From NCBI RefSeq assembly GCF_013408925.1, contig NZ_JACCAB010000001.1, forward strand, positions 2,852,001 to 2,916,000: a stretch of DNA of 64,000 nt, read 5' to 3'. Position 1 is the first letter of the stretch. Each line of letters begins with the position of its first letter. Below are positions 1-64,000 of the stretch, one piece after another. Both the position numbers and the translations under genes were made by a program. The DNA comes from Pedococcus badiiscoriae. Its GTDB lineage: Bacteria; Actinomycetota; Actinomycetes; Actinomycetales; Dermatophilaceae. The notes under the pieces are model-generated. The model saw only the letters and a program-made list of their open reading frames with translations. It was not told where the DNA came from and searched no databases.

Positions 1-268
1 GCTCGGCCACCTCGATCATCGCCGCGTCCGCGTCGACGCCGACGCAGTGGTAGCCCAGGGCGGTCAGCTGGGTCGCGACCCGACCGGTGCCGCAGCCGGC
101 ATCCAGCACGCGGGCGGGGGGAGTCAGCAGCGAGGCGACGAAGGCGGCTTCGCCGTGGATGTCCATGCCCTTGGCGGCCAGGTCGTCGAACCGCTGCTGG
201 TAGGCGGTGGCCGCGCCCGGACCGCCGGACACCTCGGACCACCGGGTGCGGGGCTCCATCTCGGTCAC
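1..268 (-). CDS. SAM-dependent class I methyltransferase (N-terminal part)
   Basis: Truncated by the window edge; only the N-terminal ~89 residues are visible. The stretch VLDAGCGTGRVA is motif I of class I SAM-dependent methyltransferases, and an acidic loop after the next strand (VGVDAD) fits ribose binding. The substrate cannot be told. The start is taken as GTG at 268, because a TAGGCT hexamer lies 6 nt upstream (leaderless pattern). An ATG three codons later (259) has GGAGG about 10 nt upstream and is the alternative. It is transcribed in the same direction as fgd, which follows it by 39 nt in minus-strand order only as a neighbour upstream of this gene, so they may be separate units. 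Confidence 0.8.
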   Translation of the reverse strand, partial: MTEMEPRTRWSEVSGGPGAATAYQQRFDDLAAKGMDIHGEAAFVASLLTPPARVLDAGCGTGRVATQLTALGYHCVGVDADAAMIEVAE

Positions 269-274
269 CCCTCC

Positions 275-280
275 AGCCTA
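275..280 (-). promoter_or_regulatory. Leaderless -10 box of the methyltransferase gene
   Basis: TAGGCT on the minus strand, 6 nt before the GTG start. It is the same hexamer and spacing as at glnE. No -35 was assigned. Confidence 0.5.
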
Positions 281-307
281 GATTCGGTTCGGGCGCAGGG
301 GAACCCG

Positions 308-1321
308 TCAGCCGAGCTCGCGCAGCCCCGGCAGGACGCGGTCGGCGAACGTGCTCAGGAACCGGGCCTGGTCGTCACCGGGACCGTGGAAGACGAGGTG
401 GTTGAAACCCCAGTCGACGTACGGTCTCACCGCGGCGACGACCTCCTCCGGGTCGTCCGACACGATCCACCGCGAGGCGACCTGCTCGTCCGGGAGGGCG
501 TCACCGAGCCGCTCCATCTCCAGCGGGTCGCTGGTGCCGTGCTTCTGCTCGGCGGTCAGGGACAGCGGCGCCCAGAACCGGCAGTTGGTCACGGCCTGCT
601 CACGGTCAGGATCCCAGGACAGCTTGATCTCGATCATCCTGTCGATGTCCTCGCGGGTGCGGCCCGACTTGTCGAGCCCCTCGTCCACGGCCGGCAGGAG
701 CTTGTCGCGGTAGAGCTCCTCGCCCTTGCCGGAGGTGCAGATGAACCCGTCACCGGCCCGCCCGGCATACCGCGCCACGAGGGGGCCGCCGGCGGCGACG
801 TAGACCGGCACCGGCTGGTCGGGCCGGTCGTAGACGGTCGCATCGACGACGCGGTAGTAGTCGCCCTCGAAGGTCACCCGATCCTCGGTCCACAGCCTGC
901 GCATCAGGCTGACGGCCTCCCGCAGCCGGCCGAACCGCTCCTTGAACTCGGGCCACTCGTCGCCACCGACGGAGCCGACGACGACCTCGTTGAGGGCCTC
1001 CCCGGTGCCGACCCCCAGCACCACCCGGCCCGGGTACAGGGACCCGAGAGTGCCGAAGGCCTGCGCCACGACGGCGGGGTTGTAGCGGAAGGTCGGGGTC
1101 ATGACGGACGTCCCGAGCTGCACCCGCTCGGTCCGCTCGCCCAGCGCCGCCAGCCACGCGAGCGAGAAGGGGGCGTGACCCCCGTGGTGACGCCACGGCT
1201 GGAAGTGGTCGGAGATCAGCACGGTGTCCAGGCCGACCTGCTCGGCCAGCACGCCGAACTCCAGCAGGTCCCGGGGGGCGAACTGCTCGGCGGAGGCCTT
1301 GTATCCGATCCTCAGGGTCAT
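308..1321 (-). CDS. fgd: F420-dependent glucose-6-phosphate dehydrogenase
   Basis: 337 aa, luciferase-like (TIM barrel) F420 oxidoreductase. It matches, from memory, the 336-residue mycobacterial Fgd1 almost end to end. Conserved stretches include [33 protein letters not shown] and [14 protein letters not shown]. The family's catalytic His, Trp and Glu correspond to H39, W43 and E108. The expected reaction is oxidation of glucose-6-phosphate to 6-phosphogluconolactone with reduction of cofactor F420, in the cytoplasm; this supplies F420H2 for other reductases and implies that the host makes F420. The ATG start has TAGGGT 6 nt upstream. Other F420 LLM enzymes are similar, but the match here is specific to Fgd. 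Confidence 0.93.
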
Positions 1322-1327
1322 GCCCTC

Positions 1328-1333
1328 ACCCTA
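1328..1333 (-). promoter_or_regulatory. Leaderless -10 box of fgd
   Basis: TAGGGT (minus strand), followed by 6 nt and then the ATG of fgd. A leaderless transcript is inferred. Confidence 0.55.
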
Positions 1334-1343
1334 GGGCGGCCGG

Positions 1344-2237
1344 CTACTCGAGGAATGAGTTCTCGGGCGACGGGAAGGTGCCCGACGCGACATCGGCGGC
1401 GTAGGCGGACGCAGCGGCGCTGAGGGCTGCGCGCAGATCGGCGTACTTCTTCACGAAGCGAGGGGCCTTGCCACCGCGCAGGCCGGCCATGTCCTGCCAC
1501 ACGAGCACCTGCGCGTCGCAGTCCGGGCCCGCGCCGATGCCAATGGTCGGGATCCGCAGGACCTCGGTGACCCGGGCGGCCAGGGGAGCGGGCACCATCT
1601 CCATCACCACGGCGAAGCAGCCGGCCTTCTCCAGGGCGACCGCGTCCTCCACGAGCCGGTCGGCGCTGTCGCCACGGCCCTGCACCCGGTAGCCGCCGAG
1701 CACGTGCTCGCTCTGCGGCGTGAACCCGATGTGTCCCATCACCGGGATGCCGGCCCGGACGAGGAGCTCGACCTCGGGCACCATCGGCTTGCCACCCTCG
1801 AGCTTGACGGCGTGCGCCATGCCCTCCTTCATGAACCGGGTGGCCGTGGCGAGGGCCTGCTGCGGGCTGGCCTGGTACGAGCCGAAGGGAAGGTCTGCCA
1901 CCACCATGGCGTGCTTGGCGGCCGAGGTGACGGCGCGCACCAGCGGGACGAGGTGGTCCACCGTGACGGGGACGGTCGTCTCGAACCCGTAGACGTTGTT
2001 GCCGGCGGAGTCGCCGACGAGGAGCACCGGGATGCCTGCCTCGTCGAAGATCTCGGCGGCATACATGTCGTAGGCCGTGAGCATGGCCCACTTCTCGCCC
2101 TTCTCCTTCATCGCCTGCAGGTGCGGCACGCGGACCCGGCGCTGGGGCGCGGCCTGCGCGCCGGTGCCGTAGGGGGCGCTGACCTCGGGGGCGGTCCTGG
2201 AAGCTGAGGTGGAAGCTGAGGTGGGCTGGTCGCTCAT
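1344..2237 (-). CDS. panB: 3-methyl-2-oxobutanoate hydroxymethyltransferase
   Basis: 297 aa. It transfers a hydroxymethyl group from 5,10-methylene-THF to alpha-ketoisovalerate, giving ketopantoate, the first committed step of pantothenate and CoA synthesis; the enzyme is a cytoplasmic TIM-barrel oligomer. Recognisable family stretches are [40 protein letters not shown] and [18 protein letters not shown], which carry the Mg and substrate-binding acidic residues. The N-terminal ~25 residues (Ser/Thr/Ala-rich) are poorly conserved. I place the start at ATG 2237 because TAGGAT lies 7 nt upstream; the ATG three codons earlier (2246) overlaps that hexamer. It lies 22 nt upstream of fgd on the same strand, with no other pan gene next to it. 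Confidence 0.95.
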
Positions 2238-2244
2238 GTCCGGC

Positions 2245-2250
2245 ATCCTA
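2245..2250 (-). promoter_or_regulatory. Leaderless -10 box of panB
   Basis: TAGGAT (minus strand) with a 7-nt gap to ATG 2237. It decides between the two in-frame ATG codons. Confidence 0.5.
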
Positions 2251-2346
2251 GGAGGCTGGCCGTGGGCGTGGGGACGCGGCAGGATTTCTCGCCAACTGCG
2301 CCGGTTGCCTGCATTTGGTGTGCGCCCGGGCCGCGTCGACTCAAAG

Positions 2347-2382
2347 TTCTTTACCGGGTTTCTTTACCGAGTTCTTACTCGG
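2347..2382 (+). repeat. Direct repeats upstream of the M6 protease gene
   Basis: TTCTTTACCG occurs at 2347-2356 and 2360-2369 (13-bp period), followed by a degenerate third copy (TTCTTACTCGG) from 2372. It lies within the 250-nt spacer between divergent panB and the protease gene, so it is a candidate activator or repressor site. No known regulator consensus was recognised. Confidence 0.45.
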
Positions 2383-2426
2383 CTGCCATTGGTCCAGCTC
2401 GCCGCACGTGTTTTGGTCGCTCGTAT

Positions 2427-2466
2427 GTGTCCGAAGGGGGACGCATACGTGTCCGAAGGGGGACAC
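2427..2466 (+). promoter_or_regulatory. Tandem operator-like inverted repeats
   Basis: Two copies of GTGTCCGAAGGGGGAC begin at 2427 and 2449, exactly 22 bp apart (about two helical turns). Each copy is an inverted repeat, GTGTCC-N6-GGACAC, perfect in the second copy and imperfect in the first. They end about 15 nt before the protease ribosome binding site, so a bound dimer pair, or two hairpins in the leader mRNA, could control expression. The cognate regulator is unknown. Confidence 0.5.
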
Positions 2467-2488
2467 GAAAATTCCACATGGAGGAAAT

Positions 2489-4786
2489 GTGAATATTCGT
2501 CCGATCAGTGCTGTGTCGGGGGTGGCTACCGCGGCCATCGTCGCCGCAAGCCTGGCCGTTCCCGCACAGGCCACCCCTGTGTCGAACGGCACCGAACCCA
2601 CGGGCGCCAACCAGGCGCACGACCTGCCCAACCCCCTGGGCGACGCCCAACGGGCGTTGCGCAAGGAGGCCGTCGACCAGCTGGTCAAGGGCCGAGCCAC
2701 CACCGAGGTGCGCGGCGGTCAGCGCGTCATCAAGCTCAAGGGCAACGCGAAGGCGCCTGCGGGCAGCAAGGCGGCGAAGGACCGTTTCGTGTCCTACCCC
2801 GTCGAGCGCGAGGAGGACATCTTCACGATCCTCACCGACTTCGGCGCCAAGACCGATCCGAGGTTCGACGCGACCCCCGGGCCGGTCCACAACCAGATCC
2901 CGAAACCGGACCGGGTCTGGGACGGCAATGCCACGGACGACAACTCGACGTACTGGACGTCCGACTTCAACCGGGCCCACTACCAGGACCTGATGTTCGG
3001 GCCGGGTGAGTCATTCAAGGACTTCTACACCAAGCAGTCCAACGGCCGGTTCCTCGCCAAGGGCGACGTCTCCGACTGGGTGCAGGTGCCCTACAACGAG
3101 GCCCGCTACGGCGCGAGGAACAACGCCGACGGGTACTGGAACTACATCAAGGACACCGCCACCGCCTGGTACGACGCCCAGAAGGCCGCGGGCAAGACCG
3201 ACGCCGACGTGGCTTCCTACCTGGCGCAGTTCGACAAGGTCGACCGGTACGACTACGACGGCGACGGCAACTTCAACGAGCCCGACGGCTACATCGACCA
3301 CTTCCAGGCGATCCACGCCGGCGAGGGGGAAGAGGCCGGGGGCGGCGCGCAGGGCACCAACGCCATCTGGTCGCACCGCTGGTACGCCTACTCGACCGAC
3401 CAGGGCAGAACCGGTCCCAGCTTCAACAAGCTCGGCGGTGTGCCGCTGGGCAGCTCCGGACTGTGGATCGGCGACTACACGACCGAGCCCGAGAACGGTG
3501 GACTCGGGGTCTTCACCCACGAGTTCGGCCATGACCTCGGCCTGCCGGATCTCTATGACACCAACGGTGGCGACAACGGCACCGGCTTCTGGACGCTCAT
3601 GTCGGGTGGCTCGTGGCTCAACCACGGCACCGACTCGATCGGCAGCACGCCGGGGTACATGGGCCCGTGGGAGAAGCTCCAGCTCGGCTGGCTCGACTAC
3701 AAGGTCGTGCCCTACGGCAAGGACATGACCGTCAAGCTCGGCCCGGCGGACCAGCCTGCGAAGACCTCGGCCTACCAGGCGCTCATCGCGACGCTGCCGG
3801 ACAAGACGGTCACCACCGACTACAACACCCCGCACTCGGGCAGCTACGAGTGGTGGGGCGGCTCGGGGGACAACCTCAACACGACGCTGACGCGCGCCGT
3901 GGACCTCACCGGCAAGAGCGCGGCGTCGCTGAGCGCGTGGCTCAAGGCCGACATCGAGGAGGGCTACGACTACCTGTTCCTCGAGACCTCCACGAACGGG
4001 ACGAACTGGACCCAGGTCGGTGCTCCTGTCACGGGGCAGGGCATCGGCTGGACCCAGAAGACGTGGGACCTCGCCTCCCTCGCGGGCAAGGCTGGTCAGG
4101 TGCGTTTCCGGTATGCCACCGATGGTGGTCTGCACTACGACGGCCCGTTCCTCGACGACCTGGCCATCACCGCTGATGGTGCGCCGGTGTTCACCGACGA
4201 CGTCGAGAGCGGCACCAACGGCTGGACCGCGTCCGGGTTCACCCGGATGACCGGCTCCACCTCGGTCCAGGCCAGCCACTACTACCTCGCCGAGAACCGG
4301 ACGTACACCGGCTACGACGCGACGTTGCGCACGGGTCCGTACAACTTCGGCTACGCGAACTCCAAGCCCGACTGGGTGGAGCGCTTCCCGTACCAGAACG
4401 GCATGCTCGTCTGGTACATCGACAACGAGTACTCCGACAACAACACCATCGACCACCCCGGTGGCGGTCAGGTGCTGCCAGTCGATGCTCGGCCCGCCCC
4501 GGTGAAGTTCTACGACGGCACCAGGCTCGGCAACCGGCGCCAGCCGTGGGATGCCACCTTCGGGCTCGAGGCCACCGACGCGGTGCCCTTCCACAAGAAC
4601 GGCATCGCGACGGACGTCCCGTCGCGGCCCGGCATCCCGGTCTTCGACGACCGCGACCCGCTGCGCTACTGGTCGGCCGACAACAAGCTGTCGTCGGTGC
4701 AGGTCGCGGGGTCGGGCACGGTCATGAAGGTCAACAAGTCCGAGAACGGCGGCACCCTGCTGCAGGTCCAGGTCAGCCACAAGTGA
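2489..4786 (+). CDS. Secreted M6-family (immune inhibitor A-like) metalloprotease
   Basis: 765 aa from GTG 2489, chosen because GGAGG sits 4 nt upstream and a typical signal peptide follows (basic start NIRP, hydrophobic ATAAIVAASLAV, cleavage near PAQA-TP). The zinc motif HEFGHDLGLPD gives H344, E345 and H348, plus a downstream Asp as in M6 and related metzincins. The N-terminal part to about residue 180 looks like a propeptide. The region after about residue 450 contains beta-rich SYEWWGGSGDN- and DDVESG-type stretches like the MAM/immune-inhibitor C-terminal domains. The expected role is extracellular protein degradation. A monocistronic unit is likely: it has its own repeat-rich control region and a strong terminator 40 nt after the stop. 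Confidence 0.9.
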   Translation: MNIRPISAVSGVATAAIVAASLAVPAQATPVSNGTEPTGANQAHDLPNPLGDAQRALRKEAVDQLVKGRATTEVRGGQRVIKLKGNAKAPAGSKAAKDRFVSYPVEREEDIFTILTDFGAKTDPRFDATPGPVHNQIPKPDRVWDGNATDDNSTYWTSDFNRAHYQDLMFGPGESFKDFYTKQSNGRFLAKGDVSDWVQVPYNEARYGARNNADGYWNYIKDTATAWYDAQKAAGKTDADVASYLAQFDKVDRYDYDGDGNFNEPDGYIDHFQAIHAGEGEEAGGGAQGTNAIWSHRWYAYSTDQGRTGPSFNKLGGVPLGSSGLWIGDYTTEPENGGLGVFTHEFGHDLGLPDLYDTNGGDNGTGFWTLMSGGSWLNHGTDSIGSTPGYMGPWEKLQLGWLDYKVVPYGKDMTVKLGPADQPAKTSAYQALIATLPDKTVTTDYNTPHSGSYEWWGGSGDNLNTTLTRAVDLTGKSAASLSAWLKADIEEGYDYLFLETSTNGTNWTQVGAPVTGQGIGWTQKTWDLASLAGKAGQVRFRYATDGGLHYDGPFLDDLAITADGAPVFTDDVESGTNGWTASGFTRMTGSTSVQASHYYLAENRTYTGYDATLRTGPYNFGYANSKPDWVERFPYQNGMLVWYIDNEYSDNNTIDHPGGGQVLPVDARPAPVKFYDGTRLGNRRQPWDATFGLEATDAVPFHKNGIATDVPSRPGIPVFDDRDPLRYWSADNKLSSVQVAGSGTVMKVNKSENGGTLLQVQVSHK

Positions 4787-4826
4787 GTCACCGGCACCTG
4801 ACCTGAGCTGAAGCGCGTGCGTGTGG

Positions 4827-4862
4827 AGCGGGGTCCCGGGGAGTCTCTCCCGGGGCCCCGCT
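4827..4862 (+). terminator. GC-rich hairpin after the M6 protease gene
   Basis: AGCGGGGTCCCGGGGAG pairs with CTCCCGGGGCCCCGCTT around a 3-nt loop, about 16 bp with one mismatch. The following T-run is weak, as is usual in high-GC actinobacteria. Confidence 0.7.
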
Positions 4863-4898
4863 TCGTGTGCCTGCTTCGTGTGCCTGCTTCATGTACGG

Positions 4899-4912
4899 AA
4901 CGGGAACCCGTT
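4899..4912. promoter_or_regulatory. Operator-like palindrome upstream of the ABC operon
   Basis: AACGGG-AA-CCCGTT, a perfect 6-bp inverted repeat with a 2-nt centre. A second arrangement, GGGAACC (4902) with GGTTCCC (4929-4935), overlaps it. It lies 87-100 nt before the ATPase start and is a candidate repressor site; no TetR or GntR gene is adjacent. Confidence 0.35.
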
Positions 4913-4998
4913 GTTTGCCTGCGGTTCAGGTTCCCGCCCCTCGTTGACCTTTCCGACTACCTAGCCTCTGCGTCGTTCGGACGATTCGAGAGGACCAG

Positions 4999-5982
4999 AT
5001 GCACAGCTCGCCCGCGGTTCGGTTGCGTGGCGTCACCAAGTACTTCGGTGACGTGGTCGCGCTCGACGGGGTCGACCTCGACATCCCGCGCGGTCAGGTG
5101 CACGGCCTGGTGGGGCCGAACGGCGCAGGCAAGACCACGCTGCTCGGGCTGCTGCTCGGCCTGTCGGTCGCGGACAAGGGGACCCTCGAGATCGTGGGCG
5201 CCCCCGTCGACCGGGTGCTCGGCATACCAGACGGGGTGGCGGGGTTCGTGGACGGGCCGGGCCTGTATCCCTCCCTGACCGCGCGTCAGAACCTCATGGC
5301 CCTCACCGGGCTCCGTGGGCGCAAGGCCGGTCGTCGGCAGGCGGCCGACCGTCGCGCCGAGGTCGACCGCGTCCTCGACCAGGTCGGTCTGGTCGACGTT
5401 GCCGACGAGCGCCTGCGCGGCTACTCCCTCGGCATGCGCCAGCGGCTCGGTCTGGCGGCTGCACTGCTCAGCACCCCCCAGCTGCTCGTGCTCGACGAGC
5501 CGTCCAACGGCCTCGACCCGGCGGGCAAGCGTCAGGTCTTCAGGGTGCTGAGCGAGCTGGCCGCGCAGGGCGCCGCGGTGGTGATCTCCAGCCACCACAT
5601 GGACGACCTTGCCGCGCTGTGCTCCGAGGTCACGCTCCTAGCCGGCGGCCGGGTCGTCTTCACCGGGCCGGTCGGGAAGCTCGCGGCGGAGAGTGGGCGG
5701 CTCGACTACCGCGTGCTCACCTCGGACGGCGCGGCCGCCCGACACGTCGCTCTGCAGACCCCCGGCATCGAGGTCGTGACGGGCGAGCACCTTCTCGAGC
5801 CTGACGACGAGGCCTTCGTCGCTCGCGGGCCCGTCGGTGCCGTGGACGAGCTCGTCACCCGGATCGTCGGAGCGGGACTGGCGCTGCGGGAGCTGAGACC
5901 CGTCGTCTCGCCCCTGGAGGCGGCGTTCCTGTCGCTCACCGGAGCGGACGACCCCACGACGTCGCAGGCGGGTGTCCGATGA
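4999..5982 (+). CDS. ABC transporter ATP-binding protein
   Basis: 327 aa. The nucleotide-binding domain carries Walker A GPNGAGKTT (about residue 38), the Q-loop region, signature YSLGMRQRL, Walker B LLVLDEPSNGLDP and H-loop SSHH. The C-terminal ~100 residues resemble the regulatory tail of DrrA/CcmA-type exporter ATPases. It hydrolyses ATP to drive the membrane partner encoded next; the two genes overlap by 4 nt (ATGA), so they should be translated together. The ribosome binding site AGAGGA lies 4 nt before the ATG. The substrate is unknown; the family covers drug, lipid and bacteriocin-resistance exporters. Confidence 0.92.
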   Translation: MHSSPAVRLRGVTKYFGDVVALDGVDLDIPRGQVHGLVGPNGAGKTTLLGLLLGLSVADKGTLEIVGAPVDRVLGIPDGVAGFVDGPGLYPSLTARQNLMALTGLRGRKAGRRQAADRRAEVDRVLDQVGLVDVADERLRGYSLGMRQRLGLAAALLSTPQLLVLDEPSNGLDPAGKRQVFRVLSELAAQGAAVVISSHHMDDLAALCSEVTLLAGGRVVFTGPVGKLAAESGRLDYRVLTSDGAAARHVALQTPGIEVVTGEHLLEPDDEAFVARGPVGAVDELVTRIVGAGLALRELRPVVSPLEAAFLSLTGADDPTTSQAGVR

Positions 5983-7358
5983 GCTCCGCCCTCGCAGAGG
6001 CTCCGGCTGCTGTCGGTCCCGCCACGGCTGGGGCCGCGGGTCCTGCCGACCTCCTCTCGAGCGTCCGCTTCGAGTGGGTCAAGCTGGTGAGCCAGTGGCG
6101 GGTCCGCATCGTCCTGCTGGCCTGCTGGCTCGGGCCTGCGATCTTCATCGCGATCGCCAGCCAGCAGAGCTCGCTGCCGAGCGACACCGTGTTCGGGCGC
6201 TGGATGTCCGCCACCGGCTGGGCCGGGTCGCTGGTGGTGCTCGGCTTCTCCTGCAGCTGGGTGCTCCCACTCATCACCGCGCTCGTCGCCGGCGACGTGT
6301 TCGCCGCCGAGGACCGCTTGGGGACGTGGCGTCACCTCGTCATGGCGGTCCGGTCGCCGCGGCGCATCTTCGTCGCGAAGGCGCTCGCCAGCACCGCGGT
6401 GATCCTCGTCATGGAGGCCGGTCTGGCCGCGTCGAGCATCCTGGGCGGAGTTGCCGCGGTCGGCAACCATGCGCTCGTCGGGCTGGACGGCACGGTCATC
6501 GACCCGGGGCAGGCCGCGCGGTCGGTGCTGCTGTCCTGGGCGTGCGTGGTCGCCGCCTCCCTCGCGTATGCCGCCGTGGGCCTGCTCGGTTCCGTCGCGC
6601 TGGGCCGCTCGCCGATGGGCCTGCTCGTGCCGGCCTTGCTCGCGTTCGGCCTGCAGTCGGCCCAGCTGCTGCCCATGCCCGCCACCGTGCGTCTTGCCCT
6701 CCCGAGCCAGACGTTCCTGGCGTGGCGCGGCCTGTTCACGAGCCCGGCCCAGCCGGGGCCACTGCTCGTCGGCCTGTCGGTCAGCCTCGCCTGGGTCGTG
6801 GTCGCGACCACGCTGGCGTACCTCCTCTTCGTCCGCCGTGACTTCGCCGGCCTGACCTACGACGGTGCCGGGCTGCGCCTGCTTCTCGTCGGAGCCGTGC
6901 CGCTCGCCGTCCTGACAGGGGCCAGCATCGCGGTCGTCGGGGCGGCGACGCCGGCGACCGGCTCCGGCATCCAGCGACCGAAGGTGGAGCAGTCCGTTGC
7001 CACCTCGTTCGCGCACCTGTACCGGCTGCAGGCCCGTGAGCTCCACCGCCCGGACGTCACCGAGGAGCAGCTGCGCACCAGCGCCTCGTGCTACCGGGCC
7101 GGATCGCACGGCAACGACGCAGGCCCGGGCAACGACTGGCGATGTGTCGTGTCCTGGCACATCCCGGGCGCCACCGCCGTGGGAACGGCCATCTACCAGC
7201 TCGATGTCGCCGCCGAAGGACGCTACGTCGCCGATGGCGACGGGCCCCGTGAGGTGAACGGCTACTTCCAGGTGCACACCCCGACCGGGGACGCACCCAA
7301 CCCCTTGTGGCAGGTCGATGGTCTCGTCGACCTGTCGCGCACCCCCTCGAAAGGATGA
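5979..7358 (+). CDS. ABC transporter permease (ABC-2 type)
   Basis: 459 aa integral membrane protein. After a short Ala/Pro-rich N-terminus come about six hydrophobic spans (starting near residues 46, 82, 140, 185, 265 and 300 by eye), then a polar C-terminal region of ~140 residues containing two Cys. That tail probably lies outside the membrane and is unusual for a simple ABC-2 permease. It overlaps the ATPase gene (ATGA) and ends 2 nt before the next start, so the three genes look like one operon. It would form the transmembrane pore for the ATPase. The substrate is unknown. Confidence 0.85.
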   Translation: MSSALAEAPAAVGPATAGAAGPADLLSSVRFEWVKLVSQWRVRIVLLACWLGPAIFIAIASQQSSLPSDTVFGRWMSATGWAGSLVVLGFSCSWVLPLITALVAGDVFAAEDRLGTWRHLVMAVRSPRRIFVAKALASTAVILVMEAGLAASSILGGVAAVGNHALVGLDGTVIDPGQAARSVLLSWACVVAASLAYAAVGLLGSVALGRSPMGLLVPALLAFGLQSAQLLPMPATVRLALPSQTFLAWRGLFTSPAQPGPLLVGLSVSLAWVVVATTLAYLLFVRRDFAGLTYDGAGLRLLLVGAVPLAVLTGASIAVVGAATPATGSGIQRPKVEQSVATSFAHLYRLQARELHRPDVTEEQLRTSASCYRAGSHGNDAGPGNDWRCVVSWHIPGATAVGTAIYQLDVAAEGRYVADGDGPREVNGYFQVHTPTGDAPNPLWQVDGLVDLSRTPSKG

Positions 7359-7360
7359 AC

Positions 7361-10162
7361 ATGCAGGTCACGCAACAGCGGCGACGCATTTCGCCGACCA
7401 GTCCCGAGCAGGTCGGTCGTAGCCGCACCCGGTTCCGATCGGTCCTCGTCGGCACCGTGGTCCTCACCATCGCCGGCGGCGGGATCGCCTACGCGACCAC
7501 CGACGCCTTCGGAAACCGCACGGTCGGCACGCAGTACGCCGACGGGCTCCAGGTCTCCGACAACCAGGTGATCAAGCCGATCGGTACCCGGCTCATGACC
7601 GAGTACGGCAAGTTCATGGGATCGACGGTCAGCCCTGACGGCAGGTTCCTCGCCGCGAGCAGCGCGGACAAGAGCGTGGTGCTCCAGGTCTTCGACCTCG
7701 CCGCCAACAAGCTGGTCTACCGGGTCGGCAAGGCCGCCGGCGCGGACCAGTTCCTGGCCGACGGCAGCGTCGGTCAGGAGCGCCCGACCTACTCACCCGA
7801 CGGCAAGTTCCTCTGGCTCTCGCAGCGTGACGCGCTCACCCGCTTCCCGGTCAACGCCGACGGGACCCTGGGAACCGCGACACGCTTCCCGCTTCCGCAG
7901 GTGAACGGAGCGTCCGCGCTTCCGGGCCAGTCGGCATACTCGCCGGACGGATCCACCCTGTATGCCGCGCTGAACGGCCAGAACACGGTGGTCGCCCTCG
8001 ACCCGGCCACCGGAGTCGTCAAGTCGACCTGGAAGGTCGGCAACGCACCCCGCCAGCTCGTGTTCAAGGGCGGCAGGCTGTACGTCAGCAACGAGGGTGG
8101 CCGGGCTGCCAAGCCCAACGAGACCGCGCTCAACTCCTACGGCACGAACGTGCCCACGGATCCCTACCTGGACACCACGACGACCGGCACGGTCAGCGTC
8201 ATCGACACTGCTGCGCCGACTGCTCCCGTCAAGTCCATCGAGGTGGGTCTGCACCCGACCGCGATGTACTCCTCCGGCAACGCCCTGTTCGTCGCCAACA
8301 CCAACAGCGACACCGTCTCGGTCATCGACACCGGCAAGGACGCGGTCGTCCAGACCATCGCCACCCAGCCGTGGCCGGCGTCCAAGGTCGGCTACGAGCC
8401 GACCGGCATCGCGCTGTCCAAGGACGGTCACCTCCTGGTCACGCTCGGCCGCGCGAACGCGGTCGCGGTCTACCGCTACGCCAACCGGCCGCAGGAGCCC
8501 GTCAGCTTCGTGGGTCTGCTTCCCACCGACTACTACCCGTCGAACGTGGCGACCGTCGGCGACCGGGTGGTCGTCACCAACAGGCGCGGCATCGATGCGC
8601 GGGGTCCGGCCATCACGACGGACAAGGGCTACGGCGTCCCGGTCGTCAGCGGCCACGACACCCACAGCACCACGGCCTCGCTGACCAGCTTCACGCTGCC
8701 CAGCGACCGGCAGATCGAGAAGTACACCTCGACGGTCTTCGCCCAGAACCGCTGGGGCAAGAACGACGTCAAGCACGGCGAGCGCGACTCCGTCGCCGCG
8801 GTCCCCGTGCCCAAGCGCCTCGGCGACCCGTCGACGATCAAGCACGTGTTCATGATCGTCAAGGAGAACCGCACCTACGACCAGGTGTACGGCGACGACG
8901 CGCGCGGCAACGGTGACCCCTCGCTGGTGCAGTTCGGCCAGAAGGTCACGCCCAACCAGCACGCGCTGGAGAAGCAGTTCGGGCTCTACGACAACACGTA
9001 CGACATCGGCACCAACTCCGCCGAGGGTCACAACTGGCTGATGCAGGGCGACAACCCGGAGTACACCGAGTCCAGCGCCGGCGAGTACGTCCGCAGCTAC
9101 GACACCGAGGACGACGTCCTCGGACACCAGCGGTCCGGATTCCTGTGGACCTCGGCGATCTCCGCGGGCAAGACCGCGCTCAACTACGGCGAGTTCACCC
9201 AGTTCCTGACCAAGCCGGCCGGTGCGACGTGGCAGAAGTACTACTGCGCCACCAAGGCGGGGGAGGCCGGCGGTGACCCCAGCCAGCTGACCGACCCGTC
9301 ACTCAAGTCGGACACCCAGTCGCCGATCCCGTCGCTGAACCAGATCACGGTCCACGACTACCCGAAGTTCGACGTCAACATCCCCGACACCTACCGGTAC
9401 CAGCTCTGGAAGCAGGACTTCCAGAAGCGCGGTCCGGCGAACTTCAACATGCTCTGGCTCTCGAGTGACCACACCGGCGGCGCACCCGACGCGAGGGCGC
9501 AGGTCGCCGACGGTGACCTCGCCGTGGGCCGTGTCGTCGACCAGATCTCGCACAGCAAGTACTGGAAGGACTCGGCGATCTTCGTGGTCGAGGACGACAG
9601 CCAGGACGGTGCCGACCACGTGGACGGCCACCGGGCGCCGGTCCAGGTCATCAGCCCGTGGGCGCAGCACGGCAAGGTCGTGAACCGCTACTACTCGCAG
9701 ATCAACATGGTGCGCACCATCCAGCAGATCCTGGGAGCGCAGCCGCTGAACCAGAAGCTCGCAGCGGCCACGCCGATGTACGACGCCTTCCAGTCCAAGC
9801 CGGACCTCACCCCCTTCACCGCGGTGCCGAACCAGATCCCGCTCACGGAGCAGGTCACTCCTGCTCCGACGTGTGGTCAGGACACCCCGGCCGGGGGCAC
9901 CGGTGCGGCGCAGCCCAACGGTGCGACCACCGCGTCCGTGCCGCCGTCGCAGAAGGCGGTCGCGGCGCAGTGGGAGACCTGGCGGAAGAAGCAGGCCTTC
10001 AACAGCAGCAACCCTTCCCCCGACACCGCCAGCCCTGAGCTGATGAACCGGTTCACCTGGTACCAGGCGCACGACTGGTCCCGCCCGTACCCGGGCGACT
10101 CGAAGATCTACGCCCCGTCTCAGGTCCCGGGTGCGTACATCCCGAGCGCGGACGGGCAGTAG
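7361..10162 (+). CDS. Membrane-anchored YVTN propeller plus phosphoesterase (alkaline-phosphatase-fold) protein
   Basis: 933 aa. Residues ~28-45 (VLVGTVVLTIAGGGIAYA) form an N-terminal membrane anchor or signal. Residues ~60-430 carry repeated YNCE/YVTN-type propeller blades (VSPDGRFLAASS, YSPDGSTLYAAL, GTVSVIDT, DTVSVIDTGKDAVV). The second half begins with FMIVKENRTYDQVYGD, the hallmark of the bacterial phosphoesterase family (acid phosphatase/phospholipase C-like), followed by SSDHTGG and VVEDDSQDGADHVDGHR, which supply metal-binding Asp/His. It probably hydrolyses a phosphate ester outside the membrane; the substrate is unknown. ATG 7361 is preferred (GAAAGGA 5 nt upstream) over ATG 7355. 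It is the last gene of the ABC operon. Confidence 0.87.
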   Translation: MQVTQQRRRISPTSPEQVGRSRTRFRSVLVGTVVLTIAGGGIAYATTDAFGNRTVGTQYADGLQVSDNQVIKPIGTRLMTEYGKFMGSTVSPDGRFLAASSADKSVVLQVFDLAANKLVYRVGKAAGADQFLADGSVGQERPTYSPDGKFLWLSQRDALTRFPVNADGTLGTATRFPLPQVNGASALPGQSAYSPDGSTLYAALNGQNTVVALDPATGVVKSTWKVGNAPRQLVFKGGRLYVSNEGGRAAKPNETALNSYGTNVPTDPYLDTTTTGTVSVIDTAAPTAPVKSIEVGLHPTAMYSSGNALFVANTNSDTVSVIDTGKDAVVQTIATQPWPASKVGYEPTGIALSKDGHLLVTLGRANAVAVYRYANRPQEPVSFVGLLPTDYYPSNVATVGDRVVVTNRRGIDARGPAITTDKGYGVPVVSGHDTHSTTASLTSFTLPSDRQIEKYTSTVFAQNRWGKNDVKHGERDSVAAVPVPKRLGDPSTIKHVFMIVKENRTYDQVYGDDARGNGDPSLVQFGQKVTPNQHALEKQFGLYDNTYDIGTNSAEGHNWLMQGDNPEYTESSAGEYVRSYDTEDDVLGHQRSGFLWTSAISAGKTALNYGEFTQFLTKPAGATWQKYYCATKAGEAGGDPSQLTDPSLKSDTQSPIPSLNQITVHDYPKFDVNIPDTYRYQLWKQDFQKRGPANFNMLWLSSDHTGGAPDARAQVADGDLAVGRVVDQISHSKYWKDSAIFVVEDDSQDGADHVDGHRAPVQVISPWAQHGKVVNRYYSQINMVRTIQQILGAQPLNQKLAAATPMYDAFQSKPDLTPFTAVPNQIPLTEQVTPAPTCGQDTPAGGTGAAQPNGATTASVPPSQKAVAAQWETWRKKQAFNSSNPSPDTASPELMNRFTWYQAHDWSRPYPGDSKIYAPSQVPGAYIPSADGQ

Positions 10163-10191
10163 CTCTCGCTCGCACGTATCGAACCAGGTCG

Positions 10192-10220
10192 ACGGCCCGC
10201 CGGATGCTCCGGCGGGCCGT
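10192..10220 (+). terminator. Hairpin after the phosphoesterase gene
   Basis: ACGGCCCGCCGG and CCGGCGGGCCGT form a perfect 12-bp stem with a 5-nt loop, 30 nt after the stop codon. There is almost no T-run. Confidence 0.7.
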
Positions 10221-10261
10221 TGGCTGTGGTCGGCTGACGGCGACCCGCGGTGCCCAGGCCA

Positions 10262-10267
10262 TAGAGT
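10262..10267 (+). promoter_or_regulatory. Leaderless -10 box of the FAD oxidoreductase gene
   Basis: TAGAGT with a 7-nt gap to GTG 10275. It fixes the start against the GTG three codons earlier, which lies on the hexamer. Confidence 0.5.
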
Positions 10268-10274
10268 GCCGCTC

Positions 10275-11825
10275 GTGATCTACGACGACGTCGTCATCGG
10301 TGCCGGCCACAACGGGCTCACGGCCGCGGCATACCTTGCCCGCGCGGGACGCCGGGTGCTCGTGCTGGAAGCCGCCGACCACGTGGGCGGGGCCGCGGTC
10401 TCGGCGCAGGCGTTCCCGGGCGTCGACGCGCGCCTGTCGCGCTACTCCTACCTCGTCTCCCTCATGCCCCGGCAGGTGATCGCCGACCTCGACCTCGACG
10501 TGCGGCTGATCCGGCGGCGGTTCTCTTCGTTCACCCCGGTCCCGGGCGACCCCCAGCGCGGCCTGTTGGTCGACAACGGCGACGAGGCAGCGACCGCCGC
10601 GGGCTTCACCGCCCTCACCGGCGGCGGCGCGGAGTATGCCGCGTGGCAGGACTTCTACGGGCGCGTGCACCACCTGGCCCAACAGGTCTTCCCGACCGTC
10701 CTCGAACCCCTTCGCAGCGAGGCCGACCTCGCCGCGATGGTGGGGGACGACGAGCTCTGGGACGCCCTGGTCCGGCGGCCGCTGGGCGAGGTCCTCGCAA
10801 AGCGGTTCGGCGACGACACCGTCCGCGGGATCGTGGCCACCGACGCGCTCATCGGCACGTTCGCCGACCTCGACGGAGCTGACCTGCGCCAGAACGTCTG
10901 CTTCCTCTACCACCTCATCGGGGGAGGCACGGGGGACTGGGACGTGCCGGTCGGGGGCATGGGAGCGGTGACGGACGGACTGGCTCGCGCTGCTGTCAAG
11001 GCCGGGGCGCAGCTCCGGACCGGGACAACGGTGCTCGCGGTCGACCCCGACGGTGTCGTCCGATGGGAAGGTGGCTCTGCCCAGGCGACCACCATCCACG
11101 CGGCCTGCGCGCCGGCGGTGCTCAACACGCTCCTCACCGCGGCGGGTGCAGAACCCCTGCCGACCGAGGAGGCGCCCGAGGGTGCCCAGCTCAAGGTGAA
11201 CATGCTCCTGTCGCGCCTTCCGCGGCTGCGCGACCAGGACGTCGACCCGGCCGCCGCCTTTGCCGGCACCTTCCACGTGAACGAGGGGTACGGCCAGCTC
11301 CAGGAGGCGTATGCCGCCGCAGAGGCCGGCCGGGTGCCCCAGGTCCCGCCGTGCGAGATCTACTGCCACAGCCTGTCGGACCGCTCGATCCTCGGACCCG
11401 AGCTCGCCGCCGGCGACGCGCAGACGCTCACCCTCTTCGGACTGCACCTGCCGGCCCGCCTGTTCCGGGGGACGCAGCAGGAACACGATGCGGTCAAGGA
11501 CCTCGCGTTGGCCCGCACCCTGGACTCGCTCAACTCGGTGCTGGCCGAACCCATCCAGGACGTCCTGCTGCGTGACCCCGACGGGGCGTTCTGCATGGAG
11601 GCCCGCACCCCGGTCGAGCTCGAGGCAGACCTCGGCCTGCCGGGCGGGAACATCTTCCACCGCTCCCTCCAGTGGCCCTGGGCCGAGAGCGACGCGGAGG
11701 TCGGCAGCTGGGGCGTGGAGACCGCGTACCCGACCGTCCGCATCGCCGGCGCCGGCGCTCGGCGCGGCGGCGGAGTCAGCGGGATCCCGGGGCACAACGC
11801 GGCCATGTCGGTGCTCAGGGCCTGA
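10275..11825 (+). CDS. FAD-dependent oxidoreductase, phytoene-desaturase/PYROXD2-like
   Basis: 516 aa. A dinucleotide-binding GAGHNGLTAAAYLARAG motif starts at about residue 9, followed by the acidic end of the second strand (VLVLEAADHVGGAA). Further matches to the NAD(P)/FAD amine-oxidase-like superfamily are the PVGGMGAVTDGLARAA stretch and the C-terminal GAGARRGGGVSGIPGHNAA, typical of the FAD-binding end of PYROXD2-type proteins. It is probably a soluble or membrane-peripheral dehydrogenase. No carotenoid genes flank it, so phytoene is not indicated and the substrate is unknown. The 3' end overlaps the convergent membrane-protein gene by 11 nt. Confidence 0.85.
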   Translation: MIYDDVVIGAGHNGLTAAAYLARAGRRVLVLEAADHVGGAAVSAQAFPGVDARLSRYSYLVSLMPRQVIADLDLDVRLIRRRFSSFTPVPGDPQRGLLVDNGDEAATAAGFTALTGGGAEYAAWQDFYGRVHHLAQQVFPTVLEPLRSEADLAAMVGDDELWDALVRRPLGEVLAKRFGDDTVRGIVATDALIGTFADLDGADLRQNVCFLYHLIGGGTGDWDVPVGGMGAVTDGLARAAVKAGAQLRTGTTVLAVDPDGVVRWEGGSAQATTIHAACAPAVLNTLLTAAGAEPLPTEEAPEGAQLKVNMLLSRLPRLRDQDVDPAAAFAGTFHVNEGYGQLQEAYAAAEAGRVPQVPPCEIYCHSLSDRSILGPELAAGDAQTLTLFGLHLPARLFRGTQQEHDAVKDLALARTLDSLNSVLAEPIQDVLLRDPDGAFCMEARTPVELEADLGLPGGNIFHRSLQWPWAESDAEVGSWGVETAYPTVRIAGAGARRGGGVSGIPGHNAAMSVLRA

Positions 11826-12321
11826 GTCGCCCCCGGGGTTGGGTGCCGTGGTCGGCGTCGAGCAGGGCCCGTCGGAACTCCGGGTGGACGCGGGTGAGCA
11901 GGAGGCCACCATCTCCCGAGAGGTGGACTCCGACGGTGTTCATCGACTCGTTGCCCACGTACAAGGCCACCCCGATGAAGGTGGGGAGAAGCAGGAGCCA
12001 GGCGTTGTCGCGGCCCTGGATTGAGGCCACGAGGACGAGGGTGATCCCTGCGACGACGAGGATGAGTGCGGCGCGGCGGAGACTGCGGTGGCGACGCCAC
12101 ACGGCAGCGTGCATCGGCACCTCGATGGCATAGCGCTTGGATGAGGCCAGGCTCGCGACGAGCCAGGGCAGGAACCCGAACACGATCAGGACCCCGGTCC
12201 AGAGTGGTGCCGCGCTGCCCGTGATGGTGAGCACGTCGGCCGTCGGCGTGCCGGTCTTGACGCAGACCTGCGGCAACGGGACGACGCGCATGGTCGACTC
12301 AGAGATCTGCACCGTGGGCAC
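11815..12321 (-). CDS. Small membrane protein of unknown function
   Basis: 168 aa. Hydrophobic segments lie at about residues 37-58 (APLWTGVLIVFGFLPWLVASL), 83-101 (AALILVVAGITLVLVAS) and 107-124. The C-terminal ~45 residues (VGVHLSGDGGLLLTRVHPEFRRAL) look soluble. I recognise no family. The GTG start is supported by TACTCT 6 nt upstream, a leaderless arrangement. It is convergent with the FAD oxidoreductase and overlaps its last codons, so antisense interference between the two is possible. Confidence 0.7.
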   Translation of the reverse strand: MPTVQISESTMRVVPLPQVCVKTGTPTADVLTITGSAAPLWTGVLIVFGFLPWLVASLASSKRYAIEVPMHAAVWRRHRSLRRAALILVVAGITLVLVASIQGRDNAWLLLLPTFIGVALYVGNESMNTVGVHLSGDGGLLLTRVHPEFRRALLDADHGTQPRGRLRP

Positions 12322-12327
12322 GCGCCA

Positions 12328-12333
12328 AGAGTA
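12328..12333 (-). promoter_or_regulatory. Leaderless -10 box of the small membrane protein gene
   Basis: TACTCT (minus strand) with a 6-nt gap to the GTG start at 12321. Confidence 0.45.
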
Positions 12334-12390
12334 CTGAGGGCGGGGCTCTGCGGCCCGGGTTCAGGGGAGTCGGCGCGGGTGCTGGCTCGG

Positions 12391-12428
12391 GTCATGGGGG
12401 GTCATGGGGGGTCATGGTCGGGGTCATG
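12391..12428. repeat. 10-bp tandem repeat at the 3' end of the DUF222/HNH gene
   Basis: GTCATGGGGG at 12391-12400 and 12401-12410, then GTCATGGTCG and a partial copy. The stop codon of the minus-strand gene (12402-12404) lies in a repeat unit, and the last codons (DPDHDPP) are encoded by the degenerate copies. Copy-number change here would alter the C-terminus. Confidence 0.7.
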
Positions 12429-13778
12429 GTGTTCGTCGGGCCAGCGGGGGATGGTGCCGGCCCGTCTGAGGGCTTCGAGGCGGTGGTCGTAGGAACCCGG
12501 GGCCAGCTCCCACTGGACCGTGGGACCTCGCGGGCCGTCGAGCACCACCGCGGCGTACCCGCCTCGGTGGACGACCGTGTGATGGGCTCGGCAGAGCAGG
12601 GCGGCGTTGCTGAGGTCGGTCGGGCCGCCGTCCGCCCAGTGGATGAGGTGGTGGGCGTCCGCCCACCGTGGCGGTCTGGTGCAGCCGGGAAAGGTGCAGC
12701 CACGGTCGCGCAGCCACAGGTGGCGGATCTGAGCAGTGGTGAAGAGGCGGACGGCGGTGCCGTGGTCGAGGACCTCTCCGCGGGATCCGAGGATCATCGG
12801 GATGACCTCGGCGTCGCAGGCCATCCGGCGGATTGTCTCGGTGGTGAGGAGCTCGCCGGTGAGGGTGAGCCCGGCCCCACGGGTGCGGCGGGTGAGGGTG
12901 TCGACGTCGACGGTCACGAGCACGCTGGTCTTGGCCTGGCGAGGCACACCCTCGGGCGCACTGACGGCTCGGGTCACGAGGTCGATCAGGGCGTCGGCCC
13001 TGCGGGCGGCCGGAGTGCGCTCGTCCCTCGCACCGGTCTCCGGGTCGGGCGAGGGCTTGGCGACCGCGTCGACGGCGGCGTCGACAATCGAGGCGCCCTC
13101 GTCGTCGAGCAGCAGCGTGTAGCGGGAAAGGCCGAGCGGTCCCGGTCCCTTGACCAACGACCGGTGCGCCCGGCGCAGGTCGGCGTCGTGCTCGACGTGC
13201 CGGTCGGGTCGCAGCCCGTCGGCCGCTCGGCGCAGTGCGGTGGCCAGGTCGCGCTCGGGCAGCCCGTCGGGGCCGCGGGCAGAGTGCAGCAGGATCGCGG
13301 TCAGCTCGGCGAGCTGGTCGGGATCGGCCAAACCGCGCACCGAACGGTGGAACCGGACGATCTGCGCTGCCTTGCCGACTGGCAGCGCCTGTGTTGAATC
13401 GTCGGCAGCCCCTGCTGCGACGGCCGAGGTCACCTCGGTCAGGCGGGGTTCGTCGGCGGCTCCAGCGACGGCGTCGAGGTCGGTCAGCGTGCGGGTCGGC
13501 AGCTGCGGAGCCATCGCGCGCGCCCAGTCGACCGGTCCCCACCCGTCGCCCGATCCGAGGCCGCGTAGCTTGGCCTCCGCCAGCACCGAGACGAGGTGGG
13601 CGTCGACGGAGGCGCGCAGCCGGCCGAGCAGCGTCAGCGTCTGGCCTAGCTCACCATCGGCCAGGGCCCACAACCGCTCGCGGCTCGACGTCGCCAGGGC
13701 ATCGATCGCGGAGGTGACCGCCCCGAGGACAGGACGGGCAGCGTGCCGTTCCTGCCCCGTGTCCGCTGCGATCTCCAT
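12402..13778 (-). CDS. DUF222 / HNH endonuclease-domain protein (13E12 family)
   Basis: 458 aa. The N-terminal ~300 residues match the DUF222 region found in many actinobacterial repeat-family proteins. The C-terminus holds an HNH nuclease core: a Cys pair CTFPGC, then ADAHHLIHWADGG and NAALLCRAHHTVVH. These proteins are common, often multicopy, and have no established biological role; the HNH motif suggests a DNA nick or cut. The ATG start has TAGTGT 6 nt upstream. The last residues (DEHHDPDHDPP) come from a short tandem DNA repeat and may vary between strains. Confidence 0.88.
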   Translation of the reverse strand: MEIAADTGQERHAARPVLGAVTSAIDALATSSRERLWALADGELGQTLTLLGRLRASVDAHLVSVLAEAKLRGLGSGDGWGPVDWARAMAPQLPTRTLTDLDAVAGAADEPRLTEVTSAVAAGAADDSTQALPVGKAAQIVRFHRSVRGLADPDQLAELTAILLHSARGPDGLPERDLATALRRAADGLRPDRHVEHDADLRRAHRSLVKGPGPLGLSRYTLLLDDEGASIVDAAVDAVAKPSPDPETGARDERTPAARRADALIDLVTRAVSAPEGVPRQAKTSVLVTVDVDTLTRRTRGAGLTLTGELLTTETIRRMACDAEVIPMILGSRGEVLDHGTAVRLFTTAQIRHLWLRDRGCTFPGCTRPPRWADAHHLIHWADGGPTDLSNAALLCRAHHTVVHRGGYAAVVLDGPRGPTVQWELAPGSYDHRLEALRRAGTIPRWPDEHHDPDHDPP

Positions 13779-13784
13779 GACCCC

Positions 13785-13790
13785 ACACTA
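13785..13790 (-). promoter_or_regulatory. Leaderless -10 box of the DUF222/HNH gene
   Basis: TAGTGT (minus strand), 6 nt before ATG 13778. Confidence 0.5.
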
Positions 13791-13989
13791 CGTGCGACCA
13801 CCGACAGCGCTACCTGCATCGCAGAGCGTGAAACAGGTTGCAGGACACCACGATTGGCGCAACCGCGCCGCTGTGGACAAAGGCTGCTGATACGGCACCG
13901 ATACGGCACACCAGCGTCACTCGACGGACACGACAACGTGCCACGCGGCATACCGGCGGGTCACCGACACCAAGCCACCCGCGTGGCAC

Positions 13990-14005
13990 GTAACGCCGGG
14001 GAAAC
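13990..14005 (+). promoter_or_regulatory. GlnR-type binding site upstream of glnA2
   Basis: GTAAC-N6-GAAAC matches the actinobacterial GlnR half-box pair (gTnAC-n6-GaAAC). It lies 23 nt before the start codon, directly ahead of TAGGGC (14011-14016), a possible -10. The position would suit nitrogen-responsive control. The rest of the 250-nt spacer (13779-14028) holds one GTATGCCG-type octamer and no gene. Confidence 0.6.
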
Positions 14006-14028
14006 ACAACTAGGGCAGGATTCGACAC

Positions 14029-15366
14029 ATGGATCGTCAGCAGGAGTTCGTCCTCCGCACCATCGAGGAACGCGACATCCGCTTCGTGCGGCTGTGGTTC
14101 ACCGATGTGCTCGGGACCCTCAAGTCCGTCGCCGTCGCCCCTGCCGAGCTGGAGGGGGCGTTCGCCGAAGGCATCGGCTTCGACGGCTCGGCCATCGAGG
14201 GCTTCGCGAGGGTGTACGAGGCGGACATGCTCGCCAAGCCCGACCCGGCGACGTTCCAGGTGCTCCCGTGGCGTGGTGACAACCCCGGCACGGCACGGAT
14301 GTTCTGCGACATCACCCTGCCCGACGGCTCGCCGAGCCACGCCGACCCCCGCCACGTCCTGCAGCGTGCACTTGCACGGGCGGCCGACCTCGGCTTCACC
14401 TTCTACACCCACCCCGAGATCGAGTTCTACCTGCTCAAGGCCGGGTTCAAGCCGGGCGAGAACCCGGAGCCCATCGACCAGGCGGGGTACTTCGACCACG
14501 TGCCGCACGGCACCGGTCACGACTTCCGGCGGGCCGCGATCACCATGCTCGAGTCGATGGGGATCTCCGTCGAGTTCAGCCACCACGAGGGCGGGCCGGG
14601 GCAGAACGAGATCGACCTGCGCTACGCGGACGCGCTGTCCACGGCGGACAACATCATGACCTTCCGCACGGTCATCAAGGAGGTCGCGCTCGAGCAGGGG
14701 ATCTTCGCCTCCTTCATGCCCAAGCCGTTCGCCGAGCACCCCGGGTCCGGCATGCACACCCACATGTCGCTGTTCGACGGCGACAGCAACGCCTTCTACG
14801 AGGCCGGGGCGCCGTACCAGCTGAGCAAGGTCGGTCGGCAGTTCATCGCGGGACTGCTGCGCCACGGCGCCGAGATCACCGCCGTGACCAACCAGTGGGT
14901 CAACTCCTACAAGCGGCTCTGGGGTGGCGGCGAGGCCCCGGCCCACCTGACCTGGGGCCACAACAACCGGTCCGCGATGGTGCGGGTCCCGATGTACAAG
15001 CCCACCAAGGGACAGAGCAGCCGCGTCGAGGTGCGCACCCTCGACGCCGCGTGCAACCCCTACCTCGCGTTCGCGCTCATGCTGTCCGCCGGGCTCAAGG
15101 GGATCGAGGAGGACTACGAGCTGCCCGCCGAGACCGAGGACGACGTCTGGGGCCTGACCTCCGCCGAACGCCAGGCGATGGGGATCGAGCCGCTGCCGAC
15201 GTCGCTCTACGAGGCGATCCGCGTGATGGAGAAGAGCGAGCTGGTCGCCGACACCCTGGGCGAGCACGTCTTCGACTTCTTCCTGCGCAACAAGCGTGCC
15301 GAGTGGGACGACTACCGCGGCGAGATCACCCGGTTCGAGCTCGAGCGCTACCTGCCCGGACTGTGA
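14029..15366 (+). CDS. glnA2: Glutamine synthetase, GlnA2-type
   Basis: 445 aa. ATP-dependent glutamine synthesis from glutamate and ammonia is the family reaction. Typical GS stretches are GFDGSAIEGFARVYEADM, EIEFYLLK, PSGxG-like PGSGMHTHMSL, NSYKRLWGGGEAPAHLTWG and RVEVRTLDAACNPYLAF. It is shorter than the ~470-residue adenylylated GSI-beta and lacks the NLYDLPPEE tyrosine loop, so the GlnE encoded next should not modify this enzyme. Length and adjacency to glnE match GlnA2 of mycobacteria and streptomycetes, whose members vary in substrate. The start has GCAGGA 8 nt upstream. A GlnR box precedes the gene. Confidence 0.93.
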   Translation: MDRQQEFVLRTIEERDIRFVRLWFTDVLGTLKSVAVAPAELEGAFAEGIGFDGSAIEGFARVYEADMLAKPDPATFQVLPWRGDNPGTARMFCDITLPDGSPSHADPRHVLQRALARAADLGFTFYTHPEIEFYLLKAGFKPGENPEPIDQAGYFDHVPHGTGHDFRRAAITMLESMGISVEFSHHEGGPGQNEIDLRYADALSTADNIMTFRTVIKEVALEQGIFASFMPKPFAEHPGSGMHTHMSLFDGDSNAFYEAGAPYQLSKVGRQFIAGLLRHGAEITAVTNQWVNSYKRLWGGGEAPAHLTWGHNNRSAMVRVPMYKPTKGQSSRVEVRTLDAACNPYLAFALMLSAGLKGIEEDYELPAETEDDVWGLTSAERQAMGIEPLPTSLYEAIRVMEKSELVADTLGEHVFDFFLRNKRAEWDDYRGEITRFELERYLPGL

Positions 15367-15429
15367 CTGGCGCCCAGCGCTCGTATGCCGCCCGCTGACC
15401 GGAGCGGGCGGTCGTCACCCGCCAGTGCG

Positions 15430-15435
15430 TAGGCT
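15430..15435 (+). promoter_or_regulatory. Leaderless -10 box of glnE
   Basis: TAGGCT, 6 nt before GTG 15442. It suggests glnE has its own leaderless transcript besides any read-through from glnA2. Confidence 0.5.
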
Positions 15436-15441
15436 GGCGCG

Positions 15442-18400
15442 GTGACCTCAGGCCGCGTTGTCTCCCAGACTGCGACCCTGGCCCGGCTCGGGTTCGCCGA
15501 CCCACCCCGGGCAGAGCACCTGCTGGCAGACCCCGCGCTCGCCGGGCTCGTCGACCCCCTCGACGACCTGTTCAGGGACGGTCTGCCCGATGCTCTCGGC
15601 GCGGTCGCCGACCCGGACCTCGCGCTGCTCAGCCTGGTCCGGCTCATGGAGTCGCTGCGCGCCTCGGGACCGCGGCGACGCGACCTCGAGTCCGGCGCCG
15701 GGACCGAGGTGGCCGGACTCGTGGCGGCGCTGCGCCATCGTGGGCCGGCCCGAGACCGGCTGTTGGCCGTCCTCGGTGCCTCCACCGCCCTGGGTGACCA
15801 CCTCGTCGGCCACCCTGAGCACTGGCGCAGTGTCGCGGACGCCCGCCCCCGCACGCCGGAGGAGCGCATCCACGAGCTCGTCGAGGCGGTTCGCGCCCCG
15901 GGCGAGCACACGGCATACGACGCGCTGCGGATCGGGTACCGGCGCCAGCTGCTGGGCATCGCGGCGCTTGACCTCACCTCCGGGGACCCCGAGCTGGCGC
16001 TGCCGGAGGCCGCCGCCGCTCTCGCCGACCTGGCCGAGGCGGCGCTCGAGGCTGCGCTGGTCATCGCCCGCACCGAGCTGGGGGAGCAGGCCGAGCTGTG
16101 CGACTTCGCGGTCATCGGCATGGGCAAGACGGGCGGCCGCGAGCTCAACTACGTCAGCGACGTCGACGTCATCTTCGTGGCCGAGCCCCGGGAGGGGGTC
16201 GAGGAGGCGAGCGCCATCGCGGCGGCCACCGGCCTGGCCACCCACCTCATGCGGGCCTGCTCCACCTCGACGGGGCAGGGGACCCTGTGGCCGGTCGACG
16301 CCGCACTGCGACCCGAGGGCAAGAACGGCCCCCTGGTGCGCACCATCGACAGCCACCGCACCTACTACGAGCGCTGGGCCAAGACGTGGGAGTTCCAGGC
16401 CCTGCTCAAGGCACGCCCGGTCGCCGGTGACCGCGCTCTCGGCGCGGCCTACATCGAGGCCGTCAACCCGCTGGTGTGGGGGGCCGCCTCGCGGGAGAAC
16501 TTCGTCGAGGACGTGCAGGCGATGCGCCGGCGGGTCGAGCAGCACGTGCCGGCGGGGGAGGCCGACCGCCAGCTCAAGCTCGGTCCGGGTGGTCTGCGGG
16601 ACGTGGAGTTCAGCGTCCAGCTGCTCCAGCTCGTGCACGGCCGCTCCGACGACTCGCTGCGCTCGGGCACGACGTTGGAGGCCCTGGACGCCCTCGCCCG
16701 TGCTGGCTACGTCGGCCGCGAGGACGCCGCCACCCTCGACGCGTCCTACCGTCTCCTGCGCACGCTCGAGCACCGGATCCAGCTGTTCCGGCTGCGTCGC
16801 ACCCATCTGATGCCCACGACGGACACCGACCTGCGCCGCCTCGGCCGCGCCCTGGGGCACCGCTCCGACGCCGCCAAGGCCGTCGTCGCGCAGTGGCAGC
16901 AGCAGGCCCGGGAGGTGCGCCGCATCCACGAGCGACTGTTCTACCGACCACTGCTCGCAGCGGTCGCCCGGCTCAGCTCGAACGACGCCCGACTGGCTCC
17001 CGAGGCCGCCAGGGAGCGACTGGCCGCGCTGGGCTTCCGCGACCCGGCGGGGGCGATGCGCCACCTCGAGGCGCTCACCGCCGGGGTGAGCCGGCGAGCA
17101 GCGATCCAGCGCACCCTGCTGCCCGTCATGCTCGGCTGGTTCGCGGACGAGGCGGACCCCGACGGTGGGCTGCTGGCGTTCCGCAAGGTGAGCGAGGAGC
17201 TGGGCTCCACGCACTGGTACCTGCGCCTCCTGCGCGACGAAGGCTCCGCCGCCGAACGGCTCGCGCACACGCTCGCCCGGAGCCGGTATGCCGCGGACCT
17301 GCTCGTGGGCGCGCCGGAGTCGGTGGCGATCCTCGGTGACTCGGGCGGCCTGACCCCCCTCTCGCGCGACGACCTGGTCCGCAGGATGACCGCGGCGGCG
17401 GGACGCCAGGACGACGCCGACAAGGCGGCGCGGGCAGCCCGCAGCATCAGGCGGCAGGAGCTGTTCCGGATCGCGGTGGCGGACCTCGCGGGGAGCCTCG
17501 ACCTGGCCGGGGTGGGCCGGGCGCTCACCGACCTCACCGCCGCCCTCATCGAGACCGCGCTGGGCGTGGCCCAACGGGTCGTCGAGGACAAGCACGGCCC
17601 GCTGTCGACCCGGCTGCTGGTCGTGGGGATGGGGCGGCTCGGCGGTGGGGAGGTCGCCTACGGGTCGGATGCCGACGTGCTCTTCGTGCACGAACCCCTC
17701 GAGGGCGCGGACGAGGCGACCGCTCAGGAGCAGGCGCTCGAGACCGTGCAGGAGCTGCGCCGCCTGTTGGCCGCTGCGGGTCCCGACCCGCAGCTCGGCC
17801 TCGATGCTGATCTTCGCCCCGAGGGCAAGAACGGGCCCCTGGTGCGGAGCCTGGCCAGCTACCGCGAGTACTACCGTCGCTGGTCGCTCACCTGGGAGTC
17901 CCAGGCGCTGCTGCGGGCCACCCCGCTGGCGGGCGACCTTGAGCTGGGGGCCCGGTTCGTCGAGCTCATCGACCCGCTGAGGTGGCCCGAGCACGGCCTC
18001 ACCGACCAGCAGGTCCGGGAGATCCGGACGCTGAAGGCACGGATGGAGGCTGAGCGGCTGCCGCGCGGCGCCGACCCGAAGAGCCACTTCAAGCTGGGCC
18101 GCGGCGGCTTGTCGGACGTGGAGTGGACCGTCCAGCTGCTGCAGATGCGACACGCCCACGCGGTCCCGTCGCTGCGCACCACGAGCACGCTGCCCGCCCT
18201 GGATGCCGCGGAGGCGGCCGGGCTGATCGCTCCCGACCATGCCGCGGCTCTGCGGGAGGCCTGGTCGTTCGCCTCTCGGCTGCGCAACGCCTCCGTGCTC
18301 TACCGCGGCAAGGCCGTCGACAGCGTGCCCTCGGACCTGCGTGTCGCCGACGGCGTGAGCCGCATCCTCGGCGGGGAGCCCGGAAGTGGAGCAGATCTTG

Positions 18401-18471
18401 CGGAGGAGTACCGCCGAACGGCCCGTCATGCGCGTACCGTGACGGAGTTCAACTTTTACGGTTCCACCTAG
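15442..18471 (+). CDS. glnE: Bifunctional glutamine synthetase adenylyltransferase/deadenylyltransferase
   Basis: 1009 aa, normal family length. There are two nucleotidyltransferase halves: the N-terminal one has VIGMGKTGGRELNYVSDVDV (about residues 221-240) and the C-terminal one VVGMGRLGGGEVAYGSDADV (about 729-748). Each is followed by an Asp-rich RPEGKNGPLVR block. The halves remove and add AMP on the tyrosine of adenylylatable glutamine synthetase (GlnA1), probably encoded elsewhere, in response to nitrogen status. It lies 75 nt after glnA2 in the order seen in other actinobacteria. GTG start by the leaderless pattern. Confidence 0.96.
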   Translation: MTSGRVVSQTATLARLGFADPPRAEHLLADPALAGLVDPLDDLFRDGLPDALGAVADPDLALLSLVRLMESLRASGPRRRDLESGAGTEVAGLVAALRHRGPARDRLLAVLGASTALGDHLVGHPEHWRSVADARPRTPEERIHELVEAVRAPGEHTAYDALRIGYRRQLLGIAALDLTSGDPELALPEAAAALADLAEAALEAALVIARTELGEQAELCDFAVIGMGKTGGRELNYVSDVDVIFVAEPREGVEEASAIAAATGLATHLMRACSTSTGQGTLWPVDAALRPEGKNGPLVRTIDSHRTYYERWAKTWEFQALLKARPVAGDRALGAAYIEAVNPLVWGAASRENFVEDVQAMRRRVEQHVPAGEADRQLKLGPGGLRDVEFSVQLLQLVHGRSDDSLRSGTTLEALDALARAGYVGREDAATLDASYRLLRTLEHRIQLFRLRRTHLMPTTDTDLRRLGRALGHRSDAAKAVVAQWQQQAREVRRIHERLFYRPLLAAVARLSSNDARLAPEAARERLAALGFRDPAGAMRHLEALTAGVSRRAAIQRTLLPVMLGWFADEADPDGGLLAFRKVSEELGSTHWYLRLLRDEGSAAERLAHTLARSRYAADLLVGAPESVAILGDSGGLTPLSRDDLVRRMTAAAGRQDDADKAARAARSIRRQELFRIAVADLAGSLDLAGVGRALTDLTAALIETALGVAQRVVEDKHGPLSTRLLVVGMGRLGGGEVAYGSDADVLFVHEPLEGADEATAQEQALETVQELRRLLAAAGPDPQLGLDADLRPEGKNGPLVRSLASYREYYRRWSLTWESQALLRATPLAGDLELGARFVELIDPLRWPEHGLTDQQVREIRTLKARMEAERLPRGADPKSHFKLGRGGLSDVEWTVQLLQMRHAHAVPSLRTTSTLPALDAAEAAGLIAPDHAAALREAWSFASRLRNASVLYRGKAVDSVPSDLRVADGVSRILGGEPGSGADLAEEYRRTARHARTVTEFNFYGST

Positions 18472-18476
18472 GAAGG

Positions 18477-18482
18477 TACGGT
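18477..18482 (+). promoter_or_regulatory. Leaderless -10 box of the MFS gene at 18489
   Basis: TACGGT, 6 nt before ATG 18489, only 6 nt after the glnE stop codon. Confidence 0.45.
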
Positions 18483-18488
18483 CGGCGC

Positions 18489-19937
18489 ATGGCCACGGGC
18501 AGGGACGACTCCGTCACGGTCCCCTCGTTCTCCGAGGTCCTCCGCGCCCCGGTCTTCCTGCCTGTCTTCGCCGTCGCGACGCTGTCGACCTGGGGCGACT
18601 ACATCGCCCGCATCACCGTCGCCGCGGTCGTCTACTCGTGGACGGGCTCGGCGCTCGCGACGGCCGCGACGTTCGCCGTCTCGCTGGTGCCCAGCATCCT
18701 CGGGCGCGCGCTCCTGTCGCCGCTGTGCGACCGCATGCCGCCGCGGGTCTGCCTCGTGGGGACCCACCTCATCCGCGCTGCGCTCGTGGGGGTGCTCATC
18801 GTCGCGGTGGGCGCCACGACGTCCCTGTGGCTCGTGCTGGCCCTGGTCGCGGTCCTCGAGTTCGTCGGCGGCCCGGCCGTGACGGCGGGCCAGATGCTGC
18901 TGACCGACATCTTCCCCGATCGCCGGCTGTACTCCCGGGCGTTCGGGCTCACGACCCTCGCCGCGCAGGTCAACCAGGCGATCGGCCTGGCGATCGGCGG
19001 CGCGGTGGTGGGTCTCGTCGGCGACATCAAGACGCTGCTGATGGACCTTGGCACGTTCGTGGTCGGCGCCGTCATCCTGATGGTGGTGCGGCCGCCGAAG
19101 TCGGTCGTGAAGGCGGAGGACGCGCCCCTGTCCGGCCTGGTCGGCGACGTCGGCCAGGCCTGGCGCCAGATCCGGTCCAGCCGCGTGCTGACCTACATGC
19201 TGATGCTGTCGCTGGCGAGCGCGCTGGCCATCGCGGCGCCCGAGGCCGTGGCGCTGCCCTACGCCGCCCAGCACAGCCCGTCGCCCAACTGGGGCGGACT
19301 CCTCATGGCCGCGCCGATCCTGGGGGCGGTCGTCGGCCTGCTGGTCATCGGCCGGCTGCCCGCGGAGCGCCAGTCCGCCCTCGTCCTGCGCCTGGCCCTG
19401 CTCACCCCGTTGCCGCTGCTGGTGACCATCTTCGAGCCGAACCTCGTGGTGGTGTGGCTCGCGTGGTTCCTCTGCGGCGCCCTGCAGTCCTACATGCTGC
19501 CCCTCCAGGCGGCCTTCACCCTGCTCGTCCCGACCGCCATGCGCGGGCGGGTCTTCGGGCTCGCGGGCGCCCTGTCCGTGGGCGTCACCGGAGCCTGCTT
19601 CCTCGGTGCCGGCTGGGTCTCCGAGCGCACCACCCCCGCCGCGTCGGTGGGCATCTGTGCCGTCGTGACCCTCGGGGTGCTCGTGCTGCTCGCCGCTCGC
19701 TGGCCCAAGGAGGAGCTCGCGGGCAGCGTCAGGGCCACCTTCACCATCTGCCCCGACGCTGCCGACGAGGACGAGGCGGGCGAGGGATCGGCGACGGCGC
19801 GGCCGGACCCGGCGCCGCTGGCTGACCTGGCGCCGCCGGTGGACATGGCGCCGCTGGCGGACCTGACGCCGATGGGAGTCCCGGGCGGTCGTCCCACCGG
19901 GGGCGCCGGCGACACTCGCCCCGTTTCCGGGGGCTGA
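18489..19937 (+). CDS. MFS transporter
   Basis: 482 aa with about 12 hydrophobic spans between residues 18 and 420. FLPVFAVATLSTWGDYIARI opens the first span and MRGRVFGLAGALSVG lies in the second half, typical of the enterobactin-exporter/macrolide-efflux-like MFS branch. The C-terminal ~55 residues after RWPKEEL are hydrophilic and repetitive (PLADLAP, PVDMAP, PLADLTP), a low-complexity cytoplasmic tail. Substrate unknown; export of a small molecule is inferred from the subfamily. The ATG is fixed by the TACGGT box. Confidence 0.85.
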   Translation: MATGRDDSVTVPSFSEVLRAPVFLPVFAVATLSTWGDYIARITVAAVVYSWTGSALATAATFAVSLVPSILGRALLSPLCDRMPPRVCLVGTHLIRAALVGVLIVAVGATTSLWLVLALVAVLEFVGGPAVTAGQMLLTDIFPDRRLYSRAFGLTTLAAQVNQAIGLAIGGAVVGLVGDIKTLLMDLGTFVVGAVILMVVRPPKSVVKAEDAPLSGLVGDVGQAWRQIRSSRVLTYMLMLSLASALAIAAPEAVALPYAAQHSPSPNWGGLLMAAPILGAVVGLLVIGRLPAERQSALVLRLALLTPLPLLVTIFEPNLVVVWLAWFLCGALQSYMLPLQAAFTLLVPTAMRGRVFGLAGALSVGVTGACFLGAGWVSERTTPAASVGICAVVTLGVLVLLAARWPKEELAGSVRATFTICPDAADEDEAGEGSATARPDPAPLADLAPPVDMAPLADLTPMGVPGGRPTGGAGDTRPVSGG

Positions 19938-19968
19938 GACCGCAGGGGGTCGGCCGTCGGGCCCGACC

Positions 19969-19974
19969 TAGACT
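19969..19974 (+). promoter_or_regulatory. Leaderless -10 box of hisD / his operon
   Basis: TAGACT with a 6-nt gap to ATG 19981. It is the probable main promoter of the his operon. Confidence 0.55.
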
Positions 19975-19980
19975 TGCCCC

Positions 19981-21327
19981 ATGCTCTCCACGATCGACCT
20001 GCGCGGGCGGCCGCTCGGCGTCCGCGAGCTGCGCCACCTGCTGCCGAGGGCCGACTTCGACGTCGCTGCCGCCGTCGCGACCGTGGGGCCGATCTGTGAC
20101 GACGTCCGCGAGCGCGGTGCCACAGCCCTCTACGAGCTGGGGGAGCGCTTCGACGGCGTCCGTCCCCCGACCCTGCGCGTGCCGCAGGACGTCCTGGCTG
20201 CGGCGCTGGAGGCCCTCGACCCCCAGGTGCGCGCCGCCCTCGACGAAGCCATCCGCAGGGTCCGGATCGTCCACGAGGACCAGCGCCGCACCACCACCAC
20301 GACGACCGTGGTCCCCGGCGGTGAGGTCAGCGAGCGGTGGATCCCGGTGGACCGGGTCGGGCTCTACGTCCCCGGGGGTCGCGCCGTCTACCCCTCCAGC
20401 GTCGTCATGAACGTCGTGCCCGCCCAGATCGCCGGGGTCGGGTCGCTGGCCGTCGCCAGCCCACCCCAGCGCGACAGCTCCGGCGTCTTCACCGGGTACC
20501 CCCACCCGACCGTGCTCGCCGCGTGCGCGCTGCTCGGCGTGGACGAGGTGTATGCCGTGGGCGGCGCCCAGGCGGTCGCCGCGTTCGCGTTCGGCTTCGA
20601 GGACGCGTCCGACGCCGACGCGGCACCGGTGGTCTGCGAGCCGGTCAGCCTCGTCACCGGCCCGGGAAACATCTATGTCGCGGCGGCCAAGCGCCACCTC
20701 AAGGGCATCATCGGCATCGACTCCGAAGCCGGCCCGACCGAGATCGCGATCCTCGCCGACGACACGGCGGTGCCCGCGCACGTCAGTGCCGACCTGATCT
20801 CGCAGGCGGAGCACGACCCCCAGGCCGCCTCCGTCCTGGTGACGGCCTCCGTCGCGCTCGCCGAGGCGGTGCGGGCCGACCTGGAGGACCGTGTCGCCGG
20901 CACCAAGCACTCCGAACGCGTCCGCGAGGCGCTCAGCGGACCCCAGTCGGGAGTGGTCCTCGTCGACGACCTCGACGCCGGTCTGGCCGTGGTCAACGCC
21001 TACGCCGCGGAGCACCTCGAGCTGCAGGTCGCCGACGCCGCCGCGGTCAGCCAGCGCGTGCGCAACGCTGGCGCGGTCTTCGTCGGACCGCACTCGCCGG
21101 TGAGCCTGGGCGACTATGTCGCCGGGTCGAACCACGTGCTCCCGACCGGCGGGTGCGCCTGCCACAGCAGTGGCCTGTCGGTGCAGTCGTTCCTGCGGGG
21201 CGTGCACGTGGTGAGCTACACCGAGGCAGCCCTGCGGGAGGTCGCGCACCACGTCGTCGCCCTGGCCCAGGCGGAGGACCTGCCCGCCCACGGCGAAGCG
21301 GTCCAGGTCCGCTTCGACAGGGCGTGA
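19981..21327 (+). CDS. hisD: Histidinol dehydrogenase
   Basis: 448 aa. It catalyses the last two steps of histidine synthesis, L-histidinol to L-histidine with 2 NAD+, as a Zn-dependent cytoplasmic dimer. Family stretches are [58 protein letters not shown] and [12 protein letters not shown] (the last holding a conserved HisD His). It is the first gene of the his operon. The last codon abuts a 10-bp tandem repeat that leads into hisC. Confidence 0.97.
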
Positions 21328-21364
21328 CGGGGCGTGACAGGGCGTGACAGGGCGTGACAGGGCG
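21321..21364. repeat. 10-bp tandem repeat spanning the hisD stop and hisC start
   Basis: GGCGTGACGG followed by three copies of GGCGTGACAG (21331-21360) and a partial GGCG. It contains the hisD TGA, several GTG codons and the only Shine-Dalgarno-like AGGG ahead of hisC. A gain or loss of 10 bp changes which upstream GTG is in frame with hisC. Confidence 0.8.
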
Positions 21365-22498
21365 ATGACCGACATCGACAGCTCGAGCATCGAGGGTCTG
21401 CTGCGCGAGGACCTGCGTGGCGGCACCCCGTACGGGGCGCCCCAGTTCGACGTGCCCGTGCGCCTCAACACCAACGAGAGCTCGTACCCCGTCCCACCGA
21501 CCGTCGTGGCCGAGATCACCGCCGCGGTGGGTGAGGTCGCGGCGGGCCTGAACCGCTACCCCGACAGGGAGTTCAGCGACCTGCGCACCGCCCTCGCGGC
21601 ATACCTGTCGTCGTCGGGGACCTCCGTGGACCCGGCCCAGGTGTGGGCGGGCAACGGCTCCAACGAGGTCCTGCAGCACGTTGTGCTCGCGTTCGGCGGC
21701 CCGGGGCGCACGGCGCTCGGGTTCACGCCGGCCTACTCGATGCACCCGATCATCAGCAGCACGGTCGGCACCACGTGGGTGGACGGCCTGCGTGGACAGG
21801 GTGGCGCACCCTTCGACCTGACCGTCGAGTCCGCGGTCGCCCAGGTCCGCGCGCACGACCCGCACCTCGTGTTCCTCTGCTCGCCCAACAACCCCACGGG
21901 GACCGCGCTCGGCCTCGACGTGGTGGAGGCCGTGTATGCCGCGGCGGAGCGGCCCGTGGTCGTCGTGGACGAGGCCTACGAGGAGTTCGCCCGGCCAGGC
22001 ACGCCGAGCGCGCTGACCCTGCTCGAAGGCCGTCCGAGGCTCGTGGTCACCCGCACGATGAGCAAGGCGTTCGCCTTCGCGGGTGGTCGGCTGGGGTACC
22101 TGGCCGCCGATCCCGCCCTCGTCGACGCGCTGCGGCTGGTGCGGCTGCCCTACCACCTGTCCGCACCCACCCAGGCGATCGCCCTCGCTGCCCTGCGGCA
22201 CGCGCCCGAGCTGCTCGGCAGCGTCGAGGCGATCAAGGAGCAGCGGGACCGGATGGTCACCGGACTGGCCGATCTCGGCCTGGCGCCAGTGCCCAGCGAC
22301 GCCAACTTCGTCCTGTTCGGCGGGCTCGCCGACGCGGCCGCGACCTGGCGGGCGCTGCTGGACCGGGGAGTGCTCGTCCGCGACGTCGGCATTCCCCACT
22401 ATCTTCGTGTCACGGCCGGGACCCCGGACGAGACTGGTGCGTTCCTCGCCGCGATGGCGCAGATCGCCCGACCTGAGCAGGACAGGAGCGCGCCGTGA
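21365..22498 (+). CDS. hisC: Histidinol-phosphate aminotransferase
   Basis: 377 aa from ATG 21365. PLP-dependent fold type I enzyme that converts imidazole-acetol phosphate and glutamate to histidinol phosphate. The PLP lysine is K234 in [14 protein letters not shown]; other stretches are [26 protein letters not shown] and [14 protein letters not shown] 21365 is chosen because [14 protein letters not shown] fits family N-termini. An in-frame GTG at 21344 inside the tandem repeat would add seven residues. The Shine-Dalgarno sequence is weak at both, so translational coupling to hisD is likely. It overlaps hisB by 4 nt (GTGA). Confidence 0.95.
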
Positions 22499-23211
22499 CC
22501 CCAGAGACCGTGACGCCAGACACCGTGACCCCTGAGATCGTGGCGCAGCAGACCGTGACGCAGCAGGCCGTGACGCAGCAGAGCCCGGCGCACCAGACGC
22601 GCGCGGGCGACCGCACGGCGTCGCTGAGCCGCTCCACGTCGGAGTCCAGCGTCGAGGTCGAGCTCAACCTCGACGGCACGGGTCAGTCGGAGATCTCCAC
22701 CGGGGTCAGGTTCTACGACCACATGCTGGCGTCCCTGGCCAAGCACTCGCTCATCGACCTGCGGGTCAAGGCCGCCGGAGACGTCGACGTCGACGCGCAC
22801 CACACCGTCGAGGACGTCGCGATCGTGCTCGGTGACGCCTTGCGCGAGGCCCTCGGCGACAAGTCCGGCATCTCCCGCTTCGGCGATGCGACGGTGCCCC
22901 TCGACGAGGCGCTGGTCCAGGCCGTCGTGGACGTGGCCGGGCGTCCCTACGTCGTGCACACGGGCGAACCCGACGGGCAGGCCTACGTCGTCATCGGCGG
23001 CAACTACGTCGGCTCGCTCACCCGCCACGTCTGGGAGTCCTTCGCCGGGCGGGCCGGGATCGCGCTGCACGTGCGCGTGCTGTCCGGTCGCGACCCGCAC
23101 CACATCGTCGAGGCCCAGTACAAGGCGGTGGCCCGTGCCCTGCGGGCCGCGGTCGCGCGCGACGAGCGGGTCAGCGGCATACCCAGCGCGAAGGGCAGCC
23201 TTTCCACGTGA
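22495..23211 (+). CDS. hisB: Imidazoleglycerol-phosphate dehydratase with a repetitive N-terminal extension
   Basis: 238 aa. It dehydrates imidazole glycerol phosphate to imidazole acetol phosphate (Mn-dependent, 24-mer). Conserved blocks are [23 protein letters not shown] and [16 protein letters not shown]. The family is usually ~200 aa; here the first ~35 residues are made of degenerate TVTP/TVTQQ repeats, then the true domain begins near [20 protein letters not shown] 22495 has AGGAG 6 nt upstream and overlaps the hisC stop, supporting translation of the extension, but in-frame GTG codons recur through the repeat, so later initiation is possible. Confidence 0.95.
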
Positions 23212-23834
23212 GCGTGCCGTGGCAGCCCGCGCGGGAGGCGCGCGGACTGCTCCTGGTCAGCGGCGAGCCGGGGGCTGTCACCTCGTGGCTGCGCCGCGGA
23301 CTGGTGGCCTGCCAGGTGGTCCCGCTCGGGGCCTGGACCGCGGTGCTGCCGACCGAGCGCAGCTCCCGCGCGGAGCCGCCCTACGACGACGCCGTCGCCG
23401 TGCTCGCAGCGCGTCCCGTCCCGCGCAGGCTGAGGGGTGCCCTGGGGTTCTTCACCGTCGACGGTCGCGCTGTGGTGACCGCCCAGCGGCCGGGCTGGCG
23501 GGACGGCATCCGGTGGCTGGTGTGGGAGCCCGGCGCTGGGGTCCTGCGCGCACCGCACCTCGAGCTGGCCGGGCCGGCGGATCTCGTCGCCGCCGCTGGA
23601 GCTCGCCACGGCGACCAGCGTGCCGTCGCCGGTGTGGTGGCCGAACGCGACAGCACGGCCGACGCCCTCATCACCGACCTGCTGTCGGTGCTGGGCCTGC
23701 CGGGTTCGGACCTGGTCGGTCCGGGCGTCGGCCTCCGCGGGCAGGTGGTCGCACCCACGGCGCAGGCGGTGGCCCGCTTCGACGCGCGGATGGCCGAGCA
23801 GGCTCGGCACCGCGCCGAACTGGAGGAGAACTGA
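23208..23834 (+). CDS. Uncharacterised protein of the his operon
   Basis: 208 aa, between hisB and hisH, overlapping both by 1-4 nt (GTGA and TGATG). No signal peptide or membrane span. The visible core is [20 protein letters not shown] at the N-terminus, a middle [22 protein letters not shown] and a C-terminal helical end. I do not recognise a family. The tight overlap with hisH suggests co-translation and perhaps a role tied to histidine metabolism; this is inference from position only. Confidence 0.8.
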
Positions 23835-24472
23835 TGAGCCGGGTTGTCGTGTTCGACTACGGCAGTGGCAACGTGCGCTCGGCCGTGCGCGCGCTGGAGC
23901 ACGTGGGTGCCGAGGTGGAGCTGACCGCGGACCGTGCTGCTGCGCTCGCGGCCGACGGCCTGTTCGTGCCCGGGGTGGGGAACTTCCACGCCTGCATGGC
24001 TGGACTGCGCGCTGCCGAAGGTCCGGTGGTGATCGACCTGCGGCTCTCCGGGGGACGCCCGGTGCTCGGCGTCTGCGTCGGGATGCAGGTGTTGTTCGAC
24101 GGTTCGGACGAGCCCAGCGCTGCTCCGCAGGAGGGCCTGGGGGAGTGGCCCGGGGCAGTGTCCCGGCTGCAGGCCGACGTGGTGCCGCACATGGGCTGGT
24201 CCGAGGTCGACGTCCCGGCAGGGAGCCACCTCTTCGCGGGCGTGGAGTCCGAGCGCTTCTACTTCGTCCACTCGTATGCCGTGCAGTCCTGGACCCTGGA
24301 GGAGCCCACCGGCGCCTTCGCCGCCGTCGCCCCCAAGGTCACCTGGGCGCAGCACGGTGGGCGGTTCGTCGCAGCCGTCGAGAACGGCCCGCTGGCGGCG
24401 ACGCAGTTCCACCCCGAGAAGTCCGGTGACGCAGGCCTGGCCCTCCTCGAGAACTGGGTGAAGTCACTGTGA
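23834..24472 (+). CDS. hisH: Imidazole glycerol phosphate synthase, glutamine amidotransferase subunit
   Basis: 212 aa. Class I glutamine amidotransferase that supplies ammonia to HisF for closing the imidazole ring. The catalytic Cys is C81 in LGVCVGMQ, and the His/Glu pair lies in TQFHPEKS near the C-terminus. [12 protein letters not shown] and MGWSEV are further HisH marks. The ATG overlaps the stop of the preceding gene. The partner hisF is not in this operon, which passes straight to priA and an SseB-like gene. Confidence 0.96.
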
Positions 24473-24506
24473 CCACGACCCCCCAACCCCGACCAGAGGA
24501 TCCCGC

Positions 24507-25244
24507 ATGACCCACGCACCGCGACTCGAGCTCCTGCCCGCTGTCGACGTCCAGGGCGGCCGCGCCGTCCAGCTCGTGCAGGGGGTGGCGGGCAGCGGGG
24601 GCGAGTTCGGCGACCCGTGGGAGGCAGCCCTGCGGTGGCAGGAGCAGGGGGCGGAGTGGCTGCACCTCGTCGACCTCGACGCCGCCTTCGGCCGCGGCTC
24701 GAACCGCGACCTGCTGGCGGACATCGTCGGCCGGCTGGACCTCCAGGTCGAGCTGAGCGGCGGGATCCGCGATGCCGAGTCCCTGGAGGCGGCGCTGGCC
24801 ACGGGATGTCGCAGGGTCAACCTGGGGACGGCTGCACTGGAGGACCCGGAGTGGACCGCGCGGGCCATCGCTGAGCACGGTGACCGGGTGGCGGTGGGTC
24901 TCGACGTGCGGGGGACCACCCTGGCCGCGCGCGGCTGGACGAAGGACGGCGGCGACCTCTGGGAGACCCTGGCCCGGCTCGACGCCGAGGGGTGCGCGCG
25001 CTACGTCGTCACCGACGTCAACAAGGACGGCATGCTCAAGGGTCCGAACCTCGACCTGCTCCGCGAGGTCTGTGCCCGCACCGACCGGCCGGTCGTGGCC
25101 TCGGGTGGGGTGTCGACGCTCGAGGACATCGAGGCGATCCGGGGATTGGTCCCGCTCGGGGTCGAGGGCGCGATCGTCGGGTCGGCGTTGTACCGCGGGG
25201 CGTTCACGCTCCCCGCGGCACTCGACGCCGCGGGTCGCCCGTGA
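24507..25244 (+). CDS. priA: Phosphoribosyl isomerase A (HisA/PriA)
   Basis: 245 aa TIM barrel. In most actinobacteria this enzyme isomerises both ProFAR (histidine) and PRA (tryptophan), replacing a separate TrpF; dual use is inferred from lineage. Acid/base aspartates lie in [14 protein letters not shown] and [31 protein letters not shown] and [12 protein letters not shown] are phosphate-binding and barrel stretches. The start has AGAGGA 6 nt upstream, and 34 nt separate it from hisH. The next gene starts inside its stop codon. Confidence 0.94.
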
Positions 25245-25960
25245 GCACCCACGACTCCGCGGGGATCCCGTTCGGTGGACGCGAGCTCACCGGCACGGGG
25301 TTCGACGGTGACACCGGCGAGGCCGACGCGGCCCTGCTGACCGCGCTGGCGGAGCCGGGCGACGAGGTCTCCCTGATGGCTGCCGTCGCCGCGGCCCGCC
25401 TGCTCGTGCCCATCGTGGCCGAACCCGTCTCCGTCGACGCCTCCGGCGAGCACCTGGTCGAGAAGCAGACGGACATGGCGGCGGTGACGCTGGTGGCGCC
25501 CGATGGCACCCGCGCCCTGCCGGTGTTCTCCTCGCTGGCGTCCATCGCCGCCTGGGACGCCGCAGCCCGCCCGGTCCCGGTGACCGCCGCCCGCGCCGCC
25601 CAGGCCGCGGTCAGCGAGCGCTGTGAGGTGATGGTGGTCGACCTCGCGGGTCCCCGTACCGTCGCCCTGCGACCCAGCATGGTGTGGGCGCTGGCCCAGC
25701 AGCGGGAGTGGCTGCCGGCCCACGAGGACGAGACGGTGCGACGCGCGGTCGCGGCCGCGGTCCGGGAGCAGGAGGCCGTCCTCGACCATGAGCTCGGCCC
25801 GGGCGCGCCCGGTGAAGGGGTGCTCCGGGTGACCCTGCGCCTGACCCCCGGCCTCGCCGCGGACACCGTGCAGGGCATTGCCACAGCGGTCGGCGAACGC
25901 CTCGCCACCGACGGCGAGATCCGCGCGCGGATCGACGGGCTCGCCTTCTCGATCTCCTGA
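25241..25960 (+). CDS. SseB-family protein
   Basis: 239 aa from GTG 25241, which overlaps the priA stop (GTGA). The core with [41 protein letters not shown] and [19 protein letters not shown] matches the SseB N-terminal domain seen in actinobacterial proteins often found after hisA. Biochemical role unknown. The C-terminal ~70 residues resemble the SseB C-terminal domain. It is the last gene of the his operon and is followed by a 12-bp tandem repeat. Confidence 0.82.
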
Positions 25961-25961
25961 G

Positions 25962-26020
25962 CCGGGACGGCAGGCGGGACGGCAGCCGGGACGGCAGTCG
26001 GGACGGCAGGCGGGACGCCG
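25962..26020. repeat. 12-bp tandem repeat between convergent genes
   Basis: About five copies of the unit (C/G/T)CGGGACGGCAG fill the entire spacer between the sseB stop (25960) and the DUF952 stop (26022). No rho-independent terminator is evident there. Confidence 0.8.
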
Positions 26021-26021
26021 C

Positions 26022-26351
26022 TCAGGCGTGCGGAGGTGCCAGCTCCGTGACGGACACGACGGCGTCGGTCGGCAGGGCGGCATACAGGTGCGGGAAGGTC
26101 TCGCCCGTCCCGGGCTGGCCGACCTCCTCGACCGGTGCCTCGGCGAGCCGGTCCGGGTCGATCTCGAGCAGCAGCAGGGGCCCCGGGTAGTCCGCGTAGA
26201 ACGAGCGCCGCACCACCGGCCACTGGTCGGCGGACGAGCAGTGGATGAAGCCCTCCTGCTCCATGGTGCGGCCCCGGGTGGACTCCTCGTAGTGCCCGGC
26301 CCGCAGCGCCTGCTCCCACTTCTGCGGTTCGGCCAGGTGGTAGATCGTCAT
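26022..26351 (-). CDS. DUF952 family protein
   Basis: 109 aa. It begins TIYHLAEPQKWEQALRAG and contains EGFIHCSSADQW, a long hydrophobic strand PLLLLEIDPDRL and FPHLYAALP, the marks of DUF952, a small domain related to ADP-ribose-binding or transferase folds and of unknown activity. ATG 26351 is fixed by TAGGTT 7 nt upstream. It is convergent with the his operon and divergent from the next transporter gene. Confidence 0.87.
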   Translation of the reverse strand: MTIYHLAEPQKWEQALRAGHYEESTRGRTMEQEGFIHCSSADQWPVVRRSFYADYPGPLLLLEIDPDRLAEAPVEEVGQPGTGETFPHLYAALPTDAVVSVTELAPPHA

Positions 26352-26358
26352 GGTCGGC

Positions 26359-26364
26359 AACCTA
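26359..26364 (-). promoter_or_regulatory. Leaderless -10 box of the DUF952 gene
   Basis: TAGGTT (minus strand), 7 nt before ATG 26351. Confidence 0.45.
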
Positions 26365-26463
26365 GCGGTCCGACCCCACCGGGGCGGGAGCCGGCGAAGT
26401 CGTTGCCGTGACAGGAGCAAAAACGGTTTGGCCAGTGTCGGTGCGGGCTGCCACAGTAGGTGG

Positions 26464-27738
26464 GTGCTGCTCGCCAACGCCCGCTACCGTCGAGCCCTCG
26501 CGAGCGCCGCCCTGCGTCGCGCGGTCGTGCTCGGCTTCCTGGTGCGCATGCCCATCTTCGCCGGCGGGGTGGTGCTGACCCTGCACGTCGTCTCGCACCT
26601 GGGTCGGTCCTACGCCGCGGCCGGGCTCGTGTCGGCCGCCGCGACCCTGGCCATCGCCATCAGCGGGCCCTGGCGCGGTCGGTTGCTCGACCGCCGGGGC
26701 CTGCGTCGGGTGGTCCTGCCCTCGATCGTGGTGGCGGCCGTCTGCTGGTCGGTGGCGCCCTTCGTGTCCTACTGGTGGCTGCTGGCCCTCGCCGCGCTGG
26801 CCGGGCTCTTCGTCGTCCCCTCCTTCTCGATCATCCGGCAGGCAGTGATCGCCGCGGTCCACGAGGACGACCGGCGCACGGCGATCTCCCTGGACTCGGT
26901 GGCCGTCGAGCTGTCCTTCATGATCGGTCCGGCCGCCGGCGTCTGGGCCGCCACGCTCTGGCCCACCCAGTGGGTGCTGTTCGCCATCGAGATGCTCGGC
27001 GTGCTGGCCGGGGTGCTGCTGTGGTTCGCCAACCCCGTCATGCACGACGAGGCGACCGACCACGTGTCCGGTCCGCAGGTCGACCGCGACCTCGATGAGG
27101 GTCGGCTGGTCGACGACGAGGGGGTCGGTGCCGCGGTGCCTCGGGTGGCGCGGTCGGTCTGGTTCCGGGCGCGCTTCATCGTGATCTGCCTGGCCGCCGC
27201 CGCCACGACCGTCGTGCTCGGCGGCACCGACATCGCCATCGTGGCGGCGCTGCGCGACTTCGATGCGCAGTCCTCGATCGGGTGGGTGCTGGCCGTCTGG
27301 GGCTTCGGCTCCCTCCTCGGCGGGCTCGTCTACGGCGGCCTCCAGAAGTCGGTCTCGGCCTTCTGGCTGCTCGGCGGTCTGGCCCTCGTCAGCGCGCCGA
27401 TGGCGCTGGCCGGCGGGGTCGCCTCGCTGGCGGTGCTCTCCTTCGTGGCCGGGCTGTTCTGCGCGCCCACCATCACCGCGACGGTGGACCAGGTCAGTCG
27501 AGTGGTCCCGGCGGCCGCCCGCGGTGAGGCCATGGGCTGGCACGGCTCGTTCATGACGGGCGGCATGGCGCTCGGCGCTCCGCTGGCCGGATACGCCATC
27601 GACCACCGCGGATGGCAGGCGGGGTTCCTCGTCGTCGCGGGCTGTGGCCTGCTGGTCGCGCTCGCCGGGGCGGCGGCCACGTCAGGGCGGGCAGCGCAAC
27701 GCAGGGCCGCGCAGGTGGGCGCGGTCGCCGACGCCTGA
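26464..27738 (+). CDS. MFS transporter
   Basis: 424 aa, about 12 membrane spans. WRGRLLDRRGLRRVVLPS sits in the loop between spans 2 and 3 (the position of the MFS motif A). A charged central loop of ~45 residues (VSGPQVDRDLDEGRLVDDEG) divides the halves. Substrate unknown; drug or metabolite export is the likely class. The start is uncertain: GTG 26464 precedes LLANARYRRAL and has CACAGT 6 nt upstream, a weak leaderless-type box. It is convergent with the DUF1844 gene. Confidence 0.82.
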   Translation: MLLANARYRRALASAALRRAVVLGFLVRMPIFAGGVVLTLHVVSHLGRSYAAAGLVSAAATLAIAISGPWRGRLLDRRGLRRVVLPSIVVAAVCWSVAPFVSYWWLLALAALAGLFVVPSFSIIRQAVIAAVHEDDRRTAISLDSVAVELSFMIGPAAGVWAATLWPTQWVLFAIEMLGVLAGVLLWFANPVMHDEATDHVSGPQVDRDLDEGRLVDDEGVGAAVPRVARSVWFRARFIVICLAAAATTVVLGGTDIAIVAALRDFDAQSSIGWVLAVWGFGSLLGGLVYGGLQKSVSAFWLLGGLALVSAPMALAGGVASLAVLSFVAGLFCAPTITATVDQVSRVVPAAARGEAMGWHGSFMTGGMALGAPLAGYAIDHRGWQAGFLVVAGCGLLVALAGAAATSGRAAQRRAAQVGAVADA

Positions 27739-27744
27739 CGCAGC

Positions 27745-27790
27745 GGTCCAGGCGCCGTGGTCCAGGCGCCGTGGTCCAGGCGCCGTGGTT
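27745..27790. repeat. 14-bp tandem repeat between convergent genes
   Basis: Three copies of GGTCCAGGCGCCGT (27745-27786) and a partial fourth, filling the gap between the MFS stop (27738) and the DUF1844 stop (27790). This is the same arrangement as the 12-bp repeat at 25962 but with an unrelated unit. Confidence 0.8.
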
Positions 27791-28173
27791 CAGACGACCG
27801 AGCCGGTGAGCTTCTCGCCCGGCCCCTGGCCGGGCGGGTCCTGGATCACCGAGGCCTCACGGAAGGCCAGCTGCAGCGACTTCAGCCCGTCCCGCAGGGG
27901 AGCGGCATGCTGGCTGCCCAGGTCCGGTGCCGCCGCGGTGATGAGACCGGCAAGGGCGCTGATGAGCCGTCGGGCCTCGTCCAGGTCGAGGTGCTCGCGG
28001 GCGTCCGGGCCCTCGGCCAGCCCACACTTGACCGCGGCGGCGCTCATCAGGTGGATGGCGGCGGTGGTGATGACCTCGACGGCCGGCACCTCGGCGATGT
28101 CGCGGGTGGCCTGCGCGTGACCGGTCTGGGGGTCGGCGGTGGCCTCGGCGGGATTGGGAGATTCGGTGCTCAC
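27790..28173 (-). CDS. DUF1844 domain protein
   Basis: 127 aa. The core ITTAAIHLMSAAAVKCGL, then a helical LDLDEARRLISALAGLI, matches DUF1844, a small helical family that lies upstream of infC in many actinobacteria. Function unknown. The GTG start at 28173 has AAGGCT 6 nt upstream, an imperfect leaderless box. It is divergent from the infC operon across a 310-nt spacer. Confidence 0.88.
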   Translation of the reverse strand: MSTESPNPAEATADPQTGHAQATRDIAEVPAVEVITTAAIHLMSAAAVKCGLAEGPDAREHLDLDEARRLISALAGLITAAAPDLGSQHAAPLRDGLKSLQLAFREASVIQDPPGQGPGEKLTGSVV

Positions 28174-28321
28174 GCTGGTAGCCTTGCAGATCGACCGGCC
28201 GTGTCCATCGTCGGGTGACCTGAGAGGGTGACCCGGCAGCGGGCCCGGTGTGCAAGTGAAGCAGCACCTGCTTCCACCCGCGTCAACCTCACGGTTGCCG
28301 GGTCAACGAGGTCACCGAGGC

Positions 28322-28352
28322 GTATGCCGGGGGCGCAAGCCACGCGGCATAC
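28322..28352. repeat. Inverted pair of GTATGCCG octamers in the infC leader
   Basis: GTATGCCG (28322-28329) and CGGCATAC (28345-28352) form a perfect 8-bp stem with a 15-nt loop. It is one example of the window-wide octamer, here capable of forming an RNA hairpin upstream of the attenuator-like stem. Confidence 0.6.
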
Positions 28353-28385
28353 CCACCCTCGGTGGACTCGTGATCGGATCAGGTG

Positions 28386-28421
28386 AGGCTTCCCGCGCAA
28401 CGGCGACGGGGAGCCTTTCTT
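28386..28421 (+). terminator. Candidate attenuator in the infC leader
   Basis: AGGCTTCCCG pairs with CGGGGAGCCT (10 bp including one G-U), followed by TTTCTT, giving a rho-independent terminator shape 63 nt before the infC start. Its place inside the leader of a translation-factor/ribosomal-protein operon suggests feedback attenuation. It could instead terminate upstream transcription, but no plus-strand gene lies just upstream. Confidence 0.55.
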
Positions 28422-28483
28422 CGTCGTGGCGGCCGGACCGTGGCCACTGCACGGCAGTGAACTTCCAACAGAGGAGCACCAAC

Positions 28484-29170
28484 ATCAGCGAACCTCGCAT
28501 CAACGACCGCATTCGGGTTCCCGAAGTGCGGTTGGTTGGCCCCAACGGAGAACAGGTCGGCATCGTGCGCGTCGAAGACGCGCTGCGTCTGGCCGCCGAG
28601 GCTGACCTCGACCTCGTCGAGGTGGCCCCGATGGCCAAGCCTCCCGTCGCCAAGCTCATGGACTTCGGCAAGTTCAAGTACGAGGCGGCGCTCAAGGCTC
28701 GCGAAGCGCGCAAGAACCAGGTCAACACGGTCATCAAGGAGATCAAGCTCCGCCCGAAGATCGACCCGCACGACTACGGCACCAAGAAGGGCCACGTCGA
28801 GCGGTTCCTCAAGGGTGGCGACAAGGTCAAGGTGACGATCATGTTCCGAGGGCGCGAGCAGTCCCGCCCGGAGCTGGGTTTCCGGTTGCTGCAGCGCCTC
28901 GCCGAAGACGTCATCGAGCTGGGCACGGTCGAGTCGGCTCCGAAGCAGGACGGCCGCAACATGATCATGGTGCTGGGCCCGACCAAGAAGAAGTCCGAGG
29001 CGATGGCCGAGCAGCGCCGCGCCCGGTCGGCTGCCCCGGCGCAGCCGGAGGACGGCGCAGCACAGCAGCAGGACGCCCCTGCCGTGGCAGAGCCCACCGC
29101 CCCCGAGGCGGCAACGACCGAGCCGACCACCGAGCCCAGCACCGAGCCCACCACCGAGCCGGCCAGCTGA
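28484..29170 (+). CDS. infC: Translation initiation factor IF-3 (ATC start)
   Basis: 228 aa. It binds the 30S subunit, proofreads initiator tRNA and start codon, and prevents premature subunit joining. N-terminal domain: [17 protein letters not shown] to VDLVEVAP-like [21 protein letters not shown]-terminal domain: [19 protein letters not shown] and [15 protein letters not shown] low-complexity tail of ~50 residues ([11 protein letters not shown]) exceeds the E. coli form. The start is read as ATC 28484, with GAGGAG 7 nt upstream and ISEPRIND exactly where the family begins. In-frame GTG 28457 lacks a Shine-Dalgarno. Rare start codons in infC allow IF3 autoregulation. Confidence 0.95.
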
Positions 29171-29272
29171 GCAGGGCGCCGGGCCCGACAGCTGACGCCA
29201 GCTGAGGCCGGGCGCCACCCGAACCACACGCACGTACGACACACGGTTACCCAACACAAGGAGATCGGCCCC

Positions 29273-29467
29273 ATGCCGAAGATGAAGACGCACTCTGGCG
29301 CGAAGAAGCGCTTCCGCCTCACCGGCACCGGCAAGGTCATGCGCGAGCAGGCCAATGGCCGTCACCTGCTCGAGCACAAGTCCTCGCGCTACACCCGTTC
29401 GATCGCGAACGACGTCGAGGTGTCCAAGCCGGACGCCAAGAAGGTCAAGAAGCTCCTCGGCAAGTAG
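29273..29467 (+). CDS. rpmI: 50S ribosomal protein L35
   Basis: 64 aa basic protein. [20 protein letters not shown] at the N-terminus is diagnostic for bL35. The start has AAGGAG 9 nt upstream. It lies 102 nt after infC and 77 nt before rplT in the standard infC-rpmI-rplT operon. Confidence 0.97.
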
Positions 29468-29544
29468 CCGAGCCCATCCATCCCATTGTTTGGCCGGGCT
29501 CAGCAAGCAGCCTCGCAAGCAGTTAGACAGCAAGGAGAACTCAC

Positions 29545-29931
29545 GTGGCACGCGTGAAGCGGGCAGTCAACGCCCAGAAGAAGCGCCGGGTCGTCCTCGA
29601 GCGCGCCAGCGGCTACCGCGGACAGCGTTCGCGCCTGTACCGCAAGGCCAAGGAGCAGGTCACCCACTCCCTCGGGTACGCCTACCGTGACCGTCGCGCC
29701 CGCAAGGGTGACTTCCGTCGCCTCTGGATCCAGCGCATCAACGCCGGCGCCCGCGCGAACGGCATGACCTACAACCGGTTCATCCAGGGCCTCAAGGCCG
29801 CGGAGATCGAGGTCGACCGTCGCATGCTGGCCGAGCTCGCCGTCAACGACGAGGCAGCCTTCGCCGCCCTCGTCGAGATCGCCCGCGCCAACGTGCCGGC
29901 GACCACGGAGACCGCGGCCGCGTCGGCCTGA
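29545..29931 (+). CDS. rplT: 50S ribosomal protein L20
   Basis: 128 aa. [34 protein letters not shown] and [13 protein letters not shown] are bL20 hallmarks; it binds 23S rRNA early in 50S assembly and in some bacteria represses its own operon. GTG start with AAGGAG about 8 nt upstream. The C-terminal tail ([12 protein letters not shown]) is slightly longer than in E. coli. Confidence 0.97.
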
Positions 29932-30007
29932 TCGACCACGCACCTCCGAGCGCCGGGACATGCCCCCGCCGACCCACCGCGAAACCCCGGTGTCAAATGG
30001 TCCTGTG

Positions 30008-30796
30008 ATGACCAATCCAGGGGCGGACCGGGTGAAGTCGGTGCGGGCACTGTCCCGGCGCTCCGTGCGTGAGCGGACCGGACGCTTCCTCGTCGAGGGG
30101 CCCCAGTCGGTGCGTGAGGTGGTAGTCCACCGCCCCGACCAGGTCGTCGACCTCTACCTCACCGCCGAGGCCCGCACGCGGCACACCGACATCGTCGCTG
30201 CCGCCAGCGCTGCGCACCTCTACCTGCACGAAGTGTCCGAGGACGTCCTCGCAGCCATGTGCGACACGCCAGCCCCGCAGGGCCTGGCCGCGGTGTGCCG
30301 GGTGGCGACGGCCAGCCTCGACGAGGTGCTGGCCCAGGGACCTCGGCTGCTCGTCCTGCTGACGAACGTCCGGGATCCCGGCAACGCGGGGACGGTGATC
30401 CGCGGTGCCGACGCCGCCGGTGCCGCCGCGGTACTGGTCAGTGACGCGTCGGTCGACGTCCACGCTCCCAAGGTGGTGCGCTCGACCGCAGGATCGCTGT
30501 TCCACCTGCCGCTGGTCACCGGGCTGCCGGTCGAGCAGACCCTGGCCCGGCTCCGGGCGGCCGGGGTCCGGGTGCTCGCGGCAGACGGTGTCGGCACGAC
30601 GATGCTTCCCGACGTCGACCTCCAGCCGGCCCACGTGTGGGTCATGGGCAACGAAGCCTGGGGGCTGGAGCCGCAGATCCGTGACCTCTGCGACGAGGTC
30701 GTGCGGGTGCCGATCTACGGCAAGGCGGAGTCGCTCAACCTCGCAATGGCCGCCACGGTCTGTCTCTACGCGTCCGCGGGCGCCCAGAACCACTAG
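30008..30796 (+). CDS. TrmH/SpoU-family RNA 2'-O-methyltransferase
   Basis: 262 aa. An N-terminal L30e-like substrate-binding domain (VRERTGRFLVEGPQSVREVV) is followed by the SPOUT knot: LTNVRDPGNAGTVIRGADAAG (motif 1), WVMGNEAWGL (motif 2) and VPIYGKAESLNLAMAATVC (motif 3). It methylates a ribose in rRNA or tRNA; the exact nucleotide cannot be told. It sits immediately after rplT, as tsnR does in M. tuberculosis. ATG 30008 was chosen because the conserved region begins there; an ATG at 29960 would add 16 unconserved residues. Confidence 0.9.
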   Translation: MTNPGADRVKSVRALSRRSVRERTGRFLVEGPQSVREVVVHRPDQVVDLYLTAEARTRHTDIVAAASAAHLYLHEVSEDVLAAMCDTPAPQGLAAVCRVATASLDEVLAQGPRLLVLLTNVRDPGNAGTVIRGADAAGAAAVLVSDASVDVHAPKVVRSTAGSLFHLPLVTGLPVEQTLARLRAAGVRVLAADGVGTTMLPDVDLQPAHVWVMGNEAWGLEPQIRDLCDEVVRVPIYGKAESLNLAMAATVCLYASAGAQNH

Positions 30797-30799
30797 GGT
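30794..30799 (+). promoter_or_regulatory. Leaderless -10 box of the histidine kinase gene
   Basis: TAGGGT with a 7-nt gap to ATG 30807. The TAG of the hexamer is also the stop codon of the preceding methyltransferase gene. Confidence 0.5.
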
Positions 30800-30806
30800 C
30801 GGCGGC

Positions 30807-31922
30807 ATGGACTTCCGGCCCGGTTCCATCCTGCCGCCCAAGCAGGCCGCCATGGCCAGCGAGCTCCTGCCCGACGGCATGGTCGCGGCCGAGGCGGACG
30901 CCACGGTGAGCATCGTGAACCGGCGGGCCGCCCAGATCCTCGGCATCGACCCCGCCGAGCTCGTGGGACGCGACATCCGCACGGCCCTGGTGCTGCGCGA
31001 CAACGACGGCACCGACTGGTGGGATCTCACCGACCCGTGGAACGGGCTGGACATCCGCACCGGTCACCGCGAGAAGTACCTCATGGTCGACGGTGGCGCC
31101 GAGGTGCTCGTCACTGCCAAGTACCTGCGGCCGGGGCGCAACCAGCCCGTCAACCGCGTGATCGTCATGCTGCGCGACGCCGAGGCCCGTCGGCGGCTCG
31201 AGGCCGACCACGCCGCGCTCATCTCCACCGTCGCCCACGAGCTGCGGTCCCCGCTGACGTCCGTCAAGGGATTCTCCTCGACGCTGCTGCGCCGCTGGGA
31301 CCGCTTCACCGACGACCAGAAGCGGCTCATGCTCGAGACGATCGAGGCCGACGCGGACCGGGTGACGCGTCTTATCACCGAGCTGCTCGACGTGTCCCGG
31401 ATCGACTCGGGGCGCCTGCAGATCCGTCCCCTGCCGATCGACGTCGCCGCCGTCTTCGGCCGCCACGTGGAGCGGGCGGTGGCCAGCGGGCAGGAGCGCG
31501 AGCGCTTCTCCATCGAGGTGCCCGACACCCTTCCCGAGGTGTGGGCGGACCCCGACCGGCTCGACCAGATCCTGTCCAACCTGATCGAGAACGCGTTCCG
31601 GCACGGCGACGGCGTGGTGACCCTCGGTGCGCAGCCCGCGACCGCGAACGGCCAGGAGGTCCTGGAGTCCAAGGGCCACAGCGCCACCGGGGTCGACCTC
31701 GTCGTCAGCGACGAGGGCAAGGGCATCGCGGCCGACCACCGTGACCTCGTGTTCAGCAGGTTCTGGCACGGTTCGGGCCGGGGGAGCACCGGTCTGGGTC
31801 TCTACGTCGTCAAGGGCCTGGTCGAGGCGCACGGCGGTCGGGTCCAGGTCGAGTCCGCTCCCAGCGGGGGTGCGCAGTTCCGCCTCAGCCTGCCATCTGA
31901 GCCGCCCGACTACCTCGCCTGA
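30807..31922 (+). CDS. Soluble PAS-domain sensor histidine kinase (orphan)
   Basis: 371 aa, no membrane span. The PAS domain at about residues 15-125 begins ELLPDGMVAAEADATVSIVN with NRRAAQILGID. HisKA follows with the phospho-acceptor H144 in STVAHELRSPLTSVKGF. HATPase_c follows: N-box NLIENAFRHGDG, G1 SDEGKGIA, FSRFWHGSGRGSTGLGLYVV and GGRVQVESAPSGG. It should autophosphorylate in response to a cytosolic signal and pass phosphate to a response regulator, but none is encoded nearby. The position between the rRNA methyltransferase and pheS is unexpected for a signalling gene. Confidence 0.92.
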   Translation: MDFRPGSILPPKQAAMASELLPDGMVAAEADATVSIVNRRAAQILGIDPAELVGRDIRTALVLRDNDGTDWWDLTDPWNGLDIRTGHREKYLMVDGGAEVLVTAKYLRPGRNQPVNRVIVMLRDAEARRRLEADHAALISTVAHELRSPLTSVKGFSSTLLRRWDRFTDDQKRLMLETIEADADRVTRLITELLDVSRIDSGRLQIRPLPIDVAAVFGRHVERAVASGQERERFSIEVPDTLPEVWADPDRLDQILSNLIENAFRHGDGVVTLGAQPATANGQEVLESKGHSATGVDLVVSDEGKGIAADHRDLVFSRFWHGSGRGSTGLGLYVVKGLVEAHGGRVQVESAPSGGAQFRLSLPSEPPDYLA

Positions 31923-31930
31923 CGCGCCCC

Positions 31931-31936
31931 TAGACT
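31931..31936 (+). promoter_or_regulatory. Leaderless -10 box of pheS
   Basis: TAGACT, then 6 nt, then GTG 31943. No Shine-Dalgarno sequence is present. No T-box or leader peptide is visible in the 20-nt spacer. Confidence 0.55.
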
Positions 31937-31942
31937 GCCGGG

Positions 31943-33049
31943 GTGTCCGGACCCAACAAGCAGTACGACCCCGTCGAGGTCGCCGCGCTCGACCCTGCCG
32001 TGGTGGAGCAGGCCGTGGCCGAGGCGCGCCAGGCAATCGCCGCCGCCGCCGACCTCGACCAGCTCAAGGCCGCGCGGCTGGCGCACCAGGGCGAGAAGAG
32101 CGCCCTGGCACTGGCCAACCGGGAGATCGGCGCGTTGCCCCCGAGCGCCAAGGCCGAGGCAGGCAAGCGCGTGGGCCAGGCCCGCGGCCAGGTGTCCCAG
32201 GCCCTCGCCGCGAGGCAGGCCGAGCTGGAGGCGGAGCGCGACGAGCGCATCCTCGTGGAGGAGACCGTCGACGTCACGGTGCGGGTCCCGCGCCGTCCGA
32301 TGGGGGCCCGGCATCCGATCAGCCTCGTGTCCGAGCGGGTCGAGGACATCTTCGTCTCGATGGGCTGGGAGATCGCCGAGGGTCCCGAGGTCGAGTCGGA
32401 GTGGCTGACCTTCGACGCCCTCAACATCCCGGCCGACCACCCGGCCCGCCAGGAACAGGACACCTTCTTCGTCGAGCCGGCCGGCTCCGGGCTGGTCCTG
32501 CGCACGCACACCTCGCCGGTGCAGATCCGCACCATGCTCGACCGCACGCCGCCGATCTACGTCCTGTGTCCCGGCAAGGTGTTCCGCACCGACGACCTCG
32601 ACGCCACCCACACGCCCGTGTTCCACCAGTTCGAGGGGCTGGTCGTCGACGAGGGCATCACGATGGCCCACCTGAGGGGCACGCTGGACGCGTTCGTCCA
32701 GCGCCTGTTCGGGGAGGGCATCGAGACCCGCTTGCGCCCCAACTACTTCCCGTTCACCGAGCCCAGCGCCGAGATCGACTGCCGGTGCTGGATCTGCGGC
32801 GGGTCCGGCTCGCTCGACGGCGAACGCTGCCGCACCTGCGGTGGCACCGGCTGGATCGAGCTGGGCGGGTCCGGGATGGTCAACCAGCGCGTCCTGCGTG
32901 CCGCCGGAGTCGACACCGACAGGTACACCGGGTTCGCGTTCGGGCTCGGCATCGAGCGCTCGCTCATGCTGCGGCACAACGTCGCCGACATGCACGACAT
33001 CGTCGAGGGAGACGTGCGGTTCTCCCAGCAGTTCGGAATGGAGATCTGA
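31943..33049 (+). CDS. pheS: Phenylalanyl-tRNA synthetase alpha subunit
   Basis: 368 aa. Catalytic subunit of the alpha2beta2 enzyme that charges tRNA-Phe. An N-terminal coiled coil (to about residue 95) is followed by the class II core: HPISLVSERVEDIFVSMG (motif 1), DTFFVEP, RTHTSPVQIRTM, KVFRTDDLDATHTPVFHQFE (motif 2) and FGLGIERSLML (motif 3). The core contains a Cys-rich insertion, C280, C282, C285, C296 and C299 with CGGSG and CGGTG, resembling a zinc knuckle. It overlaps pheT by one base (TGATG). Confidence 0.97.
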   Translation: MSGPNKQYDPVEVAALDPAVVEQAVAEARQAIAAAADLDQLKAARLAHQGEKSALALANREIGALPPSAKAEAGKRVGQARGQVSQALAARQAELEAERDERILVEETVDVTVRVPRRPMGARHPISLVSERVEDIFVSMGWEIAEGPEVESEWLTFDALNIPADHPARQEQDTFFVEPAGSGLVLRTHTSPVQIRTMLDRTPPIYVLCPGKVFRTDDLDATHTPVFHQFEGLVVDEGITMAHLRGTLDAFVQRLFGEGIETRLRPNYFPFTEPSAEIDCRCWICGGSGSLDGERCRTCGGTGWIELGGSGMVNQRVLRAAGVDTDRYTGFAFGLGIERSLMLRHNVADMHDIVEGDVRFSQQFGMEI

Positions 33050-35598
33050 TGCACGCGCCCGTGTCCTGGCTGCGCGAGCTCGCCGACGTCCCCGCGGACG
33101 CCACCGGCGAGGACATCGCTGCCGCTCTCGTGCGTGTCGGGCTCGAGGAGGAGGGCCTGCACGGTGGCGACATCGCCGGACCCATCGTCGTCGGGCGGGT
33201 CCTGTCGGTCGAGCCCGAGCCGCAGAAGAACGGCAAGACCATCAACTGGTGCATCGTCGACGTCGGCGAGCACGGTCAGCGGCTCACCGAGGGCAAGCCC
33301 CAGGAGGTCGTCTGCGGAGCGCACAACTTCGGCGTGGGCGACCTCGTCGTCTGTGTCCTGCCGGGTGGGGTGCTGCCCGGTGGTTTCGAGATCTCCGCGC
33401 GCAAGACCTACGGCCACGTGTCCAACGGCATGATCTGCAGCCAGGCCGAGCTCGGTCTCGGTGACGACCACTCGGGGATCATCGTGCTGAGCGAGCTCCT
33501 CGGCGAAGAGGCCGCCGCCGGGCTCAAGCCGGGCGACGACGCCATCGCCCTGCTCGACCTGGCCGACGAGGTCGTCGAGGTCAACGTCACGCCCGACCGT
33601 GGCTACTGCTTCTCCATGCGCGGGATCGCCCGTGAGTACGCCCTGTCCACCGGGGTGGCCTTCCACGATCCCGCCGACCCTGCCGTCGTCGTCGCCCCCG
33701 AGGCCAACGACAGCGGGTATGCCGTGCAGCTCGCCGACGCCTCGCCGTTGGGCGGCGTGCCCGGCTGTGACCGGTACGTCGCGCGCATCGTCCGCGGGGT
33801 CGACATGTCCGCGCCCAGCCCGGCGTGGATGCGCAAGCGCCTGACCCAGGTCGGGATGCGGCCGATCTCGCTGGCGGTGGACGTCACCAACTACGTGATG
33901 ATGCTGCTCGGCCAGCCGTTGCACGCCTTCGATCTCGACACCCTGTCGGGCTCGATCGGCACGCGCCGTGCTCGGGCCGGCGAGAAGCTCACCACCCTCG
34001 ACGACGTCGCCCGCGCCCTCGACCCCGAGGACCTGCTCATCGTCGACGGGGCCGACACGCCGCTGGCCATCGCCGGGGTCATGGGCGGGGCCAGGTCGGA
34101 GGTCACCGACACGACCACCGACGTCCTCATCGAGGCCGCTCACTTCGACCCGATCACGGTGGCCCGGTCCGCGCGACGCCATCGGCTGACCACCGAGGCG
34201 TCGAAGCGGTTCGAGCGTGGCGTCGACCACGCACTGGCGGCGATCGCCGCCCAGCTGGCTGTCGACCTGCTCGTCGAGCACGGAGGCGGCACGGCCGACC
34301 CGGGCGTCACCGACGTCGACCACCGCGTGCCCATCCGCCCGTTCCTCTTCGACACCACGCTGCCGACCCGGTACATCGGGCTCGAGTACCCGCGCGACGA
34401 GGTGCTCGCGACCCTGCGCGCCATCGGCTGCCAAGTGAAGGAGGGCGGCAAGGACGACCACGTCTCGGTGCTCCCGCCCTCCTGGCGTCCCGACCTCACC
34501 GACGGACCCGAGCTGGTCGAGGAGGTCGCCCGCGTGCGTGGCTACGACCAGATCCCCTCCGTCCTGCCACAGCCCAAGGCGGCCGGTCGAGGGCTCACCC
34601 ACGGCCAGCGCATCCGTCGGGTCGTCGCCACGACCCTGGCGCACCTGGGCCTCACCGAGGTGCTCAGCTACCCGTTCGTGTCGCCGACCCTGTTCGACCG
34701 GCTGGGCCTGCCCGCCGACGACGAGCGCAGGCGTGCGGTCTCGCTCGTCAACCCGCTGTCCGACGAGGCACCCGTCATGCGGACGTCGGTGCTCGACACC
34801 CTGCTCGACACACTGCGCCGCAACGTCGCCCGGGGTTCGCGCGACGTCGCGGTCTACGAGATCGGCCTCGTCACCCGCGCCAAGACGGACCCCACCAGCG
34901 CGCCCGTCCCCGGCATCGAGGTGCGTCCCGACGACGCGACGCTCGCCGCCATCCTGGGGGCCGTGCCGCCGCAACCGCGCCACGCGGCATACGCGGCTGC
35001 GGGCGAGGTCGAGCACGGGGGGCCGTGGGGGCCGGCCCGCAAGGCGGACACCTCCGATGCCGTCGCGTGGGCGCTGGCCGTGGGCCGGTCCGTGGGCCTG
35101 GACCTCGTCGTCAGCTCGGTGGTCCATGCTCCCTGGCACCCCGGCCGCTGCGCCCAGCTGTCCCTGGCGGACGGCACGGTGGTCGGCCACGCCGGCGAGC
35201 TGCACCCGAAGGTGACCAGCGCGCTCGAGCTGCCCGCGCGCACCATCGCGGGCGAGCTCGACCTCGACGTGATCGTCGCCGCGACCGGCACGCCCCTGCA
35301 GGCACGGGCCCTGTCGACGTATCCGCCGGCCCACACCGACGTCGCCCTCGTGGTCGACGAGGCAGTGCCTGCGGCGGACGTTGAGACGGCCTTGCGCGAG
35401 GGCGCGGGCGAGGGGCTCGAGTCGGTGGCGCTGTTCGACGTCTACCGCGGCGAGCAGGTCGGCGCCGGGAAGAAGTCGCTGGCCTACCGCCTGACGTTCC
35501 GTGCCACCGACCGCACCCTGACCACCGACGAGGTGAGTGGGCTGCGCGACCTGGCCGTCGCCGCAGCCGCAGCGAAGACCGGCGCGGTCCAGCGGTGA
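33049..35598 (+). CDS. pheT: Phenylalanyl-tRNA synthetase beta subunit
   Basis: 849 aa. It carries the tRNA-binding OB fold (about residues 45-155, GPIVVGRVLSVEPEPQKNG), the B3/B4 editing module (about 220-390, VTNYVMMLLGQPLHAFDLD), B5 (about 420-490), the catalytic-like core (VVATTLAHLGLTEVLSYPFV) and a C-terminal FDX-ACB domain (STYPPAHTDVALVVDE). It edits mis-charged Tyr-tRNA-Phe and positions tRNA for PheS. Translationally coupled to pheS, and its stop overlaps the following SDR gene (GTGA). Confidence 0.97.
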   Translation: MHAPVSWLRELADVPADATGEDIAAALVRVGLEEEGLHGGDIAGPIVVGRVLSVEPEPQKNGKTINWCIVDVGEHGQRLTEGKPQEVVCGAHNFGVGDLVVCVLPGGVLPGGFEISARKTYGHVSNGMICSQAELGLGDDHSGIIVLSELLGEEAAAGLKPGDDAIALLDLADEVVEVNVTPDRGYCFSMRGIAREYALSTGVAFHDPADPAVVVAPEANDSGYAVQLADASPLGGVPGCDRYVARIVRGVDMSAPSPAWMRKRLTQVGMRPISLAVDVTNYVMMLLGQPLHAFDLDTLSGSIGTRRARAGEKLTTLDDVARALDPEDLLIVDGADTPLAIAGVMGGARSEVTDTTTDVLIEAAHFDPITVARSARRHRLTTEASKRFERGVDHALAAIAAQLAVDLLVEHGGGTADPGVTDVDHRVPIRPFLFDTTLPTRYIGLEYPRDEVLATLRAIGCQVKEGGKDDHVSVLPPSWRPDLTDGPELVEEVARVRGYDQIPSVLPQPKAAGRGLTHGQRIRRVVATTLAHLGLTEVLSYPFVSPTLFDRLGLPADDERRRAVSLVNPLSDEAPVMRTSVLDTLLDTLRRNVARGSRDVAVYEIGLVTRAKTDPTSAPVPGIEVRPDDATLAAILGAVPPQPRHAAYAAAGEVEHGGPWGPARKADTSDAVAWALAVGRSVGLDLVVSSVVHAPWHPGRCAQLSLADGTVVGHAGELHPKVTSALELPARTIAGELDLDVIVAATGTPLQARALSTYPPAHTDVALVVDEAVPAADVETALREGAGEGLESVALFDVYRGEQVGAGKKSLAYRLTFRATDRTLTTDEVSGLRDLAVAAAAAKTGAVQR

Positions 35599-36332
35599 GC
35601 GCGGCTCCCGTCGCCGTGGTGACCGGGGCCTCTCGCGGCATCGGTCACCACCTCGCGACCGCCCTCGAGCACGCCGGGTATGCCGTCGAGCGGGGCTCGC
35701 GCTCGGTCGCGCCGGTCACCGACGGCGCTGCGGTCGAGCGCTGGGTGGGTGACATCATCGCGCGGCACGGGCGGATCGACCTGCTGGTCAACAACGCCGG
35801 GGTGATCGACGCGGAGGTGTCGATCATGGAGAGCGACCCCGACCAGTGGTGGGAGACCATCGAGGTCAACCTCAGGGGGCCGTACCTGATGACGCGGACC
35901 GTGCTGCCGCACATGCTGGCCGCGGGCGCCGGGCGGATCGTGAACATCAACTCCGGTGCGGCCTACCGCAACCACGACCTCGCGACCGCCTACAACGTCA
36001 GCAAGGGCGCGCTCGCCCGGTTGACTGCCGCGACCGGACTGAACGCCGTCCACGGAGTGCGGGCCTTCGATCTCGCTCCCGGTGTCGTGCGCACGGACAT
36101 GACCGAAGCCATGGACGCCCACCGCGACCGCACCGAGTGGACCGAGCCGGCTGTCGTGGCCGAGCTGCTCCTGGCCATCGCCAGCGGCGAGCTGGACGAG
36201 TGGAACGGCCGGCTGGTGAGGGCGGGTGTCGACACCCCGGACTCACTGAAGGCGCGGGCTGCCGCGGGACTGGCCGAGTCCGACCGCACGCTCGGGCTGT
36301 TGCCCTGGGGAGCAGACGACCCGCTGACGTAA
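35595..36332 (+). CDS. Short-chain dehydrogenase/reductase
   Basis: 245 aa. Cofactor motif TGASRGIG at about residue 11; NNAG at about 72; catalytic Ser in NINSGAAY and the YNVSK Tyr/Lys pair. The segment between the glycine motif and NNAG is short and lacks the usual Asp/Arg-rich specificity loop, so the NAD/NADP preference is unclear. Substrate unknown. GTG overlaps the pheT stop, so it is co-translated, although the functional link to phenylalanyl-tRNA synthesis is not evident and may be accidental. Confidence 0.88.
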   Translation: MSAAPVAVVTGASRGIGHHLATALEHAGYAVERGSRSVAPVTDGAAVERWVGDIIARHGRIDLLVNNAGVIDAEVSIMESDPDQWWETIEVNLRGPYLMTRTVLPHMLAAGAGRIVNINSGAAYRNHDLATAYNVSKGALARLTAATGLNAVHGVRAFDLAPGVVRTDMTEAMDAHRDRTEWTEPAVVAELLLAIASGELDEWNGRLVRAGVDTPDSLKARAAAGLAESDRTLGLLPWGADDPLT

Positions 36333-36439
36333 AGAGTCGACCCGGGCCCTCGCTGCGTGGGGTCGGTCATCACGGAGGGGGTCCGCACGCGCACAGCGAC
36401 ACTGTGGGGGTCAACGTCAAGGACCTGCGCTGCCCTCCG

Positions 36440-36781
36440 TCACGGAACGTGAGGGTCGCCGTGGGAACGCGCGAGAGCGACGCGCCGATGACGGCGAACC
36501 TCCCGACGACCTGGACCTTTCCATTGGCCTGCACTCGGAACGGCCGAAGAGGGGGCAGGGGGACAGGGTCGACGGGGTGAGTGGGCGCACGTGTTCTGGA
36601 GGACGGCAAGGGTGACGTCCCAGTAGGCGGCCCTTTCCACGCTGTACTGCACGAAGGCGGCGGAGTCCGAGGCGTCGACCAGTCCGCGGCACGGCTTCCC
36701 TTCCGGCGGTTCGGTGCTCGCGCCACACGCGCCGAGCGTCAGAGCCACCACGAGAGCGGGCACAGCTACGTGACAGCGCAC
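36440..36781 (-). CDS. Putative lipoprotein, probably frameshifted
   Basis: 113 aa as read. The N-terminus is a lipoprotein signal: hydrophobic VPALVVALTLGAC with Cys as the lipidation site. GTG 36781 has GGAGG 5 nt upstream and overlaps the upstream gene's end by 16 nt. After about residue 67 (LQNTCAHSP) the frame turns Arg/Pro-rich, while another minus-strand frame carries a protein-like stretch (VQANGKVQVVGRFAVIGASL) to a stop at 36370. A 1-2 nt indel near 36551-36590, where there are G-runs, would join them. So this is a pseudogene or an assembly error. No family recognised; base composition differs from the neighbours. Confidence 0.55.
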   Translation of the reverse strand: MRCHVAVPALVVALTLGACGASTEPPEGKPCRGLVDASDSAAFVQYSVERAAYWDVTLAVLQNTCAHSPRRPCPPAPSSAVPSAGQWKGPGRREVRRHRRVALARSHGDPHVP

Positions 36782-37239
36782 GTGGCCCTCCAGCCGCTGA
36801 ACGCCGGCGCATCATCCCGGGCGATGCAGTAGGTGCTGTTCGCTGTCGAGTTGATCGGATACCAGGCGGTCCCGTCATCGGTCCTACTGACGACACAGGT
36901 GGTTGGGTTGTATGTCAGCTTCTTGACTCCCGACTTGTCAGCTCGATGAAGGATCAGGCCGCGAGACGTCTTGCCGGAGGGGACAGTCGAGTCGTACCCC
37001 CAGGCTGTTGTCTTCGACGAGGTGTATGTGTAGTCGACACCGAACGTCGCCTCTGCTTTCGCCACGATGGCGCTGGCGCTCATCGTGACGGTGGCGTTGA
37101 CACCTACCGCGTGAGATGACTCCTCGCTCTCGGTGTACTCACATCTGTTCGCGGTCGACCCCGCAGCGTCTGCAGGGGACGCGACCGTCACCAGGCCCAA
37201 TGGCAGGATGGCCGCCGCACAAAGTTGAAAAATCCTCAC
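36766..37239 (-). CDS. Small secreted protein of unknown function
   Basis: 157 aa. A Sec signal peptide (FQLCAAAILPLGLVTVASP, cleavage near ADA-AG) and a mature domain of ~130 residues with three or four Cys and alternating polar/hydrophobic Ser/Thr-rich strands (VNATVTMSASAIVAKAEATF, then VDYTYTSSKTTAWGY), then a PSGKTSRGLILHRAD turn. From memory, uncharacterised secreted actinobacterial proteins share the Ser/Thr strand plus PxGKTxR pattern; a similarity to aerolysin-type strands is possible but unproven. GTG 37239 has GGAGG 4 nt upstream. The gene has visibly lower GC than its surroundings, suggesting transfer. It is in an operon with the lipoprotein gene. Confidence 0.72.
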   Translation of the reverse strand: MRIFQLCAAAILPLGLVTVASPADAAGSTANRCEYTESEESSHAVGVNATVTMSASAIVAKAEATFGVDYTYTSSKTTAWGYDSTVPSGKTSRGLILHRADKSGVKKLTYNPTTCVVSRTDDGTAWYPINSTANSTYCIARDDAPAFSGWRATCAVT

Positions 37240-37310
37240 GATGCCTCCGTTCGTCAGCCTCCCCCTCGGGCGACTCAGAGAAATCTAGAGGGGAATGGCC
37301 AGATCTGTAG

Positions 37311-38880
<1,570 letters not shown>

Positions 38881-38884
<4 letters not shown>

Positions 38885-40032
38885 GCGTGACTGCGGCGCA
38901 AGGCTTCCGTGCGGCCGGGGTGGCCGCCGGTCTGAAGGCCAGCGGGGCTCCGGATCTCGCCCTGGTCGTCAACGACGGCCCCGACCACCACGGCGCGGCG
39001 GTCTTCACCAGCAACCGGGTCGAGGCGGCCCCCGTCACGTGGTCGCGGCAGGTCGCCAGCGACGGCCGGGTCGACGCGGTGGTGCTCAACTCCGGTGGGG
39101 CCAACGCGTGCACGGGCGCCCAGGGCTTCGCCGACACCCACACCACGGCGGAGAAGGTCGCCGACGTCCTCGGGGTCTCGGCCGGCGACGTGGTGGTCTG
39201 CTCGACCGGGCTGATCGGCGAGCTGCTGCCGATGCCCTCGCTCCTCGAAGGGGTCGAACGCGCGGCCGGTGCGCTCGCGGTCGACGGCGGGTTGGACGCC
39301 GCGACGGCCATCAAGACGACCGACACGGTCCCCAAGCTGGCGCAGGTCGAGCGCGACGGCTGGACCGTCGGGGGAATGGCCAAGGGCGCCGGCATGCTCG
39401 CCCCCTCACTGGCCACGATGCTCGTCGTCGTGACCACCGACGCCGTCGTCCCGGCGGGTGAGCTGGACGGCATCCTCCGCGCGGCCACGGCCGTGACCTT
39501 CGACCGCATCGACTCCGACGGCTGCCAGTCCACCAACGACACGGTGCTGCTGCTGGCCTCGGGCGCCTCCGGGGTGGCGGTCGACCCGGCCGACCTCAGG
39601 ACGGCCGTCACCGAGGTCTGCGCGAGCCTGGCCCGGCAGCTCATCGCCGACGCCGAGGGTGCGAACCACGACATCGCGATCGAGGTGCGGACCGCGGCGT
39701 CGGAGGCCGACGCGCTCGAGGTGGCGCGGGCGATCGCCCGCAACAACCTGTTCAAGTGCGCCGTGTTCGGCAACGACCCCAACTGGGGCCGGGTGCTGGC
39801 CGCCGTGGGCACCACCCGGGCCGCCTTCGCGCCCCACGAGCTCGACGTGTCGATCAACGGCATCCAGGTATGCCGCGCGGGCGGTGTGGGGGAGGACCGG
39901 GCCCTCGTGGACCTCACCCCCCGCGAGGTCCACGTCGTCGTCGACCTGCACGCCGGCGACCGAGCGGTCACGGTCTGGACCAACGACCTCACCCACGAGT
40001 ACGTCCACGAGAACTCGGCCTACTCCTCATGA
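38881..40032 (+). CDS. argJ: Bifunctional ornithine acetyltransferase/N-acetylglutamate synthase
   Basis: 383 aa. It transfers acetyl from N-acetylornithine to glutamate (and in bifunctional members from acetyl-CoA), running the cyclic arginine pathway. The precursor self-cleaves before a Thr; here T179 in [10 protein letters not shown], splitting it into alpha and beta chains. [23 protein letters not shown] and [13 protein letters not shown] are family blocks. The ATG overlaps the ACT-domain gene. Presence of argJ explains why no argE is needed. Confidence 0.96.
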
Positions 40033-40973
40033 CGCCACCGCCCACTCGTCCGACCAACACCGTCCGCGGCCACATCGGGGCCGCAGCCCTGCGCGTCGCC
40101 CAGGGCAAGGCGCAGACGCTCGTCGAGGCGCTGCCCTGGCTGGAGCGCTTCCGTGGGGCCCTGGTCGTCGTCAAGTACGGCGGCAACGCCATGGTGGACG
40201 ACAGCCTCAAGGCCGCCTTCGCCCAGGACGTGGCCTTCCTCCGGTATGCCGGCCTGCGCCCGGTGGTCGTGCACGGCGGCGGCCCGCAGATCGCGAACAT
40301 GCTCGACCGACTCGGGCTGACCAGCGAGTTCCGCGGCGGCCTGCGGGTCACCACGCCGGAGGTCATGGACGTCGTCCGCATGGTCCTCACCGGCCAGGTC
40401 GGCCGCGAGCTCGTCGGCCTGCTCAACCAGCACGGGCCGGTGGCCGTCGGGCTGTCCGGCGAGGATGCTGCGCTGTTCGGGGCACGGCGTCGCGGCACCC
40501 ACGTCGACGGCGAGGCCGTCGACCTCGGACTCGTCGGCGATGTGGAGACGGTCAACCCGGGGGCGGTCCAGGACATCCTGGACGCCGGTCGCATCCCCGT
40601 CGTGTCCACCGTGGCGCCCGACCTCGACGTCGAGGGCCAGGTGCTGAACATCAACGCCGACACTGCCGCTGCCGCCCTGGCCGTCGCGCTCCACGCGCAC
40701 AAGCTCGTCATGCTCACCGACGTCGAGGGCGTCTACGCCGACTGGCCGGACCGCGACTCCCTGCTCTCGTCGCTGACCGTGGGCGGAGCGCAGCAGCTGC
40801 TCGCCACGGTGGACTCGGGCATGATCCCCAAGCTCGAGGCGTGCATCCGAGCCGTGCGGGGCGGCGTCCCCCAGGCGCACGTCATCGACGGACGCCACCC
40901 CCATTCCCTGCTCCTGGAGGTCTTCACCTCCGAGGGGATCGGCACGATGATCGTCCCGGACGAGGAGTCCTGA
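40029..40973 (+). CDS. argB: Acetylglutamate kinase
   Basis: 314 aa, amino-acid kinase fold; phosphorylates N-acetylglutamate. [13 protein letters not shown] (Lys for phosphate), [39 protein letters not shown] and [18 protein letters not shown] are diagnostic. The N-terminal ~35 residues ([20 protein letters not shown]) match the helix that makes arginine-feedback-sensitive hexameric NAGKs, so arginine inhibition is likely. The ATG overlaps argJ and the stop overlaps argD. Confidence 0.96.
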
Positions 40974-42174
40974 TGGGTGCGCGCAACGACGAGCTGCTGG
41001 CGCGCTACCAGCGCTCGGTGATGGGCGTCTTCGGACTGCCCCCGCTGGTCCTGTCGCACGGCAGCGGGTGCCACGTCTGGGACGTCGACGGCAACCGGTA
41101 CCTCGACCTGGTCGGTGGCATCGCCGTCAACGCGCTGGGCCATGGCCACCCAGCGCTGGTCAGCGCGATCAGCAAGCAGGCGGCTGAGGCGATCCACATC
41201 TCCAACCTGTTCACCTCCGAGGGCCAGATCGCCCTGGCCGAACGGCTGGTCGAGCTCGCCGGTGCCCCGCAGGGGTCGGCCGTCTTCTTCGCGAACTCGG
41301 GCGCCGAGGCGATCGAGGCCGCCATCAAGCTGAGCCGCCGCACCGGCCGCTCGGGCATCGTCGCCGCCGAGGGTGCCTTCCACGGGCGCACGACCGGTGC
41401 GCTGGCCCTGACCCACAAGCCCGCGTACCGCGAGCCCTTCGAGCCCCTCATCGCCGGGGTCAGCCACGTCCCCTTCGGCGACGAGGCCGCGCTCCGCGCT
41501 GCGGTGACGGCCGAGACCGCCGCCGTCGTCCTCGAGCCCCTGCAAGGGGAGGCCGGGGTGCTGAGCCCGGGTACGGCATACCTGCGCCTGGCCCGCGAGC
41601 TGACCCGGCAGCACGGTGCGCTGCTCGTCCTGGACGAGATCCAGACGGGAATCGGCCGCACCGGCACGTGGTTCGCCTTCCAGCAGGCCGGCATCCTCCC
41701 GGACGCCATCACGGTGGCCAAGGGGCTCGGTGGGGGAGTGCCGATCGGCGCGCTCGTGGCGTTCGGCCCCGAGGTGGCCGGGCTGCTCACGGCCGGCCAG
41801 CACGGCAGCACGTTCGGCGGCAACCCGTTGGCAGCCGCCGCCGGGCTCGCCGTCCTCGAGACGATCGAGGAGCAGGGACTGCTGGCCCATGCCGCGAAGG
41901 CCGGGCAGCACCTCGCGAACTCCGTTCTGGCGCTTGGTCATCCGCTCGTCACCGAGGTGCGCGGCGCCGGCCTGCTGCGTGCCATCGTGCTCGCGAAGCC
42001 GGTGGCGGCAGCGGTGGCAGCGCTGGCCCGCGACGTCGGGTTCATCGTCAACCCCGTTGCGCCGCAGGCGATCCGGCTCGCACCGCCCCTGGTCATCAGC
42101 ACCGAGGAGCTGGACTCCTTCGTCACCGCCCTGCCCGCGCTGCTCGATGCAGCCCGCAACTCCGAGGACCCCGC

Positions 42175-42178
<4 letters not shown>
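40973..42178 (+). CDS. argD: Acetylornithine aminotransferase
   Basis: 401 aa. PLP-dependent class III aminotransferase that makes N-acetylornithine from the semialdehyde and glutamate. The PLP lysine is K250 in TVAKGLGGGVPIGA. Other motifs: VGGIAVNALGHGHPALV, FFANSGAEAIEAAIKLSR, AFHGRTTGAL, LVLDEIQTGIGRTG and HGSTFGGNPLAAAAG. TGATG overlap with argB. It could also serve lysine synthesis (succinyl-DAP aminotransferase), a known dual role in the family. Confidence 0.95.
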
Positions 42179-45086
<2,908 letters not shown>

Positions 45087-45190
45087 CGGCATACCCGTCC
45101 GCCGGCTTCCGAGAAATCTGGGGAGCCACGCGATAGGTTCGTGGCGCGGGTCACAGTCGATCCGCATCCTCCTTGCGAAGGGACGGTGTC

Positions 45191-45481
45191 ATGAGCGTCA
45201 GGGACGACCTCACGGCTGCTGCGGGACACGTGGCCGGGCTACGGCGGGCGGTGACCGCACTCTCCAAGGAGCTCGGCAACACCATCGACGTCCAGCGGCT
45301 GCGTGACGACGTCGTGAGGCTGGCCGACGACGTCGACCTCGTGGCCCGAGGAGCCGGGGTGGGGTCCCAGGACCGCGCCGGCGGCCCGGGCGAGATCGTC
45401 TTCATCACCGACGAGGAGTACGACCCGTCCCTGTGGTCCGACGCCGAGGACGAGGGCGTCGGCCCCTCGAGGAACCACTGA
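45191..45481 (+). CDS. Small hypothetical protein upstream of sdh
   Basis: 96 aa, no membrane span. The N-terminal half is helical (RDDLTAAAGHVAGLRRAVTA) and the C-terminal half acidic (GEIVFITDEEYDPSLWSDAE). The start has AAGGGA 7 nt upstream; a promoter-like TAGGTT lies ~55 nt upstream at 45133. It ends 1 nt before the sdh membrane-anchor gene, so it should be co-transcribed. No family recognised; a role as a small accessory or assembly factor is speculative. Confidence 0.72.
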   Translation: MSVRDDLTAAAGHVAGLRRAVTALSKELGNTIDVQRLRDDVVRLADDVDLVARGAGVGSQDRAGGPGEIVFITDEEYDPSLWSDAEDEGVGPSRNH

Positions 45482-45482
45482 G

Positions 45483-46298
45483 GTGGCCAACGTCCCCTTC
45501 AGCGGAGGCGTCCATGCACCGGGTCGGGCCCGCATCGCGGCTCGCACGCTGCGCGAGGACCGCTGGTGGCTCCAGCCGTTCGTCACGTTTGTGTGCTTCA
45601 CGGCCTGGCTGCTCTACGGCCTGGTCCGCGCGAGCCTCCAGAAGGACTACTTCGTCGCCGACTACGGCTATCTCACGCCCTTCGCCTCGCCGTGCCTGTC
45701 GACGTCCTGCGTACCGGGGTCGACCCACTTCGGCACCCCGTTCGGCGCGTGGCCGGCGCTCATCCCGTACGCGGCGCTGACCCTGCCGTTCCTGCTGCTG
45801 TTCCGGCTCACCTGCTACTACTACCGCAAGGCCTACTACCGCTCGTTCTGGGTGAGCCCGCCAGCCTGTGCGGTGCCCGAGGCGCACCGGACGTACTCCG
45901 GTGAGACGCGGTTCCCGCTCATCATGCAGAACCTGCACCGCTACTTCTTCTACGCCGCCGTGGTCATCTCGCTCATCAACACCTACGACGTGCTCCACGC
46001 GTTCCGCGGCAAGGACGGCGGGTTCGGTCTCGGGCTGGGCACCCTGATCCTGCTGGTCAACGTGGTGCTGCTCTGGTGCTACACGCTGGGCTGTCACTCC
46101 TGCCGCAACATCGTCGGGGGGCGGCTCAACCACTTCAGCAAGCACCCGTGGCGCTACAAGGCGTGGGGCTGGGTCGGCAAGCTCAACGCCCGCCACATGA
46201 CCTTCGCCTGGGTGACCCTCGGCAGCCTGGTCGTCACCGACGCCTACATCGCGCTGGTCTCCTCGGGGACCATCGGCGACCTGCGCATCATCAACTGA
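45483..46298 (+). CDS. sdhC: Succinate dehydrogenase membrane-anchor / cytochrome b subunit
   Basis: 271 aa. About five hydrophobic spans: ~34-52, ~90-108, ~153-170, ~183-203 and ~238-256. Tyr- and His-rich loops (RLTCYYYRKAYYRSFW; CHSCRNIVGG) are characteristic of the single-anchor Sdh1-type complexes of mycobacteria and streptomycetes (Rv0249c-like). It should anchor SdhAB and carry haem and the menaquinone site. The 5' GTG follows the 96-aa gene by 1 nt, and sdhA starts 11 nt after its stop. Confidence 0.88.
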   Translation: MANVPFSGGVHAPGRARIAARTLREDRWWLQPFVTFVCFTAWLLYGLVRASLQKDYFVADYGYLTPFASPCLSTSCVPGSTHFGTPFGAWPALIPYAALTLPFLLLFRLTCYYYRKAYYRSFWVSPPACAVPEAHRTYSGETRFPLIMQNLHRYFFYAAVVISLINTYDVLHAFRGKDGGFGLGLGTLILLVNVVLLWCYTLGCHSCRNIVGGRLNHFSKHPWRYKAWGWVGKLNARHMTFAWVTLGSLVVTDAYIALVSSGTIGDLRIIN

Positions 46299-46309
46299 AG
46301 GGACCGTCT

Positions 46310-48229
46310 GTGACCGACCTCGAACGCCACGAGTACGACGTCATCGTCATCGGGGCCGGCGGTGCCGGGCTGCGGGCGGCGATCGAGGCGCGTGAGCAGG
46401 GACTGCGGACCGCGGTGATCTGCAAGAGCCTGTTCGGCAAGGCGCACACGGTCATGGCGGAGGGCGGCATCGCGGCGTCGATGGGCAACGCCAACGAGAA
46501 GGACAGCTGGCAGACCCACTTCCGGGACACGATGCGCGGCGGCAAGTTCCTCAACAACCCGAGGATGGCCGAGCTGCACGCCAAGGAAGCCCCCATGCGG
46601 GTGTGGGAGCTCGAGACCTACGGGGCACTGTTCGACCGCACTCCCGACGGTCGCATCAGCCAGCGCAACTTCGGCGGCCACGAGTACCCCCGGCTCGCCC
46701 ACGTCGGCGACCGCACCGGCCTCGAGCTGATCCGCACCCTCCAGCAGAAGATCGTCAGCCTCCAGCAGGAGGACCACCGCGAGACCGGTGACTACGAGAG
46801 CCGGCTCAAGGTGTTCGCCGAGCTGACCATCACCGACATCCTCAAGGCGGACGGCGCGGTGGCCGGTGCGTTCGGCTACTGGCGCGAGTCGGGGCGCTTC
46901 GTGCTGTTCTCGGCGCCGGCCGTCATCCTCGCCACCGGCGGCATCGGCAAGTCCTTCAAGGTCACCAGCAACTCGTGGGAGTACACCGGCGACGGCCACG
47001 CGCTGGCGCTGCGTGCCGGGGCGTCCCTGGTCAACATGGAGTTCATCCAGTTCCACCCCACCGGCATGGTCTGGCCGCCCTCGGTCAAGGGGATCCTGGT
47101 CACCGAGTCGGTGCGTGGTGACGGGGGAGTGCTGCGCAACTCCGACGGCAACCGGTTCATGTTCGACTACGTCCCCGACGTCTTCCGCGGCCAGTACGCC
47201 GACACCGAGGACGAGGCGGACCGCTGGTACGAGGACCCGGAGAACAACAAGCGACCCCCTGAGCTCCTGCCGCGGGACGAGGTCGCCCGCGCCATCAACA
47301 ACGAGGTCAAGGAGGGCCGCGGCTCACCGCACGGTGGCGTCTTCCTCGACGTGTCGACGCGGCTGCCGGCCGAGGAGATCAGGCGGCGGCTCCCCTCGAT
47401 GCACCACCAGTTCAAGGAGCTCGCCGACGTCGACATCACGGCCGAACCCATGGAGGTCGGCCCGACCTGCCACTACGTCATGGGTGGCGTCGAGGTCGAC
47501 GCCGACACCGCGGCCACGTCCGTGCCGGGACTGTATGCCGCGGGCGAGGTCGCGGGAGGCATGCACGGCTCCAACCGCCTCGGCGGCAACAGCCTCTCCG
47601 ACCTGCTGGTGTTCGGCCGTCGCGCTGGCGTCGGCGCCGCGGAATACCTTGCGGCGCTGGGGGATTCGCGCCCGGCCGTCAGCGAGGTCGATGTCGACCG
47701 CGCGGCCGAGACGGCCCTCGCGCCGTTCCGTGACGCCGCGGAGAACCCCTACACGCTGCACCAGGAGCTCCAGCAGAAGATGAACGACCTCGTCGGGATC
47801 ATCCGGCGCGAGGGTGAGGTGCGCGAGGCCCTGGTGATGCTGGACGGGCTGGACGAACGCGCGAAATCCGTAGGGGTGGAAGGACATCGGCAGTTCAACC
47901 CCGGCTGGCACCTGGCCCTCGACCTGCGCAACATGCTCGCGGTGTGCCGCTGTGTCGCCCTCGCGGCACTGGAGCGCACCGAGTCCCGCGGGGGACACAC
48001 GCGCGAGGACTTCCCGGCCATGGACCCGCAGTGGCGGGCGGTCAACCTCATCTGCACGCTCGACGACTCCGACCGCGTGCAGCTCACCAGGCAGCCGGTC
48101 CCGCAGATCCGCCAGGACCTGCTCGAGCTCTTCGAGCGCACCGAGCTGTCCAAGTACCTCACCGAACCCGAACTGGCCCGTCTCGACGCGGGCGTCGCCG
48201 ACAGCGCGCAGGGGAGTGACCAGTCATGA
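46310..48229 (+). CDS. sdhA: Succinate dehydrogenase flavoprotein subunit
   Basis: 639 aa. FAD motif VIGAGGAGLRAAIEAREQG; the covalent flavin histidine is H46 in KAHTVMAEGGIAASMGN. The substrate-binding region includes EFIQFHPTGM and GGVEVDADTAATSVPGLYAAGE, with HGSNRLGGNSLSDLLVFGRR. It oxidises succinate to fumarate at the membrane. GAAGGGA is 9 nt upstream of GTG 46310. Its stop overlaps sdhB (ATGA). Length agrees with Sdh1-type flavoproteins. Confidence 0.96.
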   Translation: MTDLERHEYDVIVIGAGGAGLRAAIEAREQGLRTAVICKSLFGKAHTVMAEGGIAASMGNANEKDSWQTHFRDTMRGGKFLNNPRMAELHAKEAPMRVWELETYGALFDRTPDGRISQRNFGGHEYPRLAHVGDRTGLELIRTLQQKIVSLQQEDHRETGDYESRLKVFAELTITDILKADGAVAGAFGYWRESGRFVLFSAPAVILATGGIGKSFKVTSNSWEYTGDGHALALRAGASLVNMEFIQFHPTGMVWPPSVKGILVTESVRGDGGVLRNSDGNRFMFDYVPDVFRGQYADTEDEADRWYEDPENNKRPPELLPRDEVARAINNEVKEGRGSPHGGVFLDVSTRLPAEEIRRRLPSMHHQFKELADVDITAEPMEVGPTCHYVMGGVEVDADTAATSVPGLYAAGEVAGGMHGSNRLGGNSLSDLLVFGRRAGVGAAEYLAALGDSRPAVSEVDVDRAAETALAPFRDAAENPYTLHQELQQKMNDLVGIIRREGEVREALVMLDGLDERAKSVGVEGHRQFNPGWHLALDLRNMLAVCRCVALAALERTESRGGHTREDFPAMDPQWRAVNLICTLDDSDRVQLTRQPVPQIRQDLLELFERTELSKYLTEPELARLDAGVADSAQGSDQS

Positions 48230-48978
48230 GCTATGAGGCCAGGTTCAAGGTGTGGCGCGGCGATGCCGCAGGCGGTGACCTCGAGGACTACGCGGTCGAG
48301 GTGAACGAGGGCGAGGTCGTGCTCGACATCATCCACCGGCTCCAGGCGACCCAGGCGCCCGACCTCGCAGTCCGGTGGAACTGCAAGGCCGGCAAGTGCG
48401 GGTCGTGCAGCGCCGAGGTCAACGGCATGCCGCGCCTGCTCTGCATGACCCGGATGAGCACCTTCACCGAGGACCAGACCATCACGGTCACGCCGCTGCG
48501 GACCTTCCCGGTGATGCGCGACCTGGTCACCGACGTGTCCTTCAACTACCAGAAGGCGCGTGAGGTGCAGGCCTTCTCCCCGCCCACGGACCTGCAGCCC
48601 GGTGAGTACCGCATGCAGCAGGTCGACGTGGAGCGCAGCCAGGAGTTCCGCAAGTGCATCGAGTGCTTCCTGTGCCAGGACGTCTGCCACGTGGTGCGCG
48701 ACCACGAGGACAACAAGACCAGCTTCGCGGGGCCCCGCTTCCTCATGCGCGTCGCGGAGCTCGACATGCACCCGCTCGACACCGCCGACCGCCGCCCCGC
48801 GGCCAAGGAGGAGCACGGCCTCGGGTACTGCAACATCACCAAGTGCTGCACCGAGGTCTGCCCCGAACACATCAAGATCACCGACAACGCACTGATCCCG
48901 CTCAAGGAGCGTGTCGTCGACCGCCACTACGATCCCGTCGTGTGGCTGGGCAACAAGATCCGTCGGCGTTCGAGCTAG
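48226..48978 (+). CDS. sdhB: Succinate dehydrogenase iron-sulfur subunit
   Basis: 250 aa. [2Fe-2S] ligands in CKAGKCGSCSAEV plus a later LLC; two further clusters in CIECFLCQDVCHVV and CNITKCCTEVCPEHI. It carries electrons from FAD to quinone. The ATGA overlap with sdhA and the overlap of its 3' end with the glycosylase gene show a compact operon. Confidence 0.96.
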   Translation: MSYEARFKVWRGDAAGGDLEDYAVEVNEGEVVLDIIHRLQATQAPDLAVRWNCKAGKCGSCSAEVNGMPRLLCMTRMSTFTEDQTITVTPLRTFPVMRDLVTDVSFNYQKAREVQAFSPPTDLQPGEYRMQQVDVERSQEFRKCIECFLCQDVCHVVRDHEDNKTSFAGPRFLMRVAELDMHPLDTADRRPAAKEEHGLGYCNITKCCTEVCPEHIKITDNALIPLKERVVDRHYDPVVWLGNKIRRRSS

Positions 48979-49601
48979 GCGCGCGCCTCGAGCGCGCCTT
49001 CTTCGCCGAGGACGTCCTCGACGTGGCGCCGGCCCTCCTGGGGGCCACGATCGCGCACGCCGGTGTCACCGTGCGGCTCACCGAGGTCGAGGCGTATGCC
49101 GGGACGGCAGACCCGGGCTCGCACGCCTTCCGTGGTCCCACCCCGCGCACCGAGGTGATGTTCGGCCGGGCCGGCCACCTCTACGTCTACTTCACCTACG
49201 GCATGCACTGGTGCGCCAACGTCGTCTGTGGCCCCGAGGGCGAAGCCAGCGCGGTCCTGCTGCGGGCCGGTGAGGTCGTGGGGGGAGAGGACCTCGCGGC
49301 GCAGCGCCGCTCAGGCATCCCGCGCAGGGACTGGACGCGCGGCCCGGCCCGGCTGGCGACGACGCTGGCCCTGCGCGGCGACCAGAGTGGCGTCGACGCC
49401 TGTGTGCCGCAGGGACCGCTGGCGTTCCACGCTCCGACCGAGCATGTGCCGGCCCGGCGCATCCGCACGGGTCCACGGGTGGGTGTCGCCGGCGCTGGCG
49501 GGGATGCTGCGGCCTACCCCTGGCGGTTCTGGCTGGACGGCGAGCCGACGGTGTCGGTGTACCGACCTGCAAAACCCCGTGCCCGGCGCAGCGACGCATA
49601 G
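48942..49601 (+). CDS. 3-methyladenine DNA glycosylase (AAG/MPG family)
   Basis: 219 aa. It excises alkylated purines. Family blocks: VRLTEVEAYAGTADPGSHAF, RTEVMFGRAGHLYVYFTYGM, NVVCGPEGEASAVLLRAGE and RGPARLATTLAL; the catalytic Glu lies in TEVEAYAG. The start is uncertain: GTG 48942 lies within sdhB (37-nt overlap) without a good Shine-Dalgarno, and the next GTG at 49024 would cut into the conserved N-terminal region. Co-transcription with sdhB is implied; a functional link is not. Confidence 0.9.
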   Translation: MAGQQDPSAFELGARLERAFFAEDVLDVAPALLGATIAHAGVTVRLTEVEAYAGTADPGSHAFRGPTPRTEVMFGRAGHLYVYFTYGMHWCANVVCGPEGEASAVLLRAGEVVGGEDLAAQRRSGIPRRDWTRGPARLATTLALRGDQSGVDACVPQGPLAFHAPTEHVPARRIRTGPRVGVAGAGGDAAAYPWRFWLDGEPTVSVYRPAKPRARRSDA

Positions 49602-49663
49602 GGCAGGCTTGCACCGTCGCCGGGAGCCCGGCATACCCGTGAGCACGAAGGAGCACGACCACC

Positions 49664-50935
49664 GTGACGAACATCCTCGACGAGCTGCAGTGGCGAGGGC
49701 TGGTGGCACAGACCACCGACGAGTCCGCTCTGCGCAAGGCACTCGCCGACGGGCCGATCACGGCGTACTGCGGCTTCGATCCCACCGCGCCGTCGCTGCA
49801 CTTCGGCAACCTCGTGCAGCTGGTCGTGCTGCGCCACCTCCAGCGCGCCGGTCACCGGGTGATCTGCCTGGTCGGGGGGTCGACGGGACTGATCGGTGAC
49901 CCACGGCCGTCGTCCGAGCGCCTCCTCAAGACCAAGGAGCAGACCGCCGAGTGGGTGGCGAACATCCGCAGGCAGGTGGAGCCGTTCCTCGCCGCCGAGG
50001 GTGAGAACCCTGCAGTGTTCGTGAACAACCTCGACTGGACCGCACCCATGTCGGCCCTGGACTTCCTGCGCGACATCGGCAAGCACTTCCGGGTCAACCA
50101 GATGATCAAGAAGGACGCGGTCGCGGCACGGCTGAACTCCGAGGAGGGGATCTCCTACACCGAGTTCAGCTACCAGCTGCTCCAGGGACTGGACTACCTC
50201 CAGCTCTTCCGCGACTACGGGTGCACGCTGCAGACCGGTGGGCAGGACCAGTGGGGCAACCTCACCGCGGGGTCCGACCTGATCCACCGGGTGGAGGGGG
50301 AGTCGGTGCACCTGTTGACGACCCCGTTGCTCACGGACGCCGCCGGCAACAAGTTCGGCAAGAGCGAGGGCAACGCCATCTGGCTCGCCCCCGCCATGAC
50401 CAGCCCCTACGCCTTCTACCAGTACTGGGTCAACACCGAGGACGCCTCGGTGGTCAAGCTCCTCAAGGTGTTCACCGACCGGTCCCGCGAGGAGATCGCT
50501 GCCCTCGAGCAGTCGCTGGCCGAGAAGCCCTTCCTCCGTGAGGCGCAGAAGACCCTGGCCGCGGACGTGACGACCCTGGTCCACGGGGCGGCGGCGACCG
50601 CGGCGGTGCAGGCGGCCTCTGAGGCGCTCTTCGGCAAGGGGGACGTGTCGCTCCTCGACGAGCAGACCCTGGCCGATGCCACCGGTGAGCTGCCCGGGGG
50701 AGAGGTGGAGGTCGGGATGTCCGTGACCGACGCCCTCGTGGCGGTGGGGCTGGTCGACTCCCGGAACGCCGCCCGCCGGGTGATCGGCGACGGGGGTGCC
50801 TCGCTCAACAACGTCAAGCTGACCGATCCCGAGCAGCTGCTCGCGCCGGACGACTTCCTGCACGGACAGGTGGCGCTCTTTCGCCGTGGCCGTCGGTCGC
50901 TGGCCGCGGGTCGCCGAGGGCCCGCAAGCCGCTGA
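49664..50935 (+). CDS. tyrS: Tyrosyl-tRNA synthetase
   Basis: 423 aa. Class I synthetase. The HIGH motif appears as HFGN in TAPSLHFGNLVQL, and KMSKS as KFGKS in NKFGKSEGNAIW; both are usual TyrRS forms. Tyr-binding YTEFSYQLLQGLDYLQL and GGQDQWGNL are present. A C-terminal S4 RNA-binding domain runs from about residue 355 (VSLVDSRNAARRVIGDGG-like). The start has AAGGAG 10 nt before GTG. No T-box is visible in the short spacer. It sits 680 nt upstream of the 16S rRNA gene. Confidence 0.96.
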   Translation: MTNILDELQWRGLVAQTTDESALRKALADGPITAYCGFDPTAPSLHFGNLVQLVVLRHLQRAGHRVICLVGGSTGLIGDPRPSSERLLKTKEQTAEWVANIRRQVEPFLAAEGENPAVFVNNLDWTAPMSALDFLRDIGKHFRVNQMIKKDAVAARLNSEEGISYTEFSYQLLQGLDYLQLFRDYGCTLQTGGQDQWGNLTAGSDLIHRVEGESVHLLTTPLLTDAAGNKFGKSEGNAIWLAPAMTSPYAFYQYWVNTEDASVVKLLKVFTDRSREEIAALEQSLAEKPFLREAQKTLAADVTTLVHGAAATAAVQAASEALFGKGDVSLLDEQTLADATGELPGGEVEVGMSVTDALVAVGLVDSRNAARRVIGDGGASLNNVKLTDPEQLLAPDDFLHGQVALFRRGRRSLAAGRRGPASR

Positions 50936-50944
50936 CCTGCGGAT

Positions 50945-50974
50945 TTGTGTTTTCCCGCGGGCCCCGTCTACTGT
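50945..50974 (+). promoter_or_regulatory. Candidate rrn promoter 1
   Basis: TTGTGT (50945-50950), 18-bp spacer, TACTGT (50969-50974), just after tyrS. It is the most upstream of four candidate rRNA promoters. Confidence 0.45.
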
Positions 50975-51112
50975 TCTCGACGTCAGCCCGACAGGGAGGA
51001 ACGGACACCACCGCGGTGAACGAGAGTTCACGCGAAGTAGGCCGGTCCCGGGGCAGACCCCACCGAACAGCAACTGGGAGACCAGGACGTTTCGGAGCGC
51101 CCGCAAGGGTGG

Positions 51113-51141
51113 TCAGGAGCGGGCCGAGAGGCTGCTACAGT
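51113..51141 (+). promoter_or_regulatory. Candidate rrn promoter 2
   Basis: -10 TACAGT (51136-51141) in the context CTGCTACAGTGGG, with a poor -35. The same extended -10 recurs 110 bp downstream, which supports it. Confidence 0.45.
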
Positions 51142-51221
51142 GGGCGTCCCACCGCAAAGCAAGCGCTTCGTCGGAGGGCATCCGGATCGCCTGAGAGGGC
51201 AGCCGGACGCCGAACAGCGAG

Positions 51222-51251
51222 TTTCTGGAAACGGAAACAGCCTGCTAGAGT
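51222..51251 (+). promoter_or_regulatory. Candidate rrn promoter 3
   Basis: TTTCTG, 18-bp spacer, TAGAGT (51246-51251) in the context CTGCTAGAGTGGG, matching promoter 2 except for one base. Confidence 0.5.
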
Positions 51252-51313
51252 GGGACACCTCGCGGAGAGCCAAGCGCGCTCGAACCACCGCTTCCAGCAG
51301 GAAGCGCAAGGAT

Positions 51314-51342
51314 TTGACGCCCAAGAGCGATGCGAGTAACTT
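51314..51342 (+). promoter_or_regulatory. Candidate rrn promoter 4
   Basis: TTGACG (51314-51319), 17-bp spacer, TAACTT (51337-51342): the best match to the housekeeping consensus in the region, 272 nt before mature 16S. Confidence 0.6.
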
Positions 51343-51613
51343 TGAAGGGTTGCCCCGGGACACCGGCCGAAAGGCCAGTCGATGGTGCGCGTCCGAACCT
51401 TGAGAACTCAACAGCGTGTCAAAAATCGATGCCAATTACCTCGTCTCGAGGTGGCAGCGAACCAGGTCGTATGGCTTGGGGATGCAGTCACTCTCGAACG
51501 AAAATCCTTTGGTTGACAATGAATTTCTAGCAATAGCTAGTTGTTCTTGCTCAGTCAGTGAAACAACCCTTCTTGGGTAACAGTTTCGTGGTCCTCGGAT
51601 CACGAGCTAAACA
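51343..51613 (+). other. Pre-16S rRNA leader
   Basis: AT-richer leader with no ORF of note. It contains CCTTGAGAACTCAACAGCG at 51398-51416, a motif common in actinobacterial rrn leaders (possible antitermination or processing), and a further TTGACA at about 51513 without a clear -10 partner. Confidence 0.55.
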
Positions 51614-56600
<4,987 letters not shown>

Positions 56601-56601
<1 letters not shown>

Positions 56602-56628
56602 TATAAAGATGCTACGCGTCCACTGTGT
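56601..56628 (+). repeat. 3' arm of the pre-23S processing stem
   Basis: TTATAAAGATG, three unpaired nt, then CGCGTCCACTGTGT, complementary to 53465-53491. Confidence 0.75.
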
Positions 56629-56680
56629 GGTTCCCGAGATACGGTCGGGATCAGAACCACTGATTGATATCTCCATAGAG

Positions 56681-56797
56681 TTTCGGCTGTCATAGCGAAG
56701 GGGAAACGCCCGGCTCCATTCCGAACCCGGAAGCTAAGCCCTTCAGCGCCGATGGTACTGCACTGGTGACGGTGTGGGAGAGTAGGACGCAGCCGGA
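56681..56797 (+). rRNA. rrf: 5S ribosomal RNA
   Basis: About 117 nt. Helix I pairs TTCGGCTG near the 5' end with CAGCCGGA at the 3' end. Internal landmarks: CATAGCGAAGGGGAAACGCC, TCCATTCCGAACCCGGAAG and GGGAGAGTAGGACGC. It completes a 16S-23S-5S operon with no tRNA genes. Confidence 0.96.
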
Positions 56798-56806
56798 CAT
56801 ACTTTC

Positions 56807-56838
56807 AAAAGGGCCATCCCACTCGGGATGGCCCTTTT
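56807..56838 (+). terminator. Rho-independent terminator of the rrn operon
   Basis: AAAAGGGCCATCCC, loop ACTC, GGGATGGCCCTTTT: a perfect 14-bp stem ending in T4, 10 nt after 5S. The A/T symmetry would let it work in both directions. Confidence 0.92.
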
Positions 56839-56860
56839 GCATTCTCTTTTGAATTCCTTT

Positions 56861-56898
56861 CAGCATTCCCCCTCACCGCAGAGCCTGTGGGAATGCTG
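56861..56898. repeat. 10-bp inverted repeat after the rrn terminator
   Basis: CAGCATTCCC (56861-56870) and GGGAATGCTG (56889-56898), perfect, 18-nt loop. It could be a second terminator for rrn or an operator for the gene at 56987, whose likely -10 TAGACT (56950) lies downstream of it. Confidence 0.5.
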
Positions 56899-56986
56899 CG
56901 CTCGTGGGCACTGCCACAGGGGGTGGTGACCCAAGCGGAGCGCAGTCCGTAGACTGCGACCGATACCTGCACAGCGAGGAGCTAAC

Positions 56987-58054
56987 GTGCCCGAGAACCA
57001 GTCAGGCCGAGGTGGCCAGGACCGTCGTCCCTCATCGGGAGGTGGGCGCCCCTCCGGTGGAGGCAGTGGCCGCGGTGCATCCGCACCTCGCGGCGGGTCG
57101 GCTGCTCGTGGCGGGTCCGCCCCCCGTGGCGGGTCAGCCGCTCGTGGCGGGTCAGCCGCTCGCGGTGGTTCGGGGCCCCGTGGTGGTTCTGCCTCCCGGG
57201 GTGGCTCGAGGGAGGCCGGCGCCTTCGACAACGGTGAGCGCGGCGGTCCGCGCCTTGCCCCGAAGAAGCCGAAGCTGCCCGAGCCCCGCATCGCGGAGGG
57301 CGTCACCGGCAAGGAGCTGGATCGCTCGGTGCACCAGCAGCTGCGCACCCTGAGCAAGGAGAACGCCGAGGGTGTCGCCCAGCACCTCGTCATGGCTGCG
57401 GCCCTCCTCGAGGTCGACGACCTCGAGAGCGCCGAGGCGCATGCCGAGACTGCCGTTCGTCGCGCCGGCCGCGTGCCCGCGGCCCGGGAGGCGCTTGGCC
57501 TGGTGGCCTACCGCAAGGGGGAGTGGGCCAGGGCACTGAGCGAGTTCCGGACCGCGCGGCGACTCAGCGGCTCCTCGCACATGCTCGCGCTGATGGTCGA
57601 CTGTGAGCGTGGCCTCGGGCGGCCGGAGCGCGCTCTCGAGCTCGCGATGTCTCCCGAGGCCAAGACCCTCGCCGTCGAGGACCGGGTCGAGCTGGCCATC
57701 GTGATCTCCGGCATCAGGCGTGACCTCGGGCAGCTCGAGGCGGCTCAGCTGGCACTGGAGATTCCGCAGCTCAAGTCGACGCGCAAGCCGTGGACGGCTC
57801 GCCTGTCCTACGCCTACGCCGAGACCCTGCTGGGTGTCGGTCGGGACGAGGACGCCCGCGACTGGTTCGCGCGCGCAGCCGACGCGGACGACGACCTGGA
57901 GACCGACGCCGCCGAGCGGCTCGCCGAGCTGGACGGGGTCATTCTGACCGACCTGCTCGAGGGTGAGGAGGACGACGACATCGTCGACTCCGGCGACCCG
58001 GTCGGCGGCACCCTGCCGACGCGCGGAGAGGCTCCGGGCAGGGAAGCCCGTTAG
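56987..58054 (+). CDS. TPR-like protein with an N-terminal RGG-type repeat region
   Basis: 355 aa. Residues ~5-75 are a Gly/Arg/Ser repeat (SAPRGG, SAARGG, SASRGG, about nine copies), disordered and basic, like RNA-binding RGG boxes. The rest is helical with TPR-like pairs (AQHLVMAAALLEVDDLESAE; VAYRKGEWARALSEFRTARR) and an acidic C-terminus (EGEEDDDIVD). Position before the HAD-tlyA-nadK-recN genes equals M. tuberculosis Rv1691, also a TPR protein. Function unknown; the RGG region may bind rRNA, being next to rrn, but that is speculation. GAGGAG lies 5 nt before the GTG. Confidence 0.82.
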   Translation: MPENQSGRGGQDRRPSSGGGRPSGGGSGRGASAPRGGSAARGGSAPRGGSAARGGSAARGGSGPRGGSASRGGSREAGAFDNGERGGPRLAPKKPKLPEPRIAEGVTGKELDRSVHQQLRTLSKENAEGVAQHLVMAAALLEVDDLESAEAHAETAVRRAGRVPAAREALGLVAYRKGEWARALSEFRTARRLSGSSHMLALMVDCERGLGRPERALELAMSPEAKTLAVEDRVELAIVISGIRRDLGQLEAAQLALEIPQLKSTRKPWTARLSYAYAETLLGVGRDEDARDWFARAADADDDLETDAAERLAELDGVILTDLLEGEEDDDIVDSGDPVGGTLPTRGEAPGREAR

Positions 58055-58055
58055 G

Positions 58056-59069
58056 GTGCCGGGACTGATCGACGACTACTCGGCGGTCGTCTGTGACCTC
58101 GACGGGGTCGTCTACCGCGGTCCCGACGCAGTGGACTTCGCTGTCACGGCGCTGACGGCGCTGACGGTGCCGATCCTCTACGCGACCAACAACGCCTCAC
58201 GTCCGCCCGAAGAGGTTGCGGCGCACCTGAGCGACCTGGGCCTGCATGTCACGGGCCGCGATGTCGCGACGAGCTCGCAGGCGGGTGCCGTCGCGCTGTC
58301 CGGGTTGCTGCCGGCTGGGGCCAGGGTGCTGGCCATCGGCGGCGCTGGCGTGCGCGAGGCACTGGAGCACGCGGGTTTCGAGGTGGTGACGCCCCAGCAG
58401 GCAGGCGAGGAGCCGGACCTGGTGGTCGCCGGTGTGCTCCAGGGCTACGGCCCGTCGGTCACCGCCGCAGACCTCGCAGAGGCGGCGTATGCCGTGTCCA
58501 ACGGAGCCGTCTGGGTGGCGACCAACACCGATGCCACGCTGCCCACCCACCGGGGTACCGCTCCGGGCAACGGCACCCTCGTCGCGGCGGTGCAGCGGGC
58601 GACGGGTCGCGATCCGCTCGTGGTCGGCAAGCCCCATGCGCCGTTGTACCGCCTGTGCGCGGACCGGCTCGAGCGTCCGCCGGCCCAGGTCCTTGCGGTC
58701 GGCGACCGGCTGGACACCGATGTGGCAGGGGCCGTCGAGGCGGGGATGGACTCGGCGCTGGTGCTGACCGGGGTCGACTCCGTCTCGAGCCTGGCCGTGG
58801 CACCACCCTCGCAGCGCCCCACCTACCTGCTGGAGGACCTGCGCGCGTTGACGGAGCCGTATCTGTCGGTCGAGACCGACTATGTGTGGTGGGTCTGCGG
58901 CGGCGACCGTCGTCGGCTCGTCGACGGTTCCTGGGACGTGGCCAGCGCAGGGAGCCCCATCGAGACGGCCCGGGCCGGAACGGCCTGCCTGCACGAGGCG
59001 ATCGACCACGAGGAGCTCGGACTGGACGCGGTTCTCAGACTCGTTCCCGAGATCGACGCGTGGCAGTAG
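58056..59069 (+). CDS. HAD-superfamily hydrolase, class IIA (NagD-like)
   Basis: 337 aa. Nucleophile motif DLDGVVYRG at about residue 14; ATNNASRPPEEVAAHL (motif II region); GKPHAPLYRLC (motif III Lys) and VGDRLDTDVAGAVEAGMD (motif IV). The C2 cap of IIA type suggests a small sugar- or glycerol-phosphate phosphatase, as proposed for the M. tuberculosis counterpart Rv1692. A C-terminal extension of ~60 residues (TDYVWWVCGGDRRRLVDGSW) is additional. It starts 1 nt after the preceding stop. Confidence 0.92.
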   Translation: MPGLIDDYSAVVCDLDGVVYRGPDAVDFAVTALTALTVPILYATNNASRPPEEVAAHLSDLGLHVTGRDVATSSQAGAVALSGLLPAGARVLAIGGAGVREALEHAGFEVVTPQQAGEEPDLVVAGVLQGYGPSVTAADLAEAAYAVSNGAVWVATNTDATLPTHRGTAPGNGTLVAAVQRATGRDPLVVGKPHAPLYRLCADRLERPPAQVLAVGDRLDTDVAGAVEAGMDSALVLTGVDSVSSLAVAPPSQRPTYLLEDLRALTEPYLSVETDYVWWVCGGDRRRLVDGSWDVASAGSPIETARAGTACLHEAIDHEELGLDAVLRLVPEIDAWQ

Positions 59070-59118
59070 CGTGAGGGGCGCGAGCGGCGCCCGGCCCGCT
59101 CCATCGAGGAGGACCATC

Positions 59119-59871
59119 GTGGCTTTCGAATCCGTGCGCAGTTATGTGCAGCTCGCGAGTGGCTTGGGCGAGATGACCAGGGCAAGGGCGATGGAGGCGG
59201 CCCAGGGGCTGCTGGCGCTTCCCGGCGCCGACGAGGTGACTCGACGTGCCGTGCAGGCCTCGACGCTTGCCGACCAGCTGCTGGAGGCCGCCCGGGCGAA
59301 CCGGGCCAACCTGCTCACCCTGGTGCAGGGCGAGGTGGAGACCGCCCTGAAGAAGGCTGACGTGGCTCGAGTCGCCGACGTCGATGCGGCCCGGGCCGCG
59401 ATGGCGGTGGTGACCAAGGAGATCGCCGAGCTGCGGGCCATGCTCGCGGCCACCGGCGCGGCAGCGGTGGCCGGGGCGTCGCGCAGCTCACTGGCTCGCT
59501 CGGTCGGCGTCTCGGGTGCCGTGACGACAGCCCAGCGGGCAGCGGCACCCTCAGCAGAGTCGGCGCCGACCCCGCCGCCCGCGACGGCCGCGCCGAGGAA
59601 GACCGCGGCGAAGACGACGACTGCCCGCAAGACTGCCCCCGCGGCGAGGAAGACGGCGGCGAAGTCAACGACCGCGAAGAAGGCTGCGACGAAGCGGGCG
59701 GCGGCCAGCAAGACTGCGACGCCTGCGAAGAAGTCGACAGCGGCGAAGAAATCGACCACGGCGAAGTCGACCACAGCCAAGAAGACGGCTGCGAGGAAGA
59801 CCGCATCGAAGAAGACCACTGCCAAGAAGACGACTGCCAAGAAGACGACTGCCAAGAAGGCTTCAACGTGA
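59119..59871 (+). CDS. Phasin/histone-H1-like protein with a lysine-rich tail
   Basis: 250 aa. Residues 1-115 form long helices (SVRSYVQLASGLGEMTRARA; TLADQLLEAARANRANLL; coiled coil to ELRAMLAATG). Residues ~140-250 are an AAKKT-type repeat (TAKKTTAKKTTAKK), built partly from a 15-bp DNA tandem repeat near 59815-59860. The helical head plus H1-like tail recalls PhaF-type phasins, which bind both polyhydroxyalkanoate granules and DNA, and bacterial H1-like proteins. DNA or polyanion binding is likely from charge; granule association is inference. GAGGAGGACC precedes GTG 59119; overlaps the next gene (GTGA). Confidence 0.8.
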   Translation: MAFESVRSYVQLASGLGEMTRARAMEAAQGLLALPGADEVTRRAVQASTLADQLLEAARANRANLLTLVQGEVETALKKADVARVADVDAARAAMAVVTKEIAELRAMLAATGAAAVAGASRSSLARSVGVSGAVTTAQRAAAPSAESAPTPPPATAAPRKTAAKTTTARKTAPAARKTAAKSTTAKKAATKRAAASKTATPAKKSTAAKKSTTAKSTTAKKTAARKTASKKTTAKKTTAKKTTAKKAST

Positions 59872-60209
59872 ACGAACACCACCCCGTCGACCTCGACCGT
59901 CCCTCGGACTCTGCCGCCGCGGACTCCGCCGCCACAGACTCCGCGGACTCTGCCCCCACAGACTCCGCGGGTCCGGACTCGGGCCACGCCGCCGAAGTGG
60001 CTCGTACCTCGCGGCACGACAATCCGACGGACCGCGCCGAGTCGCTCGGGACGGGCCTGGGCGACCAGGCGACGGGTGACATCGTGATCGACGCAGCGCT
60101 CCAGGACCTGCAGGACGCCCCCGCCGACGACCTCGACGCCCAGATCCAGGCAGGTCAGCGGGTACAGCAGACCCTCCACGCGCGGTTGTCCGACCTCGCC
60201 GGCGAGTGA
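59868..60209 (+). CDS. Small acidic hypothetical protein before tlyA
   Basis: 113 aa, starting at GTG in the previous stop and ending in the tlyA start. The first ~45 residues are an Asp/Ser/Ala repeat (SAAADSAATDSADSAPTDSA) that mirrors a degenerate DNA repeat; the C-terminal ~45 residues form a predicted helix pair (ALQDLQDAPADDLDAQIQAG). It is strongly acidic next to a strongly basic neighbour. No family recognised; a small ORF also precedes tlyA in mycobacteria. Confidence 0.72.
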   Translation: MNEHHPVDLDRPSDSAAADSAATDSADSAPTDSAGPDSGHAAEVARTSRHDNPTDRAESLGTGLGDQATGDIVIDAALQDLQDAPADDLDAQIQAGQRVQQTLHARLSDLAGE

Positions 60210-61012
60210 GCGACGCGACCCGCCTCGACCTCGAGCTCGTCCGGCGTGGACTGGCACGGTCCAGGGGGCACGCCCGAGCCCTGATCGACGCGGGTGACGT
60301 GAGCATCGACGGTGCGTCCGCCGCCAAGCCGGCCACCCTCGTGGGGCCCGGACAGCACGTCGAGGTGCGCGAGGAGGGACCGCGCTGGGTGAGCCGCGCG
60401 GCATACAAGCTCGTGGGTGCCCTGGAGACGTTCGGTCCCGACGGGCTCACGGCGCAGGGCAAGAGGTGCCTCGACGTGGGCGCCTCCACGGGCGGCTTCA
60501 CCCAGGTGCTCCTGCACCACGGTGCCGCCCACGTGACGGCGCTCGACGTCGGACACGACCAGCTGGTGCCGGAGCTCGCCGCGGACGCGAGGGTCACCGA
60601 GCGGTCCCGGACCACCGTCCGCGAGCTCAGGGCTGGCGACATCGGGGGAGCGGTGGACCTGCTCGTGGCCGACCTGAGCTTCATCTCGCTGACCTTGGTG
60701 CTGAACACCTTTCGAGGCCTGCTGCTCGACACCGGCGACGCGATGGTCCTGGTCAAGCCGCAGTTCGAGGTGGGCCGCACCCGCCTCGGCAAGGGCGGCA
60801 TCGTCCGCGCCCACGGCGACCGCGCCTGGGCCGTGACGGAAGTCGCCCGCGCGGGCATCGCTGCCGGGCTGCACCCCCGAGCCCTGGCGAGGAGCCCGAT
60901 CGAGGGCGGTGAAGGCAACGCCGAGTACCTGCTGTGGCTGACCCCGCGCGACGCCGAGTCGATGGGATGGGAGGCTCTGGTGAGCAGAGCGGACGAGGTC
61001 ACGGCACCGTGA
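60206..61012 (+). CDS. tlyA: 16S/23S rRNA (cytidine-2'-O)-methyltransferase TlyA
   Basis: 268 aa. N-terminal S4 domain (residues ~4-62, DLELVRRGLARSRGHARALI) and an FtsJ-like Rossmann methyltransferase with LDVGASTGGFTQVLL (SAM motif I) and ADLSFISLTLVL. Members methylate 16S C1409 and 23S C1920, which sensitises mycobacteria to capreomycin and viomycin. VKPQFEVGRTRLGKGGIVR is a family block. GTG overlaps the previous gene. Operon order tlyA-nadK-recN is conserved in actinobacteria. Confidence 0.95.
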   Translation: MSDATRLDLELVRRGLARSRGHARALIDAGDVSIDGASAAKPATLVGPGQHVEVREEGPRWVSRAAYKLVGALETFGPDGLTAQGKRCLDVGASTGGFTQVLLHHGAAHVTALDVGHDQLVPELAADARVTERSRTTVRELRAGDIGGAVDLLVADLSFISLTLVLNTFRGLLLDTGDAMVLVKPQFEVGRTRLGKGGIVRAHGDRAWAVTEVARAGIAAGLHPRALARSPIEGGEGNAEYLLWLTPRDAESMGWEALVSRADEVTAP

Positions 61013-61037
61013 CCGGAACCATCGTGGAGGGGACACC

Positions 61038-62000
61038 GTGAGCGCAGGAAGTACGACGCAGCGACGCAAGGTGCTGCTCGTGGCCCACCCGCGCCGCCAG
61101 GAAGCCCAGGACGTGGCGGCCGAGGTGGTCGAACGGCTGCACGCCGCGGGCATCGACGTGGTGGTCCAGCGTGACGAGGCCACCGCCGTCAAGCTGGTCC
61201 AGCACCCCGGGGTCACCCTCGTCGACGACGCCGACACCGCCGCGGAGGGGTGCGAGCTGGTCTGCGTGCTCGGCGGTGACGGGACCATCCTGCGCGGCGC
61301 CGAGGTGTCGCGGGGGACCGGGGCGCCCCTGCTGGGGGTCAACCTGGGCCACGTCGGCTTCCTCGCGGAGGCCGAGCGGGAGGACATCGACGCCACCGTC
61401 GAGCACATCGTCGCGAAGACCTACTCCGTCGAGGAACGGATGACCCTCGAGGTCTCGGCCTACGTCAACGGGGATCCGGTCTACACCAGCTGGGCCCTCA
61501 ACGAGGTGACGGTCGAGAAGGCCAACCGCGAACGCATGCTGGAGGTCGTCGCCGAGATCGACGGTCGCCCTCTCACCACGTGGGGGTGCGACGGCGTGGT
61601 CGTGGCGACGCCCACCGGGTCGACCGCGTACGCCTTCTCCGCGGGAGGGCCGGTGGTGTGGCCCGACGTCGAGGCGGTGCTCCTGGTCCCGATCAGCGCG
61701 CATGCCCTGTTCGCCCGGCCGATGGTGCTCGGACCCAGCTCGCACCTCGCCCTCGAGGTGGTCCCCGACACCTTGGGGACGGGCGCGCTGTGGTGCGACG
61801 GCAGGCGGGCCGTGGACCTGCCGCCCGGCGCCCGCATCGAGGTGGTGCGCTCGCAGACCCCCGTCCGGCTGGCGCGGCTGACCACGTCGCCCTTCACCGA
61901 TCGGCTGGTGGCCAAGTTCGACCTGTCCATCCACGGCTGGCGCGGTGAGGCGCGGCGTGAGGGCGCGGTCCGCGGTGGCCAGGCGCCCTCGACCGCCTGA
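61038..62000 (+). CDS. nadK: NAD kinase
   Basis: 320 aa. Phosphorylates NAD to NADP with ATP or polyphosphate. GGDGT motif in VCVLGGDGTILRGAE; NEVTVEKANRERML; the SPTGSTAYAFSAGGP-like PTGSTAYAFSAGGP block binds the dinucleotide. GGAGGGG 5 nt before GTG 61038. It lies 25 nt after tlyA. Confidence 0.96.
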   Translation: MSAGSTTQRRKVLLVAHPRRQEAQDVAAEVVERLHAAGIDVVVQRDEATAVKLVQHPGVTLVDDADTAAEGCELVCVLGGDGTILRGAEVSRGTGAPLLGVNLGHVGFLAEAEREDIDATVEHIVAKTYSVEERMTLEVSAYVNGDPVYTSWALNEVTVEKANRERMLEVVAEIDGRPLTTWGCDGVVVATPTGSTAYAFSAGGPVVWPDVEAVLLVPISAHALFARPMVLGPSSHLALEVVPDTLGTGALWCDGRRAVDLPPGARIEVVRSQTPVRLARLTTSPFTDRLVAKFDLSIHGWRGEARREGAVRGGQAPSTA

Positions 62001-62055
62001 ACCACCCACCGCCAGCCTGACCGGCCGCGTCGGTCGTGCGTGAGAGGCTTCGACC

Positions 62056-63777
62056 GTGCTGTCCGAACTGAGGATCCAGGGACTCGGCGTCATTGACGAC
62101 GCCGTGCTCGAGCTGCACCCGGGGCTGAACGTCGTCACCGGCGAGACCGGCGCGGGCAAGACCATGGTGGTCACCGGCCTGGGACTGCTGCTGGGCGCCC
62201 GCGCGGATGCCGGACTGGTGCGCGCCGGAGCGGGCACGGCCGTGGTGGAGGGCGTCGTGGACGTGGCCAGCGACCATCCCGCCGCCCTGCGGGCCGCCGA
62301 GGCTGGGGCAGACGTCGCCGACGGCCTCGTCCTGGTGCGCTCGGTGTCGGCCGAGGGCCGGTCCCGCGCCCACGTCGGAGGACGCACCGCTCCGGTCGGC
62401 GTGCTCGGCGAGATCGGGGAGCACCTCGTCGCCGTCCACGGCCAGGCCGACCAGTGGCGACTGCGGCAGAGCGACCAGCACCGGGCCGTGCTCGACCAGT
62501 TCGGCGGGGCACCGCTGGACAAGGTCCTCCAGCGCTATACCGAGGTCTACGAGGCCCACCGGGCCGCGGCCGCCGAGCTCGCGAGCCTGCGTGAGCAGGC
62601 CCGGGACCGGGCCCGCGAGATCGAGGTCCTCCAGCACGGGCTCGAGCAGCTCGAGCAGGTCCACCCGCAGTCCGGCGAGGACGCCGACCTGCGGGTCGAG
62701 GACGAACGCCTCGGTCACGCCGAGGGACTTCGCCGGGCGGCGTCCTTGGCCCACGACCACCTGGCCGGCGAGCAGGAGTATGCCGTGGAGTCGGCTCCCA
62801 GCGCGGTCGAGCGGATCGCCGCGGCGCGTCAGGCCCTGACCGGCGAGGTCGAGCACGACCCCGCGCTGCGTGAGCTGGACCGCAGGCTGGCCGATCTCGG
62901 GTACCTGGCCGCCGACCTGGCCGCGGATCTCAGCGGCTACCTCTCCGACGTGGAGGTCGACCCCGCCCGGATGGCCTGGGTCCAGCAGCGCCGCGCCGAC
63001 CTCACCACGCTGACCCGCAAGTACGGCGAGACCATCGACGACGTCCTGGAGTGGGGTCGCGTCTCGGCCCAACGGCTCGACACCCTGATGGGTTCGGACA
63101 GCCGGATCGAGGCCCTCGAGCCGGAGGTGGTCAGGCTCGCCCAGGAGCGTGACACCGCGGCGCAAGCCCTGACCAAGGCGCGCAGCGCCGCTGCCAAGCG
63201 CCTGGCTGCCGCCGTGACGGGCGAGCTCGCCCACCTGGCGATGGGTCAGGCGACCGTCGACGTGGCGGTCAGCCCCCGCACCGGTGGCCTGGCCGTCCAC
63301 GGCGGGGACGACGTCGAGATCCTGCTGGCGGCGAACCCCGGCAGCCCGGCCCGCACCGTGGCCAAGGCCGCCTCCGGTGGTGAGCTCTCGCGCGTCATGC
63401 TGGCGCTCGAGGTGGTCACCGGAGCAGCGGGTGGCAGCGACGTCCCCACGTTCGTCTTCGACGAGGTCGACGCGGGGGTCGGGGGCACCGCCGCCCTCGA
63501 CGTCGGAGCCCGGTTGGCTGCCCTCGCCCAGCACGCGCAGGTCGTGGTGGTGACGCACCTGCCCCAGGTGGCGGCCTACGCTGACCGGCACCTCGTGGTC
63601 CGCAAGTCCAGCGACGGGCACATCACCTCCAGTGGCGTGCACGCCCTCGAAGGGGAGGACCGCCTTCGCGAGCTGGCTCGGATGATGGCTGGCGTCGACA
63701 CCGGGACGTCTCTCGACCACGCCCGCGAGCTCGTGGACGAGACCGCCTCCCGGCGCGGCTCCGCCGCTCGCGTCTGA
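62056..63777 (+). CDS. recN: DNA repair protein RecN
   Basis: 573 aa SMC-like ATPase for double-strand-break repair. Walker A in TGETGAGKTMVVTGLG (about residues 31-40), a Q-loop region HGQADQWRL, a central coiled coil (~150-380), signature KAASGGELSRVMLALE and Walker B TFVFDEVDAGVGG, then VTHLPQVAAYADRHL. GTG 62056 has GAGGCT 6 nt upstream, close to a leaderless box; a direct Shine-Dalgarno is lacking. No SOS (LexA) box of the Cheo type was recognised upstream. Confidence 0.96.
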   Translation: MLSELRIQGLGVIDDAVLELHPGLNVVTGETGAGKTMVVTGLGLLLGARADAGLVRAGAGTAVVEGVVDVASDHPAALRAAEAGADVADGLVLVRSVSAEGRSRAHVGGRTAPVGVLGEIGEHLVAVHGQADQWRLRQSDQHRAVLDQFGGAPLDKVLQRYTEVYEAHRAAAAELASLREQARDRAREIEVLQHGLEQLEQVHPQSGEDADLRVEDERLGHAEGLRRAASLAHDHLAGEQEYAVESAPSAVERIAAARQALTGEVEHDPALRELDRRLADLGYLAADLAADLSGYLSDVEVDPARMAWVQQRRADLTTLTRKYGETIDDVLEWGRVSAQRLDTLMGSDSRIEALEPEVVRLAQERDTAAQALTKARSAAAKRLAAAVTGELAHLAMGQATVDVAVSPRTGGLAVHGGDDVEILLAANPGSPARTVAKAASGGELSRVMLALEVVTGAAGGSDVPTFVFDEVDAGVGGTAALDVGARLAALAQHAQVVVVTHLPQVAAYADRHLVVRKSSDGHITSSGVHALEGEDRLRELARMMAGVDTGTSLDHARELVDETASRRGSAARV

Positions 63778-63870
63778 CCAGCGAAGCCGGGCGCCCTTGA
63801 CTCACGTCGCTGGCGGGCGCCCGCGTGGGGGCCGCGGCATACCTGAGGGCCCATGGGAGGATGGGACACC

Positions 63871-64000
63871 ATGCCTCTGAAGTTCCCCCGCCAACGTGCC
63901 CGCGACCCCGAGACCCCGGGGCTGCGCGGGCTGGTCCGCGTCGACGCCCGCACCAAGAACCTCACCAAGCGGCTGCGGCCCGGCGAGATCGCGGTCATCG
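63871..64000 (+). CDS. steA: SteA-like cytokinetic ring protein (N-terminal part)
   Basis: Only 43 residues are in the window. It reads PLKFPRQRARD, then RGLVRVDARTKNLTKRLRPG and EIAVI; the KxLxxRLxPGxIAVI pattern is typical of SteA proteins (M. tuberculosis Rv1697, Corynebacterium SteA), which sit after recN and act with SteB in cell separation. GGGAGG lies 10 nt before the ATG. The assignment rests on the short N-terminus and synteny. Confidence 0.75.
   Translation, partial: MPLKFPRQRARDPETPGLRGLVRVDARTKNLTKRLRPGEIAVI

What the first reader, a model, noticed from the sequence alone, without database searches (positions are those of the whole stretch)
768..63845. Highly iterated, non-palindromic octamer GTATGCCG across the whole window
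By eye I count about 40 copies of GTATGCCG/CGGCATAC (for example near 768, 2056, 7930, 7961, 10329, 11308, 13947, 15382, 20549, 28322, 28345, 33717, 37451, 38208, 38237, 43314, 45089, 49632, 58487, 62778, 63837). At ~71% GC about 2 are expected. Both orientations are common (roughly 22 plus, 18 minus), so it lacks the polarity of KOPS/FtsK sites. About seven copies lie in the few non-coding spacers, so codon-pair preference (Tyr-Ala, Ala-Tyr) cannot explain it alone. In genes it forces the TAT and GCA codons. The density, about one per 1.6 kb, resembles DNA uptake sequences or the cyanobacterial HIP1 repeat. The rRNA genes have none.
Basis: partly seen in the sequence, partly recalled or inferred. 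Interest (0 to 1): 0.75.

Follow-up and report, generated by a model that had tools for sequence, protein, structure and literature searches.

The report
Genome-wide DNA tag in actinobacteria
An eight-letter DNA word is repeated about two thousand times across this actinobacterium's chromosome and is kept in place over evolution, much like the "self" tags that a few other bacteria use when taking up DNA, which would be new for this branch of life if confirmed.

Summary
The window holds exactly 40 GTATGCCG (22+, 18-; shuffle mean 1.2); the 3.39-Mb genome holds 1,934 (963/971; reversed control 60). Strand, codon and dipeptide usage do not explain it. The longer form is GTATGCCGYG. Rich genomes occur in one family (Dermatophilaceae/Intrasporangiaceae, name recalled): 30 of 53 genera sampled, and none of 58 same-order genomes of other families or 195 others of the phylum. 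One clade carries GGATGCCG instead. Sites are exact in 71 of 82 alignments between sister species, against 34% for similar words, are scarce in low-GC DNA and absent from the rRNA operon. Best explanation (inferred, 0.6): a DNA-uptake-type self tag, spread and kept by biased natural transformation. ComEC and Tad genes are present, but also in motif-free relatives. A third Tad cluster ("Tad-3") lacks its ATPase gene in 10 of 32 motif-free and 1 of 48 motif-rich genomes, and is often split by integrating elements; the association is not significant after phylogenetic correction. Reader protein and uptake bias are not shown. Main rival: a methylation-maintained, HIP1-like repeat.

The parts
763..770 (-). 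GTATGCCG site
   Evidence: in predicted gene, sense
2057..2064 (-). GTATGCCG site
   Evidence: in gene, sense
5220..5227 (-). GTATGCCG site
   Evidence: in gene, antisense
6566..6573 (+). GTATGCCG site
   Evidence: in gene, sense
7932..7939 (-). GTATGCCG site (inverted pair with 7960)
   Evidence: in gene, antisense
7960..7967 (+). GTATGCCG site (inverted pair with 7932)
   Evidence: in gene, sense
10327..10334 (-). GTATGCCG site
   Evidence: in gene, antisense
10634..10641 (+). GTATGCCG site
   Evidence: in gene, sense
11309..11316 (+). GTATGCCG site
   Evidence: in gene, sense
13946..13953 (-). GTATGCCG site
   Evidence: intergenic by crude ORF caller
15383..15390 (+). GTATGCCG site
   Evidence: intergenic by crude ORF caller
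15911..15918 (-). GTATGCCG site
   Evidence: in gene, antisense
17286..17293 (+). GTATGCCG site
   Evidence: in gene, sense
20550..20557 (+). GTATGCCG site
   Evidence: in gene, sense
21597..21604 (-). GTATGCCG site
   Evidence: in gene, antisense
21934..21941 (+). GTATGCCG site
   Evidence: in gene, sense
23175..23182 (-). GTATGCCG site
   Evidence: in gene, antisense
24274..24281 (+). GTATGCCG site
   Evidence: intergenic by crude ORF caller
26078..26085 (-). GTATGCCG site
   Evidence: in ORF, antisense
28322..28329 (+). GTATGCCG site (inverted pair with 28345)
   Evidence: in gene, sense
28345..28352 (-). GTATGCCG site (inverted pair with 28322)
   Evidence: in gene, antisense
33717..33724 (+). 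GTATGCCG site
   Evidence: in gene, sense
34985..34992 (-). GTATGCCG site
   Evidence: in gene, antisense
35678..35685 (+). GTATGCCG site
   Evidence: in gene, sense
37451..37458 (+). GTATGCCG site
   Evidence: in gene, sense
37763..37770 (+). GTATGCCG site
   Evidence: in gene, sense
38207..38214 (-). GTATGCCG site (inverted pair with 38234)
   Evidence: in gene, antisense
38234..38241 (+). GTATGCCG site (inverted pair with 38207)
   Evidence: in gene, sense
39868..39875 (+). GTATGCCG site
   Evidence: in gene, sense
40244..40251 (+). GTATGCCG site
   Evidence: in gene, sense
41574..41581 (-). GTATGCCG site
   Evidence: in ORF, sense
43314..43321 (+). GTATGCCG site
   Evidence: intergenic by crude ORF caller
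45087..45094 (-). GTATGCCG site
   Evidence: intergenic by crude ORF caller
47533..47540 (+). GTATGCCG site
   Evidence: in gene, sense
49094..49101 (+). GTATGCCG site
   Evidence: intergenic by crude ORF caller
49629..49636 (-). GTATGCCG site
   Evidence: intergenic by crude ORF caller
58487..58494 (+). GTATGCCG site
   Evidence: in gene, sense
60399..60406 (-). GTATGCCG site
   Evidence: in gene, antisense
62778..62785 (+). GTATGCCG site
   Evidence: in gene, sense
63835..63842 (-). GTATGCCG site
   Evidence: intergenic by crude ORF caller

Best explanation
GTATGCCG, in fuller form GTATGCCGYG, is a genome-wide, non-palindromic self tag of the DNA-uptake-sequence type. In the model, a cell-surface DNA receptor of the natural-transformation machinery prefers DNA carrying the tag. 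Fragments with the tag are taken up more often and recombined into the chromosome, so tagged alleles spread and lost tags are restored from relatives' DNA. Over time about one tag per 1.75 kb accumulates and is kept at the same places. SHOWN by sequence: the enrichment, its restriction to one family in the genomes sampled, a one-base dialect in one clade, strict site conservation, low site retention in the congeners with the fewest copies, and scarcity in low-GC DNA, in one integrated element and in the rRNA operon.
For: 1,934 copies without strand bias; 10-fold over synonymous shuffles in genes and over 30-fold over a Markov expectation in non-coding DNA; same extended consensus in sense, antisense and intergenic sites. 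Exact conservation in 71 of 82 sites over four disjoint sister pairs at 78-82% identity, against 2 of 15 for GTACGCCG and 34% for other words with three A/T; 1064 of 1743 over all ordered pairs of 11 congeners, pairs not independent. Retention per genome broadly follows whole-genome copy number (rank correlation 0.80 over 11 genomes; G004 is low for its copies). Dialect GGATGCCG in a clade with SH-aLRT 99. Density rises with GC of 5-kb windows (rho +0.50 over 90 windows of evenly placed samples and the window; +0.58 with chosen loci added), although the word is AT-richer than the genome; 8 sites in a 70.6-kb integrated element; none in the rRNA operon. Sense copies exceed antisense 131 to 75; one orientation is also commoner in the reading frame of known uptake sequences (abstract of PMC2346458). 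ComEC, ComEA and Tad genes present; in Micrococcus luteus tad loci and ComEC are needed for transformation (passages of PMC4322843 and PMC12849477). TadA of Tad-3 undetected in 10 of 32 motif-free and 1 of 48 motif-rich genomes, and Tad-3 is split or truncated in at least 8 of 80, as mobile elements do to competence genes elsewhere (passages of PMC4774983).
Against: No uptake or transformation data. ComEC (80 of 80) and the Tad-1 marker (80 of 80) are also present in motif-free relatives. The Tad-3 association is not significant after phylogenetic correction (5 independent pairs), and Tad-2 shows a similar raw association. Own Tad-3 is interrupted although own sites are well kept; three of the four low-retention congeners (G006, G007, G010) have an intact Tad-3; the dialect genome G036, with 3,949 GGATGCCG, has no detectable TadF-3. 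No enriched inverted pairs: 13 against about 8.6 by chance. No strong cloud of single-mismatch variants: most near expectation, a few about 2-fold up. No Tad-locus gene cluster specific to motif-rich genomes among the loci compared. Reader not found.
Confidence: 0.6

Rival explanations
1. A HIP1-like repeat: an orphan DNA methyltransferase recognises GTATGCCG (or part of it), and methylation-dependent repair or function creates and keeps the sites.
For: HIP1 in cyanobacteria is also an iterated octamer, can be replaced by other words in some lineages, and goes with cognate methyltransferases (abstract of PMC4390886). The dialect change here would fit a change of methyltransferase specificity.
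Against: The word is not palindromic. Methyltransferases of PF01555 occur in only 9 of 27 motif-rich genomes searched (8 above cut-off) and not in the own genome. Other methyltransferase families were not searched.
Confidence: 0.15
2. A binding site for an abundant chromosome-organising or nucleoid protein, kept by selection at each site.
For: Wide spread and strict conservation; sharp eight-base core.
Against: No strand or regional pattern in 20 evenly spaced samples apart from two site-poor, lower-GC samples; spacing close to random; 9 changes of presence on the ComEC tree are odd for an essential architecture. The near-match GTACGCCG is not protected.
Confidence: 0.12
3. A recombination signal (Chi-like), or a biased repair or gene-conversion process that favours the word.
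For: Chi-type words are short and over-represented (recalled, not from a call). Biased conversion could also give the site conservation.
Against: Chi and KOPS are skewed towards one replication strand (recalled); here 963 to 971 overall, and the 20 samples sum to 101 and 104. Copies differ 6-fold within one genus.
Confidence: 0.08
4. Codon or dipeptide preference or composition artefact.
For: 109 of 206 coding copies in the sample are in the Tyr-Ala frame.
Against: 206 coding against about 20 in synonymous shuffles, 40 non-coding against 1.2; the word supplies 109 of 250 TAT and 25 of 60 ATA codons, both rare here.
Confidence: 0.01

Closest known systems
DNA uptake sequence (DUS) of Neisseriaceae
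   Same: Thousands of copies, dialects that follow phylogeny, more conserved than the surrounding sequence, few in acquired DNA and rRNA (passages of PMC3630211; section 8 of PMC2397512; passages of PMC7811141).
   Different: A Gram-positive (high-GC) family; no type IVa pilus PilM in the own genome or its genus, hence no ComP-type pilus evident; no enriched inverted pairs; uptake preference untested.
Uptake signal sequence (USS) of Pasteurellaceae
   Same: Iterated 9-mer, two dialects, similar counts per Mb (200-800 per Mb in passages of PMC12616744; here 571 per Mb).
   Different: USS has AT-rich flanking parts (recalled); here only a YG extension. The PilM marker of type IVa pili is missing here.
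HIP1 (GCGATCGC) of cyanobacteria
   Same: Highly iterated octamer, replaced by other words in some lineages (abstract).
   Different: HIP1 is palindromic and tied to methyltransferases; this word is not palindromic and PF01555 is missing from 18 of 27 motif-rich genomes searched.
KOPS / Chi
   Same: Short, over-represented, chromosomal (recalled).
   Different: Those are strand-skewed (recalled); this word is not.

Membership tests
DUS/USS uptake sequence | Short non-palindromic word in hundreds to thousands of copies far above chance | tested here: met
   40 vs 1.2 in window; 1,934 vs 60 reversed control in genome
DUS/USS uptake sequence | Both orientations, no replication-strand skew | tested here: met
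   963/971; 101/104 over 20 samples
DUS/USS uptake sequence | Sites far better conserved than surrounding sequence | tested here: met
   71 of 82 vs 34%; 61% vs 22% of all 8-mers and 8-43% for ten control word sets (pairs not independent)
DUS/USS uptake sequence | Rare in newly acquired segments, rRNA and (per kb) coding sequence | tested here: met
   8 in a 70.6-kb element; density rises with GC; none in the rRNA operon; 206 in 411 kb coding vs 40 in 54 kb non-coding
DUS/USS uptake sequence | Dialects that follow phylogeny | tested here: met
   GGATGCCG in 3 genomes forming one clade, SH-aLRT 99 on a quick single-gene tree; G053 (both words) and G011 (weak) in another clade that also holds motif-free rows
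DUS/USS uptake sequence | Inverted pairs at terminators (common, not defining) | tested here: not met
   13 pairs with gaps up to 30, about 8.6 expected
DUS/USS uptake sequence | Working natural-transformation machinery | tested here: inconclusive
   ComEC, ComEA, Tad genes present, but tadA of Tad-3 is interrupted in the own genome, and the genes also occur in motif-free relatives
DUS/USS uptake sequence | Sequence-specific surface receptor (ComP-like pilin) | tested here: inconclusive
   No type IVa PilM in the genus; no motif-specific gene cluster in Tad loci compared; no reader found
DUS/USS uptake sequence | Preferential uptake or transformation by tagged DNA | not testable with these tools
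   needs a bench assay
HIP1-type repeat | Palindromic word | tested here: not met
   GTATGCCG vs its complement CGGCATAC
HIP1-type repeat | Cognate orphan methyltransferase in motif-rich genomes | tested here: inconclusive
   PF01555 in 9 of 27 motif-rich genomes; other families not searched
KOPS/FtsK or Chi | Strand polarity relative to replication | tested here: not met
   (no strand bias anywhere sampled; origin and terminus were not mapped)

The most novel reading that the evidence does not exclude
A third, independent origin of DNA uptake sequences, and the first in a Gram-positive lineage: Dermatophilaceae-type actinobacteria recognise kin DNA through GTATGCCGYG (or its dialects) with a Tad/Flp-pilus transformation machine, and integrating elements repeatedly break that machine's pilus genes to protect themselves from being removed by transformation.
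Probability: 0.42. Interest if true: 0.92.

Novelty: new variant of a known kind. Interest (0 to 1): 0.78.

Why it matters
A 2020 paper states that strong uptake preference for a genomic motif is shown by species in two families, Pasteurellaceae and Neisseriaceae (passage of PMC7811141). A tag of the same character in a large Gram-positive family would show that self-recognition in transformation arose again, probably on a different pilus. It gives a simple prediction for making such bacteria transformable: put the tag on the donor DNA. If uptake is refuted, a conserved non-palindromic genome tag of unknown purpose remains to be explained.

Tried and rejected
ComEC and the Tad-1 marker as presence/absence predictors: both in 80 of 80 genomes searched. 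Tad-locus gene content as predictor: no motif-specific cluster seen among 20 Tad-1 loci or 20 Tad-3 loci, with a crude ORF caller. Tad-2: not listed for 16 of 48 motif-rich genomes, by my rough sorting of the hits. Tad-3 presence: raw Fisher p 4e-5 (3e-4 with G056 counted as lacking it), but only 5 independent pairs on starred branches, not significant. Tad-3 integrity as the cause of low retention inside the genus: not supported. PF01555 methyltransferase. Hairpin or terminator role. Strong spacing rule: gaps near random, CV 0.925 against 0.974 +- 0.057. GTACGCCG as a dialect: dropped, because it is raised in other families too and is not conserved. Paper searches for the word, for DUS or USS in Actinobacteria, for iterated octamers and for this family with uptake terms showed no prior report in the listings seen (643, 0, 0, 1, 16 and 109 papers held the terms; at most 20, 12 and 12 were listed; open-licence PMC only). 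Not used: structure prediction and fold search.
Full report
OBSERVATION. The window has 40 GTATGCCG, 22 plus and 18 minus; 100 shuffles gave mean 1.16 and at most 5. It is the top octamer against a third-order Markov model (40 against 1.6). All 21 listed positions are within 5 bases of a site, and the rRNA operon (16S 51614-53139, 23S, 5S) has none. The own genome (one contig, 3,386,878 bases; window = 2852001-2916000) has 963 + 971 copies; the reversed word has 28 + 32. Twenty 20-kb samples sum to 101 plus and 104 minus, with no sample strongly one-sided.

NOT CODON USAGE. In 464 kb (20 samples plus window, rRNA masked; crude ORF caller, 393 ORFs), 206 copies are coding (131 sense, 75 antisense) against means of 13.8 + 6.0 in 60 synonymous-codon shuffles, and 40 are non-coding against a second-order Markov 1.2. 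The shuffles keep the TAT supply that the motif itself creates, so they are conservative. The word accounts for 109 of 250 TAT codons and 25 of 60 ATA codons in the sample. The extended form GTATGCCGYG holds in sense (+10 G in 103 of 145), antisense (68 of 88) and intergenic sites (35 of 46) alike (sample with a few chosen loci added). Single-mismatch variants show no strong cloud: most are near expectation, while CTATGCCG, GGATGCCG, GTAGGCCG, GTGTGCCG and a few rare ones are up about 1.6- to 2.4-fold (window). Inverted pairs are not enriched (13; about 8.6 expected by my arithmetic). Spacing is near random, slightly even.

WHO HAS IT. One search covered 147 genomes: own, 10 congeners, 78 others of family f1, 58 of 19 other families. 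All 11 of the genus have 625 to 3,986 copies; by my count 30 of 53 f1 genera have a genome with over 600 (up to 4,724); the other f1 genomes have under 300; none of the 58 outside f1 exceeds 167. A phylum draw of 198 genomes (195 outside f1) gave at most 386 outside f1, in a 7.5-Mb genome with control 176. Named ComEC loci, some with rows identical to f1 genomes on the tree, place f1 as Dermatophilaceae/Intrasporangiaceae (family name recalled): Knoellia remsis, Intrasporangium oryzae, Phycicoccus elongatus, Humibacillus, Terrabacter, Ornithinimicrobium and Arsenicicoccus loci carry the word; Janibacter indicus, Intrasporangium flavum, Dermacoccus abyssi and one Phycicoccus MAG loci have none. 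The window's own genus was not named. For further work I used 80 of the 89 f1 genomes (nine, eight of them at most 90% complete, left out): 44 GTATGCCG-rich, 4 GGATGCCG, 32 without.

DIALECTS. GGATGCCG reaches 3,816, 3,838 and 3,949 copies in G026, G073 and G036, where GTATGCCG is low (235, 272 and 40); G053 has both (2,195 and 1,217); G011 is weak (1,336); in the other 75 of 80 it is at most 1,038. On a quick ComEC tree (103 rows) G026, G073 and G036 form a clade with SH-aLRT 99. Presence/absence needs 9 changes on the tree; the scattered pattern reads most simply as an old trait lost several times, but the count cannot tell gain from loss. A Phycicoccus MAG locus has GAATGCCG 14 beside GTATGCCG 8 (small sample).

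SITES ARE KEPT IN PLACE. In ComEC and Tad-1 regions of 11 congeners, all ordered pairs (not independent), 1064 of 1743 aligned sites are exact, against 52 of 329 for GTACGCCG, 22% of all 8-mers and 8-43% for ten control word sets. Exact retention is 0.78-0.85 in G000, G002, G005 and G008, 0.59-0.73 in G001, G003 and G004, and 0.35-0.45 in G006, G007, G009 and G010, the four with the fewest copies (rank correlation 0.80). GTACGCCG, the synonymous TAT to TAC change, is among the commonest replacements. Over four disjoint sister pairs and three loci: 71 of 82 motif sites exact, 2 of 15 GTACGCCG, 15,267 of 45,137 other words with three A/T. The neisserial DUS is likewise far more conserved than its surroundings (section 8 of PMC2397512 read).

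ACQUIRED DNA. In evenly placed samples plus the window, site density rises with GC (90 windows of 5 kb, rho +0.50; 0.93 per 5 kb at 66-68% GC, 3.68 above 72%), the reverse of what base composition alone predicts for a word with three A/T. An integrated element at 2,353.5-2,424.1 kb has 8 sites in 70.6 kb against about 40 at the genome's mean density.

MACHINERY. ComEC is in 80 of 80 genomes; in the own genome ComEA (SLBB + HHH) precedes ComEC. The Tad marker TIGR03816 is in 80 of 80 (77 above cut-off). Type IVa PilM is absent from the genus. TadA hits fall into at least three classes (my sorting); I call the third Tad-3 (TadA-TadB-TadC-Flp-TadE-TadF). The TadA-3 orthologue is undetected in 10 of 32 motif-free genomes and 1 of 48 motif-rich ones (G056, which keeps remnants and pilins): Fisher 3e-4, or 4e-5 if G056 is counted as interrupted. 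TadF-3 is undetected in 11 of 80, one of them motif-rich (G036), two at contig ends (G075, G085). Tad-2 shows a similar raw association, and only 5 phylogenetically independent pairs exist, so no association is established. Tad-3 is split by intervening DNA with both sides found in G000, G009, G017 (tadA) and G078 (tadC), and truncated in G027 (tadA), G036 and G058 (tadC) and G056 (both): at least 8 of 80, the tadC end having been read only in fetched loci; G031 lies on two contigs and is unresolved. Serine recombinases lie beside the break in G000, G009 and G017. Mobile elements in competence genes are known elsewhere (passages of PMC4774983), which makes Tad-3 a plausible uptake pilus, no more. 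Against it: the own Tad-3 is interrupted while its sites are well kept, and G006, G007 and G010 retain few sites with an intact Tad-3.

MECHANISM AND RIVALS. Biased uptake with recombination ('molecular drive', passages of PMC7811141) accounts for copy number, lack of polarity, site retention, dialects, and scarcity in islands and rRNA. A methylation-maintained HIP1-like repeat is the main rival (abstract of PMC4390886); the non-palindromic word and the absence of PF01555 from 18 of 27 motif-rich genomes count against it, but other methyltransferase families were not searched. PMC7811141 names two families with strong uptake preference. My searches showed no report for actinobacteria in the listings seen; they cover open-licence PMC papers only.

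VERDICT. A real, strong, family-level genomic tag with the sequence properties of an uptake sequence; the function is inferred, not shown.

Noticed in passing
L189 7610-9145(-), 9101-9625(+); L209 12773-13516; own genome about 2353.5-2424.1 kb (outside the window): tadA of the Tad-3 cluster in the own genome is split by a ~70.6-kb element with a serine recombinase and Dpd (7-deazaguanine DNA modification) genes: DpdA, B, C, D, E, F, H, J plus QueC.
   Followed up: partly
L197/L223 (G009), L220 (G017), L215-L216 (G027), L212 (G056), L214 (G036), L213 (G058), L200/L221 (G078): Tad-3 is split or truncated in at least 8 of 80 family genomes including the own one, at recurring places: tadA near residues 222-228 and 248-251, tadC near 230-271.
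   Followed up: partly
L032, L033, L053, L063 (G046): A motif-free relative has its own enriched word CGAAGGGGG (41 against 2.5 expected in 74 kb) and runs of G.
   Followed up: no
L077 (Arsenicicoccus bolidensis), L074 and L083 (Phycicoccus and Tetrasphaera MAGs): Possible further dialects: GTATGACG and GTATGGCG raised in L077; GAATGCCG raised in L074 and L083 (single loci).
   Followed up: no
L058 5198-7872 (G004): ComEC lies in two overlapping frames (424 and 584 aa) in a motif-rich congener, suggesting a frameshift or an assembly error.
   Followed up: no
L065, L188 (G035): Of the 54 f1 genomes searched for PilM, only G035 has a full-length match (G030 a partial one); its congener G078, not searched for PilM, has almost no motif.
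   Followed up: no
L002 (own genome 190001-210000): A 20-kb stretch of lower GC (0.679) with one site only, perhaps an acquired island; its genes were not identified.
   Followed up: no
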